Assembly (NCBI RefSeq): GCF_003633895.1
Contig: NZ_RBID01000016.1
Coordinates: 248,001 to 312,000, forward strand
Direction of reading: 5' to 3'
DNA: 64,000 nucleotides
Source of the DNA: Vogesella indigofera
Lineage (GTDB): Bacteria; Pseudomonadota; Gammaproteobacteria; Burkholderiales; Chromobacteriaceae
The position numbers were made by a program, and so were the translations under genes. Positions within the stretch are counted from its first letter, which is position 1, and each line of letters begins with the position of its first letter. The notes beneath the pieces were generated by a model. The model ran no database searches, was not told where the DNA came from, and worked only from the letters and a program-made list of their open reading frames with translations. This document shows positions 1-64,000 of this stretch, one piece after another.

Positions 1-1
1 G

Positions 2-448
2 GCACAAGCCGGCGAGCCCAGCCCGGTGGAGAATGCCGTGGATGCCAAGATCAAGACCTGCATGGCACCGCTGAAGAAGGTGGCCAGTTTTATCGTCAAG
101 GACGGCGGCCATGCCTCGCACGATATCTGGAATGACAAAGACGCCGACCGCCGGCCGTTTTCCAGCCTGATCGCCAAGAAGTATTCGGATGGCGACAGCC
201 ACGTGTCGATGAGCGTCGGCCCGGACAAATCGGGCCGGTGTTCGGCGGAATACAACGAAACGGCGTACTGGCCGAAGGCCTGCACCGTGCTGCGCGAGGA
301 AATCTACGGCGAGTTCAAGTATCACGCATCGCTGAACGAGAGCACCACCATCCTGCGCAACGACGACAAGTCGGTGTACGTGTACCTGACGCCGCAGATG
401 CAGGGCAACGGTTGTCTCAGCACTCGCCGCGAGGTGATTTACTACTGA
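2..448 (+). CDS. Hypothetical exported protein, 5' truncated
   Basis: The reading frame is open from the first bases of the window to the TGA at 446-448, so the true start lies upstream. The visible part begins AQAGEPSPVENAVDAK, which looks like the end of a signal peptide (A-Q-A) and the start of a mature chain. A GTG at 26 is a possible but unlikely start. The chain is hydrophilic, has four cysteines spread along it and many charged residues, and shows no motif I recognise. A strong inverted-repeat terminator follows 10 bp later. Function unknown; its status as a real gene rests on the open frame and the terminator. Confidence 0.6.
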   Translation, partial: AQAGEPSPVENAVDAKIKTCMAPLKKVASFIVKDGGHASHDIWNDKDADRRPFSSLIAKKYSDGDSHVSMSVGPDKSGRCSAEYNETAYWPKACTVLREEIYGEFKYHASLNESTTILRNDDKSVYVYLTPQMQGNGCLSTRREVIYY

Positions 449-458
449 GCGGCCGTTG

Positions 459-492
459 CCAGGGTTGGCCGCAGCGTTGCGGCCAACCCTGG
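459..492. terminator. Hairpin built from an inverted pair of the GGTTGGCCGC repeat
   Basis: A perfect 15-bp stem (459-473 with 478-492) has a 4-base loop. Each arm carries the core GGTTGGCCGCA. It lies just after the stop of the first gene, on the convergent side of the next gene. There is no strong U-run, so termination is inferred from position and stem strength. Confidence 0.6.
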
Positions 493-501
493 GCACAACC
501 C

Positions 502-531
502 AAAAAACGCGCCATCCCCGGATGGCGCGTT
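502..531 (-). terminator. Rho-independent terminator of the helix-hairpin-helix gene
   Basis: Stem AACGCGCCATCC with GGATGGCGCGTT and a 2-base loop. Read on the minus strand it is followed by a run of six Us. It lies about 40 bp past the stop of the gene at 571-990. Confidence 0.8.
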
Positions 532-570
532 GTCGTTGGCGGATGGTGTACTGCGAGTGCCCGGACCGGC

Positions 571-990
571 TCAGTTGCCCTTGCCTTTGCCGCCACCGTT
601 ACCGCCGCCACCGCCGTTACCCCCGCGCTGGCTGCCGCCACTCTTGCCCTTGCTGCCGGGGCTGCCCAGATCAACGGTGCTGCTCTTGCTGGCCGGGATG
701 GCGGCCCGCACGCCGGGAATGGCCGGCGCAGTGCCGGAACGGGTGGTGACCGGCTTGCCGTTGATGGTCAGCGATGCGCGCACGCGGTTGAGATCGCCCT
801 GGGTGATGCCCTTGATCGCCAGCAGGTCACGGCTGCTGCTAAAGGTGGTGCTCAGCTGCGCGTCGACGATGCGCTGCGCATCGGCGGTGCTGAAACCGGC
901 GGCCACCAGCTCGTCGTAGCTGGCGTCGTTGATGTCCAGCGCCATGGCCGGCGCCGCCAGCAGGCTGAGCAGGATGATCAGTTGCTTCAT
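571..990 (-). CDS. Exported ComEA-like helix-hairpin-helix protein
   Basis: A 139-aa protein starting at ATG 990, behind a good ribosome site (GGGAGGAC). An 18-residue signal peptide ends A-M-A. It is followed by an HhH-type DNA-binding repeat of about 60 residues (DINDASYDELVAAGFS ... LLAIKGITQGDLNRVRASL), spaced like the N-A-T-x-x-E-L ... I-K-G-I pattern of ComEA. The last 45 residues are a Gly/Lys/Ser-rich low-complexity tail (GGNGGGGGNGGGKGKG), likely flexible and cationic. ComEA-type proteins bind incoming DNA in the periplasm during natural transformation. Here the role is inferred from the fold only; no other competence gene is nearby. It is flanked by its own terminator. Confidence 0.7.
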   Translation of the reverse strand: MKQLIILLSLLAAPAMALDINDASYDELVAAGFSTADAQRIVDAQLSTTFSSSRDLLAIKGITQGDLNRVRASLTINGKPVTTRSGTAPAIPGVRAAIPASKSSTVDLGSPGSKGKSGGSQRGGNGGGGGNGGGKGKGN

Positions 991-1073
991 GGTGTCCTCC
1001 CGGATAAGCGACAGTGCAGTATAGTTCGCGCCGCCGCGGGCGCCGGCCTTGTTGCGTCGGCGTGTCCGGCATG

Positions 1074-1103
1074 AAAAAACGCGCCATCGGTGATGGCGCG
1101 TTT
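1074..1103 (-). terminator. Rho-independent terminator of malate synthase G
   Basis: Stem AAACGCGCCATC with GATGGCGCGTTT and a 3-base loop, then six Us on the minus strand. It lies 24 bp past the glcB stop. Its stem sequence is nearly the same as that of the terminator at 502-531. Confidence 0.8.
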
Positions 1104-1126
1104 GCGGGGCGATGGGGCGGTGGCGC

Positions 1127-3286
1127 TTACTGCGCCTTGGCCACGAGACGCCAGGCGTGCAGCAGCGGCTCGGTGTAGCCGGACGGCTGCGCGCAGCCCT
1201 TGAACACCAGGTCGCAGGCGGCCTTGAAGGCAACGGATGTCTCGAAATTGCCGGCCATGTTCTGGTACAGCGGGTCGCCGGCGTTCTGCTGGTCCACCAC
1301 TGCCGCCATGCGCTTGAGCGTTTCCATCACCTGCGCCTCGCTGGTGATGCCGTGGCGCAGCCAGTTGGCAATGTGCTGGCTGGAGATGCGCAGCGTGGCA
1401 CGGTCTTCCATCAGGCCGACGTTGTGGATGTCCGGCACCTTGGAGCAGCCGACGCCCTGGTCGATCCAGCGCACCACGTAGCCGAGGATGCCCTGCGCGT
1501 TGTTGTCCAGCTCCTGCTGGATTTCGGTGGCGCTCCACTGAGGGTTGGCCGCAACCGGAATGGTCAGCAGCTCGTCCAGCACGTCGATTTGCTGGCCTTC
1601 CAGCCCTTGTTGAACCTGTTGCACGTTGACCTGGTGGTAGTGCAGCGCGTGCAGCACGGCGGCGGTGGGCGACGGCACCCAGGCGGTGTTGGCGCCGGCT
1701 TTCGGGTGGCCGATCTTCTGCTTCAGCATTTCTGCCATCAGGTCCGGCATCGCCCACATGCCCTTGCCGATCTGGGCGTGGCCGCGCAGGCCGCAATCGA
1801 GGCCGACCTGCACATTGCTGCGCTCGTAGGCGGTGATCCACTTGCTGGTCTTCATGTCGCCCTTGCGGATCATCGGGCCGGCTTCCATCGCGGTGTGCAT
1901 CTCGTCACCGGTACGGTCGAGGAAGCCGGTGTTGATGAAGGCGACGCGGTGGCGCGCGGCGGCGATGCAGGCCTTGAGGTTGACGCTGGTGCGGCGCTCC
2001 TCGTCCATGATGCCCAGCTTCACGGTGTACTGCGGCAGGCCGAGCAGGCTTTCCACCGCGCCGAACAGCTCGTTGGCGAACGCCACTTCGTCCGGGCCGT
2101 GCATCTTCGGCTTCACGATGTAGATGGAGCCGGCGCGCGAGTTGCCGCGGCGCTGCTGGTCGTGCAGCGCGATCAGGGTGGTGACCACCGCGTCCATGAT
2201 GCCTTCCGGAATCTCGCGGCCGTCGCCGTCGAGGATGGCCGGGTTGCTCATCAGGTGGCCGACGTTGCGGATGAACATCAGGCTGCGGCCGTGCAGGCTC
2301 AGCGTGTCGCCAGCCGGCGTCTGGTACTGGCGGTCGGCATTCAGGCGGCGGGTGATGGTTTTATCGCCCTTGCTGACTTCCTCGACCAGATCGCCCTTCA
2401 TCAGGCCCAGCCAGTTGCGATAAACGACCACCTTGTCGTCGGCATCGACGGCGGCGACGGAGTCTTCGCAGTCCATGATGGTGCTGATCGCGGCCTCCAT
2501 CACGATGTCCTTGACGCCGGCTGCGTCCTGCGCGCCGATGGCGCTGTTCTTGTCGATCTGGATTTCGAAGTGCAGGCCGTTCTGTTTCAGCAGGATGGCG
2601 CTCGGCGCGGCGGCGTCGCCGTTGAAGCCGATGAACTGGCCAGGCTGCTTCAGGCCGCTGCGGCTGCCGTCGTTCAGTTGTACCTGCAGCTGGCCGGCGA
2701 CCACGGTATAGGCGGTGGCGTCAAAGTGCGAGCCGTTCTCCAGCGTTGCCGCCTGGTCGAGGAAATCGCGACCGAAGGCGATCACCTTGCCGCCGCGTAC
2801 CGCGTTGTAGCCGCCGGCACGGCTGGCGCCGCCGTCTTCGCTGATGGCGTCGGTGCCGTACAGCGCGTCGTACAGGCTGCCCCAGCGCGCGTTGGCCGCG
2901 TTCAGCGCATAGCGCGCGTTCATCACCGGCACCACCAGCTGCGGGCCGGCCTGTTCCGCGATCTCGCTGTCGATGTTGCTGGTGCTGATCTGCGCGTCGG
3001 CCGGTACCGGTTTCAGGTAGCCGATGCCGGTGAGAAAGGCCTTGTAGCCGGCCATGTCGGCGATCGGGCCGGGATGGGCGCGGTGCCAGGCGTCGATCTC
3101 GCTTTGCAGGCGGTCGCGCTCGGCCAGCAGCGCGCGGTTCTTCGGCGCCAGCGTGTGCACCAGCGCATCAAAACCCTGCCAGAAGGCGGCGGCATCGACG
3201 CCGGTGCCGGGCAGCGCTTCCTGTTCGATGAAGTGGTAAAGGTTGGCCGCAACTTGCAGGCGGTGGCTCTGGATACGCGCAGTCAT
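1127..3286 (-). CDS. glcB: Malate synthase G
   Basis: A 719-aa protein, the usual length for malate synthase G (about 720 aa), and full length by its N- and C-terminal segments. It condenses glyoxylate with acetyl-CoA to malate in the cytosol. Family landmarks are present: [15 protein letters not shown] (about 268-282), FIRNVGHLM (about 335-345, containing the family's catalytic arginine), [13 protein letters not shown] (about 494-506) and [14 protein letters not shown] near 622, which should carry the catalytic aspartate. The start ATG at 3286 is preceded by AGAGA. The gene stands alone, with its own terminator and no isocitrate lyase beside it. A role in glycolate/glyoxylate use is therefore as likely as a linked glyoxylate shunt. 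Two copies of the GTTGGCCGC repeat lie inside it (near 1543 and 2891), and a third spans its 5' end (3238-3250). Confidence 0.95.
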
Positions 3287-3419
3287 GAAGTTTCTCTCTG
3301 TGTTGTCTTGCGTCGGATGAGGACGCTTTGCTTAAGCGGATGATCCGAGTGTACTGATGTCAGGGTGAGGGTAAAAGCGCCAATAATCGATAACATCTTT
3401 TACTTTTAGTTGGGTAATG

Positions 3420-4391
3420 CTACAGCCAGCCGGCGCGGCGGAAGCGGCGCCACAGCAGCACATCCAGCACCACCATGCTCAGCAGTGACAGCGGGTAGCC
3501 CAGCGGCGTGCGCAGCTCCGGCATGTAGTCGAAGTTCATGCCGTAGATGCCGGCGATCATGGTCGGCACCGCGAACAGCGCGGCGTAGGCGGCCAGCTTC
3601 TTGCTGATGCTGCTTTCGTCCAGCGAGATCATCGCGATATTGACCTGGATGGCGGTGGCCAGCAGGTCGCGCTGCGATTCCACGGTATGCAGGATGCGCG
3701 ACAAGTGATCGTCCACGTCACGGAAATATTCCGGCAGCTCGTGGCACGGTGGCGGCACGCGGCCACCGTACAGCCGCGCAGTGGCCTCGTGCAGCGGCGC
3801 GGCGGCGTGGTGGACGGTGATCAATTTGCGCTTGAGCGCGTACAGCGCCGCGATATTGCGCCGCGCCGAGCCACCCTTGAGAAACAGCCGGCCTTCGATG
3901 CTGTCCAGCTCGTCTTCCAGCTGGTGGATCACGGCCAGGTAGCGGTCGACCACCGCATCCATCAGCGCGTACAGCACGAAGCCGCTGCCGTGCGCCAGCA
4001 GGTGCGGCTCGCGCTCGCAGCGTGCGCGCACGTCCTGGAAGCCCTTGCGCGTCTGGTTGCGGATCGACAGCAGGAAGTTGCGGCCAACGAACAGGTCGAC
4101 CTCGCCGACGTGGATGCCGTTCTCGCGGTCCGGCTCCAGCGTCTTCATCACCAGAAACAGGGTGTCGCCGTATTCGTCCAGCTTCGGGCGCTGGTGGCCG
4201 TGCAGCGCGTCCTCCACCGCCAGCGGGTGCAGCGCGAACTGGTGGCCGAAGTGGCTGATTTCGTCCGGGGTCGGGTCTTGCAGCGCGACCCACACCAGGC
4301 AGTCCGGCTTGGCCAGGTGTTCGGGAATGGTGTTTACCGGGATGTCGCCGAGTTTTTGGCCGTTGTGGTAGGCAACGCAGTTGATCAGCAT
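3420..4391 (-). CDS. corA: CorA-type magnesium/cobalt transporter
   Basis: A 323-aa protein. I place the start at the ATG at 4391 (MLINCVAYHNGQKLG), which matches the usual CorA N-terminus, rather than at an upstream in-frame start that adds a low-complexity basic tail. A large soluble N-terminal domain (about 1-255) precedes two C-terminal membrane helices joined by the signature YGMNFDYMPEL (the GMN motif at about 282). The short basic cytoplasmic end is RRFRRAGWL. CorA pentamers carry Mg2+ (also Co2+, Ni2+) across the inner membrane. The protein has the periplasmic-loop signature and normal length, so it should be functional. It is not obviously in an operon, and the divergent ABC gene starts 141 bp away. 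Confidence 0.92.
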   Translation of the reverse strand: MLINCVAYHNGQKLGDIPVNTIPEHLAKPDCLVWVALQDPTPDEISHFGHQFALHPLAVEDALHGHQRPKLDEYGDTLFLVMKTLEPDRENGIHVGEVDLFVGRNFLLSIRNQTRKGFQDVRARCEREPHLLAHGSGFVLYALMDAVVDRYLAVIHQLEDELDSIEGRLFLKGGSARRNIAALYALKRKLITVHHAAAPLHEATARLYGGRVPPPCHELPEYFRDVDDHLSRILHTVESQRDLLATAIQVNIAMISLDESSISKKLAAYAALFAVPTMIAGIYGMNFDYMPELRTPLGYPLSLLSMVVLDVLLWRRFRRAGWL

Positions 4392-4532
4392 GACGGGCCT
4401 TGTGGTGGTCGGCGCCGGCCGCCGGCAGGGCAGGCGGCGCCGGATGGGGATGGCAATTGCGGTGCCGCTCTTGAAAAAAGCGTACCGTTGCGGCACTTGT
4501 TACGCATCGTATGCTAATTGTGGAGTGCTGCC

Positions 4533-6296
4533 GTGGCTAGCCCAGGTTTATTGCAACGTCTTACCCCGCTGTCCGGGTTGTGGCCGTTTTTACGGCCGTA
4601 TCGCGGCCGTGCACTGCTGGCCGCGCTGGCGCTGCTGGTGGCGGCCACGGCCACGCTGCTGCTGCCGGTGGCGTTCCGCTACCTGATCGACCACGCCTTC
4701 GTGCAGCGCGAGGCGGTCGACGGCTACTTTCTGGCGCTGTTGGCGCTGGCGCTGGTACTGGCGCTGTTCACCGCGCTGCGTTTCTATCTGGTGTCGTGGC
4801 TGGGTGAGCGCGTCACCGCCGACGTGCGCAGCGCGGTGTACCGCCACGTGATCCGCATGAGTCCGGAATACTTCGAGACGCTGCAAACCGGCGAGGTGCT
4901 GTCGCGGCTGACCACCGACACCACGCTGGTGCAGACCGTGATCGGTACCAGCCTGTCGATGGGGCTGCGCAACATCCTGCTGATGCTGGGCGGGCTGGTG
5001 ATGCTGGCGGTGACCAGCCCCAGCCTGACCGGCTACATCCTGGTGACGCTGTTGCTGGTGATCCTGCCTATCCTGATCTTCGGCCGCCGCGTGCGCGCCT
5101 TGTCGCGCTCCAGCCAGGACCGCATCGCCGATTCCAGCGCCATGGCCGGCGAGACGCTGAACGCGGTGCAGACGGTGCAGGCCTTCGCGCAGGAGGCGCG
5201 CGAAACCGTGCGTTTCGACGGCTCGGTGGCGCTCAGCTTCGACACCGCGCTGGCGCGCATCCGCGCCCGTTCGCAGCTGACGGCGGTGGTGATCATGCTG
5301 GTGTTCGGCGCGGTGGTGTTCGTGCTGTGGCTGGGCGCACGCGCGGTGCTGGCCGGCGAGATGTCCAGCGGCCTCTTGGCGCAGTTCATCCTCTACGCGG
5401 TGGTGACCGCCGGCGCCATCGGCGCGGTGGCCGAGGTGTGGGGTGACCTGCAGCGTGCCGCCGGCGCCACCGAGCGGCTGATGGCACTGCTGGCACAGCG
5501 CTCGCCGGTACAGCCGCCGGCGCAGCCGCTGCCCTTGCCGGCAACGGGCGACGGCCTTCAATTGCAAGACGTCGGCTTCGCCTACCCGTCACGCCCCGGG
5601 CAGCCGTCGCTGTCCGGCATCACCCTCGCCATCCGCCCCGGCGAACAGGTGGCGCTGGTCGGGCCGTCCGGCGCCGGCAAGACCACGCTGTTCCAGCTGC
5701 TGCTGCGCTTTTACGATCCGCAGGTTGGCCGCATCACGCTGAACGGCACCGATATCGCGCAGCTGAATCCGCAGGCGCTGCGCCGCCACATCGGCATCGT
5801 GCTGCAGGACACGGTGATTTTCGGCGCCAGCGCGCTGGAGAACATCCGCTACGGCCGGCCCGACGCGACGGACGAGGAGGTGTTCGCCGCCGCCCGCGCC
5901 GCCGCCGCGCACGAATTCATCGAGCGCCTGCCGGAGGGCTATCACAGCTATCTGGGCGAGCGCGGCGTGCGCCTGTCCGGCGGCCAGCGCCAGCGCATCG
6001 CCATTGCGCGCGCCATCCTGAAAAACCCGCCCATCCTGCTGCTGGACGAGGCCACCAGCGCGCTGGACGCCGAATCGGAACAGCTGGTGCAGCAGGCGCT
6101 GGAGCGCGCCGCCGCCGGGCGCACCACCATCGTCATCGCCCACCGCCTGGCCACCGTGAAGCAGGCCGACCGCATCGTGGTGCTGGAGCAGGGCCGCATC
6201 GTGGCGGAGGGCACCCACGCCGAGCTGCTGCAGCGCTCGCCGCTGTACGCCAGGCTGGCCGCCTTGCAGTTCGGGCTGGCCGAGGTGGCGGCCTGA
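4533..6296 (+). CDS. ABC half-transporter (MsbA/multidrug-type permease-ATPase)
   Basis: A protein of about 587 aa with a fused membrane and ATPase domain. I favour GTG at 4533 because GGAG sits 7 bases upstream; an in-frame TTG at 4518 would add five residues. Six membrane helices fill about residues 20-300. The ATPase follows with Walker A GPSGAGKTTL (about 378), Q-loop, signature LSGGQRQRIAIARA (about 481), Walker B ILLLDEATSALD (about 500) and H-loop VIAHRL. Half-transporters of this type work as homodimers in the inner membrane, exporting lipids or drugs. The substrate cannot be told from sequence, and no lpxK or other lipid A gene is adjacent. One GGTTGGCCGCA lies inside (near 5723) and one just past the stop (6299-6311). 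Confidence 0.88.
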   Translation: MASPGLLQRLTPLSGLWPFLRPYRGRALLAALALLVAATATLLLPVAFRYLIDHAFVQREAVDGYFLALLALALVLALFTALRFYLVSWLGERVTADVRSAVYRHVIRMSPEYFETLQTGEVLSRLTTDTTLVQTVIGTSLSMGLRNILLMLGGLVMLAVTSPSLTGYILVTLLLVILPILIFGRRVRALSRSSQDRIADSSAMAGETLNAVQTVQAFAQEARETVRFDGSVALSFDTALARIRARSQLTAVVIMLVFGAVVFVLWLGARAVLAGEMSSGLLAQFILYAVVTAGAIGAVAEVWGDLQRAAGATERLMALLAQRSPVQPPAQPLPLPATGDGLQLQDVGFAYPSRPGQPSLSGITLAIRPGEQVALVGPSGAGKTTLFQLLLRFYDPQVGRITLNGTDIAQLNPQALRRHIGIVLQDTVIFGASALENIRYGRPDATDEEVFAAARAAAAHEFIERLPEGYHSYLGERGVRLSGGQRQRIAIARAILKNPPILLLDEATSALDAESEQLVQQALERAAAGRTTIVIAHRLATVKQADRIVVLEQGRIVAEGTHAELLQRSPLYARLAALQFGLAEVAA

Positions 6297-6298
6297 GC

Positions 6299-6311
6299 TG
6301 CGGCCAACCTT
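6299..6311 (-). repeat. Single copy of the GGTTGGCCGC uptake-like repeat
   Basis: TGCGGCCAACCTT, the minus-strand form of the 13-mer, starts 3 bp after the stop of the ABC transporter gene. It is unpaired, so it is not a hairpin. Confidence 0.8.
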
Positions 6312-6370
6312 GTTGCGAGAGGCAAGGGCGGCGATAATCGCGCCTTGATTGAATGAGGACAGATCCGAGC

Positions 6371-7378
6371 ATGCTGATTAGCGAATCCAGGGTAGAGCGT
6401 TTGGTGGTACACCGTGTCGGCAATCCGGCGCGCGGCGAGCCGTTGCAGCTGTCGCACAAGGCCATCGGCGTGGACGAGGCGGTGTCGGCGCTGATTCTGG
6501 ACGGTTACCTGAAGGGCATCGTCTCCGACAAGAAGAAGTACCAGTTCTTCCACGAGACCGATCTCAACCTCAACGAGCTGTATCACTACACGCGGCAGTT
6601 TTTCCGCGGCGACGTCGATTTGCTGGAGGTGTCGCAGCGCATCGCCAAGCACCTGTTCGCGCGTTCGCAGCACCCGAACATCGCCGCCGGCGACCTGCTG
6701 GTGATCCTGTTCTCCGGCCTGGGCGAGGCGGACAGCCCGCAGCGCGCGCTGGGTGTGTTCAAGGCGGAAATCCAGGAGGATTTCCTGACCATCGTCGAAA
6801 GCGGCGAGGTGTTCGACATCAGCCACGCCAGCGGCATCAACCCGCGCCTGATCGACAAGGGCGCGCTGATCCTGGAAAATGGCCCGCTGCTGTACGCGGT
6901 TGACCGGCAGGGCCACGAGGCCAAGTTCTGGCTCGACGATTTCCTGCAGGCGATGCGGGTGCCGGATACCAGCAGCAGCAGCAAGCTGGTGGCCGAGGTG
7001 ATGGAGCAGATCTCGGAAGAGATCGAAGACCCGCTGGCGCAGGTGCGCTTCAAGGACGAGGTGATGACGCTGTGCAAGACGGTGCCGGAAGTGTCGCCGC
7101 GGCAAATGGGCAGCATGGCGGAGCGCTACGTCGAGCCGGAGCAGATCGGGCGCCTGTTCGACAGCGCCGCCGAGAATTATGGCTTTGCGCTGGAGAGCGA
7201 CGTGCGGCTGCCGGCGCAGGGCATGGCGCGGCGGCTGGAAAAGAGCTGGAGCAAGGTTGGCGTCGGCAATGGCATCAGCCTGCTGCTGCCGTCCGATCTG
7301 AGCCTGCAGAACGTGCAGACGGTGAAGGGTGACAACGGCGAGCTGCAGATCACGCTGCGCCTGCTGCAGAAGCAGTAA
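6371..7378 (+). CDS. ndpA: Nucleoid-associated protein NdpA/YejK
   Basis: A 335-aa protein, the same length as E. coli YejK. The start is ATG 6371 (MLISESRVERLVVHRVG); GAGG lies upstream, and this choice gives the family length, whereas an earlier in-frame ATG at 6353 lacks a ribosome site. The family is a cytosolic protein that co-purifies with the nucleoid; its biochemical role is poorly known. The chain is continuous across the family, with conserved stretches such as KAIGVDEAVSALILDGYLKG and KKKYQFFHET. Its TAA stop (7376-7378) is also the left target triplet of a MITE-like element that begins at the very next base. Confidence 0.92.
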   Translation: MLISESRVERLVVHRVGNPARGEPLQLSHKAIGVDEAVSALILDGYLKGIVSDKKKYQFFHETDLNLNELYHYTRQFFRGDVDLLEVSQRIAKHLFARSQHPNIAAGDLLVILFSGLGEADSPQRALGVFKAEIQEDFLTIVESGEVFDISHASGINPRLIDKGALILENGPLLYAVDRQGHEAKFWLDDFLQAMRVPDTSSSSKLVAEVMEQISEEIEDPLAQVRFKDEVMTLCKTVPEVSPRQMGSMAERYVEPEQIGRLFDSAAENYGFALESDVRLPAQGMARRLEKSWSKVGVGNGISLLLPSDLSLQNVQTVKGDNGELQITLRLLQKQ

Positions 7379-7529
7379 GAACCTGTTCAATGTCTGCTGC
7401 GACTTGATCGCAATGGGGCGATACGGCGTTAAAAACGCCTTCGGAATGCTCATTGACTCCATGTCAACTCTGCTTCCTCTGCCGTTTTCGCCTTGTCTCG
7501 CTCTAGCTCGCGAGACCTTGAACAGGTTC
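7379..7529 (+). mobile_element. MITE-like element, copy 1 (151 bp, TAA/TAA flanks)
   Basis: It begins GAACCTGTTCAATG and ends TTGAACAGGTTC, giving about 13-bp terminal inverted repeats. It is flanked on both sides by TAA (7376-7378 and 7530-7532), and the left TAA is the ndpA stop codon. Inside are a CTGCTGCG end, a long imperfect hairpin (AACGCCTTCGGAATGC with GCTTCCTCTGCCGTT), and CTTGTCTCGCTCTAGCTCGCGAG near the other end. It has no coding capacity. Copies 2-7 share this architecture. Confidence 0.85.
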
Positions 7530-7561
7530 TAAACCTCCGGCCCGCACGGGCCGCAGACAAT

Positions 7562-7595
7562 AAAAGGTTGGCCGCATCGCTGCGGCCAACCTTTT
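7562..7595. terminator. Bidirectional terminator made of paired uptake-like repeats
   Basis: Stem AAAAGGTTGGCCGCA with TGCGGCCAACCTTTT and a 4-base loop, with T-runs on either strand. It lies between the convergent ndpA and regulator genes. Each arm is one copy of the dispersed 13-mer. Confidence 0.85.
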
Positions 7596-7609
7596 TCATT
7601 GGCGGCTGG

Positions 7610-8359
7610 CTATTTCAGCGTCTGCAGGTATTTGTACACCGTGGCGCGGCCGAGACCGAGCACGTTGGCGATGTAGTGGGTGGCGCTCTTGCCGTTGAAG
7701 GCGCCCTCGGCGTACAGCGCCTCGACCAGTTCCTTGCGGTGCTGGCGCGACAGGGTATTGAGCGCCAGTTGCCGCTCCTGCAGCCAGCGGTGCATGAAGG
7801 TGTTGATGCGCTCCTGCCAGTCGTCACGGAACAGCTCCGCCGGTTGTTCCACCAGCCCGGCACCCTTCAGCAGCATGCCCAGCATGCCGTGCATGTCCTC
7901 GAACACCGCGATATTGAAGTTGATGCACATCACCCCCAGCGCGGCGCCGGCATCGTCAAACAGCACCGAACTGACACAGCGCATCTTGCGACCGTCCCAG
8001 TTCACCTTTTCATACGGCCCGACGTAGCGTTCGCCGATGGTGCGCTCGATTTCCTCCAGTGCTGATTCGTCGCCGATCTCGCGCCGAGACAGGTTGTTGG
8101 CGAGGTAGAGCACGCGCTGGCTGTCCAGATCGTGGATCACCACTTCGGCATAGGGGAAGAACAGCTTGGCGATGCTGTCGGCGAGGTGGCTGTAGCGCGA
8201 CAGCAGCAATTGCTGCGGCGTGGGGCTGGGCGTGGGCGTCATGGTCGGGTCGTGCGCAACGGCAGGGACAGCGATAGTGCCTGATGCGGCGGGCAGGGCA
8301 CAAGCCTTGCGCCCGCCGGCCGCCGCCAGACCGTCCGCGGTGTGCCGGCGCGGACTCAT
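7610..8359 (-). CDS. YheO/DauR-type transcriptional regulator (PAS-like plus C-terminal HTH)
   Basis: 249 aa if started at ATG 8359, which overlaps the stop of the upstream gene as ATGA (translational coupling). An alternative ATG at 8242 gives 210 aa and removes a Pro/Ala-rich tail of about 39 residues. The YheO-type sensing domain spans FFPYAEVVIHDLDSQRVLYLANNLSRREIG to GVMCINFNIAVFEDM. A C-terminal HTH ends SATHYIANVLGLGRATVYKYLQTLK. This architecture is that of DauR, the D-arginine catabolism regulator of Pseudomonas. Its neighbours (ornithine-cyclodeaminase-family enzyme, divergent binding protein, DadA-type dehydrogenase) support an amino-acid-responsive role. The effector is unknown. 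A paired operator candidate lies in the divergent spacer. Confidence 0.82.
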   Translation of the reverse strand: MSPRRHTADGLAAAGGRKACALPAASGTIAVPAVAHDPTMTPTPSPTPQQLLLSRYSHLADSIAKLFFPYAEVVIHDLDSQRVLYLANNLSRREIGDESALEEIERTIGERYVGPYEKVNWDGRKMRCVSSVLFDDAGAALGVMCINFNIAVFEDMHGMLGMLLKGAGLVEQPAELFRDDWQERINTFMHRWLQERQLALNTLSRQHRKELVEALYAEGAFNGKSATHYIANVLGLGRATVYKYLQTLK

Positions 8360-9324
8360 TGCGCGGCCTGGGCCTGTTGCAGCAGCGCGCAGGCGATGGC
8401 GATGTCCTGCAGCCCCATGCCGATGGAGCGGAAGAATACCGGGCGCTGGTAGTCCGGCAGCGCGCAGCGCTGGCTGACCAGATCGGCCAGATCACCGACG
8501 ATGCGGTCGCGCTGCCAGCTGCCCTGCTGGCTGGCGAGTACCATCTCGCCGGCGCTGTCCGGCGTGCTGTGCTTGTGGTCGCAGTACACGTCCATCGTGG
8601 CGAGGCTGGCCGGTGCCACCTCGTGCGCGTTGACGGCGTTGGTGCTGATCGAGGTGATCAGCGCCGGTTTGCTGAGCGTGGCCGGGTCCAGCACCGGGCT
8701 GGCCGAGGAGGTGCACAGCATGATCACGTCGGCGTTGTCGCAGGCGGCATCGACGCTGCTGCTGATTTCGATGCGCACATCCAGCGCCTGCAGTTGCTGC
8801 TGCAGTTCCGGCTTGCTGGCGAGGTCCGGCGCGTACACGCGGATGCGCTGCCAGTCGCGCAGCGGCAGCACGTGGCGCAGGTGCGCCTGGCCGAGTGCGC
8901 CGCAGCCGATCAGCGTCAGCTGGCGGCTGTCTTGCCGCGCCAGCAGGTCGATGGCCAGCGCGCTGGTGCCGGCGGTGCGTTCCACCGTCAGCAGGCCGGA
9001 ATCGCAGAACAGCAGCGGCTGGCCGGTTTGCATCGACATCAGGCTGGTCCAGGCGCTGATCACCGGGCGGCCGTCGGTGACGATATAGGGCGACAGCTTG
9101 GCGCCGAACACGCCGGCATCGGCCAGCACGCCCTGATAGGTGATGACGTCGCCGGCGCCTTGCGGGAACAGGGTCAGCGTCTGCGCCGGCTGCACCGCGC
9201 GCTGCTGCGCCAGTGCCTGGAACAGCGCGCTCAGTGCGGCGCGCACCGGCAGCGTCGGCAGGTAGTCGCGCACCTGTTGCTGGGTGAGGAGCAGGGGGGC
9301 GGCGTGGTGGTCGATGTGGTTCAT
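8356..9324 (-). CDS. Ornithine cyclodeaminase / mu-crystallin family enzyme
   Basis: A 322-aa protein, normal for the family, with NAD(P)-binding motif LIGCGALGQAHLRH (about 136) and N-terminal segments typical of the group (MSMQTGQPLLFCDSGLLTVERTAGTSA, split by short loops). Members include ornithine cyclodeaminase, pyrroline-2-carboxylate and ketimine reductases, and DauB, which reduces iminoarginine in the Pseudomonas D-arginine route. The gene overlaps the following regulator gene by 4 bp, and a DadA-type dehydrogenase is encoded divergently nearby. By analogy I infer reduction of an imino acid made by that dehydrogenase. True ornithine cyclodeaminase activity remains an alternative. Confidence 0.82.
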   Translation of the reverse strand: MNHIDHHAAPLLLTQQQVRDYLPTLPVRAALSALFQALAQQRAVQPAQTLTLFPQGAGDVITYQGVLADAGVFGAKLSPYIVTDGRPVISAWTSLMSMQTGQPLLFCDSGLLTVERTAGTSALAIDLLARQDSRQLTLIGCGALGQAHLRHVLPLRDWQRIRVYAPDLASKPELQQQLQALDVRIEISSSVDAACDNADVIMLCTSSASPVLDPATLSKPALITSISTNAVNAHEVAPASLATMDVYCDHKHSTPDSAGEMVLASQQGSWQRDRIVGDLADLVSQRCALPDYQRPVFFRSIGMGLQDIAIACALLQQAQAAQ

Positions 9325-9402
9325 GTTGGACTCTCGTATTGGTGTGGTCGGGCGCGGCCGGGTGGTAGACCGCGGCGGGCAGGCTTGTTTGTTGTATTAA
9401 AT

Positions 9403-9425
9403 TCCATTGTGGAAAAAAAGTCTAC
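9403..9425. promoter_or_regulatory. Candidate operator, proximal copy
   Basis: The palindrome TCCATTGTGGA is followed by an A-run and GTCTA. The same arrangement recurs exactly 200 bp away at 9603. Both lie in the AT-rich 427-bp spacer between the divergent gene starts at 9324 and 9752. Apart from these sites and likely promoters, I see no gene in the spacer. A binding site of the adjacent YheO-type regulator is inferred. Confidence 0.5.
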
Positions 9426-9602
9426 AAATTGTGCGATTACCAATTCCACAGGGTTTTGCGTATGTTTTTTGATGTTGATTTGACGTCAAGTTATTGTTAT
9501 TTAAGTAATAAGTTGCAATTTGCGACATGGTTTTGTCATGATGAGATCGGCTTTGATTGCCGTGTCTGGCGGGTGGCGGCCAGATTTTTTATAAATTAAT
9601 TG

Positions 9603-9625
9603 TCCAAAGTGGAAAAAATGTCTAT
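9603..9625. promoter_or_regulatory. Candidate operator, distal copy
   Basis: The palindrome TCCAAAGTGGA, then AAAAATGTCTA, repeats the 9403 site with the same internal spacing. It lies about 130 bp before the start of the binding-protein gene. Confidence 0.5.
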
Positions 9626-9751
9626 CTTGTGACCGAGCCAAAGCAAGACGTGAACGCAGCCCTGCCGGCTGCCAAACCACGCAGGCGCCATGGCCTGGCC
9701 AGGCGCAACGGGACGGGACGTTACCCGCTACAGGAACAAAGGAGACATTTC

Positions 9752-10531
9752 ATGATCAGCAAACGCGTTCGCAATGCCGTTTTCCCTCTGCTGGCCTGCC
9801 TCGCCGGTACCGCCATGGCGCAGGGTGCGCCGCTGCGCATGGGGCTGGAACCGTTCTACCCGCCGTTCGAGAGCAAGCAGGCCGACGGCCAGCTGGTCGG
9901 CTTCGACATCGATGTCGGCAAGGCGATCTGCGAGCGCATGGCCGCCAAGTGCAGCTGGGTGGAAACCTCGTTCGAGGGCCTGATCCCCGGCCTGAAAGCG
10001 AAGAAATTCGACGCCATCAACTCGGCGATGAACATCACCGCCAAGCGCCGCGAGTCGATCGACTTCACCGCCCCGATCTACATCGTGCCGATCCAGATGG
10101 TGGCGCGTCGCGACAGCAAGCTGACGCCGACCGTGGCCAGCCTGAAAGGCAAGACCGTCGGCGTGTTGCAGGGCGCCACCCAGGAAGACTTCGTGCGCAA
10201 GCACTGGGAGAAACACGGTGTGAAGGTGGTGGCCTACCGCGACCAGGCGCAGATTTTCCTTGATCTGGCCGCCGGCCGGCTGGATGCCGGGGTGCAGGAA
10301 GCGCAGACTGCGATGGAAGGCTTCCTCAGCAAGCCGCAGGGCAAGGACTTTGACTTTGCCGGCGGCGTGATCAGTGATTTCGCCACCCTCGGCGAGGGCA
10401 CCGGCATGGGTGTACGCAAGGGCGACCCGCGCAAGGCCGAGCTGGACAAGGCGATTGCCAGCCTGAAGCAGGATGGCACCCTCAGCAAGCTGTCGCACAA
10501 GTACTTCCACCGCGACATTATCGCCAAGTAA
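9752..10531 (+). CDS. Periplasmic amino-acid-binding protein of an ABC importer
   Basis: A 259-aa protein. The start ATG 9752 is preceded by a strong AAAGGAGA. A signal peptide ends A-M-A before QGAPLRMG. The fold is that of family 3 solute-binding proteins (HisJ/ArtJ/LAO type): LRMGLEPFYPPFESK, GFDIDVGKAICERMAAKC, FDAINSAMNITAKRRESIDF. Those relatives bind arginine, lysine, ornithine or histidine. No permease or ATPase gene is adjacent, so it must feed a transporter encoded elsewhere. With the DadA-type dehydrogenase that follows and the divergent imino-acid enzyme and regulator, it forms a plausible uptake-and-oxidation locus for a basic amino acid, perhaps the D form. Confidence 0.88.
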   Translation: MISKRVRNAVFPLLACLAGTAMAQGAPLRMGLEPFYPPFESKQADGQLVGFDIDVGKAICERMAAKCSWVETSFEGLIPGLKAKKFDAINSAMNITAKRRESIDFTAPIYIVPIQMVARRDSKLTPTVASLKGKTVGVLQGATQEDFVRKHWEKHGVKVVAYRDQAQIFLDLAAGRLDAGVQEAQTAMEGFLSKPQGKDFDFAGGVISDFATLGEGTGMGVRKGDPRKAELDKAIASLKQDGTLSKLSHKYFHRDIIAK

Positions 10532-10538
10532 GCGGCGT

Positions 10539-10571
10539 GCAAGGTTGGCCGCAGGCTGCGGCCAACCTTGC
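10539..10571. terminator. Paired uptake-like repeats forming a hairpin
   Basis: Stem GCAAGGTTGGCCGCA with TGCGGCCAACCTTGC and a 3-base loop, 8 bp after the binding-protein stop. There is no U-run. It may attenuate rather than stop transcription into the dehydrogenase gene 64 bp further on. Confidence 0.6.
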
Positions 10572-10635
10572 AGATTCCGTTGCCATGGCCACTGGCCGCA
10601 GCGCCCATGGCAACTGCATCTGAAAGAAGCAAAAC

Positions 10636-11877
10636 ATGGATTTCGACATCATCGTCCTCGGCGCCGGCATGATCGGCGTCTCCAGCGCCATCGCCCTGCA
10701 ACAGCGCGGCCTGCGCGTGGCGCTGCTGGACCGCCGCGCCCCCGGCGAGGAAACCAGCCACGGCAACGCCGGCCTGCTGGAACGCGCCGCCGTGGTGCCG
10801 TATGGCTTCCCGCGTGACCTCGCCAGCGTGCTGCGCATCGGTCGCAACCGCTCCACCGACGTGCGCTACCAGCCGTCCAGCCTGCTGCAGAGCACGCCGT
10901 GGCTGTGGCGCTACTTCCGCGCCTCCGCGCCGCATCGCCTCGCCGCCGCCGCGCGCGACATGCTGCCGCTGATCAGCCGCAGCCTGGACGAACACGCCAC
11001 GCTGATCGCCGCGGCCAACCTGCAGCAACTGTGCAGCGACGACGGCCTGTACGAGGCCTACCGCAGCGAGGCGGGCTTTGCCGCCGAGGCCGCCAACGCC
11101 CGCCGCATCGCCGCCGAACACGGCCTGCAGCTGCAGATCCTGGACGCCGCCGCACTGCGCGCCGCCGAGCCGGGCTTGGGCGAAGGCTTTGCCGGCGCGG
11201 TGCACTGGCGCGACCCGCAGCGCATCAGCGATCCGGGTGCGCTGACCCGCGGCTATGCCCGCTATTTCGAAAGCCTGGGCGGGGTGCTGTTGCAGCAGGA
11301 AGCCACGTCGCTGGTCCCGGATGGCAGCGGCTGGCAGATCGGCACCAAACAAGGCACGCTGCGCACGGCGCAGGTGGTCGTCGCCATGGGGCCGTGGTCC
11401 GACGACATGTTCCAGCCGCTGGGCTACCGCATTCCGCTGCAGACCAAGCGCGGCTACCACATGCACTACCAGCCGCTGGGGCCGGGGCTGAGCTACACCG
11501 TGGCCGACGTGGAAGGCGGCTTCGTGGTGTCGCCGATGCAGCGCGGCCTGCGCATCGCCACCGGTGTGGAACTGGCGCGACGCGATGCCGCGCCCAACTA
11601 CGCGCAGCTGGAGCAGGCCGAGGTGCTGGCGCGCGGACTGTTTCCGCTGGGTGAGCGGCTGGACGCCACGCCGTGGCTGGGCAGCCGCCCGTGCCTGCCG
11701 GACATGCGCCCGGCGCTGGGCGCCGCACCACGTCATCGCGGGTTGTGGTTCAACTTCGGCCACGCCCACCACGGTCTGACGCTGGGGCCGGTATGCGGCC
11801 AACTGCTGGCGCAGGTGATCTGCAACGAGACGCCGTTTACCGACCCGGCACCGTATGCGCCGGCGCGCTTTTTGTAA
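10636..11877 (+). CDS. FAD-dependent D-amino-acid dehydrogenase-like protein (DAO/DadA family)
   Basis: A 413-aa protein with an N-terminal dinucleotide-binding motif ([19 protein letters not shown], about 6-24) and DadA-like segments: [17 protein letters not shown], a mid-chain substrate-domain region, and the C-terminal FAD segment [16 protein letters not shown]. DadA-type enzymes strip hydrogen from D-amino acids to give imino acids, passing electrons to the respiratory chain. It follows the basic-amino-acid-binding protein on the same strand with a hairpin between. The locus resembles dauBAR, so D-arginine or D-lysine is a reasonable guess; hydroxyproline or sarcosine-type substrates are not excluded. 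A GCGGCCAACC repeat lies inside (11011). Confidence 0.85.
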
Positions 11878-11893
11878 CCGTCACCGGATGCGC

Positions 11894-11931
11894 AATGACA
11901 AAGCCCGCCAATCATGGCGGGCTTTGTCATT
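11894..11931. terminator. Strong bidirectional terminator hairpin
   Basis: A 16-bp perfect stem (AATGACAAAGCCCGCC with its complement) with a 6-base loop, 16 bp past the dehydrogenase stop and before the convergent sdaA gene. Confidence 0.8.
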
Positions 11932-11967
11932 GCGGCCAACCTTGCACAAGGTTGGCCGCAGATTTTT
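11931..11967. terminator. Second hairpin from paired uptake-like repeats
   Basis: TGCGGCCAACCTTG and CAAGGTTGGCCGCA face each other across 2 bases and are followed on the plus strand by GATTTTTT. It directly adjoins the hairpin at 11894, giving two tandem hairpins between convergent genes. Confidence 0.7.
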
Positions 11968-11979
11968 TGACAGGCGGGC

Positions 11980-13380
11980 TCAGCACTCGACGATGTTGAC
12001 CGGTACCTCGATCACGTTGATCGCCAGCCCGCCGCGTGCGGTTTCCTTGTACTTGGTGCTCATGTCGCGGCCGGTGTCGCGCATGGTCTTGATCACCCGG
12101 TCCAGCGACACGAAGTGCTGGCCGTCGCCGCGCAGCGACATGCGCGCCGCGTTGATGGCCTTGATCGACGCCATCGCGTTGCGCTCGATGCACGGCACCT
12201 GCACCAGGCCGCCGACCGGGTCGCAGGTCAGGCCCAGGTTGTGTTCCATGCCGATCTCGGCGGCGTTTTCCACCTGCTCCGGCGTGCCGCCCAGCACTTC
12301 GGCCAGGCCGCCGGCCGCCATCGAACAGGCGGAGCCGACTTCGCCCTGGCAGCCGACTTCGGCGCCGGAAATGGAGGCGTTGAGCTTGAACAGGATGCCG
12401 ATAGCGCCGGCGGTGAGCAGGAAGCGCACGATGCCGTCGTCGCTGGCGCCGGGAATGAAACGTGCGTAGTAGTGCAGTACCGCCGGGATGATGCCTGCGG
12501 CGCCGTTGGTCGGCGCGGTCACCACGCGGCCACCGGCGGCGTTTTCCTCGTTCACCGCCAGCGCGTACAGGTTGACCCAGTCCAGCACCGTCAGCGGGTC
12601 GCGCAGTGCCGCTTCCGGTGACGACAGCAGCTTGCGGTGCATGTCGGCGGCGCGGCGCTTGACCTTCATGCCGCCGGGCAGGATGCCTTCGCGTTCGCAG
12701 CCGCGCTTCACGCAGGCCTGCATCACGTGCCAGATGTTGAGCAGGCCGCTGCGGATCTCGTCCTCGCTGCGCCACGCCAGCTCGTTCTCCAGCATGATCT
12801 GGCTGATGCTCTTGCCGTGGCGCTGGCACAGCGCCAGCAGCTCGGCGCCGCTCTTGAACGGGTGCTTCAGCTCGGTGACGCCCGGTGGCACGAAGCCGGC
12901 GTCGATCGCCGCCTCGTCGACCACGAAGCCGCCGCCGACCGAGTAGTAAGCACGCTTGGACAGGCTGCTGCCGTCGGCGGCAAACGCCTCGAAGATCATG
13001 CCGTTAGGGTGATAGGGCAGCGCCTTGCGCTTGTGCAGGATCAGGTGTTCGGCTTCGATGAAGTCGATCTCGTGCGTGCCCAGGAGCGCGATGCGCTTGT
13101 TGTTGCGGATGGCGGCCAGCATGCCGTCGACGGCATCGGTGTCGACCAGATCCGGGTATTCGCCCTGCAGCCCGAGCAGCACCGCCACATCGCTGCCGTG
13201 GCCTTTGCCGGTGGCACCGAGAGAACCGAACATTTCGGACTTGACCGCGGCGGTCTGCGTCAGCAGGCCGTCCTTTTCCAGCCGGGCGACGAATTGCCGC
13301 GCCGCGCGCATCGGGCCGACGGTGTGGGAGCTGGACGGGCCGATGCCGATCTTGAACAAATCAAAAACACTGATTGCCAT
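11980..13380 (-). CDS. sdaA: L-serine ammonia-lyase (single-chain, iron-sulfur)
   Basis: A 466-aa protein matching single-polypeptide bacterial serine deaminase. It converts L-serine to pyruvate and ammonia with a [4Fe-4S] cluster in the cytosol. The N-terminal domain starts [20 protein letters not shown] with the [11 protein letters not shown] motif (16-26). The C-terminal catalytic domain holds [34 protein letters not shown] and [18 protein letters not shown], with the cluster cysteines. The start ATG at 13380 is preceded by a reasonable ribosome site. It lies beside glyA, though a MITE-like element separates the two, so serine-glycine metabolism is grouped here. There is no sign of damage. 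Confidence 0.95.
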
Positions 13381-13468
13381 GTTGCTTCTCTTGAGGTGGT
13401 GCCTGCGGCGCAGGGCTAGTTTTCATTATAGTCGGGCGCCATCCGCTGGACGGCGCCCGCTGCTGCTT

Positions 13469-13609
13469 GAACCTGTGCACGATCTGCTGCGCTTCGGCGA
13501 TACCGCGTTGAAAACGGCTTCGGAATGCTCATTGACCTGATGTCAACTCCGCTTCCTCAGCCGTTTTCGCCTTGTCTCGCTCTAGCTCGCGAGATCGTGC
13601 ACCACGTTC
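13469..13609 (+). mobile_element. MITE-like element, copy 2 (141 bp)
   Basis: It begins GAACCTGTGCACGATC and ends GATCGTGCACCACGTTC, with the family's CTGCTGCG end, internal hairpin arms (AAAACGGCTTCGGAATGC with GCTTCCTCAGCCGTTTT) and CTCTAGCTCGCGAG. The right flank TTA (13610-13612) is the complement of the glyA TAA stop codon. The left flank reads CTT, consistent with a TTA that has lost its A. Confidence 0.8.
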
Positions 13610-14863
13610 TTAGCGGTAAACCGGGAAGGCGGCGCACAGCTCCGCCACCTGGCGTTTCACGCGGGCGGCGACATCGGCGTTGTCGATGTCGTCGAGGATG
13701 TCACACACCCAGTGCGCCACCTGGCCGGCTTCCGCTTCCTTGAAGCCGCGGCTGGTGATGGCCGGGCTGCCGATGCGGATGCCGCTGGTGACGAACGGGC
13801 TTTGCGGGTCGTTCGGTACCGCGTTCTTGTTGACGGTGATGCAGGCGGCACCCAGTGCGGCGTCGGCGGCCTTGCCGGTGAGGCCCTTGTCGATCAGGCT
13901 CAACAGGAACAGGTGGTCATCGGTCTTGCCGGATACCACGGTGTAGCCGCGCTGCTGGAACACCGCCACCATGGCGCGGGCGTTGGCCAGTACCTGTTTC
14001 TGGTAGTCGACGAATTCCGGCTGCAGCGCCTCGAGGAAGGCCACCGCCTTGGCGGCGATCACGTGCATCAGCGGGCCGCCCTGGATGCCGGGGAAGACCA
14101 GCGACTGCAGTTTCTTTTCCAGCTCCGGGTTGGATGCAGCAAGGATCAGGCCGCCGCGCGGGCCGCGCAGCGTCTTGTGGGTGGTGGTGGTCACCACGTG
14201 CGCGTGCGGAATCGGGTTCGGGTACAGGCCGGCGGCCACCAGGCCGGCAACGTGCGCCATGTCGACAAAGAAATACGCGCCGACGCTGTCGGCGATCTGG
14301 CGCATGCGCGCCCAGTCCACGATCAGCGAATAGGCGGAGAAGCCGGCGACCAGCATCTTCGGCCGGTGTTCTGCGGCCAACCTTTGCACTTCGTCGTAGT
14401 CGATCTCGCCGGTGTCCACGTTGATGCCGTACTGCACCGCGTTGTAGATCTTGCCGGAGAAGTTGACCTTGGCGCCGTGGGTGAGGTGGCCGCCGTGCGC
14501 CAGGCTCATGCCCAGCACGGTGTCACCCGGCTGCAGCAGCGCCATGTACACCGCGGCGTTGGCCTGGCTGCCGGAGTGCGGCTGCACGTTGGCGTAGTCG
14601 GCGCCGAACAGTTGCTTGGCGCGGTCGATGGCCAGCTGCTCGGCGACATCGACGTGCTCGCAGCCGCCGTAGTAGCGCTTGCCGGGGTAGCCCTCGGCGT
14701 ACTTGTTGGTCAGCTGGCTGCCCTGCGCCTGCATCACGCGCGGGCTGGTGTAGTTCTCGGAGGCGATCAGCTCGATGTGGTCTTCCTGACGTTGTGCCTC
14801 GGCCTGCATCGCGGCCCACAGTGCGTCGTCGAAACCGGCAATCTCCATCTCTTTGGTAAACAT
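13610..14863 (-). CDS. glyA: Serine hydroxymethyltransferase
   Basis: A 417-aa protein, the normal bacterial length. The start is ATG 14863 ([16 protein letters not shown]), with AAGGAA upstream; the frame extends further upstream but into non-coding leader. It interconverts serine and glycine, charging tetrahydrofolate with a one-carbon unit. The PLP lysine lies in [16 protein letters not shown] (about 230). Other landmarks are [32 protein letters not shown] (in shorter blocks) and [14 protein letters not shown]. The gene is preceded by a tandem glycine riboswitch, so it should respond to glycine level. Its stop codon forms one flank of MITE copy 2. One GCGGCCAACC repeat lies inside (14372) and one in the leader. 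Confidence 0.96.
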
Positions 14864-14894
14864 CGTGCATTCCTTTTTCTTGGCGCGAACGGCA

Positions 14895-14907
14895 AAGGTT
14901 GGCCGCA
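14895..14907 (+). repeat. Single uptake-like repeat in the glyA leader
   Basis: AAGGTTGGCCGCA lies between the riboswitch and the glyA start, unpaired. Confidence 0.8.
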
Positions 14908-15008
14908 ACCGCGCTGGTAGTGGCGGCAGGGTCGGGCAGGGCGTTGACGCATGGATGTGCGGCGTAAAGGACAATGGCGCCCGCCCGGCGTCTGCCGGAC
15001 GATGCCCC

Positions 15009-15195
15009 CTCTGTCCCTTTGCCTGAGAGATTGCGGCGCACGGTGTACCCACCGGGCCATGCTTCCTTCGGCGAGATCCGGCCTTGCGGCTGATCTACTC
15101 TCCAGAGTGCCAGACGTCGCTGCAGTTCTTTTGCCTGAGAGTTTCCGGGGCGATTCCCCTTCGGCGCTGTCAGCGAATGACAGTCTCTCCTGCAG
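15009..15195 (-). promoter_or_regulatory. Tandem glycine riboswitch upstream of glyA
   Basis: Read on the minus strand there are two aptamer-like modules. The first runs from GGAGAGACTG (near 15190) through GCGCCGAAGGGG to ACTCTCAGGCAAAAGAAC (near 15121). The second runs from CTGGAGAGTAGATC (near 15110) through GCCGAAGGAAG to CTCTCAGGCAAAGGGACAG (near 15009). The paired hallmarks GGAGAG...GCCGAAGG...CTCTCAGGCAAA, twice in tandem with a short linker, are diagnostic of the cooperative gcvT-type glycine riboswitch. It ends about 145 bases before the glyA start. Whether it turns glyA on or off is not evident; no clear overlapping terminator was seen. Confidence 0.9.
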
Positions 15196-15278
15196 CGGCT
15201 TGATTGGCTGGTCGCAATCTAGTGAAGCGGCGCGCGGCTGTCAACGCATCGACGACAGTATTCAATGTGCTGTTGCAA

Positions 15279-15335
15279 CAAAAAACCCTGCCGCAAACGC
15301 GCCAATCCAGTCGGATCGGGCGTTCGGCAGGGTTT
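15279..15335 (-). terminator. Rho-independent terminator of the NAD(P)-binding protein gene
   Basis: A long hairpin with outer stem AAACCCTGCCG/CGGCAGGGTTT plus inner paired AACGC-type arms, followed by six Us on the minus strand. It lies about 50 bp beyond the gene's stop. Confidence 0.75.
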
Positions 15336-15383
15336 GCACTGCAAAACCGTATGCTTATATAAGGTGCGCTATCGCGGCGTGAA

Positions 15384-16028
15384 TCAGACGCTGGCGACGG
15401 TAAAGCGCTGGCGGTGGTGTTGCGGCTGCAGCGCTTCGTCCACTACCGCCACGGCGAGGTCGGCGTCGCTGATGCCGGCCGGTGCTTCGCCTGCCATCAG
15501 CAGCTCGTTACCGCCGAGACGGTACTGGCCGCTGCGCGCGCCCGGTGCCAGCAGTGCCGGCGGCGACACGAACACCCAGTCCAGCTGTGTTTCCTGTTGC
15601 AGCAGGTTCAGCGCCTGGCGCGCGCCCTCGGCACCTTCCTTGTACTCCGCCGGGAAGTGCGGGGTGTCGATCAGCTGCAGGCCGGGGGCGACGAACAGGC
15701 TGCCGGCGCCACCGATCTCGATGAAGCGCGGCACACCGGCGGTCTTGACCCCGGCGACGATGGCCTGGTGGCCGGCGAGGAACAGCGCGCGGATGTCGGC
15801 CTTGTCCCAGCCGGGGTTGAAGGCGCTGATCACCACGTCGTGGCCGGCCACGGCACGGGCCACCGCGTCGGCGTCGTAGGCATCGGCGGCCACCACCTCA
15901 AGGTTGGCCGCAGCGCCGATGCGCTCGGGACGGCTGGCGATAGCGGTAACGGCGACATTGCGCGACAGCAGTTCTTTCAGGATGGCCGAGCCGACAAAGC
16001 CGCTGGCGCCGATCAGTGCGATTTTCAT
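15384..16028 (-). CDS. NAD(P)-binding atypical short-chain reductase (NmrA/YwnB-like)
   Basis: A 214-aa protein. The start is ATG 16028 (MKIALIGASGFVGSAILKEL), with AAGGAG at good spacing. The Rossmann motif GASGFVGS is at 7-14 and a conserved FIEIGGAGSL follows in the middle. Family members include NADPH-flavin/biliverdin reductase-like proteins and redox sensors; the reaction here is unknown. It is divergent from a LysR gene 109 bp away, which suggests control by that regulator. One AAGGTTGGCCGCAG repeat lies inside (15900). Confidence 0.82.
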   Translation of the reverse strand: MKIALIGASGFVGSAILKELLSRNVAVTAIASRPERIGAAANLEVVAADAYDADAVARAVAGHDVVISAFNPGWDKADIRALFLAGHQAIVAGVKTAGVPRFIEIGGAGSLFVAPGLQLIDTPHFPAEYKEGAEGARQALNLLQQETQLDWVFVSPPALLAPGARSGQYRLGGNELLMAGEAPAGISDADLAVAVVDEALQPQHHRQRFTVASV

Positions 16029-16137
16029 GAGTGCTCCTTGCTGCCCGCTGACGGGCGGTGATTGATGAGGGCAGTGTAATTGCCGGTTCACATTCCGATA
16101 ATCCGTCGTAAAATTGATTGATTGTTAAGTTGAAATA

Positions 16138-17040
16138 ATGAATATGGACGAATTGCGCAGCATGGCGGTGTTTGCCCGGGTGATCGAGAAAGGCTCGATG
16201 AACGCGGCGGCGCAGAGCCTCGGCATCACGCCGTCGGCGGTCAGCCAGCATCTGCGGCGGCTGGAGCAACGCCATGGCGTCACCTTGCTACAGCGCACCA
16301 CGCGCAAGCTGACGCTGACCGAGGCCGGGCAGCTGTTCTACCAGGGCTGCGCCGCGATGCTGGCGGCGGCGCGGCAGGCGGAGCAGCAGCTGTCGGCGCT
16401 GCGCGATGCGCCGGTGGGCGAGCTGCGCATCTCCGCCCCCAGCGGCCTGGCCGGCGGCGTGCTCAGCAGTGCGCTGGCACCGCTGTTGGCGGCCAACCCC
16501 GGCCTCAGCCTGCGGCTGTTCTTTCACGACGAGATGGTGGACCTGCTGGAGTTGCAGATCGATCTCGCGATCCGGGCCGGCAAGCTGAAGGATTCGTCGC
16601 TGGTGGCGCGCCATCTGGCCGACTGGCACTTTGTCATTTGTGCGTCGCCGGTCTATGTTGCAAAGCATGGCCTGCCGCAAACACCGGCCGAGCTGTTGCA
16701 ACACGACTGGGTCGGGGTGGCCGCGCACGAAGGCCTGAGCCGCTTGCAGTTGACGCGCGGGGCAGAAACGGTGACTTTATCGATGCCGCCGCGTATCAGC
16801 AGCAACAATATCCTGTCGGCGCGTGCCTTTGTGCTGGAAGGCCTGGGTCTGTCCTTGCAGCCGGAGCCGGAAGTGCGCAAGGAGCTGGCCGCAGGTTTGC
16901 TGCAGCCGGTGCTGAGCGAGTGGAGCCTGCCGGAGTTGCCGTTGTGGATGGTGACGCCGCGGCGCGAGGGGCAACCTGCAAAAGTGCGACATGCAATGTC
17001 GGCATTGCAGGCGGCCTTGGGTGGTGAACGCCGTCTTTGA
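16138..17040 (+). CDS. LysR-family regulator (divergent from NAD(P)-binding protein)
   Basis: A 300-aa protein. The N-terminal winged HTH runs MDELRSMAVFARVIEKGSMN, then AAAQSLGITPSAVSQHLRRLE, and a substrate-binding-like effector domain follows to the end. Length and layout are normal for LysR. Its gene is head-to-head with the NAD(P)-binding protein, the usual arrangement of a LysR regulator and its target. An AT-rich stretch with TTGATTGATTGTTAAG lies just before the start. The ligand is unknown. Confidence 0.88.
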   Translation: MNMDELRSMAVFARVIEKGSMNAAAQSLGITPSAVSQHLRRLEQRHGVTLLQRTTRKLTLTEAGQLFYQGCAAMLAAARQAEQQLSALRDAPVGELRISAPSGLAGGVLSSALAPLLAANPGLSLRLFFHDEMVDLLELQIDLAIRAGKLKDSSLVARHLADWHFVICASPVYVAKHGLPQTPAELLQHDWVGVAAHEGLSRLQLTRGAETVTLSMPPRISSNNILSARAFVLEGLGLSLQPEPEVRKELAAGLLQPVLSEWSLPELPLWMVTPRREGQPAKVRHAMSALQAALGGERRL

Positions 17041-17245
17041 CATTGGCAAGGGCGGTTTGTTGCCGAATTTTTGCAGTATTGTTGTATAAAAATGCGGTGT
17101 AATAGGGATTGTACGCAGAATACAAAATTCCGTTGTTAACGAAATGCCATGAAATGGCTTTGTGAATATAAACAAATAACCATAGGTGTGCTTAGTAGTA
17201 CTATGCCGCACCATAACTTACAAAATTCAGTGGGGAATACACATC

Positions 17246-19117
17246 ATGATGTCATTGCGTACTCGCCTGATGGCCTTCGTGCTGCTGGTACTGACGGTAC
17301 TCGCGGTCATGTTCTGTGCCGTCGCGTACTGGAAAATGAGCGACGCCCTGTCCAGTGCCATCCGTAACGAAATCAATCAGGCCGCCAACAGCAAGGCGAG
17401 CTTTGTTGCCGAGTGGGTGTCCACCCGCCAGAAGATCGTCGCCTCGGCGCTGCCGCGCTTCGGTACCGGCGAATTGCAGCCGGTGCTGGACCAGGCGCGC
17501 GATGCCGGTGGTTTTGACGACATGTACATCGGTCAGCCGGACAAGACCATGACCCAGTTCACCGGTGCGCCGAAAGTACCGGAAGGCTACGACCCGACCG
17601 GGCGGCCATGGTATCTGGCGGCCAAGGATGCGACCGGCCCGATCGCGTCGCCACCTTATATCGATGCTGCCACCAAGCGTCCGATCATCACCTTCGCCCA
17701 GGCACGCAAGGATGGTGGCCAGCTGGTGGCCGTGGCCGGTGGTGACGTGACGCTGCAGCGCGTGGTGGACGAAGTGGTTGCCGCCAAGCTGCCGGGTGAC
17801 GGCTATGCCTTCCTGGTGACCGGCGACGGCACCGTGATTGCGCACCCGGAAAAAGAATCCGGCCTGAAAAAGATCGGCGAGGTGGTGGCCGGCTACGACA
17901 TGAACGCGGTGAACAAGGATGGCCAGATCGTGGACGTGTCGATCAACGGTGACGCCACCCTGACCGCGCTGTATCCGGTGGGCAAGACCGGCTGGTTCCT
18001 CGGCGTGATGGTACCGGTGGCCGCCGCAATGGCTCCGGTGACGCAGCTGCTGATGGTGATGGTAGGCCTGCTGGTGATTGGCCTGGTGGTGTCCGGCATC
18101 TTCGCCTACGTTGGCGTGGCGCGCATGCTGTCCGGCCTGTCGGTGCTGCGCAATGCGATGCGTGAAGTGGCCAGCGGCCACGGTGACCTGACCAAGACAC
18201 TGCCGGTCGGCAACCGTGACGAAGTCGGCCAGATTGCCGAAGCCTTCAACCAGTTCGTGGCCAAGCTGCGCGAGATGTTCCTCACCGTGCGCGACGAATC
18301 CGATTCGCTGGCGCGCGACGCTGCCGACCTGAACCGCGTGGCGGAGCAGATCGCCCAGGATTCGCGCGTGCAGTCGTCGGAACTGTCGTCGACCGCCGCC
18401 ACCATCGAACAGATCACCGTCAGCATCAACCACATTGCCGACCACGTTGGCGAAACCGAAGTGCTGGTGTCGCGTTCGCGTGACAACTCGCTGGATTCGC
18501 ACCGCGCGATGGCGGAAGTGGCGCGCGAGGTGGAATCCATCGTCGGTGCGGTGTCGTCGCTGCAGGGCGTGATGTCCAACCTGTCCGGCCAGTCCGAGCA
18601 GATCAAGGGCATTGTCGGCGTGATCCGCGACATCGCCGACCAGACCAATATGCTGGCGCTGAATGCAGCGATCGAGGCGGCGCGTGCCGGCGAGCAGGGC
18701 CGCGGCTTTGCGGTGGTGGCCGACGAAGTGCGCAAGCTGGCCGAGCGTACCGCCAGCGCCACGGTGCAGATCGCCGAGCTGATCGATACCGTGATCCAGA
18801 AAACCGGCGAGGCGATCAACCATGCCGACGCCACCAACGCGAAAGTGGAAACCGGTGTAACCCTGTCGCGTGAAGCGGCCAGCAAGGTGGAGCTGATCAA
18901 GGGCAACGCCGAAGAGATCTCGACCCGCATGGGCGAAATCACTTCTTCCACCGCCGAGCAGGGTATCGCCACCAACGAAATGGCGCGCAGCGCCGAGCGA
19001 GTCAACTCGATGGCGCAGCAGACCGACAGCAGCCTGCAGGAAGCGCTGGCGACGATCCAGGTGCTGGCCAGCCGCGGCGACCAGCTGAAGGCACTGGTAT
19101 CGCAATTCCGTCTGTGA
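17246..19117 (+). CDS. Methyl-accepting chemotaxis protein, dCache type (chemoreceptor 1)
   Basis: A 623-aa protein. The start is ATG 17246 ([14 protein letters not shown]), with GGGGA 9 bases before it. It has a membrane helix (about 8-30) and a periplasmic double-Cache domain carrying [16 protein letters not shown] and [16 protein letters not shown] second helix (about 265-300), a HAMP linker and a cytoplasmic signalling domain follow, with the conserved tip [20 protein letters not shown] (about 460-480). No C-terminal NWETF-type tether for CheR/CheB is seen. dCache receptors often sense amino or organic acids, but the ligand is not deducible. No che genes are nearby. Confidence 0.93.
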
Positions 19118-19135
19118 TACATCTTGCATGCAGCA

Positions 19136-19167
19136 AGCCCCGGCCTGTGCCGGGGTTTTTCTTTTTG
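19136..19167 (+). terminator. Rho-independent terminator after chemoreceptor 1
   Basis: Stem CCCCGGC/GCCGGGG with loop CTGT, then TTTTTCTTTTT. Confidence 0.85.
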
Positions 19168-19180
19168 TGGAGTCTGTTCA

Positions 19181-20119
19181 ATGTATGCCAATCCTTTTGC
19201 CCGTTTTCAGGATGTCCCCGTCGTGCTGGACGGCGCGATGGCGTCCGAGCTGGAGCGTCGCGGTTGTGACCTGAATGACGCGTTGTGGTCGGCGCGGGTG
19301 CTGATCGAGCAGCCGGAGCTGATCCGCCAGGTGCATTTCGACTACTTCGCCGCCGGTGCCGATGTCGCCACCACCGCCAGCTACCAGGCGTCGTTCAGCG
19401 GCTTTGCCAAGCGCGGCCTGGACGAAGCCGCCGCCGCGGAACTGATGCAGCGCTCGGTGCAGCTGGCGCAGCAGGCGCGCGACGAGTTCTGGGCCGATGC
19501 GGCCAACCATGCCGGGCGCCTGAAGCCGCTGGTGGCGGCCTCGGTGGGTCCGTACGGCGCGATGCTGGCCGACGGTTCCGAATACCGTGGCGATTACGGC
19601 CGCAGTGAAACCGAGCTGATGGATTTCCATCGCCCGCGCATTGCCGCCTTGCTGGCCGCAGCGCCGGATCTGCTGGCGTGCGAGACCATCCCGTGCGCGG
19701 TGGAAGCGCGCGCCATCGCCCGCGTGCTGCAGCAGGACTTCCCGCAGACCGCGGCATGGATCAGCTTCTCCTGCCGCGATGACGCCAACCTGAGTGATGG
19801 CACGCCCTTGCTGGCGGCGGTGGCCGAGCTGGAAGCCTATCCGCAGATCGTGGCGGTGGGCGTCAATTGCACCGCGCCGCGCCATATCGTGCCGCTGCTG
19901 CAAACGTTGGCCGCACAGACCGGCAAGCGGCTGCTGACCTATCCCAACTCCGGCGAAGCCTACGACGCGGTGACCAAGACCTGGCACGGTAGCAGCGATC
20001 CGCTGGCCTTTGCCGAGGCGGCGCGGCAGTGGCGGCTGGCCGGCGCCAGCTGCATCGGCGGCTGCTGCCGCACCTCGCCGGACGACATCCGCGCGCTGGC
20101 CGGCTGGCTGCGCGGCTAA
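19181..20119 (+). CDS. mmuM: Homocysteine S-methyltransferase
   Basis: A 312-aa protein, near the 310 aa of E. coli MmuM. The start is ATG 19181, 10 bases after GGAG. It transfers a methyl group from S-methylmethionine or SAM to homocysteine, making methionine in the cytosol. Zinc ligands are visible as the cysteine of VGVNCTAPRH (about 229) and the Cys pair in IGGCCRTSPDDI (about 293-294). DGAMASELERRGCDL at the N-terminus is typical. No S-methylmethionine permease is adjacent; the gene is followed by a terminator. Two GTTGGCCGC-type repeats lie inside (19499, 19905). Confidence 0.92.
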   Translation: MYANPFARFQDVPVVLDGAMASELERRGCDLNDALWSARVLIEQPELIRQVHFDYFAAGADVATTASYQASFSGFAKRGLDEAAAAELMQRSVQLAQQARDEFWADAANHAGRLKPLVAASVGPYGAMLADGSEYRGDYGRSETELMDFHRPRIAALLAAAPDLLACETIPCAVEARAIARVLQQDFPQTAAWISFSCRDDANLSDGTPLLAAVAELEAYPQIVAVGVNCTAPRHIVPLLQTLAAQTGKRLLTYPNSGEAYDAVTKTWHGSSDPLAFAEAARQWRLAGASCIGGCCRTSPDDIRALAGWLRG

Positions 20120-20143
20120 GACTGTTCGGCGGCAAGCTCAGCC

Positions 20144-20169
20144 ACGGCGACCATTTGGTCGCCGTTTTT
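20144..20169. terminator. Terminator between convergent mmuM and LysE genes
   Basis: Stem ACGGCGACC/GGTCGCCGT with loop ATTT, followed by TTTT on the plus strand. Confidence 0.75.
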
Positions 20170-20177
20170 CATGGCAT

Positions 20178-20780
20178 CTACTGCAGCAGCGGGCCGGCGG
20201 CGAGCAGGCTGCCCAGCGCCATCAGCAGCAGGCCGATGCCGCGGTTGAGCCACAACTGCATGCCGAGCAGGCGCTGGCGCAGACCGTCCTGCGCCAGCAG
20301 TACCGCCACCAGCGCAAACCACAGCACGTGCGCCAGCGACATGAACAGGCCGTAACCGAGCAGCACCGGCAGCGGCGTGCTGGCGGCGACGACCTGGGTG
20401 TAGGTGCTGATCACGAACAGCATGGTCTTGGGGTTGAGCGCATTGGTGAGGAAACCGTTGCGCAGCGCGCGGCCATGGCTGTCCGGCGCCGCCGCCTCGT
20501 TGACGGCGCCGCTGCGGAAGGTGCACCAGCCGACATACACCAGATAGCCGGCGCCCAGCACGCGCAGCAACTGCAGCAATAGCGGCGTCTGTTGCAGCAG
20601 GCTGGCGCCGAGCAGGGTGTACATCACGTGCACCTGCACGCCGAGGCCGATGCCGAGCGCGGCGGCGAGGCCGGCGCGTTTGCCGTACAGCAGGCTGTTG
20701 CGGCTGATCATGGCGAAGTCGGCGCCGGGGCTGATCACGGCGAGCAGGGTAATGGTCATCACGGCAAACAGTTCAGTCAT
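20178..20780 (-). CDS. LysE-family amino-acid exporter
   Basis: A 200-aa membrane protein with about six helices. The N-terminus MTELFAVMTITLLAVISPGADFAMI carries the family's SPGADF hallmark, and NALNPKTMLF is also typical. The family exports amino acids (lysine, arginine, threonine, homoserine lactone) across the inner membrane. It is head-to-head with a LysR gene starting 116 bp away, a common LysE-ArgP-like layout, so export may be induced by the amino acid sensed by that regulator. The exact substrate is unknown. Confidence 0.88.
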   Translation of the reverse strand: MTELFAVMTITLLAVISPGADFAMISRNSLLYGKRAGLAAALGIGLGVQVHVMYTLLGASLLQQTPLLLQLLRVLGAGYLVYVGWCTFRSGAVNEAAAPDSHGRALRNGFLTNALNPKTMLFVISTYTQVVAASTPLPVLLGYGLFMSLAHVLWFALVAVLLAQDGLRQRLLGMQLWLNRGIGLLLMALGSLLAAGPLLQ

Positions 20781-20896
20781 TGCGTATACTTTCGGTGAGT
20801 TTGGTGCTGGGTAAACGGACGACTGTCATTGTCACGCTTTGCCCTGACAATGAATAACGATGGTTTCTGCCTGATTTACGTGAGAAAAACTGACCT

Positions 20897-21772
20897 ATGA
20901 GCTTTGCCGCACTGCCGTCGCTGAACGCCTTGCGCGTGTTCGAGGCCGCTGCCCGCCACGGCAGCTTCGTGCGTGCGGCTGACGAGCTGTGCGTGACGCA
21001 CGGCGCGGTCAGCCGCCAGATCCGCCTGCTGGAAGAGCCGCTGGGCGTGACGCTGTTCGAGCGCCGCAACCGCGCGGTCTTCCTCAGCGCCGCCGGCACC
21101 CGGCTGTTTGCCGCCTGCGGCGAGGCGTTGCACACCCTGCAGCAGGCGGTGACGCAACTGCAGCCGGCCGCCACGCCGCCGCTGGCGGTATCGTGCGAGC
21201 CGACGCTGGCGATGCGCTGGCTGATTCCGCGCCTGCCGCAGTTCCATGCGCTGCATCCCGATATCGAGGTCCACCTCAGCGCCGCCGGCGGCGCGGTGCG
21301 GCTGGAGAGCGGCCATGTCGAGCTGGCGATCCGGCGCGAGGACTTTGCCTTGCCGGCGCACTATTGCGTGCAAAGGTTGGCCGCAGAGCATGTCGGGCCG
21401 GTCTGTCGCGAACAGGCGGAGGCGGTACGGCTGCACACCCGTTCGCGGCCGCAGGCGTGGCCGGAGTGGCAGCGCTTGCAGCCGGCGGCGGCGGTGGCGC
21501 TGGCCGGCAGCCGCGAGTTCGAGCACTTCTACCTCAGCCTGCAGGCGGCGCTGGCCGGGCTGGGGGTGGCAATGGCGTCGCTGTTCATGGTGGCCGACGA
21601 TCTGGCGGCGCAGACACTGCAGGCCCCGGCCGGCTTTGTCGCCGACGGCAGTCACTACGTGCTGCTGTCGCTGCAGCCGCTGGCGCAGGATGCGCGGCAG
21701 CAGGCGTTTGCCGTGTGGCTGGCGGACTGCATGCGGCAGACGCTGACCTCGCATGCAAACAGGATAATCTGA
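20897..21772 (+). CDS. LysR-family regulator (GcvA-like, divergent from LysE exporter)
   Basis: A 291-aa protein with an N-terminal HTH (PSLNALRVFEAAARHGSFVR, AADELCVTHGAVSRQIRLLE) of the GcvA/AmpR style and an effector domain beginning near residue 95 (LAVSCEPTLAMRWLIPRL). It probably controls the divergent LysE-type exporter gene. One AAAGGTTGGCCGCAG repeat lies inside (21372), read as QRLAAE. Confidence 0.87.
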   Translation: MSFAALPSLNALRVFEAAARHGSFVRAADELCVTHGAVSRQIRLLEEPLGVTLFERRNRAVFLSAAGTRLFAACGEALHTLQQAVTQLQPAATPPLAVSCEPTLAMRWLIPRLPQFHALHPDIEVHLSAAGGAVRLESGHVELAIRREDFALPAHYCVQRLAAEHVGPVCREQAEAVRLHTRSRPQAWPEWQRLQPAAAVALAGSREFEHFYLSLQAALAGLGVAMASLFMVADDLAAQTLQAPAGFVADGSHYVLLSLQPLAQDARQQAFAVWLADCMRQTLTSHANRII

Positions 21773-21931
21773 GCGTGGTGACTCAGCATTTATATTGCGT
21801 CGAATGAATGGTTATGCCGTTATGTGTGCAAAATTTTGCCATTCACGGGTTTTTTGATCTGGATTCATTGCCTTTGGTGCACGGCTGACTACAATCCGCG
21901 GCTGACATATTGCACTGCGGAATAATTCGAG

Positions 21932-22567
21932 ATGACGAGCGCCAGCCACACCCTGTTGGATCCCGAAACCAACGACGTTTCCCACACCCTGCTGGAAGAC
22001 ATTCTGGCCATCCTGGTCGGCACCCTGCTGGTGGCCTTCGGCGTGGCGATGTTCAAGCAGGCCGGCCTGCTCACCGGCAGCACCGCCGGCATTGCCTTCC
22101 TGATCCACTACCAGAGCGGCATTCCGTTCGGGGTGGTGTTTTCGCTGATCAATGTGCCGTTCTACTGGCTGGCGGTGAAACGCATGGGCTGGGCGTTCAC
22201 CATCAAGACCTTTGTCGCGGTCAGCCTGCTGTCGCTGTTCTCCGGGCTGCACGCGCAGTTTGCCCATTTCGGGCCGCTGGACCCGTTCTACAGCGGCGTG
22301 GTCGGCGGCCTGATGATGGGCATGGGCTTTATCGCGTTGTTCCGCCACAAGGCCAGTCTCGGCGGCATCAACATCCTAGCGCTGTACCTGCAGGACCGCC
22401 ACGGCATCCGTGCCGGCAAGCTGCAGCTGGGTGTCGACCTGCTGATCCTGCTGGCGTCGCTGTTCATGGTCAGCGTGCCGGCCTTGCTCGGCTCCATCCT
22501 CGGCGCGCTGGCGCTGAACATGGTGATCGGTTTCAATCACCGGCCGGACCGCTATATCGCGATGTAA
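21932..22567 (+). CDS. YitT-family membrane protein
   Basis: A 211-aa protein with five or six predicted helices. It matches the YitT/DUF161 pattern of Gram-negative bacteria: LVGTLLVAFGVAMFKQAGLL, TGSTAGIAFLIHY, a short motif around FRHKASLGGINILALYLQ. The family's function is not established. A transporter-like role is often assumed because of the membrane topology. The gene follows the LysR gene by 159 bp on the same strand, probably with its own promoter. Two MITE-like elements follow it. Confidence 0.82.
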   Translation: MTSASHTLLDPETNDVSHTLLEDILAILVGTLLVAFGVAMFKQAGLLTGSTAGIAFLIHYQSGIPFGVVFSLINVPFYWLAVKRMGWAFTIKTFVAVSLLSLFSGLHAQFAHFGPLDPFYSGVVGGLMMGMGFIALFRHKASLGGINILALYLQDRHGIRAGKLQLGVDLLILLASLFMVSVPALLGSILGALALNMVIGFNHRPDRYIAM

Positions 22568-22573
22568 ACCGCA

Positions 22574-22713
22574 GAAGCCGTTCACGATCTGCTGCGCCTG
22601 TGTGATCCTGCGTTGCAATTGGCCAAAAAATGCTCATTGATACCACGTCAACTGCGTTTTTTTGGCCGATTTCGCCTTGTCTGACTTTGGCTCGCGAGAT
22701 CGTGAGCCGCTTC
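22574..22713 (+). mobile_element. MITE-like element, copy 3 (140 bp, divergent hairpin arms)
   Basis: It begins GAAGCCGTTCACGATCTGC and ends GATCGTGAGCCGCTTC. The right flank is TTA (22714-22716), shared with copy 4; the left flank is GCA. The inner arms differ from the other copies in a matched way: TTGGCCAAAAAATGC pairs with GCGTTTTTTTGGCC. Confidence 0.75.
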
Positions 22714-22716
22714 TTA

Positions 22717-22856
22717 GAGCCTGTTCAGAGTCTCGCGAGCTAGAGCGAGACAAGGCGAAAACGACTGAGGAAGCGGAGTTTACATGGGGTAAATGAGCAT
22801 TCCGAAGTCGTTTTCAACGCCGTATCGCCGAAGCGCAGCAGACATTGAACAGGTTC
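22717..22856 (-). mobile_element. MITE-like element, copy 4 (140 bp, TTA/TTA flanks)
   Basis: It lies in reverse orientation relative to copy 3, from GAGCCTGTTCAGAG to TTGAACAGGTTC. Perfect TTA flanks are at 22714-22716 and 22857-22859; the right one is the stop codon of the MFS transporter gene read on the minus strand. Confidence 0.85.
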
Positions 22857-24110
22857 TTAGGTGCCGGGCAGCGGCGGCAGCCGGCGCAGGTGCAGCGCGA
22901 TGGCCAGTGCCGCCAGCAGCAACAGGCTGAGGCAGGCGGCCACGCCCGGCCAGCGGTGCGATTCCCACAGCACGCCGGACAGCGTGCCCATCACGCTGGA
23001 GCCGGCGTAGTAGGCGGTCAGGTAGCATGCCGACGCCAGCGCCCGTGCCTGTAGCGCGCGGCGCCCGACCCAGCTGCTGGCCACCGAGTGCGCGCCGAAA
23101 AAGCCGAAGGTGAACAGTGCGACGCCGCCGACCACCAGCAACAGCTGCTGCGGCAGCGTCAGCAGCAAGCCGGCCGCCATCACCACGATCATCAGCCACA
23201 GCACATTGCGCCGCCCGAGGCGGTCGGCGAGGGTGCCGGCCCACGCCGACGACCAGATCCCCACCACGTACAGCAGGAACACCAGGCCGATCTGGCTCTG
23301 GCTGAGGCCGAACGGCGCCTGCAGCAGGCGGTAGCCGAGGTAGTTGTACAGGCTGACGAAGCAGCCCATCAGCAAAAAGGCGGACAGGAACAGCCACGGC
23401 AGGCCGGCATCGGCAAAATGACGGCGACCGTTGTGCCACAGCTGCGCCAGACTGCCGCGAGCCGGCTGGAAGTGGCGCGATGGTGGCAGCTGCTTCCACA
23501 CCAGTGCCGCCGCCAGCAGCCCGAGGCCGCCCAGCACTGCCAGCGCCAGCCGCCAGCCGGCGACATCGGCCAGCAGCGCCGCCAGATAGCGGCCGCTCAT
23601 GCCGCCCAGCGCATTGCCGGCGATATACAGCCCCAGCGCCTTGCCCAGCGAGCTGGCTTCCACTTCCTCACTCAGATACGCCATCGCCACCGCCGGCAGG
23701 CCGGCCAGCACCATGCCGAAGGCGGCGCGCGACCAGACCAGCGCGCCAAAGCCCTGCGTCAGCGTTGCGGCCAACGTCAGCAGTGCCCCGACCAGCAGGG
23801 CGGCCACCATCAGCGGCTTGCGCCCGAGGCGGTCGGCCAGCAGGCTGGCCGGGATCAGCATCAGCGCCATCGACAGCGTACCGGCAGAGAGCACGGTACT
23901 GGCGTGGGCGGCGCCGCTGCCGAATTCGGCCGAGAACAGCGGCAGCAGTGGCTGCACGCCATAGAGCATGGCGAAGGTGGCAAAGCCGGCGCAGAACAGC
24001 GCCCAGCCGGTACGACGGTAGGCGGCGGAGCCGGTGACCAGCTTGCCGGGGGCGGGGGCGGCCGGCGTGACGGAGCAGGGGGATGGCAGGGGGGCGCAAT
24101 AGCTGGACAT
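22857..24110 (-). CDS. Major facilitator superfamily transporter (YnfM-like)
   Basis: A 417-aa protein if started at ATG 24110 (MSSYCAPLPSP); a TTG further up would add 15 residues. About 12 membrane helices are visible. The loop after helix 2 reads SLLADRLGRKPLMV, the expected MFS motif, and ADRLGRRNVLWLM repeats it in the second half. The N-terminal 25 residues are Pro/Ala-rich and cytoplasmic. It is divergent from a LysR gene 96 bp away, which likely regulates it. Sugar-efflux and arabinose-polymer exporters belong to this group, but the substrate is unknown. The stop codon coincides with the flank of MITE copy 4. Confidence 0.88.
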   Translation of the reverse strand: MSSYCAPLPSPCSVTPAAPAPGKLVTGSAAYRRTGWALFCAGFATFAMLYGVQPLLPLFSAEFGSGAAHASTVLSAGTLSMALMLIPASLLADRLGRKPLMVAALLVGALLTLAATLTQGFGALVWSRAAFGMVLAGLPAVAMAYLSEEVEASSLGKALGLYIAGNALGGMSGRYLAALLADVAGWRLALAVLGGLGLLAAALVWKQLPPSRHFQPARGSLAQLWHNGRRHFADAGLPWLFLSAFLLMGCFVSLYNYLGYRLLQAPFGLSQSQIGLVFLLYVVGIWSSAWAGTLADRLGRRNVLWLMIVVMAAGLLLTLPQQLLLVVGGVALFTFGFFGAHSVASSWVGRRALQARALASACYLTAYYAGSSVMGTLSGVLWESHRWPGVAACLSLLLLAALAIALHLRRLPPLPGT

Positions 24111-24206
24111 GGCAAGGTACCGGGCAGAAGACAGGCTGATGCTAGGCTTGGCCAATCTGGCAGTCCAATATATATTTCAGTGGTAATTCATATCTAGAAG
24201 CGATTA

Positions 24207-25106
24207 ATGGAACTGCGCCATCTGCGTTATTTCGTCACCGTGGCCGAAGAGTTGCACTTCACCCGTGCCGCCGAACGGCTGCACATCGGCCAGCCGCCGC
24301 TCAGCCAGCAAATCCAGGCGCTGGAGGCCGAGCTGGGGGTGCAGCTGTTCCAGCGCAGCAAGCGGCGGGTGCTGCTGACCACGGCCGGCGAACGCCTGCT
24401 GTTGCGGGCGCGGCGCCTGCTGGCCGATGCCGAGGCCGCCGCCGAGGAAGCGCGCCGGGCCGGTCGCGGCGAGGTCGGCGAGCTGCGCATCGCGTTCACC
24501 TCGTCGATGCCGCTGGCCGGCGTGCTGCCGGACAGCCTGCGCCACTATCGCGAACGCTATCCAGCGGTCAGCCTCAAGCTGGAGGAAATGTTCAGCGGCG
24601 ACCAGTACCTCGCGTTGCAGCAGCAGCGTCTGGATGTCGGCTTCGTGCGCTACAACGGCGACGAAATGGTGCCTGGCATCCGCCGCCGCGAGCTGCGCCG
24701 CGACCGGCTGTGCGTGGTGATCCGCCGCGACCATCCGCTGGCGGCGCGCGCCCGGCTGGCGTTTGCCGAGCTGCGCGACGAGGGCTTCATCGTCTACCCG
24801 CCGGGGGTGTCCACCGGGCTGCCGGCGCTGATCCGGCAGCTGGCGCAGGCGGCCGGCTTTCAGCCGCGTATCGCGCAGACCTCCGGCGAGGCGATGACGC
24901 AGATCGCGCTGGTCGCCGCCGGGCTGGGCATCGCCATCCTGCCGTCGCCGCTGGCCTGCGTGCAGCTGGACGGGGTCTGCTACATCCCGCTCACCGACGC
25001 CGCCGCCTACCTGTCGATGGCGGTGGCGACCCGCGAGCAGGAATCGTCGCCGCTGGTGGCGGCGTTTCTGGATGTGCTGCCAACGTTGGCCGCAATCGCG
25101 TCGTAG
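24207..25106 (+). CDS. LysR-family regulator (divergent from MFS transporter)
   Basis: A 299-aa protein with the CatR/BenM-like N-terminus MELRHLRYFVTVAEELHFTR and AAERLHIGQPPLSQQIQALE, then an effector domain. Head-to-head with the MFS gene, so probable regulator of that exporter. The final codons overlap a CAACGTTGGCCGCAATCG repeat (about 25083). Confidence 0.88.
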   Translation: MELRHLRYFVTVAEELHFTRAAERLHIGQPPLSQQIQALEAELGVQLFQRSKRRVLLTTAGERLLLRARRLLADAEAAAEEARRAGRGEVGELRIAFTSSMPLAGVLPDSLRHYRERYPAVSLKLEEMFSGDQYLALQQQRLDVGFVRYNGDEMVPGIRRRELRRDRLCVVIRRDHPLAARARLAFAELRDEGFIVYPPGVSTGLPALIRQLAQAAGFQPRIAQTSGEAMTQIALVAAGLGIAILPSPLACVQLDGVCYIPLTDAAAYLSMAVATREQESSPLVAAFLDVLPTLAAIAS

Positions 25107-25355
25107 CGGGTGCTGCGGGTGAAAAATGGCGCCGTAGCGCTGCTGGGCGCAGTGATCTGCGCCACGTTGCCGCCTCGGCGTGGCGGCCGTGCCGCGTGCG
25201 GCTTGATCCACGGCAACACTGGCCGGCAGCGGGGTTCGTAACTATGGTAGTAACACCGGCTTTGCTGTATTTTTAGCCTCACGCCGCGTGTGGTTGCAGC
25301 ACTGGAGCAGGCCGTTTCGGCGGCAGATAACGATAAGAAAAACAAAGGAGGGCGT

Positions 25356-26945
25356 GTGAACACGTTCGATGAAAGCACCACGGTGCTGATTATTGAGGAT
25401 TCGCATACCGTGCGGCAGTCGCTGCGCGCGATGCTGGCCCAGGTCGGCATCGCCCGTTCCGAGGCGGCGGTCAATGCCGCCGACGGTTTGCAGCGGATAC
25501 GGCGCAAGCAGTTCGACGTCGTGTTGTGCGACTACAACCTGGGCGACGGCATGAGCGGGCAGGAGCTGCTTGAGCTGCTGCGCCGCAGCAATGCCTATCC
25601 GCTGACCTCGGTGTGGATCATGATCACCGGCGAGCGCAAGTACGAACGTGTGGTCGCCGCCGCCGAGGTGGCGCCGGACGACTACATCCTGAAGCCGTTT
25701 TCCAGTCAGACCCTGTTCGACCGCCTGCGCCTGGCGCTGCAGCGCAAGCTGTTCCTGCGCCCGGCCCACCTCAAGCTGCTGGCCGGCGAGGTGTCGCAGG
25801 CGCTGCTGATCCTGCGCCAGCTGGAGAGCATTGCCGAAAACAATGTGCAGGTGATGGACGTGCTGCGGCTGATGGCGGAGACCTATATGCTCAACGACCA
25901 GTTCAGCGAGGCGCGGCAGGTGTACGAGAAGATCCTGGCGATGAAGGCGATCCCGTGGGCGAAGATGGGCATGGTGCGCATCCTGAAGGAACAGGACGAC
26001 ATCGAGCAGAGCACGGTCATCCTCAACGAGATCATCGCCGACGCCCCCAACTACACCGATGCCTATGACGCGCTGGCACAGAACCTGACCCACGGCGGCC
26101 AGTTCCAGGAGGCACTGTCGATCCTGGAAAAGGCGGTGGCGCTGTCGCCGCGCAACTTCCAGCGCCTGTGCGCCTGTGGCGAGACGGCGCTGAACGTCGG
26201 CGATCCACTGAAGGCGGCCACCTATCTGGAAAAGGCGGTGCTGATCGGGCGCAACAACAGCGCCTTCGGTCCCGGGGTGATGGTCGACCTGCTGCAGGCC
26301 TACAGCGAGGGCGAGCAGCTGGAGAAGATGGACCGCCTGTCGCAGGAGCTGGGCGGCCTGCTCAAGGGCGAGGCCGACCAGTTCCTGCTGCTGGTCTGTC
26401 GTGCGCTGTCGACGCTGGGGCGCAAGCGCTATACCGATGCCATGGCGTTGCTGCGGCAAGCGGCGGCTTTTCTGCTGCTGCCGCAAACCGGCTGGCGCGA
26501 CGCCACCCGCTTCATCGAGGCGGTGGCCCGCCTGCCGCAGGACATCGACGGCTACTGTGCCGGCGAATGGCTGCAGCAGCTGGCCTTGCGCTTCGTGAAG
26601 AACCACCAGGACGTCACGCTGATGACCGCGCTGTCGCGTGACAACCAGGTGATGATCGCGGCGATCGAGGCGGCGCATACCACGCTGCAGGCGGCCAACG
26701 ATCAGGCGGTGGCGATGGCGAAAAGCGGCCAGAAACAGCAGGCGGCACTGATGCTGTACGGCGTGGCGACACAGACCCGCAACGACCGTCTCGGCATGAA
26801 CGCCTGTTCGCTGCTGCTGCAGGACAGTGCGCCGGAGAGTCTGGACAAGGTGTTGCAGCTGATGAAATGGCTGCCGCAGGACCACGAACGGGTGCAGGGC
26901 TTCAACGCCATTCTGTCCAAGCGCGAGATCCTGTCCGAAGGCTGA
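25356..26945 (+). CDS. Orphan response regulator with C-terminal TPR repeats
   Basis: A 529-aa protein. The start is GTG 25356, with AAAGGAGGG upstream; an earlier in-frame ATG at 25290 lacks such a site. Residues about 8-125 form a receiver domain: acidic pair EDS, phospho-acceptor Asp in VVLCDYNLGDG (about 58), and the conserved lysine in YILKPF (about 115). The rest is helical with several TPR-like units (AETYMLNDQFSEARQVYEKI, then YDALAQNLTHGGQFQEALSI, then GETALNVGDPLKAATYLEKA). No DNA-binding or enzymatic output is seen, so signalling through protein contacts is inferred. No histidine kinase is adjacent. Similar receiver-TPR proteins occur in Pseudomonas-type bacteria with unclear roles. 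Confidence 0.85.
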   Translation: MNTFDESTTVLIIEDSHTVRQSLRAMLAQVGIARSEAAVNAADGLQRIRRKQFDVVLCDYNLGDGMSGQELLELLRRSNAYPLTSVWIMITGERKYERVVAAAEVAPDDYILKPFSSQTLFDRLRLALQRKLFLRPAHLKLLAGEVSQALLILRQLESIAENNVQVMDVLRLMAETYMLNDQFSEARQVYEKILAMKAIPWAKMGMVRILKEQDDIEQSTVILNEIIADAPNYTDAYDALAQNLTHGGQFQEALSILEKAVALSPRNFQRLCACGETALNVGDPLKAATYLEKAVLIGRNNSAFGPGVMVDLLQAYSEGEQLEKMDRLSQELGGLLKGEADQFLLLVCRALSTLGRKRYTDAMALLRQAAAFLLLPQTGWRDATRFIEAVARLPQDIDGYCAGEWLQQLALRFVKNHQDVTLMTALSRDNQVMIAAIEAAHTTLQAANDQAVAMAKSGQKQQAALMLYGVATQTRNDRLGMNACSLLLQDSAPESLDKVLQLMKWLPQDHERVQGFNAILSKREILSEG

Positions 26946-26962
26946 GCCGGCGGCAGGTCACG

Positions 26963-26992
26963 AAAAAGCCCGGATCGGTGATCCGGGCTTTT
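26963..26992 (+). terminator. Rho-independent terminator of the receiver-TPR gene
   Basis: Stem AAAAGCCCGGATC/GATCCGGGCTTTT with a 3-base loop, 18 bp after the stop. The T-run lies within and after the right arm. Confidence 0.85.
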
Positions 26993-27018
26993 GCATGCGG
27001 CGGGGCGGTGGCGGTTTA

Positions 27019-27169
27019 GAGCGTGTTCACGAACTCGCGAGCTAGAGCGAGACAAGGCGAAAACGGCTGAGGAAGCGGCATGTGTCCAGATTTAAACAAG
27101 CATTCCGAAGACGTTTTTAACGCAGTATCGCTCCCTTGAGATCAAGTCGCAGCAGATCGTGTACAGGCC
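27019..27169 (-). mobile_element. MITE-like element, copy 5 (151 bp, TTA/TTA flanks)
   Basis: Reverse orientation: it starts GAGCGTGTTCACGAACTCGCGAG and ends with CAGCAGATCGTGTACAGGCC (split here for length). Perfect TTA flanks are at 27016-27018 and 27170-27172; the right one is the dbpA stop codon. Confidence 0.85.
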
Positions 27170-28552
27170 TTAGCTGACGAAGCGCATCTTGTAGCTCTTG
27201 GCCTTGATCTTGCCGACCGACAGCCGTTCCATCGCCTGCTGTGCGATGCCGCGTTCCAGTGCGACGAAGGTGCAGAACTCGAACACCATGATCTTGCCGA
27301 CCTGGCTGCCGGCAATGCCGCCTTCGCCGGTCAGCGCGCCGAGGATGTCGCCCGGGCGCAGCTTGTCACGCTTGCCGCCGCCGATTTCCAGCGTCAGCAT
27401 CGGGGGCAGCAGCGGGCCGCCTGGAGCCGGCTTCAGCTCGCTGACTTCACCCCAGATCAGCGGCGCCTTCTGGTATTCCTCTACCGCCGAGGCGCGGCGC
27501 GCGTCGCTGGGGCTGACCAGGGTCAGCGCCAGGCCGTGCTTGTCGCCACGGCCGGTGCGGCCGATACGGTGGATGTGGATTTCCGGATCGTGCGCCACGT
27601 CGACGTTGATCACCAGGTCGAGGTCCTTGATGTCCAGGCCGCGGGCGGCGACGTCGGTGGCGACCAGCACCGTGGTGCTCTTGTTGGCAAAGCGCGCCAG
27701 GATCTGGTCGCGGTCGCGCTGTTCCAGTTCGCCGTACAGCGCCAGCGCGGAGAAGCCGGCCTGTTCCAGTTCGGCTACCAGCTCCTTGCAACGCAGCTTG
27801 GTGTTGCAGAACGCCAGTGCCGAGCTGGGGCGCACGCTTTGCAGCGCGCGGGCGACGACGTCCAGACGCTGGTCCGGGTCGATCTCGTAAAACCACTGCT
27901 CGATCTTGCTGTCGTCGTGCAGCGATTCCACCTTCACCTGCTGCGGGTTCTTCATGAACTGCTCGGCCAGCTTGCGGATATTGTCCGGATAGGTGGCGGA
28001 GAACATCAGCGTCTGGCGCTGGCGCGGGCAGGCGCGCACGATGCCGACGATTTCCTCGATGAAGCCCATGTCCACCATGCGGTCGGCTTCGTCCAGTACC
28101 AGCGTTTTCACACCGCTGAGGTTCAGCGATTCGCGGAACAGGTGATCCTGCAGCCGGCCGGGGGTGCCGACCACGATGTGGGCGCCGTGCTCCAGCGAGG
28201 CGCGTTGCGGCGCCATCGGCGTGCCGCCGCACAGGGTGATGACCTTGATGTTGTCGATGGCGCGCGCCAGACGGCGGATTTCCTGCGCCACCTGGTCGGC
28301 CAGTTCGCGCGTCGGGCACAGTACCAGTGCCTGCACGCCGAACCAGCGCGGATTCAGGCTGTTGATCAGGCCCAGTGCGAACGCCGCCGTCTTGCCGCTG
28401 CCGGTCTTGGCTTGCGCGATCACGTCACGGCCATCGAGGATGGCGGGCAGGCTTTCGGCCTGGATCGGCGTCATGCTGTGGTAGCCGAGGCTATCCAGAT
28501 TGGAGAGCAGGTTTTGCGGCAGGGAGAGCGAGGAGAATTTGGCTTTGTTCAC
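27170..28552 (-). CDS. dbpA: ATP-dependent RNA helicase DbpA
   Basis: A 460-aa protein from GTG 28552 (VNKAKFSSLSLPQNLL), against 457 aa in E. coli. DEAD-box core: Q-motif MTPIQAESLPAIL, AKTGSGKT (about 48-55), VLDEADRM (about 150), SAT, and HRIGRTGRG in the second RecA domain. The C-terminal domain (about 385-460, ending SVGKIKAKSYKMRFVS) is the DbpA-type RNA-binding module that recognises hairpin 92 of 23S rRNA during 50S assembly. No strong ribosome site precedes the GTG, so the start is less sure than the identity. The stop codon abuts MITE copy 5. Confidence 0.93.
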   Translation of the reverse strand: MNKAKFSSLSLPQNLLSNLDSLGYHSMTPIQAESLPAILDGRDVIAQAKTGSGKTAAFALGLINSLNPRWFGVQALVLCPTRELADQVAQEIRRLARAIDNIKVITLCGGTPMAPQRASLEHGAHIVVGTPGRLQDHLFRESLNLSGVKTLVLDEADRMVDMGFIEEIVGIVRACPRQRQTLMFSATYPDNIRKLAEQFMKNPQQVKVESLHDDSKIEQWFYEIDPDQRLDVVARALQSVRPSSALAFCNTKLRCKELVAELEQAGFSALALYGELEQRDRDQILARFANKSTTVLVATDVAARGLDIKDLDLVINVDVAHDPEIHIHRIGRTGRGDKHGLALTLVSPSDARRASAVEEYQKAPLIWGEVSELKPAPGGPLLPPMLTLEIGGGKRDKLRPGDILGALTGEGGIAGSQVGKIMVFEFCTFVALERGIAQQAMERLSVGKIKAKSYKMRFVS

Positions 28553-28606
28553 AATGACTTGGCGTTGATTAATCAGCAAGGGGCGGAGTGTAGCAGCAAG
28601 GGCGGC

Positions 28607-28619
28607 TGCGGCCAACCTT
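28607..28619 (-). repeat. Single uptake-like repeat upstream of dbpA
   Basis: TGCGGCCAACCTT in the 241-bp spacer between dbpA and the HtrA gene. Its partner (28777) is too far away to form a tight hairpin. Confidence 0.8.
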
Positions 28620-28740
28620 TCAGCGGTGACGGGTGGCAAATCGGTGGCTGGGCGCAGGTAGTACTAAGCGGCCTGTTGTGCGGACTTGTCTGGCTGGCTG
28701 GCGGGCGTGGATAGGAATGTCAGCCGGCCCCAGATGCGAA

Positions 28741-28766
28741 CAACCCCGCCGTAGCGGGGTTGTGCA
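28741..28766 (-). terminator. Hairpin downstream of the HtrA gene
   Basis: Stem CAACCCCGC/GCGGGGTTG with loop CGTA, about 30 bp past the protease stop. There is only a short T-stretch on the minus strand. Confidence 0.65.
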
Positions 28767-28776
28767 CGATGACGGC

Positions 28777-28789
28777 AAGGTTGGCCGCA
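28777..28789 (+). repeat. Single uptake-like repeat after the HtrA gene
   Basis: AAGGTTGGCCGCA ends 4 bp before the last codon of the protease gene. Confidence 0.8.
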
Positions 28790-28793
28790 CGCT

Positions 28794-30272
28794 TCAGTTC
28801 AGGCGCAGCGGCACGTACAGCGTGCTGTCCTGGCGGCGTACCAGCAGCGCGATATTGCCCTTGGCGTTTTGCAGCGCGCGTTCGAAGCTGCGGATGTTGC
28901 TGATCTCCATCTGGTTCAGGCCGATGATCACGTCACCGTTCTGCAGCCCGGCCTGCGCCGACACGCCCTGTGCCTGCTGGATCACCAGCCCGCCGCGTAC
29001 GCCCAGTGCTTCCTTGTCTTCCGCGCTCAGCTCGGACAGGGTCAGCCCCAGCTGGTCGAAGCGGTAGCTCTGTGGCAGCGCCGGGCTGTTGTTGCCCTGT
29101 GGCGTGGCCAGCTGTTCGCCCGGCAGCTCGATCAGGGTGGCGTCGATATTGCGCTCGCTGCCCTTGCGCCAAACGCCCAGCTTGATGGTGGCGCCCGGCG
29201 GCTGGTCGCCAACCATGCGCGGCAGGTCGCGCGAGTTTTCCACCACCTGGCCGTTGAGGCGCAGGATGATATCGCCCACCAGCAGGCCGGCCTTGCTGGC
29301 CGGGCCTTGCGGCTCGACACGCACCACCAGCGCCCCGCGCGGCCGGTCAAGGCCGAAGGACTGTGCCAGCTCTTTCGACACTTCCTGGATATGCACGCCC
29401 AGCTGGCCGCGGCTGACCTTGCCGCTGGTCTTCAGCTGGTCGGCCACCTTCATCGCCAGGTCGATCGGGATCGCGAACGAGATGCCCATGAAGCCGCCGG
29501 AGCGGCTGTAGATCTGCGAGTTGATGCCGACCACTTCGCCCTTGAGGTTGAACAGCGGGCCGCCGGAGTTGCCGGGGTTGATCGCCACGTCGGTCTGGAT
29601 GAAGGGCACATAGCTCTCGTCCGGCAGGCTGCGGCCCTTGGCCGACACGATGCCGGCGGTGACGGTGTTCTCGAAGCCGAACGGCGCGCCGATGGCGGCC
29701 ACCCATTCGCCGACTTTCAGCGCGTCCGGGGTACCGATCTTGACGGTCGGCAGGTTGGCCGCGTCGATCTTCAGCACCGCCACGTCGGTGCGCTTGTCGA
29801 GGCCGATCAGGCGCGCGCGCATTTCACGCTTGTCGGTGAGCATCACCTTGATCTGGCTGCTGCCGCTGACCACGTGGGCATTGGTGAGGATGTAGCCGTC
29901 CTGGCTGAACACAAAGCCGGAGCCGAAGGACACGCTGTCCTGCGCCGGCGCCGGGTCCTGCTGCGCGTTCGGCGGCATGAAGCGGCGGAAGAATTCGTAC
30001 AGCGGATCGTCTTCCGGCACCGGAATCGGCAGCTCGCTCTGGCGCGGGGTGCTGTCGGCGCGGCTGGCCTGGATGTTGACCACGGACGGGCCTTCGCGCT
30101 CCACCAGCAGGGTGAAGTCGGGCAGCAGCATGGCGACCTGGCCGTTTGCCTGCGCCGGAATGGCGACGGTGGAAACCGGCTTTTCGTCTTTGAACAGGCC
30201 TTCGATCTTGCCGCAGCCACCCAGGGCAGCGGCGATGGCGGCCACGATGAGCAGCCTTGTGTACGGATTCAC
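28794..30272 (-). CDS. Do-family serine protease (HtrA/DegP/MucD) with a lipoprotein signal
   Basis: A 492-aa protein from GTG 30272, with AAAGGA 8 bases upstream. The trypsin-like catalytic triad is visible: His in ILTNAHVV (about 132), Asp in KRTDVAVLKI (about 161) and Ser in NPGNSGGPLF (about 234). Two PDZ domains follow (about 270-365 and 395-490). The signal peptide ends LGGCGKIEG, a lipobox with Cys at 20, so the protease is predicted to be acylated and membrane-anchored in the periplasm, not freely soluble. Such proteases refold or degrade damaged envelope proteins. The gene lies 71 bp downstream of nth, after the Rnf operon. Confidence 0.93.
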   Translation of the reverse strand: MNPYTRLLIVAAIAAALGGCGKIEGLFKDEKPVSTVAIPAQANGQVAMLLPDFTLLVEREGPSVVNIQASRADSTPRQSELPIPVPEDDPLYEFFRRFMPPNAQQDPAPAQDSVSFGSGFVFSQDGYILTNAHVVSGSSQIKVMLTDKREMRARLIGLDKRTDVAVLKIDAANLPTVKIGTPDALKVGEWVAAIGAPFGFENTVTAGIVSAKGRSLPDESYVPFIQTDVAINPGNSGGPLFNLKGEVVGINSQIYSRSGGFMGISFAIPIDLAMKVADQLKTSGKVSRGQLGVHIQEVSKELAQSFGLDRPRGALVVRVEPQGPASKAGLLVGDIILRLNGQVVENSRDLPRMVGDQPPGATIKLGVWRKGSERNIDATLIELPGEQLATPQGNNSPALPQSYRFDQLGLTLSELSAEDKEALGVRGGLVIQQAQGVSAQAGLQNGDVIIGLNQMEISNIRSFERALQNAKGNIALLVRRQDSTLYVPLRLN

Positions 30273-30343
30273 CTCGGTATTCCTTTTAATGGTGTACTTT
30301 GCAGATGAGGTTTTGTCGCAAAACTTCAACTGGCAGGGAACTA

Positions 30344-30976
30344 TCATAGCGGTTTTGCCGGATATTCGCAGAGGTCCGCGATGATGCAGCGCCAGCATTC
30401 CGGCTTGCGTGCCTTGCACACGTAGCGGCCGTGCAGGATCAGCCAGTGGTGGGCGTCGAGCCGGTATTCGGCCGGAATCAGCCGCACCAGCTTGTCCTCC
30501 ACCTCGCGCACGTCCTTGCCGGGGGCGATGCGGGTGCGGTTGGCGACGCGGAAGATGTGGGTGTCGACGGCGATGGTCGGTTGGCCGAAGGCGGTGTTGA
30601 GCACCACGTTGGCGGTCTTGCGGCCAACCCCGGGTAGCGCCTCCAGCGCCTCGCGCTGCTGCGGCACCTCGCCGCCGTGCTGTTCCAGCAGGATGCGGCA
30701 GGTGGCGATGGTGTTCTTCGCCTTGGTGCGGTACAGGCCGATGGTCTTGATGTACTCCTCCAGCCCTTCCACGCCCAGCGCCAGCATCTTGTCCGGCGTC
30801 GGCGCCACCGGGAACAGCAGCCGGGTGGCCTTGTTGACGCCGACGTCGGTGGCTTGCGCCGACAGCAGCACGGCGATCAGCAGCTGGAACGGCGTCGCGT
30901 ACTCCAGCTCGGTGGTGGGGTGCGGGTTCTGCGCCTGCAGGCGGGCAAAGATCTCGGCGCGGATGGCTTTGTTCAT
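30344..30976 (-). CDS. nth: Endonuclease III (DNA glycosylase/AP lyase)
   Basis: A 210-aa protein, near the 211 aa of E. coli. It removes oxidised pyrimidines and nicks abasic sites. The helix-hairpin-helix [12 protein letters not shown] carries the catalytic lysine, [13 protein letters not shown] the catalytic aspartate, and the C-terminal [17 protein letters not shown] the four [4Fe-4S] cysteines. Its ATG overlaps the rsxE stop by 4 bp, so it is the last gene of the rsxABCDGE-nth operon, as in E. coli. Confidence 0.96.
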
Positions 30977-31695
30977 TCGGTACTCGCTACGCTTGAAGTC
31001 GGGGATGCCGCCTGGCTGGCACGCCGGGTGGCGCTGCGGCGGGCGCGTTCGTCCAGCCAGTTCTTGGCGGCGATCAGCAGCGCGAGGCCGATGAAGCCGC
31101 CCGGTGGCAGCATCGCCAGCAGGAACTGGTAGTTGGCCTCGGGCAGCACCAGGTGCAGCACCAGCGCGTGGCCGGCGTCACCCAGCAGCAGGTGGGCGCC
31201 GTCAAACAGCGTGCCCTTGCCCAGTGCCTCGCGCAGGCCGCCGAGCAGCAGCAGCACCAGCGTCAGCCCCAGCCCCATCATCAGGCCGTCCAGCGCCGCC
31301 GCGCGCACGCTGTTGCGCGAGGCAAACGCCTCGGCCCGCGCCAGCACGATGCAGTTGGTGGTGATCAGTGGAATGAAAATGCCGAGCACCAGGTACAGGC
31401 CGTGCAGCCAGGCGTTCATCGCCAGATCGACGCAGGTGACCAGCGTGGCGATGATGATGATGAACACGGGGTTGCGGATGTCGTTGGGGATCCATTGCCG
31501 CGCGGCGGCCACCGCGCTGCCGGAGAGGGTGGTCACCAGCGTGGTGGCCAGTCCCAGCGCCAGCGCGTTGACGGCGGTGTTGCTGATCGCCAGCACCGGA
31601 CACAGCCCCAGCAGCTGCACCAGGCCAGGGTTCTGTTTCCACAGCGCGTTGTGGCAGATGTCGCGCCAGCGGCTGGCGCTTGCGGGTGTGGTCAT
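30973..31695 (-). CDS. rsxE: Rnf/Rsx electron transport complex subunit E
   Basis: A 240-aa integral membrane protein with about six helices ([20 protein letters not shown] at the N-terminus). The start is ATG 31695, overlapping the rsxG stop as ATGA; its own stop overlaps nth the same way. It is homologous to RsxA/NqrD-type subunits and carries the conserved [20 protein letters not shown] segment. It forms part of the ion-translocating ferredoxin:NAD+ oxidoreductase. The C-terminal tail is hydrophilic and Ala/Ser-rich. Confidence 0.94.
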
Positions 31696-32321
31696 GGCGT
31701 ATTCCGGGGGAGCAGGGTGGCACGGTACTGATGGAAGGCTGCCACGGTGCGGCCAACCGCGGCGGTGACGGCGCGGGCGGAAACGGTGGCGCCGCTGACG
31801 TAGTCGAATTCGCCGCCATCCTTGCGCACGCGCCACGCCGGCAGGTTGGCCGCGCCCTTGCTGCCGAACTGGCGTGCCCATTCGCTGCGCGCGAGGTCGA
31901 TGTAGTCGCCAAGGCCGGGGGTTTCCTGGTGCTTGACCACCCGTACCGCGTGCACGCTGCCATCCGGCAGCAGGCCGATCAGCAGGCGGATGCGGCCGCT
32001 GTAGCCGTCCGGCGCCACGTTTTCGAATACCAGACCGCTGACGCGGCCCTGGCGGCGTGCGGTATAGAACGCCAGCGCTTCAGGGCTGCCGAACGCCTGC
32101 TGGATGGCCGGTGGCAGCGGCTGGCGGCTGGCGGGCAGCACGTTGTCGAAACTGGCCGCGGGCAGTGTCTGCGCCAGCAGCGCACTCTGCGCCGCCATCT
32201 CGTTGGCGGCGACGATGCGGTGGGTGGCCAGCCAGGTGCCGCCCAGCAGCAGCGTGGCGGTGGCGGCGAAGCCGGCCAGGATCAGCGCGCTGCGTTGCGC
32301 CTGTTGCCACGGGCGGCGCAT
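31692..32321 (-). CDS. rsxG: Rnf/Rsx complex subunit G (covalent FMN)
   Basis: A 209-aa protein with one N-terminal membrane anchor ([19 protein letters not shown]) and a periplasmic FMN-binding domain. The FMN-threonine lies in [11 protein letters not shown] (about 176), matching the SGATxS flavinylation motif. The start ATG 32321 shares a base with the rsxD stop (TGATG). One repeat-related GGTTGGCCGC lies inside near 31844 and another near 31749. Confidence 0.94.
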
Positions 32322-33322
32322 CAGGAACGCCCCTTGCGATGGCCGAACACGGCCGGCCGGGTGTACTGGTCCAGTAGCGGCACCGTCATGTTCATCAGCA
32401 GCACGGCAAAGGCGATGCCATCCGGGAAGTTGCCGAACACGCGGATGACGTAGGTCAACAGACCGACGCCAAAGCCGAAGATCAGCCGTCCCTTGGGTGT
32501 GCTGGCGCCGGACACCGGATCGGTGACGATGAAGGCCGCCGCCAGCAGGGTGCCGCCCTGCAGCAGGTGCAGCAGCGGCGACGCGTACTGTGCCGGCTGC
32601 CACAGCCATAGCGGCAGCGCCAGCGTCAGCAGCCCGGCCAGCATCGCCACTGGCGTCTGCCACGGGATCAGCTTCTGCCGCCACAGCCACAGGCCGCCTA
32701 CCAGCCAGCCCAGCGCGATCAGCCCCTGCGCCGACGATTGCGGCAACAGCCCGGCCAGCGCCTGGCCCTGGCGCAGCCCGGTCTTGAGCACGTCCAGCGG
32801 CGTGGCGCTGCTGATCGCGTCCGGCACGCTGCCGGGCGCCAGCGTGTGCAGGAAGATCCACTGCCACTGCGCGGTGGCGTCCAGCGGCAGCTGCGGGCTG
32901 CCCCATTGCGCCATCTGCGCCGGGAACGACACCACCATCAGCGCGAAGCCGGCCATCGCCGGATTGAACGGATTGTTGCCGAGGCCGCCGTACAGCTGCT
33001 TGGCGACGATGATGGCGAACAGGGTGGCGACCACGATCATCCACCAGCCACCCAGCGGCGGCAGCGACAGCGCCAGCAGCCAGGCGGTGACGATGGCGGA
33101 CAGGTCTTTCAGCGCCGGCCACACCGGCACGCCGCGCAGGCGCAGCATGGCGGCCTCGGCACCCAGTGCGGTGAGGCTGGCCAGCAGCAGTTGCAGCAGT
33201 ATGCCGATGCCGTTGCAGTAGACGGACAGGGCGATGCCGGGCAGCAGCGCGGCGAGGACCTTCAGCATCACCGTGGAGACGGTGGCCGGTTTGGCGATAT
33301 GGGTCGAGTGGATGGCGGTCAT
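32321..33322 (-). CDS. rsxD: Rnf/Rsx complex subunit D
   Basis: A 333-aa membrane protein homologous to NqrB/RnfD, with about nine helices. The segment AISSATPLDVLKTG (Thr about 171) is the expected position of the second covalent FMN; it reads SSAT rather than the SGAT of the RsxG site. Other family blocks are KQLYGGLGNNPFNPAMAGF and FIVTDPVSGASTPKG. The ATG overlaps the rsxC stop. Confidence 0.94.
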   Translation of the reverse strand: MTAIHSTHIAKPATVSTVMLKVLAALLPGIALSVYCNGIGILLQLLLASLTALGAEAAMLRLRGVPVWPALKDLSAIVTAWLLALSLPPLGGWWMIVVATLFAIIVAKQLYGGLGNNPFNPAMAGFALMVVSFPAQMAQWGSPQLPLDATAQWQWIFLHTLAPGSVPDAISSATPLDVLKTGLRQGQALAGLLPQSSAQGLIALGWLVGGLWLWRQKLIPWQTPVAMLAGLLTLALPLWLWQPAQYASPLLHLLQGGTLLAAAFIVTDPVSGASTPKGRLIFGFGVGLLTYVIRVFGNFPDGIAFAVLLMNMTVPLLDQYTRPAVFGHRKGRS

Positions 33323-35235
33323 GAGTCGGGTTGCTGGTTGGCCTTGGCTTGATCGGCGGCAGCCTTGCGCGCGGCGGCGCGGGCCATCGCGGCGGCAATG
33401 GCCGCCTGCTTTGCGTCGTCGAGCCCGCTGCTCTGCGGTGTCGGGGAAGGTGGCTGGCCGCTGGCGGCCTTGGCCTCGTCGGCGGCGTTCTTGCGCGCGG
33501 CGGCGCGGGCCATTGCGGCGGCGATGGCCGCCTGCTTGGCGTCGTCGAGCCCGCTGCTCTGCGGAGGCGGGGTCGGTGGCTGGCCACTGGCGGCCTTGGC
33601 TTCGTCGGCGGCGGTTTTGCGTGCGGCGGCACGGGCCATTGCCGCGGCAATCGCCGCCTGCTTGGCGTCATTCAGGCCGCTGCTATGCTGTTCCGGCAGT
33701 GGCGCCGCTTCGCGCTGCGCGGCGGCCCGTGCCATGGCGGCGGCGATGGCCGCCTGTTTCGGGTCGGCGGCGGGTGCAAGGTTGGCCGCAGCACTGTGGC
33801 TGGCCGCCTGGCGTGCGGCGGCCTGGGCCGCCTTGTCGGCGAGGCGTTGCGCCTTTTCCGTCTTGTCGCGCTGCAGACGGAACTGGCGGAATTCGTGGCG
33901 CTGCCGCGCCAGATTGGCGGCATTCTTGTCGCGCTCGGCGCCCCAGATCTCGCTCTTGGCAAAACGGTAGTAGTCGACCAGCGGGATCTGGCTGGGGCAG
34001 ACATAACTGCAGGCGCCGCATTCGATGCAGTCGAACAGCTGCCACTGCTGCGCCTTGTCGAAGTTCTTGGCCTTGGCGAACCAGAACAGGTCCATCGGCT
34101 GCAGCGATACCGGGCAGGCGCTGGCGCAGTCGCCGCAGCGGATGCAGGGCTGCGCCGGCGGCCGCGGCGGGAACAGCGCCGGCGACTTGACGAGCAGGCA
34201 GTTGCCGGCCTTGGTCAGCCCGGCAGCAAGATCGGGCAGGGTGAAGCCCATCAGCGGGCCACCCATCACCACCTCCTTGCTGTCGTGGTGCGGCCGCGCC
34301 AGCGCCAGCAGGCTGGCGAGCGGGGTGCCGATCAGCGCCTCGACGTTGGCCGCAGCGTCCACCGCGCCGGTAAGGGTGACGATGCGGCTGATCAGCGGCT
34401 CGCCGTGCAGCACCGCGCGGCCGATGGCGTAGACGGTGGCGACGTTGAAGCACTGCACGCCGTGTTCGGTGGCGCGCACGCCGTGCGGAATGGCCTTGCC
34501 GGTCAGCACGTGGATCAGCTGCTTGGCGCCACCGCTGGGGTATTTGGTTGGCACTGCCACCACGCGGTAGCCGTGCATGGCGGCGGCGGCCTGCATCGCG
34601 GCGATGGCCTGCGGCTTGTTGTCCTCGATGCCGATCAGCACCTGGCGTGCCTGTAGCGCGTGGTGGGTGACGGCGATGCCGTCGCAGATGGCGTCGGCGC
34701 GCTCGCGCATCAGGCGGTCGTCGCAGCTGATATAGGGCTCGCACTCGGCGCCGTTGATGACCAGCGTTTCCAGTTGGCTGACGCCGAGTTTGAGGTGGCT
34801 GGGGAACACCGCGCCGCCGAGGCCGACGATGCCCATCTGCGCCAGGAAGTCGCGGATCTCGGCGCCGCTGCGCTGCGCCCAGTCGTGCAGCGGCTGGCGC
34901 TCGATCCAGCGCTCCTCGCCGTCACTGTCTAGGGTGATGGCCAGCTCCGGCAGGCCGGACGGGTGGGCAAACGGTTGCGGCGCGATGGCGCTGACCACGG
35001 CGGAAGTCGGCGCGTGCACCGCGGCCGACAGGCGGCCGTCGGCGGTGGCGATCAGCTGGCCCTTGGCGACACGGTCACCGACGGCGACGCAGGGGCGCGC
35101 GGCATTGCCCATGCTCTGGCGCAGCGCGACGTGCAGCTGCGGCGGCAGCGGCGCCTGGCGGATCGGTGTGGCGCTGGATTGCGCCTTGTTTTCCGGCGGG
35201 TGGATGCCGCCGGGGAAGTCGAACAGCGGCATCAT
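33319..35235 (-). CDS. rsxC: Rnf/Rsx complex subunit C with repeated C-terminal tail
   Basis: A 638-aa protein. The start ATG 35235 overlaps the rsxB stop by 4 bp. The N-terminal part (1-350) carries the NADH/FMN-binding fold, e.g. [17 protein letters not shown]. Two [4Fe-4S] ferredoxin motifs follow, [12 protein letters not shown] (about 363) and [12 protein letters not shown] (about 401). From about 500 to the end the chain is an Ala/Lys-rich tail of four units built on [19 protein letters not shown]-terminal repeats of this kind are also known in enterobacterial RsxC. It links NADH oxidation to the membrane complex on the cytosolic side. Confidence 0.94.
33330..33780. repeat. 126-bp tandem repeats within rsxC
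   Basis: Near-identical blocks encoding [16 protein letters not shown] recur at 126-bp spacing (unit boundaries near 33415, 33541 and 33667), plus one more diverged unit toward 33780. Each unit encodes 42 residues. Perfect in-frame periodicity suggests slippage or recombination could change unit number without breaking the frame. Confidence 0.85.
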
Positions 35236-35807
35236 GGCTTGGCTCCGCTGCTGACGTTCCTGATCGGGATGGTGGGGTAGCGCCACTTCCAGTTGGTGAG
35301 TTCGCTGCCCGGCGGAATCATGCGGATGCAGTCGACCGGACACGGCGCCAGGCACAGCTCGCAGCCGGTGCACTCGCTGGCGATCACGGTGTGCATCTGC
35401 TTGGCGGCGCCGAGGATGGCGTCCACCGGACAGGCCTGGATGCACAGGGTACAGCCGATGCAGGTAGCCTCGTCGATCAGCGCGACCGCCTTCGCTTTCG
35501 GCTGCGGCGCGCCCTCGCCGAACGGCTTGAACTCGACGCCGAGCAGCTCGGCCAGCTTGCGGATGCCGTCCTCGCCACCGGGCGGGCACTTGTTGATGTC
35601 GTCGCTGCCGGCGGCCAGCGCCTCGGCGTAGGGGCGGCAGCCGGGGTGGCTGCACTGGCCACACTGCGTCTGCGGCAGGATGGCGTCGATCTTGTCCACC
35701 AGCGGGTCGGCCTTGACGCGGAAGCGTACCGAGGCATAGCCGAGAATGGCGCCCAGCAGCAGTGCCAGCAGCAGCATCAGCGCCACCGCGATCAGCAGTT
35801 CGCTCAT
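35232..35807 (-). CDS. rsxB: Rnf/Rsx complex subunit B (ferredoxin-like)
   Basis: A 191-aa protein with one N-terminal membrane helix and a Cys-rich cluster domain ([17 protein letters not shown], then CPPGG). Two 4Fe-4S motifs follow, [12 protein letters not shown] (about 113) and [12 protein letters not shown] (about 143). The start ATG 35807 shares one base with the rsxA stop (TAATG). It passes electrons within the Rnf complex on the cytosolic face. Confidence 0.95.
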
Positions 35808-36385
35808 TACACCAGTCCCCCGAAACCCATGAAGGCGAGGCTCATCAGCCCGGCGGTGACCAGCGCGATCGCGGTGCCGCGAAACGGCAGCGGTACGTCG
35901 GCGCCTTCCAGTCGTTCGCGCATGGCACCGAACAGGATCAGGATCAGCGAGAAGCCGAGCGCGGAGCCGAGGCCGAACACCAGCGCCTCGGCAAAGCTGT
36001 GCTGTGCCTGCACATTGAGCAGCGGCACGCCCAGCACCGCACAGTTGGTGGTGATCAGCGGCAGGTAGATGCCCAGCGACTGGTACAGCACCGGGCTGGT
36101 CTTGTGGATCACCATTTCGGTGAACTGCACGATGGCGGCGATCACCACGATGAAGGACAGGGTGCGCAGGTACGCAAGATCGAGCGCGACCAGCAGCAGG
36201 TTGATCAGGTGGCTGCTGCCGGAGGCCAGCGTCAGCACGAAGGCAGTGGCGGCACCCATGCCGATGGCGGCTTCCAGCTTTCTGGACACCCCCATGAACG
36301 GGCACAGCCCGAGCATGCGCACCAGTACCACGTTGTTGACGAGTACGGTGCTGACCAGCAGCAAAAAGTAGTGTTGCAAATCCAT
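35807..36385 (-). CDS. rsxA: Rnf/Rsx complex subunit A
   Basis: A 192-aa protein with six membrane helices, first gene of the operon. It is nearly canonical: [38 protein letters not shown]. The complex couples electron flow between ferredoxin and NAD+ to ion transport. In E. coli the homologous Rsx complex keeps SoxR reduced, while in nitrogen fixers it feeds nitrogenase; which job applies here is unknown. A possible FNR/Anr-type box lies about 60-75 bp upstream. Confidence 0.95.
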
Positions 36386-36444
36386 TCCGGGGCCCGGTAA
36401 GCGTTATCCGCGGATTATCCGTGTTCACCGGTGCCGCTTCAACC

Positions 36445-36458
36445 TTGATCTGGATAAA
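36445..36458. promoter_or_regulatory. Possible FNR/Anr box upstream of rsxA
   Basis: TTGATCTGGATAAA matches TTGAT-N4-ATCAA with a perfect left half and a partial right half. It lies in the 270-bp spacer between divergent rsxA and the chemoreceptor gene, which holds no other gene. Weak evidence. Confidence 0.3.
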
Positions 36459-36655
36459 GCGGCAGCCGGTTTTTGCCACGGTGGAGCAAATCTTGCTTGT
36501 CCACGCCAACGCGACTGTGTCACTGTATGCCTGTATACAGTTGCCAAAGTGGCCGTCCGCAACACGGGCGGCCGTTTTCCGCCAGCGCGGCGCTACCCCG
36601 CCGCCGCCGGCGTGACGGTGAGATGCCGGAATAAAAAAACGATAAGGAAGCAAGG

Positions 36656-38689
36656 ATGAAGCGTGCGATCAGCATCGGCACCCGTCTGGTCTGGGCCCAG
36701 GTGGCCCTGATGTCACTGTTGGTGGTCGCCCTGATGGTGCCGGCCTATCTGTTTTCGCAAAAACTGCTGTTCGAGCGCACCCAGGCGGTGCAACAGCAGC
36801 TGATCCACCAGTCGGCCAATATGGCGGCCGGCTTCGACGACGCGCTGAAAATCTCCGCCCAGCAGTTCGAGCGCATGTTCATCGCCAGCTTCAGCGGCGC
36901 CTTTGCCGTGGCGACCGAGGAGAAGGTCGATACCGGTGGCCAGCTGCTGCCGTCGCTGAAGGTGGGCGGGGCGCTGCTCAACAACAATCACGACCTCGCC
37001 GGCGAGTTCGCGGTGCGCAGCGGCAACCCGGCCTCGGTGCTGGTCAAGGACGGCGACGACTTCTACCGGGTATCGACCTCGCTGCTGACCGCCGACGGCC
37101 GCCGCGCGGTCGGCAGCAAGCTGGAGCGCAGCAGCCCGGTGTATGAGCGGCTGAGCCGCGGCATGCCGTTCCAGGGCAAGGTGGTGATGTTCGACAAGGA
37201 ATACGTGGTCAGCTACAGCCCGCTGAAAAACGAGAACGACCAGGTGATCGGTGCCACCTCGGTGGCGCTCAGCGCCAGCGAGGGCGTCGGCGGCCTGCTG
37301 GCACGGCTGTCCAAGGTCAAGCTGGGTCAATCCGGCCATATCGTCATCATCGGCGCCGACAAGAACAGCAGCGAATTCGGCCGCTTCGTGCTGCACCCGA
37401 AACTGACCGGCCGCACCATTGACAAGGACGTCGATGCCGGCGGCCAACCTTACCTGGCCGAGATGCTGAGCCAGGCCAGCGGCAGCCGCACCGTGCGAAA
37501 GCTGGACGACAATGGCAAGCCGGCCGAGCACATGCTGACCTGGCAGCGCTTTGACGCCTGGGGCTGGGTGATTGTCAGCGAGGAGCTGACCTCCGAGCTG
37601 CAACGCGACAACAACATCCTGCTGCAGGGCCTGATCGGCGGCTGTCTGTTGCTGGTGCTGCTGCTGTCGCTGTCGCTGTGGCTGCTCACCGGCCGGCTGG
37701 TGGCCCGGCCGGTGCGGCTGCTGGTCAAGGCTGTCGGCGAAGTGCGCGACAGCAGCGACCTGACCCGCCGCCTCGACATCCCGCGCCGCGACGAAATCGG
37801 CGAGGTGGCCGGCGCGCTCAACAACCTGCTGGAGAGCTTCCGCCAGTCACTGAACCGCACCCGCGCCCACGCCGAGGAGCTGGAAGCCGCCGCGCACGAG
37901 CTGGCCGGCAAGGCGGAAACCGCCGCCGTGGCCGCCGGTGAACAGCGCGACAGCGCCGGCGTGATGGACAGCCATGCCCGTCAGCTGAATGACGGCGTGC
38001 ACCGTATCGAACACGTCGCCGGCGAGGCCAGCCGCGCCGCGCGCGCGTCCAGCGATGCCGCCAGCCAGGGTAGCCAGAGCCTGGTGGCGGCGGTGGACGA
38101 GGTCAACCGCATTGCCAATACCCTTGGCGCCGCTGAAGGCAGCCTGCACAGCCTGGAAGGCAGTGCCAGCCAGATCACCAGCATCATCGCGGTGATTCGC
38201 GATATTGCCGACCAGACCAATCTGCTGGCGTTGAATGCCGCGATTGAGGCTGCCCGTGCCGGCGAATTCGGCCGCGGCTTTGCCGTGGTCGCCGACGAGG
38301 TACGCAAGCTGGCAGAGCGCACCAGCCAGTCGACGCAGGAAATCGGCGGCATGATCGGCGCCATGCAGCAGGCGACGCTGGCGGCGGTGGACGCGATGCG
38401 GCAGTCGGTGACGCTGGCTGCCAACGGCGCGGCGATCACCGGCGAGGCCCGCCACGCCATCGACAGCATTCTCGACGCCTCGCGCGAAACGATGGCTGTG
38501 GTGTCGCGCATCCACCAGCAGCTCGGCGAGCAGCGGCAGAGCGTGGAGGAGATCGCGGCGCAGGTGGCGACGGTGGCGTCGCAGGCGCAGGTCGGCAGCG
38601 AGGCGGCGCAGCGTTCGTCCGAGACGGCGCAGCACATGACCGGCCTTGCCGATGCGCTGCGCGACGAGGTCAGCGTGTTCCGTACCTGA
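36656..38689 (+). CDS. Methyl-accepting chemotaxis protein, Cache type (chemoreceptor 2)
   Basis: A 677-aa protein with an N-terminal helix (about 12-34) and a long periplasmic region of about 290 residues. That region resembles a Cache_3-Cache_2 fusion ([47 protein letters not shown]). A second helix (about 325-348), a HAMP linker ([14 protein letters not shown]) and a signalling domain follow, with tip [20 protein letters not shown] (about 515-535). No CheR-tether pentapeptide is seen. Related sensors respond to organic acids, but the ligand is unknown. One GCGGCCAACCTTAC repeat is inside (37439), read as GGQPYL. Confidence 0.92.
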
Positions 38690-38700
38690 TACCGGATCGC

Positions 38701-38722
38701 TTGCGGCCAACGTTGGCCGCAA
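38701..38722. repeat. Perfect palindrome from two head-to-head uptake-like repeats
   Basis: TTGCGGCCAAC directly adjoins GTTGGCCGCAA, giving a 22-bp perfect palindrome 11 bp after the chemoreceptor 2 stop. The two cores overlap rather than flank a loop, unlike the hairpin pairs at 459, 7562, 10539, 11931, 41547 and 46287. Single cores also occur near 1543, 2891, 3241, 4078, 5723, 11011, 14372, 15901, 16488, 19499, 19905, 21374, 23766, 25084, 26691, 29752, 30618, 31749, 31844, 33780, 34345, 37439, 42360, 42810, 43675, 47416, 47577, 49450, 50843, 51210, 52307, 52431, 52496, 53916, 54612, 58651, 59335, 61320, 62987 and 63820. Confidence 0.85.
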
Positions 38723-38730
38723 CGCGCCAG

Positions 38731-38773
38731 GCCCGTGTTCTGCCGAGAGGCGGACACGGGCTTCTTGCTTTTT
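38731..38773 (+). terminator. Rho-independent terminator after chemoreceptor 2
   Basis: Stem GCCCGTGTTC (with GCC) pairs with GGCGGACACGGGC around loop GAGA, followed by TTCTTGCTTTTT. Confidence 0.75.
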
Positions 38774-38878
38774 GCCGGCTGCTGCCGTCATTTGGGCTAT
38801 GGTGGTACAAGCTGGTCAGCATTGCGGTGGCGCGATCGCTGCGCCGCTTGATCCCGGACAAAAACGCTGCGGGTGCCG

Positions 38879-38908
38879 CTTGAAAAGCCATGCGTGATGC
38901 CCAAGTTT
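38879..38908 (+). promoter_or_regulatory. Possible heat-shock (sigma-32) promoter of clpB
   Basis: CTTGAAA at 38879 and CCCAAGTT at 38900 are spaced like the sigma-32 consensus CTTGAAA...CCCCATNT, 33 bp before the clpB start. The -10 half is imperfect. The known heat-shock control of clpB in proteobacteria supports it. Confidence 0.45.
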
Positions 38909-38940
38909 GTCATCATCAAACTGCAAGCAAGGAGCCTGTG

Positions 38941-41517
<2,577 letters not shown>

Positions 41518-41546
41518 GCCGGCGAGCGCTTGACGCGGTATTGAGC

Positions 41547-41590
41547 AAGGTTGGCCGCAAGCCTGTTTGGCTTGCGGCCAACCTTTTTTC
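41547..41590 (+). terminator. clpB terminator built from paired uptake-like repeats
   Basis: A perfect 17-bp stem (41547-41563 with 41569-41585), loop TGTTT, then TTTTT. Both arms contain AAGGTTGGCCGCAAG. It separates convergent clpB and the nucleotidase gene. The clearest example of a repeat pair acting as an intrinsic terminator. Confidence 0.9.
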
Positions 41591-41598
41591 GTTGCTGC

Positions 41599-43233
41599 TT
41601 AACGGCGGATCACGCTATTGCCCGGCTCGAAATTGCTGCTGCGGATCGGGCTTTGTGCGCTGATGTAGGCCTTCAGCATGTCGGCATCAACAAAGCCGGT
41701 GTCGACAAAGCCGGGTTTGCCGGCGAGGCGCGGGTAGCCGTCGCCGCCGGCAGCCATGAAGCTGTTGATCGCCATGCGGTAGCGCCTGGCCGGGTCGATG
41801 GGCTGGCCGCCGATGCTGGCCTGTTTCACTTCACCGTTCTCGATCAGCAGTTGCACGCCGGCGAACTGCGCGAAGGCACCGGCGCCGGCGCTCATTTCCG
41901 CGGCGGCGGCGAGGTAGTCCAGCGCTTCCTTGCCGCTGAAGTCGATGAAGGTGAGGGTGCTGCCGAACGGGAACACCTTCAGCACGTCCTTGTAGCTGAT
42001 CCTGCCGGCCGGCAGCGAGTCACGAATGCCGCCGGAGTTGACCACCGCAAAGTCGGCGCGGGCCTTGTCCATCATCGCCAGCGCGGTAAACACGCCGAGA
42101 CTGGTCGGCTCCTTGCGTACCTGGCTGCGGTCACCGTTGAGCTTGCCGTCGCTGCTGCCCACTTCCACGCTCAGCGCCGCCTGGCCCTTGTCCTGATACG
42201 GCTGCAGGAAGCTCAGTAGCGCAGGGTTCTCGGCGATCTCGGCGGTATACGGCACTTTCTGGCTGCTGCCGTCGGCGCGCTTGACCGTCTGTTTCAGGTT
42301 CACCGGCAGCAGCTGGTATTGCAGCAGCGTCAGCTCGCCGTTGCGATACTGGAAATCGGCGCGGCCAACGTACTTGCCCCATTCGTGCGCCTGCACGATC
42401 CAGGCGCCGTTCTGGCGATCCGGCGCGCACGGCTGGCCGGGGACGTAGGCATCGTTGCGCACGTTCTCGGCCTGCATGCACACCGGGTTCTGGCTGTGGC
42501 CGCCGACGATGAGGTCGAAGCCCTTCACCGCGCGCGCCATCTCCACGTCGCCCGCGGCATTCACGCCGTGGACGCCGTTGGTGTAATGCCCCATGTGGGT
42601 GGCGGCAATCACAATATTGGCGCGCGCCTTCAGCTCCGGCATCAGCGCGGCGGCCTCGGCGGCCGGCTGGCGGAATTCCACGCCCTTGACGTTGTCGGGG
42701 CTGACCAGCTTCCAGGTGTCGTCGGTGGTCAGGCCCATCACCGCTACCTTGACGCCGCCGAGATTGAAGATCTGGTAAGGCTGGAACAGGCGCTGTCCGT
42801 CCTTGTAGACGTTGGCCGCCAGCATCGGGAAGTTTATCCAGCGCTGCTGCTTCTGCAGTACCGCCAGCGGCTTGTCGAACTCGTGGTTGCCGACCGCCAT
42901 CGCGTCGTAGCCCAACCGGTTCATGCCCTTGAAGTCCGGCTCGGCGTCCTGCAGGTCGGATTCCGGTACCCCGGTGTTGACGTCGCCGCCGTCCAGCAAC
43001 AGGCTGTAGCCGCCCTGGGCCTTGACCTCGGCGCGGATGCCGTCGATCAGCGTCTTGCGTGCGGCCATGCCGTACTCACCGTCGCTATTTTTCCAGAAAC
43101 GGCCGTGGTGATCGTTGGTGTGCAGGATGGTGATGCGGTAGGTCTTGTCCGGCTGGTAGCCGCCCAGGCTGCTGCAACCGCTGATGCCCAGTGCCAGCAG
43201 CGACAGGCCGATGGTGGTGATGCGTGCCTTCAT
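41599..43233 (-). CDS. Lipoprotein 5'-nucleotidase / metallophosphatase (UshA/NutA-like)
   Basis: A 544-aa protein. The signal peptide ends LGISGC, a lipobox with Cys at 20, so it is predicted to be a lipoprotein like Vibrio NutA rather than a soluble UshA. The metallophosphatase domain has ILHTNDHHGRFW (about 36), LLLDGGDVNTG, AVGNHEFD (about 114) and ATHMGHY. The C-terminal 5'-nucleotidase domain has VVNSGGIRDSLPAG and the nucleotide-stacking region near the end. It hydrolyses extracellular nucleotides to nucleosides for uptake. An isolated gene with a convergent neighbour. Confidence 0.92.
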   Translation of the reverse strand: MKARITTIGLSLLALGISGCSSLGGYQPDKTYRITILHTNDHHGRFWKNSDGEYGMAARKTLIDGIRAEVKAQGGYSLLLDGGDVNTGVPESDLQDAEPDFKGMNRLGYDAMAVGNHEFDKPLAVLQKQQRWINFPMLAANVYKDGQRLFQPYQIFNLGGVKVAVMGLTTDDTWKLVSPDNVKGVEFRQPAAEAAALMPELKARANIVIAATHMGHYTNGVHGVNAAGDVEMARAVKGFDLIVGGHSQNPVCMQAENVRNDAYVPGQPCAPDRQNGAWIVQAHEWGKYVGRADFQYRNGELTLLQYQLLPVNLKQTVKRADGSSQKVPYTAEIAENPALLSFLQPYQDKGQAALSVEVGSSDGKLNGDRSQVRKEPTSLGVFTALAMMDKARADFAVVNSGGIRDSLPAGRISYKDVLKVFPFGSTLTFIDFSGKEALDYLAAAAEMSAGAGAFAQFAGVQLLIENGEVKQASIGGQPIDPARRYRMAINSFMAAGGDGYPRLAGKPGFVDTGFVDADMLKAYISAQSPIRSSNFEPGNSVIRR

Positions 43234-43265
43234 CTCGTTAACCCCTCAGTAAACGCGTGATGACG

Positions 43266-43295
43266 AAAAAATGGCAGGACATCGAGTCCTGCCAT
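43266..43295 (-). terminator. Rho-independent terminator of glnS
   Basis: Stem ATGGCAGGAC/GTCCTGCCAT with loop ATCGA, followed by Us on the minus strand, about 50 bp beyond glnS. Confidence 0.85.
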
Positions 43296-43347
43296 GCTTT
43301 GCATCATTAACTTAGCGCATCTGCGGGGATCATGCTATCCCGAATGC

Positions 43348-45033
<1,686 letters not shown>

Positions 45034-45216
45034 GGTGATGAATTCGGTCGGCAATAATCTGATCTTGCGATTGTACCTGATTCGCCTGTTGCCGCGCAGT
45101 GCTGCTGCAGTGCGGCGCTATTTGATCCGCATCAACTGTGCGCCAGCCAGCTCATGACACTGACAACGGCGGGGGCGTAGCATGTTTTGTATTACCCCAC
45201 CGTAAAGAGTCGCACC

Positions 45217-46227
45217 ATGAATGACGAAAACAGCAAGGAACAGCCGGTGAACCAGGAAGCCGACAGCGTGGCCGCCGAGCCGCAAAAGCCGGCACCGGCA
45301 CGGCGCCGCAGCGCGGTGGCCAAGGCGCGCGAGGCGGCGGCGCGCGAAATCGAGGCCATCAGCCATGCGCCGGTGGCGCTGCAGGTGGCGCACGCGCCGC
45401 ACGGCAGCATCGAGGACAGCACCAGCGCGCCGTTGCCGGCGGATTTCCCTTATCGCAGCCGCATCAAGCGCGACGATTACGAGCGGCAGAAGGCCGCGCT
45501 GCAGGTCGAGCTGCTGAAGGTGCAGAACTGGGTCAAGGAAACCGGACAGAAGATCGTGGTGCTGTTCGAAGGCCGCGACGCCGCCGGCAAGGGCGGCACC
45601 ATCAAGCGCTTCATGGAGCACCTCAACCCGCGCGGCGCACGGGTGGTGGCGCTGGAAAAACCGACCGAGCAGGAGCGCGGCCAGTGGTATTTCCAGCGTT
45701 ACATCCAGCATCTGCCCACCGCCGGCGAGATGGTGCTGTTCGACCGCAGCTGGTACAACCGTGCCGGCGTCGAGCGGGTGATGGGCTTCTGCACGCCGCA
45801 GGAATACCTGGAATTCATGCGCCAGACGCCCCAGCTGGAACGGATGCTGGTCAACAGTGGTATCCACCTGTTCAAGTTCTGGTTCTCGGTCAGCCGCGAG
45901 GAGCAGCTGCGCCGCTTCATCTCGCGTCGCGATGATCCGCTGAAACACTGGAAGCTGTCGCCGATCGACATCCAGTCGCTGGACAAGTGGGACGACTATA
46001 CCGAGGCGAAGAAGGCGATGTTCTTCCACACCGATACCGGCGACGCGCCGTGGGCGGTGATCAAGTCCGACGACAAGAAGCGTGCCCGTCTCAACTGCCT
46101 GCGCCATTTCCTGTGGCAGCTGCCGTACCCGGACAAGAACCTCGCCATCATCCGCCCGGATGACAAGATCGTCGGCGCGGCCGGCAGCGTGTTCGAGGCG
46201 TCGGAGAAGGAACTGGACCACTTCTGA
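45217..46227 (+). CDS. ppk2: Polyphosphate kinase 2
   Basis: A 336-aa protein from ATG 45217. The N-terminal 70 residues are Ala/Glu/Arg-rich and likely disordered; the PPK2 core follows. Walker A is [16 protein letters not shown] (about 116-131), Walker B is [18 protein letters not shown] (about 175-192), and the lid region has [13 protein letters not shown]. Single-domain PPK2 enzymes move phosphate between polyphosphate and nucleoside di- or monophosphates. The class I or III preference cannot be set by eye. The divergent gene is glnS, with no ppx or ppk1 nearby. Confidence 0.93.
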
Positions 46228-46286
46228 TCCGCCACGGCCGCGGCGGCGCATGAGGGCAGGGCGCTGTTGCCGGCACGAGGATGACC

Positions 46287-46329
46287 AAGGTTGGCCGCAA
46301 TGGCGTGTGCTGTTGCGGCCAAGCTTTTG
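46287..46329. terminator. Terminator made of paired uptake-like repeats
   Basis: AAGGTTGGCCGCAA (46287) pairs with TTGCGGCCAAGCTT (46313) with one mismatch and a 12-base loop, followed by TTG. It lies between the convergent ppk2 and flavoprotein genes. Confidence 0.7.
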
Positions 46330-46340
46330 TCGTTTGTACC

Positions 46341-47306
46341 TTAGTGCGCTGCCAGCAGCGCGTCGGCCAGCCGTGTGCCGCTCAGATAGGCATCCTCGAC
46401 GCGCTGGCCCAGACACCAGTCGCCGGCGACGCCGACGCCATCCTGCAGCAGGAAGCCGTCCGGTAGCGGATTGGCCGCCTGCGCGTACAGCCAGCGGTGC
46501 GCGCTCAGCTGGCGTGGTGACACGCTGCCGGCGCAGTGCCCGGCCAGCGCCGCGCACAGTACCTGCGCCACTTGCGCCGGGTCGTCGTCCACGTGCTGCG
46601 CCGACCACGCGGGGCTGGCATGCAGCACCCAGCTTTCCATCGCCGGCCGCGCCGGCTTGCTGTTGTTGCGCGCCACCCACGACAGCGGGCCCTCGCCGAT
46701 GAAGGCGGCGTCGAAAGCCAGCGGCAGCGGGCTGTCGCTGAGCAGCATCGCCGCCCAGCACGGCTGCATCTCGACGGCGGCAGCCCGTGTTTGCAGCGCC
46801 GGCAGCGCGGCCAGCAACGGCGCCGCTTGCGCCGGCGGTATCGCCAGCACCACCTGCTGCGCCTGCCACTGGCTGCCATCGTCAAAAGCCAGCTGCCAGC
46901 CGCTGCCGTTACGTTGTAGCGCTAGCAGGCGCAGCTGGTGCTGCACCGGCAGCCCGCCAGCCAGCGCGCGACACAGCGCGCTCATGCCCGGGGTGCCGAC
47001 GAAGCGTGCCTCCGGCACCAGCTCACGCGGCTGGCCGGCCACCACGCGGCCGGACCAGGGCGCGCACCAGCCGGCCTGCTGCCAGTGAGCCAGCGCGGCG
47101 ACAAACTCCGGGGTGCGGGCGGTGAAGTACTGCGCGCCATGATCGAAGCTGAAACCGTCGCCGCGACGGGTGGCCATGCGCCCGCCCATGCCTTTGCTCT
47201 TGTCGAAGACCACCACCTCGCGTCCGGCCGCCGCCAGCTGCCGCGCACAGCTGATGCCGGCCATGCCGGCGCCAATTACCGCGATGTCACACCGTTTTGC
47301 TGTCAT
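46341..47306 (-). CDS. FAD/NAD(P)-dependent oxidoreductase, renalase-like
   Basis: A 321-aa protein with an N-terminal FAD motif (IAVIGAGMAGISCARQLAAA, about 8-27) and the amine-oxidase-type second motif (DKSKGMGGRMATRR, then FDHGAQYFTART). The size and these blocks match bacterial renalase-like proteins, some of which oxidise off-pathway dihydronicotinamide isomers. The C-terminal end has VAGDWCLGQRVEDAYLSG. The activity of this one is not proven. It lies alone, downstream of no obvious partner, in convergent orientation to ppk2. Confidence 0.85.
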   Translation of the reverse strand: MTAKRCDIAVIGAGMAGISCARQLAAAGREVVVFDKSKGMGGRMATRRGDGFSFDHGAQYFTARTPEFVAALAHWQQAGWCAPWSGRVVAGQPRELVPEARFVGTPGMSALCRALAGGLPVQHQLRLLALQRNGSGWQLAFDDGSQWQAQQVVLAIPPAQAAPLLAALPALQTRAAAVEMQPCWAAMLLSDSPLPLAFDAAFIGEGPLSWVARNNSKPARPAMESWVLHASPAWSAQHVDDDPAQVAQVLCAALAGHCAGSVSPRQLSAHRWLYAQAANPLPDGFLLQDGVGVAGDWCLGQRVEDAYLSGTRLADALLAAH

Positions 47307-47415
47307 CCGTCGTCGGCCTTTCTTGCCGCAATGTCGTCATTCACGGCGGGCATTGTCGGTTCGTATCGCGTTTTTGTATAGTACAAATATCGGATGGGCA
47401 AAAAAATGCGGCCAC

Positions 47416-47426
47416 CGTTGGCCGCA
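47416..47426 (+). repeat. Uptake-like repeat between the flavoprotein and HD-GYP-like genes
   Basis: CGTTGGCCGCA, preceded closely by TGCGGCCACC, an imperfect opposite copy (47407). Confidence 0.65.
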
Positions 47427-47450
47427 GACGGTCCGGCTGCTGTCAGCGCG

Positions 47451-48626
47451 TCAGCTGTTCCACAGCTTCAGCAGGAAGGCGGGGCGCACGCCGGCTTCTT
47501 GCGGTGATACCGGCTGGCTGATGACGTAGTCGGCAAGGCCGGTGTTGCGCGGCATCGGCTCGCCGTACACCTCGCCGTTGGCCGCGCGCACGCTGGCAAC
47601 GCGCGGCTGGGTGTTGTTGCCGTCGGCGGCGCGGTGGGTGACGATGGCGATTTCCTGGTTTGCGAGGCGCACGAAGCTGCCCGGCGGGTAGATGCCCAGT
47701 TCCTTGATCAGCAGCGCGACAAAGCGCGAATCGAACTCGCTGAATTCGCCCTTGTACAGCCGTGCCAGCGCGATCGACGGCAGCCGCCCGGCGCGGTGCG
47801 CCTGGCTGATCAGCAGCGAGGTCAGCACGTCGGTGAGGCGGATCAGGTGCGCACCGGGGTCGATCTCTTCCTTCTTCAGGCCGTAGGGATAGCCGGCGCC
47901 GTTCCATTCCTCGTGGTGCTGCTGCACCAGCAGGTGCCAGCGCTCGTTCTCCACGCCCAGATCGCGCAGCAGCGCGGAGGACAGCAGCGGGTGGCCGTAC
48001 ATCTGCTGTTGCTGCTCGTTGCTGAGCTTGGCCTGCTGCTTGGTCAGCTCGCTGTGCAGTCCGGTGGCGGAGATGTTCATGGTCAGCGCCGCGCACAGCA
48101 GCACCTGCATCTCGTCGGCCGGCAGCTTCAGGCGCCGCCCCAGCACCGCGAGGATGGCGGCGGTGTGCAGGCTGTGGGTGCTGCCGTAGTCCTGGAACGG
48201 CACCAGCAGGCAGGAGGCGATCAGCCCGTCCGGCTGTTGCTCTGAGAGCGTGGCCAGCCGCTGCGCCACCTGCGTCACTTGCGCTTCGAACTCGCTGACG
48301 TGGAAGTAGTGGTTGAGCAGGCCGCGCATCTTGTGCGCCAGGCTGTCCATTTCCACCAGCGGGTTGCGGCCGCGGCTTTCGCGCTCCTTGCGCTGCTGTT
48401 CCTGCTGCTTTTCGCGGCGTTCGCGCAGCTCGCGCTCGGCGGCGGCCATCTTGGCGTCCTTGCTGATCTCGCCATTGGCCAGCAACCGCTGTTTCTGTTC
48501 CTCGGTCAGTACGTAGTGGCCGCGCTTGACCAGCAGCACGCCGCTCTTGTGGTACACGTCCATCTGCAATTCCTTGCCGACGATGACGTGGCTGGCACTC
48601 AATTTGGTAGTTGTTATCTCACTCAT
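47451..48626 (-). CDS. HD-GYP-like protein with apparent loss of the HD metal site
   Basis: A 391-aa protein. The N-terminal 60 residues resemble the small leader domain seen before many HD-GYP domains (GVLLVKRGHYVLTEEQKQRL). A charged helical linker follows (EREKQQ-type, about 60-85), then the HD-like region. The GYP part is clear, HHEEWNGAGYPYGLKKEEID (about 234-253), and HSLHTAAI stands where the first His helix belongs. At the expected HD...GK position the chain reads AALTMNISATGLH, with no His-Asp pair. A catalytically inactive c-di-GMP binding or scaffolding role is therefore inferred. Four cores of the gene's neighbours' repeat type are absent except one at 47577. Confidence 0.8.
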   Translation of the reverse strand: MSEITTTKLSASHVIVGKELQMDVYHKSGVLLVKRGHYVLTEEQKQRLLANGEISKDAKMAAAERELRERREKQQEQQRKERESRGRNPLVEMDSLAHKMRGLLNHYFHVSEFEAQVTQVAQRLATLSEQQPDGLIASCLLVPFQDYGSTHSLHTAAILAVLGRRLKLPADEMQVLLCAALTMNISATGLHSELTKQQAKLSNEQQQQMYGHPLLSSALLRDLGVENERWHLLVQQHHEEWNGAGYPYGLKKEEIDPGAHLIRLTDVLTSLLISQAHRAGRLPSIALARLYKGEFSEFDSRFVALLIKELGIYPPGSFVRLANQEIAIVTHRAADGNNTQPRVASVRAANGEVYGEPMPRNTGLADYVISQPVSPQEAGVRPAFLLKLWNS

Positions 48627-48746
48627 AAGCTACGAGCCCGGCCCTTGTGATGACGCATCAGTGTGTGGGTGCGAATGGTCTTGTTATGGTGTTGTCCGGC
48701 GCGGCCGCGGCGCTGATGCCAGCGTGCGGCGGCCGCAGCGTCGTGA

Positions 48747-51700
48747 TCAGCGCAGGTTTTTCGGCAGCTCGTCCCACAGTTTCAGCAGCCGCTTCACCGA
48801 TACCGGATACGGCGTCTTCAGCTCCTGGGCGAACAGGCCGACGCGCAGCTCCTCAATATGCCAGCGAAACTGTTGCAACGCCAAGCTGGCGCCGCCGCGC
48901 TCGTTTTCTTCCGCCATGCGCGCTTCCCATTTCTGCCACAGGTCACGGATTTCGGCACCGCGCTGGCCGTCGCGCTGCGCGTTGGCCGGCTGCTTGTCCA
49001 TGCGCAGGCTCATCGCCTTCATGTAGCGCGGCAGCTGCGGCAGTTGCTGCCACGGCGTGGCGGTGAGGAAGCCCTTGTACACCAGTCGCGCCAGCTGTTG
49101 CGTCAGCTCGTGGCCGAGGCGGTGCTTCTGCAGCTTGGGCAGCAGCGCCTGGTATTCGGCGGCGATCTGGTTCAGGTAGCTGGTCACTGCCTGCGTCACC
49201 GCCGGCAGCCGGGTGCGGGCGCGCGCCTTCTGCTCGTTGAATGCCTTCTCGGTGCGTGGCGCGTCGTCGTCGCCGATAAAGGCGCGGTCGCAGATGGCGG
49301 TGATGGCGTCCTGCAGCAGCTCGTCGACATTGCACACATTGCGCAGCTGCAGGCCAAGCTGGGTCATGCCCGGCAGGCCCTTGTTCAGCTGCTTCATGTG
49401 CTCCTTCAGCTGGTACTGCAGCAGGCGCACCACGCCGCGGCGGTGCTCAAGGTTGGCCGCGGTCTCGGTGTCGAACAGGCGGATCGCCACCCGCTCGCCC
49501 TTGGCGTCGGTCTCGATGGTCAGCGCCGGGAAACCGGTCAGCTGCTGGCGGCCGCGCGCGAACTGGATCGCCTGCGGCAGCTCGCCAAAGTCCCACGCCT
49601 CGACATTGTCGCGCTCGAATTCGGCGCTGGTGTCGCGGAAGGTCAGCTGCGCCGCCTGGCCGAACTGCTTCTGCAGCGCGAGCAGGTCGCGGCCCATGCC
49701 GATTTCCTGCTTGCCGTCGTCGACGATGCGGAAGTTGAACAGCAGGTGCGCCGGCAATTCGGCCTGGCTGAATGCCAGCGGATCCACCTTCAGCCCGCCG
49801 GTGTGGCGCAGGATGAAGTGCGCCAGCTGTGGCGCGATCGGCTGCTGGGTGTCCGGGTTGCCGAGCAAGAACTGGGTCACGAAATCCGGCACCGGCACGC
49901 AGCAGCGGCGGATCTGCTTCGGCAGGCCCTTGATCATCGCCTGCAGCTTTTCGCGGATCATGCCCGGCACCAGCCATTCGAACTCCGCCGGTTGCAGCGT
50001 GTTGAGCACCGCCAGCGGCAGGTCGATGGTGACGCCGTCCAGTGGGTGGTTCGGTTCGAAACGGTAGCGCAGGCGACAGCGGCTCTCGGCCAGCTCGCGC
50101 CATTCCGGGAACTGGTTTTCCGACACGTGCTCGGCGGCGTGGCGCATCAGCTCGTCGCGGGTCAGGAACAGGATTTTCGGGTTCTGCTGTTCCGCTTCCT
50201 TGCGCCACGCCTCGAAGCTGGCGGCGTCGACTACGCCTGACCCAAGACGCTCGGCGTAGAACGCAAACAGCGCGTCCTCGTCCACCAGAACGTCCTGGCG
50301 CCGCGCCTTGTGCTCCAGCTGTTCCACCTCGCGGATCAGCTGCTGGTTGCGCTGGAAGAACGGCGCGTTGCTCACGTACTCCATCGCCACCAGCGCGCCG
50401 CGGATGAACAGCTCGCGCGCCTCGATCGGCGCGATGCGGCCGTAGCTGACCGGGCGGCGCGCGATCAGCGTCAGGCCGAACAACGTCACCCGCTCGCTGG
50501 CCACCACCTCGCCGCGCGATTTTTCCCAGTGCGGCTCGAAGTGGTGCAGCTTGACCAGGTGCGGGGCCACCGCCTCCACCCACTCCGGCTCGATGCGCGC
50601 CACGCAGCGGCCGTACAGCTTGGTGGTTTCCACCAGCTCGGCGGTGACGATCCATTTCGGGCGCACCTTTTTCAGGCCGGTGCCGGGGAATACCAGGAAA
50701 CTGCCGCCGCGCGCGCCGGTGTAGTCGTCGCTTTCCTGCGACTTCATGCCGATATTGCCGATCAGGCCGGTGAGCAGCGCCTTGTGCAGCTTCTCGTAGG
50801 CCACCAGGTCGGCCTGCGCGCGTTTCTTCGGCGTGGTCTCAAGGTTGGCCGCAACCGCCGCCGGCGCGTGCGCCTTGTCTTTCTCGATCAGGTTCAGCTC
50901 GCTGGCGATGTCGGCCAGCTGCGCGTGCAGCTCGCGCCACTCGCGCATGCGCAGGTGCGACAGGAAGTGCTCGTGACAGAGGTTGACCAGCTGGCGGTTG
51001 CTGGTCTTGTTGGCCAGCGCATTGCTGAAGAAGTCCCACAGGTGCAGGTAGGACAGGAAGTCGGACTTCTCGTCGTTGAAGCGCGCCTGCGCGCGGTCGG
51101 CGGCCTCGCGCGCCTCGAACGGCCGCTCGCGCGGGTCCTGGATCGACAGCCCGGCGGCGATGATCAGCACCTCGCGCACGCAGTGGTGCTCGCGCCCGGC
51201 CAGCAGCATGCGGCCAACCTTGGGGTCGACCGGAATGCGCGCCAGCTCGGTGCCGACCGGGGTCAGCTGTAGCTGCTCGTCCACCGCGCCCAGCTCCTGC
51301 AATACCTGGTAGCCGTCGGCGATCAGGCGGCTGGACGGCGGCTCGATGAACGGGAATTCGTCGACCTTGCCCAGTCGCAGCGCGGCCATGCGCAGGATCA
51401 CCGCCGCCAGGCTGCAGCGCACGATTTCGGGGTCGGTAAACGCCGGGCGGGCGTTGAAATCGTCCTCGGCGTACAGCCGCACGCAGACGCCGGCCTCGAT
51501 CCGGCCGCAACGGCCGGCACGCTGGCGCGCGGCGGCCTGCGAGATTTTCTCTACTTGTAATTGCTCGACCTTGGCGCGCGGGCTGTAGCGCTTGATGCGG
51601 GCAAGGCCGGTGTCGATCACGTACTTGATGCCCGGCACGGTGAGCGAGGTCTCGGCCACGTTGGTGGCCAGCACGATGCGGCGGCCGCCGGAGGGCTTGA

Positions 51701-52706
51701 AAATCTTCTGCTGGTCTTCGTTGGACAGTCGCGCGAACAGCGGCAGGATCTCGTAGTGGCGGATGCCGCTGCGGCGCAGCTTGTCGGCGGTGTCGCGTAT
51801 CTCGCGCTCGCCGGGCAGGAACACCAGGATGTCGCCGGCGCCGTGGCGCGAGATTTCGTCGACGGCGTCGACGATGGCGTCTTCCATCTCCACCTCGCGC
51901 TCGTCCTCGTCGCGCTGCTTCAGTGGCCGGTAGCGCACTTCCACCGGGTAGGTGCGGCCGGACACTTCCAGCACCGGCGCGCCGTCGAAGTGGCGGGCGA
52001 AGCGGTCGGCGTCGATGGTGGCCGAGGTGATGATGATCTTGAGATCGGGCCGGCGCGGCAGCAGCTGCTTCAGGTAGCCGAGCAGGAAGTCGATGTTGAG
52101 GCTGCGTTCGTGCGCCTCGTCGATGATGATGGTGTCGTAGGCTTCCAGGTAACGGTCGGTCTGCGTTTCCGCCAGCAGGATGCCGTCGGTCATCAGCTTG
52201 ATCACGTTGCGCTCGGACTGCTTGTCGTTGAAGCGCACCTTGAAGCCGACATGGGTGCCCAGCTCCGATCCCAGCTCCTGCGCGATACGCGTCGCCACCG
52301 AGCGTGCGGCCAACCTGCGCGGCTGGGTGTGGCCGATCAGGCCGTACACGCCGCGCCCCAGCTCCAGGCAGATTTTCGGCAACTGCGTGGTCTTGCCGGA
52401 GCCGGTTTCGCCGCAGATGATCACCACCTGGTTGGCCGCAATCGCCGCCTTGATGTCGTCCAGCTTCTGGTTGACCGGCAGCGCGTCGTCAAAGGTTGGC
52501 CGCGGCCGGTGTTCGGCGCGCACGGCGGCGCGGCCGGCGGAGCGGGCGATCTGCGCGGCGATGTCCTGCAGTAGCTTGTCCGACGGCTGGTTCTTGCGCA
52601 GGCGCTGCTCGACATCCTGCAGCTTGCGTTTCAGCGGCTGGCGATCGCGCAGCAGGCAGGTGGACAGGGCGGCTTTCAGGGCGGCTGGTGTGGCGGTGGT
52701 GGTCAT
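48747..52706 (-). CDS. hrpA: ATP-dependent RNA helicase HrpA
   Basis: A 1319-aa protein, near the 1300 aa of E. coli HrpA. DEAH-box helicase: ICGETGSGKTTQLPK (about 95-110), IIIDEAHERSLNIDFLLGYL (about 190), SATIDADRFA, QRAGRCGRIEAGVC. The winged-helix/ratchet region and the long HrpA-specific C-terminal half follow. Such helicases act on RNA during translation-linked processes; HrpA has been linked to rescue of stalled ribosomes and mRNA processing. The start at ATG 52706 gives a family-like N-terminus. The gene carries six copies of the GTTGGCCGC repeat, the highest number in any gene here. Confidence 0.95.
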   Translation of the reverse strand: MTTTATPAALKAALSTCLLRDRQPLKRKLQDVEQRLRKNQPSDKLLQDIAAQIARSAGRAAVRAEHRPRPTFDDALPVNQKLDDIKAAIAANQVVIICGETGSGKTTQLPKICLELGRGVYGLIGHTQPRRLAARSVATRIAQELGSELGTHVGFKVRFNDKQSERNVIKLMTDGILLAETQTDRYLEAYDTIIIDEAHERSLNIDFLLGYLKQLLPRRPDLKIIITSATIDADRFARHFDGAPVLEVSGRTYPVEVRYRPLKQRDEDEREVEMEDAIVDAVDEISRHGAGDILVFLPGEREIRDTADKLRRSGIRHYEILPLFARLSNEDQQKIFKPSGGRRIVLATNVAETSLTVPGIKYVIDTGLARIKRYSPRAKVEQLQVEKISQAAARQRAGRCGRIEAGVCVRLYAEDDFNARPAFTDPEIVRCSLAAVILRMAALRLGKVDEFPFIEPPSSRLIADGYQVLQELGAVDEQLQLTPVGTELARIPVDPKVGRMLLAGREHHCVREVLIIAAGLSIQDPRERPFEAREAADRAQARFNDEKSDFLSYLHLWDFFSNALANKTSNRQLVNLCHEHFLSHLRMREWRELHAQLADIASELNLIEKDKAHAPAAVAANLETTPKKRAQADLVAYEKLHKALLTGLIGNIGMKSQESDDYTGARGGSFLVFPGTGLKKVRPKWIVTAELVETTKLYGRCVARIEPEWVEAVAPHLVKLHHFEPHWEKSRGEVVASERVTLFGLTLIARRPVSYGRIAPIEARELFIRGALVAMEYVSNAPFFQRNQQLIREVEQLEHKARRQDVLVDEDALFAFYAERLGSGVVDAASFEAWRKEAEQQNPKILFLTRDELMRHAAEHVSENQFPEWRELAESRCRLRYRFEPNHPLDGVTIDLPLAVLNTLQPAEFEWLVPGMIREKLQAMIKGLPKQIRRCCVPVPDFVTQFLLGNPDTQQPIAPQLAHFILRHTGGLKVDPLAFSQAELPAHLLFNFRIVDDGKQEIGMGRDLLALQKQFGQAAQLTFRDTSAEFERDNVEAWDFGELPQAIQFARGRQQLTGFPALTIETDAKGERVAIRLFDTETAANLEHRRGVVRLLQYQLKEHMKQLNKGLPGMTQLGLQLRNVCNVDELLQDAITAICDRAFIGDDDAPRTEKAFNEQKARARTRLPAVTQAVTSYLNQIAAEYQALLPKLQKHRLGHELTQQLARLVYKGFLTATPWQQLPQLPRYMKAMSLRMDKQPANAQRDGQRGAEIRDLWQKWEARMAEENERGGASLALQQFRWHIEELRVGLFAQELKTPYPVSVKRLLKLWDELPKNLR

Positions 52707-52802
52707 GCGTGGCTTCTAAAGAGCGGGCTGCGGAAGGGCGAGAGTATAGCAGAGTGGCATGGGGGCGAGACGGGCGGGCGGTGTCGGCCCGCCTTGGCAT
52801 CA

Positions 52803-52954
52803 GAACCTGTTCAATGTCTGCTGCGACTGATCTCGACGTGGGGCGATACGGCGTTGAAAACGTCTTCGGAATGCTTGTTATATCCAGCTCAACGCCGCTT
52901 CCTCAAGCCGTTTTGCCTTGTCTCGCGTGAGCTCGCGAGACTTTGAACAGGCTC
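52803..52954 (+). mobile_element. MITE-like element, copy 6 (152 bp, TCA/TCA flanks)
   Basis: It begins GAACCTGTTCAATGTCTGC and ends GACTTTGAACAGGCTC. Perfect TCA flanks are at 52800-52802 and 52955-52957; the right one is the complement of the TGA stop codon of the glutaredoxin-like gene. Internal arms GAAAACGTCTTCGGAATGC and GCTTCCTCAAGCCGTTTT. Confidence 0.87.
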
Positions 52955-53323
52955 TCAGGCGGCGAAGTGTTGTTCCAGATAGCCGCGGATGGCTTTCGAT
53001 TCGTACAGCCACTGCACCTTGCCGTCCTGCTCGATACGCAGGCAGGGCACCTGGATCTTGCCGCCGCCTTGCAGTAGCTCGTCACGGTGCGCGGCATTGT
53101 TTTTCGCATCGCGCAGCGCCACCGGTACGTTGAGGCGGTGCAGCACGCGGCGGGTCTTGACGCAGAACGGGCAGGCGCGGAACTGGTACAGCGTCAGTCC
53201 GGCGGCGGCGGCATCAACGCGCTGCTGGCTGGCGGCATCGCGGCGCAGCTTGCGCGGGCGGGTGAGGTAATCGGCGGCAACTATGGTGTTGCCTAGTACG
53301 AGGCGCAGGGCTTTGATCAGCAT
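52955..53323 (-). CDS. Glutaredoxin-like / GST N-terminal domain protein
   Basis: A 122-aa protein from ATG 53323 (MLIKALRLVLGNTIVAADYL). A hydrophobic, then basic N-terminal 40 residues precede a thioredoxin-fold domain with redox motif FRACPFCVKTRRVL (CPFC at 51-54) and cis-proline in KIQVPCLRIEQ. The end, WLYESKAIRGYLEQHF, is typical of glutaredoxin/GST N-domains. It is likely a thiol-disulfide reductase; the N-terminal extension might anchor it. Its TGA stop is the flank of MITE copy 6. Confidence 0.87.
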   Translation of the reverse strand: MLIKALRLVLGNTIVAADYLTRPRKLRRDAASQQRVDAAAAGLTLYQFRACPFCVKTRRVLHRLNVPVALRDAKNNAAHRDELLQGGGKIQVPCLRIEQDGKVQWLYESKAIRGYLEQHFAA

Positions 53324-53405
53324 GGCGGAATCCAGTCGGAAAATTGGCCGCCAGTGTAGCGGCTGCACCGGCCGGCGGCCAGCGTTTGCCGCGCTGCAAC
53401 AGACG

Positions 53406-54200
53406 CTAGTCGGCGATCAGCAGCGGCACGCCACTGTGCTGCAGGCTGGCCAGCTTGTGCGGCTCGGCGTCGGCCTCGATCACCAGCCGGCCGATGTCGC
53501 GCATGGCGGCCACCGCGAACGGCGACGCGGTGCCGAGCTTCTCGTTGGTGACGGCGAGCACGATCTGGTTGCACTGGCTGACCAGCACGCGCTTGAACGC
53601 CGCTTCCTCGGCGATGGTGGTGCCGACGCCCAGTTCGATGTCCACCGAACAGGTGCCGAGAAAGCATACGTCGGGGCGCATGTCCTGCACCGCCAGCGTC
53701 GGGATGCTGCCCAGTGTGCCGCCGACGCGGTGGTCCATGCGCCCGCCGATCACCAGCACCTCGAACTGGCTGCGGCCGAACAGTACCGCGGCGATCGGGA
53801 TCGAGTTGGTGGCCACCGTCAGCGGCATGTCCGGCAGCGCGCGCGCGATTTCCAGATTGGTGGTGCCGGCATCGAGGAACACGAACTGTCCCGGCTGCAG
53901 CAGGCGTACCGCCGCTGCGGCCAACCTTGCCTTGCGCGCCACGTTTTCGTGGCTGCGCTCGATAAAGCTGCCGGTATTGGGCGTCATCGCGATGGCGCCG
54001 CCATACACGCGCTGGCAGATGCCGGTGGCGGCCAGTTCGCGCAGGTCGCGGCGGATGGAGTCCTCGGACACGCCCAGCGTCTGCGCCAGTTCGGCGGCCA
54101 GCACGCGGCCTTCCTGTTGCAGGCGCTGGCGGATGTACTGGTGACGGTCGCTGGGCAGGGCGATCGCCGGCGGACGTTCTTTGCGTGCTTCGGTGGTCAT
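53406..54200 (-). CDS. DeoR-family transcriptional regulator
   Basis: A 264-aa protein from ATG 54200 (MTTEARKERPP). The N-terminal DeoR HTH runs RHQYIRQRLQQEGRVLAAEL, then AQTLGVSEDSIRRDLRELAA. The sugar-phosphate-sensing domain has FLDAGTTNLEIARAL and NSIPIAAVL, typical of repressors that bind phosphorylated sugars. It is head-to-head with a HAD phosphatase gene across a 174-bp spacer that holds three spaced TGCAC-type sites, so it probably represses both itself and the phosphatase gene. One GCGGCCAACCTTGCC repeat is inside (53916). Confidence 0.9.
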   Translation of the reverse strand: MTTEARKERPPAIALPSDRHQYIRQRLQQEGRVLAAELAQTLGVSEDSIRRDLRELAATGICQRVYGGAIAMTPNTGSFIERSHENVARKARLAAAAVRLLQPGQFVFLDAGTTNLEIARALPDMPLTVATNSIPIAAVLFGRSQFEVLVIGGRMDHRVGGTLGSIPTLAVQDMRPDVCFLGTCSVDIELGVGTTIAEEAAFKRVLVSQCNQIVLAVTNEKLGTASPFAVAAMRDIGRLVIEADAEPHKLASLQHSGVPLLIAD

Positions 54201-54260
54201 GAGGGCAGCCTCGGTGAAAACAGGCAACATCGTGCAGTAGTGTGCAGTCTTGGTCAAATT

Positions 54261-54338
54261 GTGCACGATCTTTAGCACTTTTACTGCCGATTTATGCACG
54301 ATTGTTTGCGTGTTTATTCGTGAAAGTGCACAATCATG
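54261..54338. promoter_or_regulatory. Three phased candidate DeoR operators
   Basis: GTGCACGATC, ATGCACGATTGT and GTGCACAATC place TGCAC at 54262, 54295 and 54327, i.e. 33 and 32 bp apart or about three helical turns. They lie in the spacer between the divergent regulator and HAD genes. Related TGCAG words occur at 54233 and 54243. Confidence 0.55.
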
Positions 54339-54374
54339 CCTGTTGTTGCCATTTTTTCTCTGGGGGAGACTGAC

Positions 54375-55169
54375 ATGTTCCGCGCCATTGCCACCGATCT
54401 TGACGGCACCCTGCTGGATGCCGAATCCCGCATTACCCCGCGCAGCGTCGCCGCCCTGCAGCGCGCCCACGCTGCCGGCTGCCGGCTGATCATCGCTACC
54501 GGCCGCCACTACCGCGACGTGCAGTTCCTGCTGGACGGCATCGAGCTGCCGGTCAGCGTGATCAGCTCAAACGGCGCACGGGTACACGCGGCGGACGGTA
54601 CGCCGCTGGCTGCGGCCAACCTGGCGCCGGCGCTGGTGCAAAAGCTGGTGCAGCCGGCGCTGGTGCGCGACGTGGAGCTGGCGCTGTATCTGGATGACCG
54701 CAAGCTGGCCTGCCGCTACACCGGCTCGCTCAACGGCTATCTCGACCGCGCCGAGGTGCACGCCAGCCTGGCGGACTACCATGGCCGCGACGTGGCCAAG
54801 ATCATCTATTGCGGCGATCCAGCGCAGCTGCGACTGGTGGAGCAGGACATCCGCTACCGCTTCGACGGCCAGCTGGCGCTGACCTATTCGCAGGACTGCT
54901 ATCTGGAAGTGATGGCGCCGGGGGTGAGCAAGGGCCAGGCGCTGCAGCAGCTGCTGGCCGGCATGGGCATCGCGGCGCAGGATTGTGCGGCGTTTGGCGA
55001 TGCGATGAACGACGTCGAGATGCTGCAGCTGGTCGGCCACCCGCACCTGATGGCCAATGCCAGCCAGCATCTGCAAGAGCAGGTGCCGGACGGGCAGCGC
55101 ATCGGCCACCACGCCGAGTCGGCGGTGGCGGCATTGCTGGAGAGCCGCTTCGCCGCCTGCGGCGTCTGA
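54375..55169 (+). CDS. Cof-type HAD-IIB phosphatase
   Basis: A 264-aa protein. The start is ATG 54375 (MFRAIATDLDGTLLDAESRI), with GGGGGAG upstream. Motif I is DLDGTLLD (8-15), motif II the Ser/Thr in SSNGARV, and the C-terminal acidic motif reads AFGDAMNDVEML. Such enzymes dephosphorylate sugar phosphates, nucleotides or cofactor intermediates. Pairing with a DeoR-type regulator suggests a phosphosugar. It ends at a TGA that abuts MITE copy 7. One GCGGCCAACC repeat is inside (54612). Confidence 0.9.
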   Translation: MFRAIATDLDGTLLDAESRITPRSVAALQRAHAAGCRLIIATGRHYRDVQFLLDGIELPVSVISSNGARVHAADGTPLAAANLAPALVQKLVQPALVRDVELALYLDDRKLACRYTGSLNGYLDRAEVHASLADYHGRDVAKIIYCGDPAQLRLVEQDIRYRFDGQLALTYSQDCYLEVMAPGVSKGQALQQLLAGMGIAAQDCAAFGDAMNDVEMLQLVGHPHLMANASQHLQEQVPDGQRIGHHAESAVAALLESRFAACGV

Positions 55170-55316
55170 GAACCTGTTCATGATCTGCTGCGTTGATGTC
55201 AACGTGGCGTACCGCGTTGAAAACGGTTTCGGCATGCTTGTATATCTGGATAAACGCCGCTTCCTCAGCCGTTTTCGCCTTGTCTCACGCTAGTTCGCGA
55301 GACCGTGAGCACGTTC
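55170..55316 (+). mobile_element. MITE-like element, copy 7 (147 bp)
   Basis: It begins GAACCTGTTCATGATCTGC right after the HAD gene's TGA and ends CCGTGAGCACGTTC, followed by TGC. The left triplet is TGA (the stop codon); the right, TGC, differs by one base. Internal arms AAAACGGTTTCGGCATGC and GCTTCCTCAGCCGTTTT. Confidence 0.8.
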
Positions 55317-55343
55317 TGCGCACGGCCGCAGACCTTTAAATGA

Positions 55344-55380
55344 AAAAGCCGCCCGGCAGCAGCCGGGCGGCTTTTATTTT
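55344..55380. terminator. Bidirectional terminator between HAD and chemoreceptor 3
   Basis: Stem AAAAGCCGCCCGGC/GCCGGGCGGCTTTT with loop AGCA; T/A runs on both sides serve both convergent genes. Confidence 0.85.
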
Positions 55381-55392
55381 GGTGCGCTGCGT

Positions 55393-56871
55393 TCAGGCAG
55401 CGATGCCGCGGAACTGGCGCACGCTGTCGCCCAGCTCGGCCATCAACTGGTCCAGCCGCACCGTGGCGTGGGCGATGGTGTCGGTTTCGCCGGACAGGCT
55501 GCGGGTGGCGTCGCCGACGGCGCTGATGTCGCCGGCAAACTGGGCAAAGCCGTCATTCTGGCTCTGCTCCGCCTGCGATACCTGGCGCAGCAGGCCGACC
55601 AGTGCGTGGGTGTCACCGATGATGCCGGATAGCCGTTGTTGCGCGTCGACGGTGTTTTCGCGGCCGCTGCGCATTTGCGCGTTGCCTTCGCGGATCGCCT
55701 CGATCGCCTGGTTGGTGCCGTTCACGATCAGCTGGATCTTCTGCTCGATGTCCAGCGTCGCGCCCTGGGTGCGTTCGGCCAGCTTGCGCACCTCATCGGC
55801 GACCACGGCGAAGCCGCGGCCCAGCTCGCCGGCGCGGGCGGCCTCGATCGCCGCGTTCAGCGCCAGCAGATTGGTCTGGTCGGCAATGTCACGGATCAGT
55901 TGCACGATGCCGCCCACCTCGGTGCTGCGCTGGCCGAGGTCTTCCATGCGCTCGGCGGCGCGGGCGATGACGCTGCCGGCCTGGTTCAGCTGCTGCACCG
56001 CGGCGTCCATCGCGGCGCCGCCGGCGCTGGCCGCCTGGCCGGCGGTATCGGCCATGCTGGTGGCGCTGAGCGATTGCTCGGTGTTCTGGCTGGTGGTGAC
56101 CGCCATCTGCTGTGCGATGGCGACCATGGTGTCGGCGCGCTGCCGCTGCTCGGACATGGTGCGCGCCATCAGCTGGGTGCTGCTGGCGATGTCGCGGCTC
56201 TCGCTCTCGGCGGCGTCGAGTAGGCGGGTGACCTGCGCCATCATCTGCTTCATCGCCGCGGTGGCGCGTTCGGCCTCCTCGCGTGCCGATTCCAGCTTTT
56301 CGAAGGAGCGCGACTTGGCGCGTTCGTAGGACAGCCCCAGCGCCAGGATCACCAGCGTCAGGCCGATCAGCGATTTGGCCTGCAGCGCCGGCAGCTCGCT
56401 GTGCGGGATCGGCGACGCCGGGATGTCGCCGGCGGCGCTGAGCGCGAACATCAGCCCGATCATGGCAAAGCTGAGCAGCGTCCACACGATGCCGGAGCGG
56501 CGGCCGCTGACGAAGATGGCGGCAAACGGGATGATGGCGAACCACATGATGCTGGTGGAGAGGATGCCGCCGTTGACGTACACCATCCAGCTGACCATGC
56601 CGAACATCGACAGCACGATGCACTCGGCGACAAGGCGCAGCGCGCCGCTGAGCTTGAGCAGCAGCGGCCCCAGCAGCAGCGCCAGGCCGCCGATGAGGAT
56701 GCCGCTGCCCATCGCCGGGTGATGCAGTTTGAAGTAGGAGAGGGCAAACAGCGGGGCGATGGCGCCGGCCAGCAGGCCGACACTGGTGACGGTACGTGCC
56801 CGGATCAGGGTGTCCGGGGATTGCCGGACGCTGTCCGGAATGAACCACTCGGTGATGCTGTTCAAAGACAT
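55393..56871 (-). CDS. Methyl-accepting chemotaxis protein with a multi-pass membrane sensor (chemoreceptor 3)
   Basis: A 492-aa protein. About six hydrophobic helices fill residues 25-180 (e.g. [40 protein letters not shown]), with very short loops and no periplasmic ligand domain. A linker without an obvious HAMP domain then leads into a signalling domain with tip [20 protein letters not shown] (about 320-340). The layout resembles receptors that sense through the membrane domain itself (energy, membrane state or a lipophilic ligand). The signal is unknown. Confidence 0.88.
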
Positions 56872-57029
56872 CTGTGTTTCCTCGCGTTGTGTCGTGCGCT
56901 GTGGCCTGATGGCGCGGGCACGTTTTATCGTTATGTTTTTATAAAAGCGGGATCGATACTAAAACAGTTGTTTGAAACCATCAAGAAAGCATGGCGGGCG
57001 TGCTTTCTTTTGTTGCGTCATGGGTTTAC

Positions 57030-57043
57030 AAGGTTGGCCGCAA
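57030..57043 (+). repeat. Single uptake-like repeat upstream of chemoreceptor 3
   Basis: AAGGTTGGCCGCAA next to the pta terminator in the 235-bp spacer. Confidence 0.8.
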
Positions 57044-57045
57044 TG

Positions 57046-57075
57046 AAAAAACCCGATCATGCAGGCATGATCGGG
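57046..57075 (-). terminator. Rho-independent terminator of the ackA-pta operon
   Basis: Stem CCCGATCATGC/GCATGATCGGG with a 2-base loop, followed by six Us on the minus strand, about 30 bp after pta. Confidence 0.85.
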
Positions 57076-57085
57076 CGGGGTAGGC

Positions 57086-57096
57086 GGGGGGGGGGG
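57086..57096. repeat. Run of 11 G
   Basis: An uninterrupted G tract between the pta stop and its terminator. It is long enough to slip, but lies outside any coding frame. Confidence 0.7.
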
Positions 57097-57106
57097 CGAC
57101 CGGAGT

Positions 57107-59194
57107 TTAGCGGCTGAATTGGTCGGCCTGGATCGCGGTCAGCGCGATGGTGTAAACGATGTCGTCCACCAGTGCGCCGCGCGACAGGTCGTTCACCGGC
57201 TTGCGCAGGCCCTGCAGCATCGGCCCGACCGACACCACGCCGGCGGAGCGCTGCACCGCCTTGTAGGTGGTGTTGCCGGTGTTGAGGTCGGGGAACACGA
57301 ATACGGTGGCGCGGCCGGCCACCGGGCTGTCCGGCGCCTTCTGGCGGCCGACCGACTCTACCGACGCCGCGTCGTACTGCATCGGGCCGTCGATCAGCAG
57401 GTCCGGGCGTTTCTCGCGCGCGATGCGGGTGGCCTCGCGCACTTTTTCCACGTCGTCGCCGCTGCCGGAGGAGCCGGTGGAGTAGGAGATCATCGCTACC
57501 CGTGGCGGAATGCCGAAGGCGGCGGCGGAGTCCGCGCTCTGGATGGCGATATCTGCCAGCTCTTCCGCGCTTGGGTCCGGGTTGACCGCGCAGTCACCGT
57601 ACACATAGACCTGGTCCGGCATCAGCATGAAGAACACGCTGGAAACCAGCTTGGCTTCCGGCGCGGTCTTGATCAGCTGCAGCGCCGGGCGGATGGTGTT
57701 GGCGGTGGTGTGGATGGCGCCGGACACCAGGCCGTCGACCTCGTTCAGCGCCAGCATCATGGTGCCCATCACCACGTTGTCTTCCAGCTGCTGCTCCGCC
57801 ATCGGCGCGTTGAGGCCCTTGCTCTTGCGCAGCTCCACCATCGGCGGCACGTAGCGGGCGCGGACCTCGTTGGGGTCGACGATCTCGATGCCGGCGGGCA
57901 GGGTGATGCCCTGCGCCTCGGCCACCTGCAGGATCTCCTGGCGTTCGCCCAGCAGCACGCAGCGGGCGATGCCCTTCTCGTGGCAGATGGCGGCGGCGCG
58001 CACCGTGCGCGGCTCGTTGCCTTCCGGCAGCACGATGCGCTTGGCGGCGCGGCGCGCCTTTTCCATCAGCTGGTAGCGGAACGCCGGCGGCGACAGCCGT
58101 TTCTCGTGGTGCTCGCCGATGCGCTGGCGCAGCTGGCTGGTGCTGATGCGCTCGGCGACGAAATCGACCACCCGCTCCATGCGCTCCATGTCGTCGGCCG
58201 GCACCTGCCGGCTCATGGTCGAGATCAGGGTCGCGGTTTCCAGGGTGTTGGTGTCGATCGATAGCACCGGCAGGCCGCTGGTGAACGCCTTGTGGCACAG
58301 CTGTGCCACGCGCGGATCCGGTGCCGCGTCGCAGGTCAGCAGCAGGCCGGCCAGCGGCACGCCGTTCATGGTCGCCATCGCGGTGGCGAGCACGATGTCC
58401 TCGCGGTCGCCGGGGGTGATGATCAGCGCGCCGGGCTTGAGTAGTTCGACGATGTGCGGCACCGAGCGTGCCATCACCGAGATGCTGCGCACGCGGCGGC
58501 GCGTCAGCTGGCCGGCGTGCAGCAACTTGGCTTTCAGGTAGTTGGCCACGTCCAGCGTGCGCGGGGCCAGCAGCTCCGGCTCGAACGGGATGCCGCCGAG
58601 GCAGGCAATGCGCCGGCTCTGGATCAGGCGGCTGGATTCGGTGATCTCTGCGGCCAACGTGGCCGGGTTCTGCCCCGGACGCAGGCGGTTGAGGATGTAG
58701 CCGGCCACCTGCCGCGGCTGGCCGCCGAAGGCCTGGATGGTGATCTCCAGCTGCTCCGCCAGCGTGTGGCTGGGCAGCTGGTCGGCGGCGCCGACCAGGA
58801 TTACTTCCGCCTGCAGCGTGCGCGCGATCTTGCTGTTGATGTAGGTGGTGAACACCCGTTGCTGGTCCTGCACCAGGCCTTCCACGATGACCACGTCGAC
58901 GCCGGCGGAGGCGCGCTGGAACAGGTGCACCACCTCTTCCATCAGCTGGTCGAGCTGGCCCTGGCTCAGCAGGTGCTCGGCGTGGTCCATCGGTAGCGGC
59001 TCCGGCGCGTTGAGGCGGCACAGCTCGCGGGCGAAGTGGGTGGAGCGTTCCGGCTCGCTGGTGTCGCTGCCCTGGGCGATCGGCTTGACGAAGCCGACCT
59101 TGAGGCCATCCTGTTCCAGCGCGCGGATCAGGCCCAGCGAGACCGAGGTCAGACCGGCGTCAACGCCGATCGGGGCGATCAGAAAAGTATGCAT
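57107..59194 (-). CDS. pta: Phosphate acetyltransferase (long form)
   Basis: A 695-aa protein, long-form Pta like E. coli (714 aa). The P-loop-like N-terminal domain (IAPIGVDAGLTSVSLGLIRA, 7-26), the DRTGG domain (about 215-325) and the C-terminal catalytic PTA domain (about 370-690; VLPEGNEPRTVRAA, MISYSTGSSGSGDDVEKV) are in order. It converts acetyl-CoA and phosphate to acetyl phosphate. The start ATG 59194 has GAGGGA upstream and lies 10 bp after ackA, so the two form an operon. One GCGGCCAACG repeat is inside (58651). Confidence 0.96.
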   Translation of the reverse strand: MHTFLIAPIGVDAGLTSVSLGLIRALEQDGLKVGFVKPIAQGSDTSEPERSTHFARELCRLNAPEPLPMDHAEHLLSQGQLDQLMEEVVHLFQRASAGVDVVIVEGLVQDQQRVFTTYINSKIARTLQAEVILVGAADQLPSHTLAEQLEITIQAFGGQPRQVAGYILNRLRPGQNPATLAAEITESSRLIQSRRIACLGGIPFEPELLAPRTLDVANYLKAKLLHAGQLTRRRVRSISVMARSVPHIVELLKPGALIITPGDREDIVLATAMATMNGVPLAGLLLTCDAAPDPRVAQLCHKAFTSGLPVLSIDTNTLETATLISTMSRQVPADDMERMERVVDFVAERISTSQLRQRIGEHHEKRLSPPAFRYQLMEKARRAAKRIVLPEGNEPRTVRAAAICHEKGIARCVLLGERQEILQVAEAQGITLPAGIEIVDPNEVRARYVPPMVELRKSKGLNAPMAEQQLEDNVVMGTMMLALNEVDGLVSGAIHTTANTIRPALQLIKTAPEAKLVSSVFFMLMPDQVYVYGDCAVNPDPSAEELADIAIQSADSAAAFGIPPRVAMISYSTGSSGSGDDVEKVREATRIAREKRPDLLIDGPMQYDAASVESVGRQKAPDSPVAGRATVFVFPDLNTGNTTYKAVQRSAGVVSVGPMLQGLRKPVNDLSRGALVDDIVYTIALTAIQADQFSR

Positions 59195-59204
59195 GGCTGT
59201 TCCC

Positions 59205-60398
59205 TCAGGCCGCCGGCTCGCACAGTGCGGCGGTGTCCAGCGCGATCATCAGTTCTTCATTGGTGTTGATGACCAGCGCCGGGGTGCTGCCGGCGCGGGT
59301 GATGCGGCCGGCTTTGCCGCGGAAGGCCGCATCGTTGGCCGCCGGGTCGAGCGCGAGGCCGAGGAAGCCGAGCAGCTTGATCACCTTGGCGCGCAGCAGT
59401 GGCGAGTTTTCGCCGATGCCGCCGGTGAACAGCAGCGCGTCGAGGCGGCCCAGCGCCACCGTCATCGAGGCGATCTGCTTGGCGAGGCGGTAGGCGAACA
59501 CTTCCAGCGCGATCTGCGCGCCGGTATGGCCGGCGGCGGCGGCGTCTTCCAGTTCACGGCAGTCGCTGGACAGCTCGGACAGGCCGAGCAGGCCGGACTG
59601 CTTGTTGAGGATGTCGGAAACACCCTGGATGTCGGTGTTCAGTTCTGTGGCGAGGTAGCCGAAGATGCCCGGGTCGATGTCGCCGCAGCGGGTGCCCATC
59701 ACTAGGCCTTCCAGCGGGGTCAGGCCCATGCTGGTGTCGACGCTCTTGCCGTTCAGTACCGCGGCCACCGAGGCGCCGTTGCCGAGGTGGGCGCAGACGA
59801 AGGCGGATTCCGCCAGCGGTTTGCCCAGAATCGCCGCGGCTTCGGCGGTGACGTAGCGGTGGCTGGTGCCGTGGAAGCCGTAGCGGCGCACGCCGTGCTC
59901 GCGGTACAGCGCCATCGGCACCGCGTACAGGTAGGCCTGCTCGGGCATGCTCTGGTGGAAGGCGGTGTCGAACACCGCCACCTGCGGCAGGTGCGGGAAG
60001 CAGGCCTGTGCGGTGCGGATGCCCTGCAGGTGCGCCGGGTTGTGTAGCGGCGCGAGGCGAGCGCAGTCCTCGATGGCAGCAATCACGCTGTCGTCGATCA
60101 GAGTGGACTGCTTGAAGGTCTCGCCGCCGTGTACCACACGGTGGCCGATGGCGATCACGCTGCCGGTCAGCTCGCGCTCGTCAAAATAGGACAGGATCGC
60201 TTTCATGGCGCCGGCGTGATCGCCTTGCGCCAGGGTCAGTTCAACTTTCTTGCCGTCCTGCTTGAAACTGATGCAGGCGTCGGCGAGGCCGAGCTTTTCG
60301 GCAATGCCGGTCACGGTGGTGCGCTGGCTGGCGGCATCGATCAGCGCAAATTTCAGCGACGAGCTGCCGCAGTTGATGACAAGTGTGTGGTTGGTCAT
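59205..60398 (-). CDS. ackA: Acetate kinase
   Basis: A 397-aa protein, normal length. The phosphate-binding N-terminus MTNHTLVINCGSSSLKFALI is followed by GHRVVHGGE, the segment RRYGFHGTSHRYV and the adenosine-site region GGIGENSPLLR. It makes acetate and ATP from acetyl phosphate, the second step after Pta, supporting overflow or fermentative energy gain and acetate uptake. First gene of the pair; its upstream spacer is 487 bp long and contains a palindromic site shared with the divergent Rieske gene. Confidence 0.97.
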   Translation of the reverse strand: MTNHTLVINCGSSSLKFALIDAASQRTTVTGIAEKLGLADACISFKQDGKKVELTLAQGDHAGAMKAILSYFDERELTGSVIAIGHRVVHGGETFKQSTLIDDSVIAAIEDCARLAPLHNPAHLQGIRTAQACFPHLPQVAVFDTAFHQSMPEQAYLYAVPMALYREHGVRRYGFHGTSHRYVTAEAAAILGKPLAESAFVCAHLGNGASVAAVLNGKSVDTSMGLTPLEGLVMGTRCGDIDPGIFGYLATELNTDIQGVSDILNKQSGLLGLSELSSDCRELEDAAAAGHTGAQIALEVFAYRLAKQIASMTVALGRLDALLFTGGIGENSPLLRAKVIKLLGFLGLALDPAANDAAFRGKAGRITRAGSTPALVINTNEELMIALDTAALCEPAA

Positions 60399-60540
60399 GT
60401 CGGGTCCGTTAGCATGAAGACGTCTGATGGAGGTCTGTGCCGGTGTTGCGTTCTTTTTATTGGGGTGCTGCTGCGCCTGCGCCGACAGCGTTTGGCCGCC
60501 GGCAGGGACACTGATGATAACCGGTGATTATCCGCTATTT

Positions 60541-60555
60541 TGGTGCAATGCACCA
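60541..60555. promoter_or_regulatory. Perfect 15-bp palindrome in the ackA / Rieske spacer
   Basis: TGGTGCAATGCACCA, perfect around a central A, about 145 bp before ackA. An operator-like site of unknown protein. The 487-bp spacer holds no gene I can support; it also has a run of eight G (60734-60741) and hairpins nearer the Rieske gene. Confidence 0.45.
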
Positions 60556-60756
60556 TCGGGGATTCCCTTGCTGTCGATGTTGCCCGATGCGGGCTGATTA
60601 TGTGGCGGCTGTTTGACAAGACAATGAATAGAAAAGGGTTTTGCCACGTAATTTGATCAGATGCCGGCTATGGCGGTTTCTTTTGCAAAAAGCCTGATCC
60701 AGCGCAATTGTGCGGCTAAAAAGTGCTTGCCCCGGGGGGGGATTTAGCCGACAATC

Positions 60757-60817
60757 CCGCCCCTGACCGCTTGGGCGGATCACGGAAGTCCGTGTTCTGG
60801 CAAGTGTTTTTTATAGC
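60757..60817 (+). other. Two adjacent hairpins in the leader of the Rieske gene
   Basis: CCGCCC/GGGCGG around a 10-base loop is followed at once by CACGGA-AG-TCCGTG, then a TTTTTT run at about 60809. This resembles an attenuator or a structured 5' leader ending about 70 bp before the start codon. No known riboswitch class recognised. Confidence 0.35.
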
Positions 60818-60885
60818 ACTCCGTAAACTCGTTAAGAGCGAGATTCGGCTGGTCTTATATCTTCTTCCACGGAGGTGTGGGAATA

Positions 60886-61995
60886 ATGTCTGATCTGGCT
60901 TCGTCCCAGTTGCTGAAAGCTTCTGCTGCGCAGTTGCCTGTCTTTACCTACTTTGATCCGGCGTACTACGCGCTGGAACAACAAGTCCTGTTCGCCAATG
61001 CCCCGCAGTATTACGGCCACGAACTGATGGTGCCGAACGCCGGCGACTATCACACTCTGGACTGGCTCGGCCACGGCAAGATGCTGAAAAATGTCGATGG
61101 CGACATCAAGCTGATCTCCAACGTCTGCCGCCACCGCCAGGCACTGATCTACAAGGGGCGCGGCACCGGCAACCACATGGTGTGCAACCTGCACGGCTGG
61201 ACCTACGACAACGGCGGCCAGTTGATCGGCGCGCCGCACTTCCCGGAAACGCCGTGCCTGAATCTGAACCAGACCGAGCTGACCCGCTGGCAGGGCCTGC
61301 TGTTTGATGCCAAGCGCAACGTTGGCCGCGACCTGGAACAGCTTGGCGTCGCCAAGCACATGACTTTCGAAAACTACGGTTATCACAAGTCGCTGACCAC
61401 CGAGTACGACTTCAACTGGAAGACCTTCATCGAAGTCTACTCCGAGGACTACCACGTCGATCCGTTCCATCCAGGCCTCGGCAATTTCGTCGATTGCGCC
61501 GACCTGAAGTGGGAGTGGGGCGATCACTACCACGTGCAGACCGTGGGCGTGAAGAACGCTCTGGCCCGCTCCGGCAGCAAGGTGTACGGCAAGTGGCACG
61601 AGGAAGTCATCAAGCGTTACGCCGACCAGCAGCCGGAATTCGGCGCCATCTGGCTGACCTACTACCCGAACATCATGGTGGAGTGGTATCCACACGTGCT
61701 GGTGATCAGCGTGGTGATTCCGCGCGGCCCGGAAAAGTGCACGGTGATCACCGAGTTCTACTACCCGGAAGACATTCTGTGGTTCGAGCCGGAGTTCATC
61801 GAGGCGGAACAGGCGGCCTATATGGAAACCGCGGTCGAGGACGACGAGATCTGCCTGCGCATGCACGAGGGCCGCAAGGCGCTGTGGCTGCGCGGCGAGA
61901 GCGAGGTCGGGCCGTACCAGTCGCCGACCGAAGACGGGATGCAGCACTTCCACGAGTTCTATCGTCGGCAGATGGGTGAACATCTGGCTGGCTAA
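60886..61995 (+). CDS. Rieske non-heme iron oxygenase, alpha subunit
   Basis: A 369-aa protein from ATG 60886, with GGAGG 10 bases upstream. The Rieske [2Fe-2S] ligands are in VCRHRQAL (about 80-87) and VCNLHGWTYDNGG (about 100-112), i.e. CxH...CxxH. The mononuclear iron site is in FIEVYSEDYHVDPFHPG (His at about 191 and 196). The C-terminal SRPBCC catalytic domain is complete. Such oxygenases hydroxylate or demethylate aromatic or quaternary-ammonium compounds. No reductase, ferredoxin or small subunit gene is adjacent, so the electron donor lies elsewhere. Substrate unknown. A GTTGGCCGCGA repeat is inside (61320). Confidence 0.88.
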   Translation: MSDLASSQLLKASAAQLPVFTYFDPAYYALEQQVLFANAPQYYGHELMVPNAGDYHTLDWLGHGKMLKNVDGDIKLISNVCRHRQALIYKGRGTGNHMVCNLHGWTYDNGGQLIGAPHFPETPCLNLNQTELTRWQGLLFDAKRNVGRDLEQLGVAKHMTFENYGYHKSLTTEYDFNWKTFIEVYSEDYHVDPFHPGLGNFVDCADLKWEWGDHYHVQTVGVKNALARSGSKVYGKWHEEVIKRYADQQPEFGAIWLTYYPNIMVEWYPHVLVISVVIPRGPEKCTVITEFYYPEDILWFEPEFIEAEQAAYMETAVEDDEICLRMHEGRKALWLRGESEVGPYQSPTEDGMQHFHEFYRRQMGEHLAG

Positions 61996-62019
61996 GACCG
62001 TGTTTTGTGCGGCACAATA

Positions 62020-62048
62020 AAAGGGCGCGGATTTCCGCGCCTTTTTTT
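62020..62048 (+). terminator. Rho-independent terminator of the Rieske gene
   Basis: Stem GGCGCGG/CCGCGCC with loop ATTT, followed by seven Ts, about 25 bp after the stop. Confidence 0.87.
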
Positions 62049-62063
62049 GTCTGCCGGGCCATC

Positions 62064-62588
62064 ATGCCATTTGTATTAAGCGTACTGTTTTCCGTGTTGT
62101 TCTCCGGGTTGGCCACTGCGGCGACCTATCGCAATCCCTACCTGGGTGTCACCATCAATGTGCCGGCGGCGTGGCAGGTACGGCCGCATAGCGACGAGAT
62201 GCTGCGCATCGTGCCGCCGCGGCAGGAAGACCGCGAACGCGGCGGCGTGCAGGTGCAGGTCAGCCGCCAGCTGTTGCGCGGCAAGGAGCCACTGAGCCGC
62301 CTGGCGGCGCGCTATCGCCGGGCCGACGACACGCGCGAGCCGGCGCAGACGGTGCGCCTCGACCGGCTACGCGGCCGGCTGGTGCTGTCCTATCGCGAAG
62401 GGCTGTACGTGCAGAACGGGCTGTGGATCGTCAGCCAGCAGCTGGTGGTGTGGCAGCAGCAGGGCAATGGCCGCTACATCAAGGCGCACTGCAGTGCCAA
62501 TGCCGCGGAATATGCGCGCTACCGGCGCGTGTTCGCCGATATCTGTCTCGGTCTCGCGGTGGCGCGGAAGGCGGAGGCGGGCGCATGA
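62064..62588 (+). CDS. Hypothetical exported protein
   Basis: A 174-aa protein from ATG 62064 (MPFVLSVLFSVLFSGLATAA); an upstream ATG would place the Rieske terminator inside the gene. A signal peptide ends near ATA-A. The mature part starts TYRNPYLGVTINVPAAWQVR, like small exported proteins with a PsbP/DUF1795-type fold, but I cannot assign it firmly. Its stop overlaps the start of the next gene (ATGA), so it is co-translated with the transporters. Function unknown. Confidence 0.75.
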   Translation: MPFVLSVLFSVLFSGLATAATYRNPYLGVTINVPAAWQVRPHSDEMLRIVPPRQEDRERGGVQVQVSRQLLRGKEPLSRLAARYRRADDTREPAQTVRLDRLRGRLVLSYREGLYVQNGLWIVSQQLVVWQQQGNGRYIKAHCSANAAEYARYRRVFADICLGLAVARKAEAGA

Positions 62589-63424
62589 GTCGTCTCGGTT
62601 CCGGCTGGATGGTGGTGGCGGCGCTGTGCTTCGCGCTGATGAGCCTGTTTGCGGCGCAGGGGTCGAGCACGCTGCCGGCGTTCGAGGTGCTGTTCTATCG
62701 CACCTTCATCGGTTTGCTGGTGTTGCTGCCGCTGATGTGGCGACGCGGCGAATCCTTGCGCAGTCCGCACTGGGGCGCCCATGCGCGGCGCAGCCTGATC
62801 GGCTACCTGTCGATGGCGATGCTGTTCTATGCGCTGAGCCGGCTGCCGCTGGCGGCGGCGGTGACCCTCAATTACACCTCTTCCTTGTCCTTTGCCCTCT
62901 GTTGCGTGCTGTTGCGCCGCGAGCGGCTGCCGCCGGCGGTGTGGTTTGCGCTGTCGCTGGGTTTTGTCGGCATCGCCTGCATGTTGCGGCCAACGTTTGA
63001 CGCCGGGCAGTGGTTTGCCGGGCTGATGGGGCTGGGTTCCGGCCTTGGCGCCGGGCTGGCGCTGTTCCATGTGCGCGAGCTGGGCGAGTTGGGCGAGCGG
63101 CCGTCGGTCACCGTGTTCTGGCTGTTCTTCCTGTCGTCGCTGTTCGGCCTGCTGGTGGTGCTGTTCAATGGCGGCTTTCATGTGCTGAACGGGATGCAGC
63201 TGGCGCAAATGCTCGCCGTCGGGCTGATGGGGCTGGCCGGGCAGCTGGCGATGACGCGTGCCTACAAGGAAGGGCGCAAGTTCGTGGTGTCCAGCCTGGC
63301 CTACCTGACGGTGGCGTTCTCGGCGCTGATGGGCTTGTTCCTGCACCAGCAGCAACTGCCCTTGTTGTCCTGGCTGGGCATGACGCTGATCATCGGTAGC
63401 GGCATTCTGGCGGCGCGTCGCTAG
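62585..63424 (+). CDS. EamA/DMT-family transporter, first of a tandem pair
   Basis: A 279-aa protein with ten membrane helices in two EamA repeats. ATG 62585 overlaps the previous stop by 4 bp. Typical blocks are ALCFALMSLFAAQGSSTLPA, EVLFYRTFIGLLVLLPL, LPLAAAVTLNYTSSL. DMT-family carriers export metabolites or drugs, or take up nucleosides; the substrate is unknown. The next gene starts right after its TAG and is a paralogue, suggesting duplication. The repeat GCGGCCAACG (62987) encodes LRPTFD here. Confidence 0.87.
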   Translation: MSRLGSGWMVVAALCFALMSLFAAQGSSTLPAFEVLFYRTFIGLLVLLPLMWRRGESLRSPHWGAHARRSLIGYLSMAMLFYALSRLPLAAAVTLNYTSSLSFALCCVLLRRERLPPAVWFALSLGFVGIACMLRPTFDAGQWFAGLMGLGSGLGAGLALFHVRELGELGERPSVTVFWLFFLSSLFGLLVVLFNGGFHVLNGMQLAQMLAVGLMGLAGQLAMTRAYKEGRKFVVSSLAYLTVAFSALMGLFLHQQQLPLLSWLGMTLIIGSGILAARR

Positions 63425-64000
63425 ATGGCCGGCGCCTTGTGGATGGTGCTGGCCGCGGTCAGCTTTGGCCTGATGGGTGTGTTCGTCAAGCTCGGTGCGG
63501 CGTCGCTGGACACTGTGGCGCTGGTGTTCTGGCGCACGCTGTTCGCGGTGTTGCTGCTGGGTACGGTGGCGTTGCTGCGGCGGCAGCGCTTCGCCACGCC
63601 ACAGCTGGGGCGCCACCTCAAGCGCGGCCTGATCGGCTACACCGCGCTGCTGGCCTACTTCTATGCCATCGGTCATCTGCCGCTGTCGACGGCGGTAACA
63701 CTCAACTACACCTCGCCGATGTTCCTGGCGCTGCTGTCGGTGCTGCTGCTGAAAGAGAAGCTGTCGCGGCACGCGCTGCTGGCACTGCTGCTCGGCTTTG
63801 TCGGGGTCGCGCTGCTGTTGCGGCCAACCTTTGACGGCGCCGCGTGGCAGGCCGGGCTGCTGGGGCTGGGCTCCGGTCTGCTCGCCGGCTGGTCCTACCT
63901 GCACGTGCGCGAGCTGGGGCAGGCCGGCGAGGCGGAGTGGCGCACGGTGTTCTACTTTGCGCTGATCTCGACGCTCGGCGGCGGCCTGTTGCTGCTGGGA
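63425..64000 (+). CDS. EamA/DMT-family transporter, second of a tandem pair (3' truncated by window)
   Basis: It begins at ATG 63425, directly after the preceding TAG, and stays open to the window end (192 codons). The sequence parallels the first copy block by block: MVLAAVSFGLMGVFVKLG, LVFWRTLFAVLLLG, LPLSTAVTLNYTSPM, LLRPTFDGAAW. At the LRPTFD position it carries the uptake-like repeat again (63820), at the equivalent place to its paralogue. Substrate unknown; possibly works as a pair with the first protein. Confidence 0.87.
   Translation, partial: MAGALWMVLAAVSFGLMGVFVKLGAASLDTVALVFWRTLFAVLLLGTVALLRRQRFATPQLGRHLKRGLIGYTALLAYFYAIGHLPLSTAVTLNYTSPMFLALLSVLLLKEKLSRHALLALLLGFVGVALLLRPTFDGAAWQAGLLGLGSGLLAGWSYLHVRELGQAGEAEWRTVFYFALISTLGGGLLLLG

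What the first reader, a model, noticed from the sequence alone, without database searches (positions are those of the whole stretch)
463..63830. A new uptake-sequence-like 12-13-mer, AAGGTTGGCCGC(A), about once per 1.1 kb
By eye I count close to 60 copies of the 9-base core GTTGGCCGC on both strands, and about two dozen of the 12-mer AAGGTTGGCCGC. With GC near two thirds, a rough base-composition estimate gives only one or two copies of such a 9-mer by chance. The copies lie in genes of unrelated function and in different reading frames (RLAA, LRPT, QP contexts), between genes, and as inverted pairs in terminators. That distribution is the known signature of DNA uptake sequences in Neisseria (GCCGTCTGAA) and Haemophilus, but this word differs from the DUS dialects I know. 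I infer a distinct uptake-type signal in this Neisseriales lineage.
Basis: partly seen in the sequence, partly recalled or inferred. Interest (0 to 1): 0.87.

Follow-up and report, generated by a model that had tools for sequence, protein, structure and literature searches.

The report
New bacterial DNA-uptake word family
A 12-letter DNA word scattered about a thousand times through this bacterium's genome is very probably its "this DNA is ours, take it up" tag, and sister genera carry their own spellings of it, although members of this bacterial group had been reported to lack an obvious one.

Summary
Confirmed: 59 GTTGGCCGC (2.3 expected) and 26 AAGGTTGGCCGC (0.04 expected) in the window; 1050 copies of the 12-mer in the genome against 0 of the reversed word. 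It is strand-symmetric, lies in and between genes, forms inverted pairs at gene ends, is absent from a 26-kb transposon-bearing island and is conserved at orthologous sites above controls. All 13 held genomes of the genus carry it. Sister genera use other spellings: AGGTTGGCCGAA (Pseudogulbenkiania, Gulbenkiania, Crenobacter oryzisoli, others) and AGGTTGGCCGAG (Crenobacter luteus group); 38 of 61 family genomes, among them Chromobacterium, have none. A gene like ComP, the Neisseria uptake receptor, is found in 57 of 61; a predicted fold ranks solved ComPs first. Best reading: a DUS-type uptake word of this family, with core CCG where published dialects have CTG. Uptake is untested, and ComP-like genes also occur without the word. 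Frye 2013 reported no obvious DUS in strain 2002, where I count 468 words. New variant of a known kind. No tool named the window's genus.

The parts
464..487 (.). inverted pair of words (+ then -), hairpin at gene end
   Evidence: dG -35.5, z -5.7
7567..7590 (.). inverted pair, terminator-like hairpin with T run
   Evidence: dG -27.8, z -7.6
10544..10566 (.). inverted pair, hairpin at gene end
   Evidence: dG -31.4, z -6.6
11932..11959 (.). inverted pair (- then +), hairpin followed by T6
   Evidence: dG -24.9, z -5.0
38703..38720 (.). abutting inverted pair inside the perfect palindrome TGCGGCCAACGTTGGCCGCA
   Evidence: dG -20.4, z -3.9; 1 of 200 shuffles folds as well
41550..41582 (.). inverted pair, terminator-like hairpin with T6
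   Evidence: dG -36.4, z -6.8
3239..3250 (+). 12-mer AAGGTTGGCCGC
6300..6311 (-). 12-mer AAGGTTGGCCGC
7564..7575 (+). 12-mer AAGGTTGGCCGC
7582..7593 (-). 12-mer AAGGTTGGCCGC
10541..10552 (+). 12-mer AAGGTTGGCCGC
10558..10569 (-). 12-mer AAGGTTGGCCGC
11932..11943 (-). 12-mer AAGGTTGGCCGC
11948..11959 (+). 12-mer AAGGTTGGCCGC
14373..14384 (-). 12-mer AAGGTTGGCCGC
14895..14906 (+). 12-mer AAGGTTGGCCGC
15900..15911 (+). 12-mer AAGGTTGGCCGC
21373..21384 (+). 12-mer AAGGTTGGCCGC
28608..28619 (-). 12-mer AAGGTTGGCCGC
28777..28788 (+). 12-mer AAGGTTGGCCGC
33778..33789 (+). 12-mer AAGGTTGGCCGC
37440..37451 (-). 12-mer AAGGTTGGCCGC
41547..41558 (+). 12-mer AAGGTTGGCCGC
41574..41585 (-). 12-mer AAGGTTGGCCGC
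46287..46298 (+). 12-mer AAGGTTGGCCGC
49449..49460 (+). 12-mer AAGGTTGGCCGC
50841..50852 (+). 12-mer AAGGTTGGCCGC
51210..51221 (-). 12-mer AAGGTTGGCCGC
52492..52503 (+). 12-mer AAGGTTGGCCGC
53917..53928 (-). 12-mer AAGGTTGGCCGC
57030..57041 (+). 12-mer AAGGTTGGCCGC
63820..63831 (-). 12-mer AAGGTTGGCCGC
464..472 (+). 9-mer core GTTGGCCGC
479..487 (-). 9-mer core GTTGGCCGC
1544..1552 (+). 9-mer core GTTGGCCGC
2891..2899 (+). 9-mer core GTTGGCCGC
4080..4088 (-). 9-mer core GTTGGCCGC
5724..5732 (+). 9-mer core GTTGGCCGC
11011..11019 (-). 9-mer core GTTGGCCGC
11795..11803 (-). 9-mer core GTTGGCCGC
16489..16497 (-). 9-mer core GTTGGCCGC
19499..19507 (-). 9-mer core GTTGGCCGC
19906..19914 (+). 9-mer core GTTGGCCGC
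23767..23775 (-). 9-mer core GTTGGCCGC
25085..25093 (+). 9-mer core GTTGGCCGC
26691..26699 (-). 9-mer core GTTGGCCGC
29754..29762 (+). 9-mer core GTTGGCCGC
30620..30628 (-). 9-mer core GTTGGCCGC
31749..31757 (-). 9-mer core GTTGGCCGC
31845..31853 (+). 9-mer core GTTGGCCGC
34345..34353 (+). 9-mer core GTTGGCCGC
38703..38711 (-). 9-mer core GTTGGCCGC
38712..38720 (+). 9-mer core GTTGGCCGC
42361..42369 (-). 9-mer core GTTGGCCGC
42811..42819 (+). 9-mer core GTTGGCCGC
43675..43683 (-). 9-mer core GTTGGCCGC
47417..47425 (+). 9-mer core GTTGGCCGC
47577..47585 (+). 9-mer core GTTGGCCGC
52306..52314 (-). 9-mer core GTTGGCCGC
52431..52439 (+). 9-mer core GTTGGCCGC
54612..54620 (-). 9-mer core GTTGGCCGC
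58650..58658 (-). 9-mer core GTTGGCCGC
59334..59342 (+). 9-mer core GTTGGCCGC
61321..61329 (+). 9-mer core GTTGGCCGC
62986..62994 (-). 9-mer core GTTGGCCGC

Best explanation
The word is a DNA uptake sequence of the Neisseria (DUS) type. A ComP-like minor pilin on the type IV pilus (gene at G000:C11:94166-94585, outside the window) binds DNA carrying (A)AGGTTGGCCGCA; pilus retraction draws the DNA in and ComEC passes it to the cytoplasm. Recombination of the favoured, kin-derived DNA then accumulates and restores copies of the word at permissive sites in genes and at gene ends, where inverted pairs also serve as terminators. Shown here by sequence: the word's excess, symmetry, placement, site conservation, dialects, and the ComP-like and ComEC genes. 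Inferred: binding, uptake preference, the recombination drive and termination.
For: Genome-wide excess 1050 against 0, in 13 of 13 genomes of the genus. Strand symmetry 122/118 on a 400-kb contig stretch whose GC skew is positive in all eight 50-kb blocks. Placement: 199 of 327 nine-mers in predicted genes, 128 outside; 34 pairs within 45 bp, 0 of 34 between divergent genes; the six window pairs fold as strong hairpins. Site conservation: 66 of 73 intergenic and 91 of 108 genic 10-mers unchanged in four relatives, against 38-48% and 50-63% for control 10-mers. The largest stretch without the word (26.2 kb of 400 kb) is a low-GC island with TnsB-, TniQ- and transposase genes. Dialects in sister genera; GGTTGGCCGMA abundant only in this family among 399 genomes of the order. 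A ComP-like gene in 57 of 61 genomes; the own protein matches N. subflava ComP 2nba at E 7.9e-10 through the globular domain, while the genome's other PF16732 pilin has no ComP match; the predicted fold of the Pseudogulbenkiania member ranks the three ComP structures 1-3 in the PDB. ComEC present, E 3.1e-55.
Against: No functional data. ComP-like genes also occur in 34 of the 38 genomes without the word, so the receptor alone does not predict the word. The CTG core, common to all published Neisseriaceae dialects, is CCG here. In the fold search only the first match has E under 0.001 and TM-scores are 0.43-0.59. PF03772 (ComEC) also rings in 10 of 14 control genomes, so it is weak evidence. The two papers that hold both 'Vogesella' (my guess of the genus) and 'natural transformation' look unrelated in the listing.
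Confidence: 0.88

Rival explanations
1. The word is chiefly a building block of intrinsic terminators or a REP-like intergenic palindrome family, with no role in uptake.
For: 12-mers are enriched between genes (15 of 26 in the window, where about 12% of bases are non-coding) and 34 inverted pairs within 45 bp sit mostly at gene ends; strong hairpins.
Against: Most copies are single and 199 of 327 nine-mers lie inside predicted genes; genic copies are conserved above controls; a terminator stem needs no fixed 12-base word, and the prevailing spelling differs by genus.
Confidence: 0.05
2. A polar chromosome-maintenance motif such as Chi (RecBCD) or a KOPS-type FtsK signal.
For: Short, over-represented, genome-wide, absent from an island.
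Against: Such motifs are skewed to one strand along a replichore (recalled); here 122 and 118 copies on the two strands of a 400-kb stretch with uniform GC skew. Gene-end pairs and genus dialects are not expected.
Confidence: 0.02
3. A methylation or restriction-modification recognition site, over-represented for another reason.
For: Contains GGCC, a common methylase target (recalled).
Against: The preferred unit is 12-13 bases and asymmetric; restriction sites are usually avoided, not enriched (recalled); the outer bases change between genera.
Confidence: 0.02
4. A former uptake word: the system worked in an ancestor and the words now only decay slowly.
For: Some relatives lack the word yet keep a ComP-like gene; G048 and G059 have only 144 and 68 copies of their dialect.
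Against: In the window's genus sites are conserved well above background, and near-matches are few: 264 exact 10-mers against 149 with one mismatch, where the reversed word has 56 one-mismatch copies by chance.
Confidence: 0.06

Closest known systems
Neisseriaceae DNA uptake sequence (DUS) dialects and receptor ComP (PMC3630211 section 6 and passages; PMC3868556 passages)
   Same: 12-mer that fits the same register (AGGTTGGCCGAA matches AG-mucDUS and AG-simDUS at 9 of 12; a random 12-mer reaches 9 with any of eight dialects, either strand, shifts up to 3, with probability about 0.009); hundreds to a thousand copies; both strands; genes and gene-end pairs; abutting palindromic pairs, compare the overlapping dyads of Simonsiella; dialects by genus; ComP-like gene.
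   Different: Positions +6 to +8 are CCG, not the CTG of all eight published dialects; the AG dialect ends in G at +10; no stop codon in any frame, unlike the published dialects other than king3DUS; another family.
Pasteurellaceae uptake signal sequence (USS; AAGTGCGGT)
   Same: Kind of function and genome pattern; the reverse complement of the window's dialect happens to hold TGCGG.
   Different: The AA and AG dialects (reverse complements TTCGGCCAACCT, CTCGGCCAACCT) lack the GCGG core; the receptor candidate there is the PpdA/ComN pilin (PMC12616744, passages), here a ComP-like pilin.
FimT of Legionella (DNA-binding minor pilin; recalled)
   Same: A FimT-like gene sits next to the ComP-like gene in the own genome (by eye).
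   Different: No uptake word is known for it (recalled); not tested here.

Membership tests
DUS (Neisseriaceae type) | short word at hundreds to thousands of copies, far beyond chance | tested here: met
   1050 AAGGTTGGCCGC, reversed control 0; 680-1095 AGGTTGGCCGCA in 13 of 13 genus members
DUS (Neisseriaceae type) | both strands, genes and intergenic, inverted pairs able to act as terminators | tested here: met
   termination itself not tested
DUS (Neisseriaceae type) | similarity to published dialects in the 12-mer register | tested here: met
   AA dialect 9 of 12 with muc and sim; CA and AG dialects 8 of 12; modest: chance about 0.009 for 9, 0.06-0.07 for 8
DUS (Neisseriaceae type) | invariant CTG at +6 to +8 | tested here: not met
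   CCG in all three dialects; definition from PMC3630211 section 6
DUS (Neisseriaceae type) | A at +10 | tested here: inconclusive
   A in the AA and CA dialects, G in the AG dialect
DUS (Neisseriaceae type) | ComP orthologue encoded | tested here: met
   also present without the word in 34 genomes, and weaker in g8
DUS (Neisseriaceae type) | ComP binds the word; word raises uptake and transformation | not testable with these tools
   needs binding and transformation assays
USS (Pasteurellaceae) | GCGG core | tested here: not met
   present by chance in the CA dialect's reverse complement, absent from the AA and AG dialects
Chi / KOPS | strand bias along a replichore | tested here: not met
   122 against 118 on 400 kb of uniform GC skew
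interspersed repeat element | conserved sequence beyond the word | tested here: not met
   flank information under 0.2 bits beyond the 13-14-mer

The most novel reading that the evidence does not exclude
DNA uptake sequences are older than Neisseriaceae: the common ancestor of this family (Chromobacterium and relatives) already used AGGTTGGCCGAA with a ComP receptor, the two families share that origin, the supposedly invariant CTG core has been rewritten (CTG/CCG), and the word was lost at least twice (Chromobacterium; most of g2) while the ComP gene was kept but changed at a lysine shared by most word-bearing genera and Neisseria.
Probability: 0.5. Interest if true: 0.9.

Novelty: new variant of a known kind. 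Interest (0 to 1): 0.85.

Why it matters
[quoted passage not shown] If right, this adds a third family, three dialects with a different core, and natural comparison pairs: related ComP receptors with word AA, CA or AG, and ComP-like proteins without any word. That makes the open questions of how ComP reads its word, and how a genome-wide dialect can change or be lost, directly testable in environmental bacteria.

Tried and rejected
Composition or codon artefact: rejected, reversed word 0 copies, and the word is found between genes and in all six frame/orientation classes. PF16732 (ComP_DUS) as evidence by itself: rejected, it hits pilins in all 61 genomes including wordless ones, up to 4 each; a profile of ten ComP-like proteins (A1) was used instead. 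Its scores alone do not define orthology: four g2 genomes (G015, G017, G019, G020) have a second match at E 3e-33 to 6e-35, as good as the single matches of part of g1 and better than g8's, and several g8 proteins lack the WPxLP motif. The C5 pilin 47 kb upstream of the window as receptor: rejected, it matches PilE and no ComP. Other words in wordless genera: 220 kb of G014, 180 kb of G041, 100 kb of G054 and 40 kb of G051 gave no comparable word; a mild excess of CTGGCCGA in g2 and g3 may be codon-driven (not tested). In g4 (100 kb, chosen around pilin genes) TTTACCCTGA looked over-represented, but 11 of its 16 copies encode the pilin motif GFTL(I/T)E. A first ClpB tree was wrong because several rows were wrong-frame ORFs; redone. 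Alignment A2 had a shifted first row; redone as A3. A text search for the word's letters found 177 papers; the 20 listed look unrelated, the rest were not seen.
Full report
OBSERVATION. GTTGGCCGC occurs 59 times in the 64-kb window (shuffle mean 2.26, largest 7) and AAGGTTGGCCGC 26 times (mean 0.04). A third-order Markov model gives 2.6 and 0.02, and the seven best words listed for each length from 9 to 12 all overlap the word. In the whole genome (G000, 3.62 Mb, 20 contigs; the window is C5:248001-312000) there are 535+515 copies of AAGGTTGGCCGC and none of the reversed control. All 13 held genomes of the genus carry it: 965-1050 copies in five (G000, G001, G003-G005) and 485-635 in eight; AGGTTGGCCGCA is at 680-1095 in all 13.

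ANATOMY. In 104 kb of own sequence the consensus is (C)AAG GTTGGCCGC A, with no position further out above 0.2 bits. In 504 kb of own sequence (window, 400 kb of C1, two 20-kb loci) the 10-mer GTTGGCCGCA occurs 264 times, its reversed form 2 times. With a simple codon-usage gene model made for this purpose, 199 of 327 nine-mers lie in predicted genes, mainly in three of six frame/orientation classes (83, 50 and 41; 25 in the other three); by translation these are mostly AAN, VGR and LAA contexts. The other 128 lie outside. The 12-mer is the more intergenic form (81 of 131). The model misses genes in low-GC stretches, so the non-coding share is overstated on C1 and some flanking-gene assignments there are unsure. 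34 neighbouring copies lie within 45 bp of each other; 30 have both copies outside predicted genes; flanking genes are convergent in 16, co-directional in 18, divergent in 0, although divergent gaps hold 16% of intergenic bases. The six window pairs fold as hairpins of -20 to -36 kcal/mol, z -3.9 to -7.6. Ten of the 34 pairs abut without a gap; the full palindrome TGCGGCCAACGTTGGCCGCA occurs 10 times in the 504 kb. Overlapping dyads are described for Simonsiella (PMC3630211, passage).

STRAND AND ISLANDS. On C1 (400 kb, GC skew positive in all eight blocks) the two strands hold 122 and 118 copies, which speaks against a polar motif such as Chi or KOPS. The largest gap without the word, C1:367342-393542, has GC 0.55 against 0.635 for the stretch as a whole and encodes an IS transposase and TnsB- and TniQ-like proteins above Pfam cut-off, and a TnsA-like one below it. 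The three next largest gaps (8.6-11.2 kb) have GC 0.56-0.58 (not annotated with a library).

SITE CONSERVATION. Aligning own sequence (window and two loci) with ten relatives, the 10-mer is unchanged at 66 of 73 intergenic and 91 of 108 genic aligned sites in the four close relatives (G001, G003, G004, G005; identity 91-95%), while GC-matched control 10-mers are unchanged in 38-48% and 50-63%. In the six more distant relatives few sites aligned: 6 of 11 genic (controls 16-27%) and 1 of 1 intergenic.

DIALECTS. From 37 to 60 kb per genus sufficed to find related words de novo in g5, g6, g7, g9 and g10. Whole-genome counts over 61 genomes of the family: AGGTTGGCCGCA 680-1095 in the 13 g1 genomes and 0-15 in the other 48; AGGTTGGCCGAA 68-610 in eight genomes (G022, G048, G049, G050, G057-G060), 22 and 11 in g5, 0-6 in the other 51; AGGTTGGCCGAG 731 and 428 in the two g5 genomes, 27 in G048, at most 9 elsewhere. 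So 23 of 61 genomes carry a dialect and 38 carry none of these three. In 399 genomes drawn from the order, GGTTGGCCGMA (which covers the AA and CA dialects only) is abundant (635-1520) in 8 of the 13 family members drawn and at most 30 (its control 27) in the other 386. The family is therefore Chromobacteriaceae in usual taxonomy (recalled). The genus of the window (g1) was not named; size, GC and species number suggest Vogesella, and g2 Aquitalea (inference only).

RECEPTOR. The ComP_DUS family (PF16732) hits pilins in every genome and is not specific. One group stands out: own copy G000:C11:94166-94585, 142 aa, beside a FimT-like gene. A g5 member (G046) has the three ComP chains as its best PDB matches (2nba E 2e-13, 2m3k, 5hz7); the own protein matches 2nba at 7.9e-10 over residues 40-137, behind four type IV pilin chains matched only in the N-terminal part. 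A profile of ten members matches nearly full length in 57 of 61 genomes, all but the four of g4; in G051 the tool noted one TGA inside. Orthology is clear for most but weaker in g8, and four g2 genomes have a second, similarly scoring match. The predicted fold of the P. ferrooxidans member (pLDDT 79, pTM 0.65) ranks 5hz7, 2nba and 2m3k, all ComP, first among 350,542 PDB chains (E 7e-5 to 2e-3, TM-scores normalised to the query 0.43-0.59), then a Shewanella pilin and Pseudomonas PilE (E 3e-3, 8e-3). ComEC is present.

RECEPTOR AND WORD TOGETHER. Scanning all columns of 56 aligned ComP-like rows (55 genomes; G038 and G039 not fetched) for residues over 80% in word-bearing and under 30% in wordless rows gave five columns. 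The lysine of the GxYK/GxFK motif is kept in 21 of 24 rows from word-bearing genomes (exceptions G022 Thr, G057 and its second copy) and in 0 of 32 from wordless ones; an Asp of the NTDxG motif in 22 of 24 against 5 of 32. The same lysine is in the Neisseria sequences (SFK, RFK; alignments). Rows are related by descent and the columns were picked from many, so this is a lead, not a test.

HISTORY. In a ClpB tree (29 rows), wordless g2 and g3 are nested among word-bearing branches: G057 joins outside g2+g3 (99/97), G022 is sister to the other g2 rows (100/99). Since G057 and G022 carry the same AA word as g6, g7 and g10, loss in Chromobacterium and in most of g2 is simpler than repeated gain. 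Cautions: one gene, deep branches open, G057 is 80% complete with 7% contamination; in the ComP tree long branches meet and the deep order is unsure.

COMPARISON WITH WHAT IS KNOWN. AGGTTGGCCGAA agrees with AG-mucDUS and AG-simDUS at 9 of 12 in register; a random 12-mer reaches 9 with any of eight dialects, either strand and shifts up to 3, with probability about 0.009. It keeps C at +6 and G at +8 of the CTG core but has C at +7. Frye et al. 2013 (PMC3630211; [quoted passage not shown] violaceum, and that no ComP was identified by BLAST in (as the cut passage reads) that genome. By its strain number, and by recall of the renaming, strain 2002 is the G058 genome, where I count 468 copies of AGGTTGGCCGAA and a ComP-like gene. 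Their Table S1D lists over-represented 10-mers of these genomes; I could not read it and it may contain this word. Searches for uptake sequences together with Chromobacteriaceae, Vogesella, Pseudogulbenkiania, Crenobacter or Neisseriales and for the word itself showed, in their listings, no other report of it as an uptake word; subscription papers are mostly not held, and one search listed 20 of 177. PMC12061091 (2025; term search only) does not mention these genera.

VERDICT. This is most likely a functional DUS-type uptake word in a family whose examined members were reported to lack an obvious one, with dialects and a changed core. Function remains to be shown.

Noticed in passing
G000:C1:371632-379323 (L183): 2563-aa protein with DnaG-type zinc ribbon, Toprim and a reverse transcriptase domain below Pfam's cut-off, C-terminus looking nitrilase-like by eye, in an island free of the word; possibly a defence-associated reverse transcriptase.
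   Followed up: partly
G000:C1:367342-393542: Tn7-like island (TnsA-, TnsB-, TniQ-like) with an IS transposase, an MBL-fold protein and a 1683-aa protein; GC 0.55.
   Followed up: partly
window 38703-38720 and elsewhere: Abutting palindromic double word TGCGGCCAACGTTGGCCGCA, 10 copies in 504 kb, a second preferred arrangement besides spaced pairs.
   Followed up: partly
L073 (G057:C3:1518672-1519630): Two adjacent ComP-like genes in one genome of g9.
   Followed up: no
G051:C1:465054-465458: ComP-like gene with one in-frame TGA in a wordless genome (tool note); perhaps decaying.
   Followed up: no
G015, G017, G019, G020 (g2): A second ComP-like match per genome at E 3e-33 to 6e-35, perhaps a duplicated receptor in genomes without the word.
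   Followed up: no
L106, L108, L109, L112, L113: ComP-like proteins also turn up in Aquabacterium, Pseudoalteromonas and Thiobacillus records; L106, L108 and L113 hold none of the words tested.
   Followed up: partly
L063:850-936 (G045): Tandem CCCTACTCCC repeats in a g4 genome.
   Followed up: no
L145-L158: Mild excess of CTGGCCGA in g2 and g3 (113 against 41, 106 against 40 expected), perhaps codon pairs.
   Followed up: no
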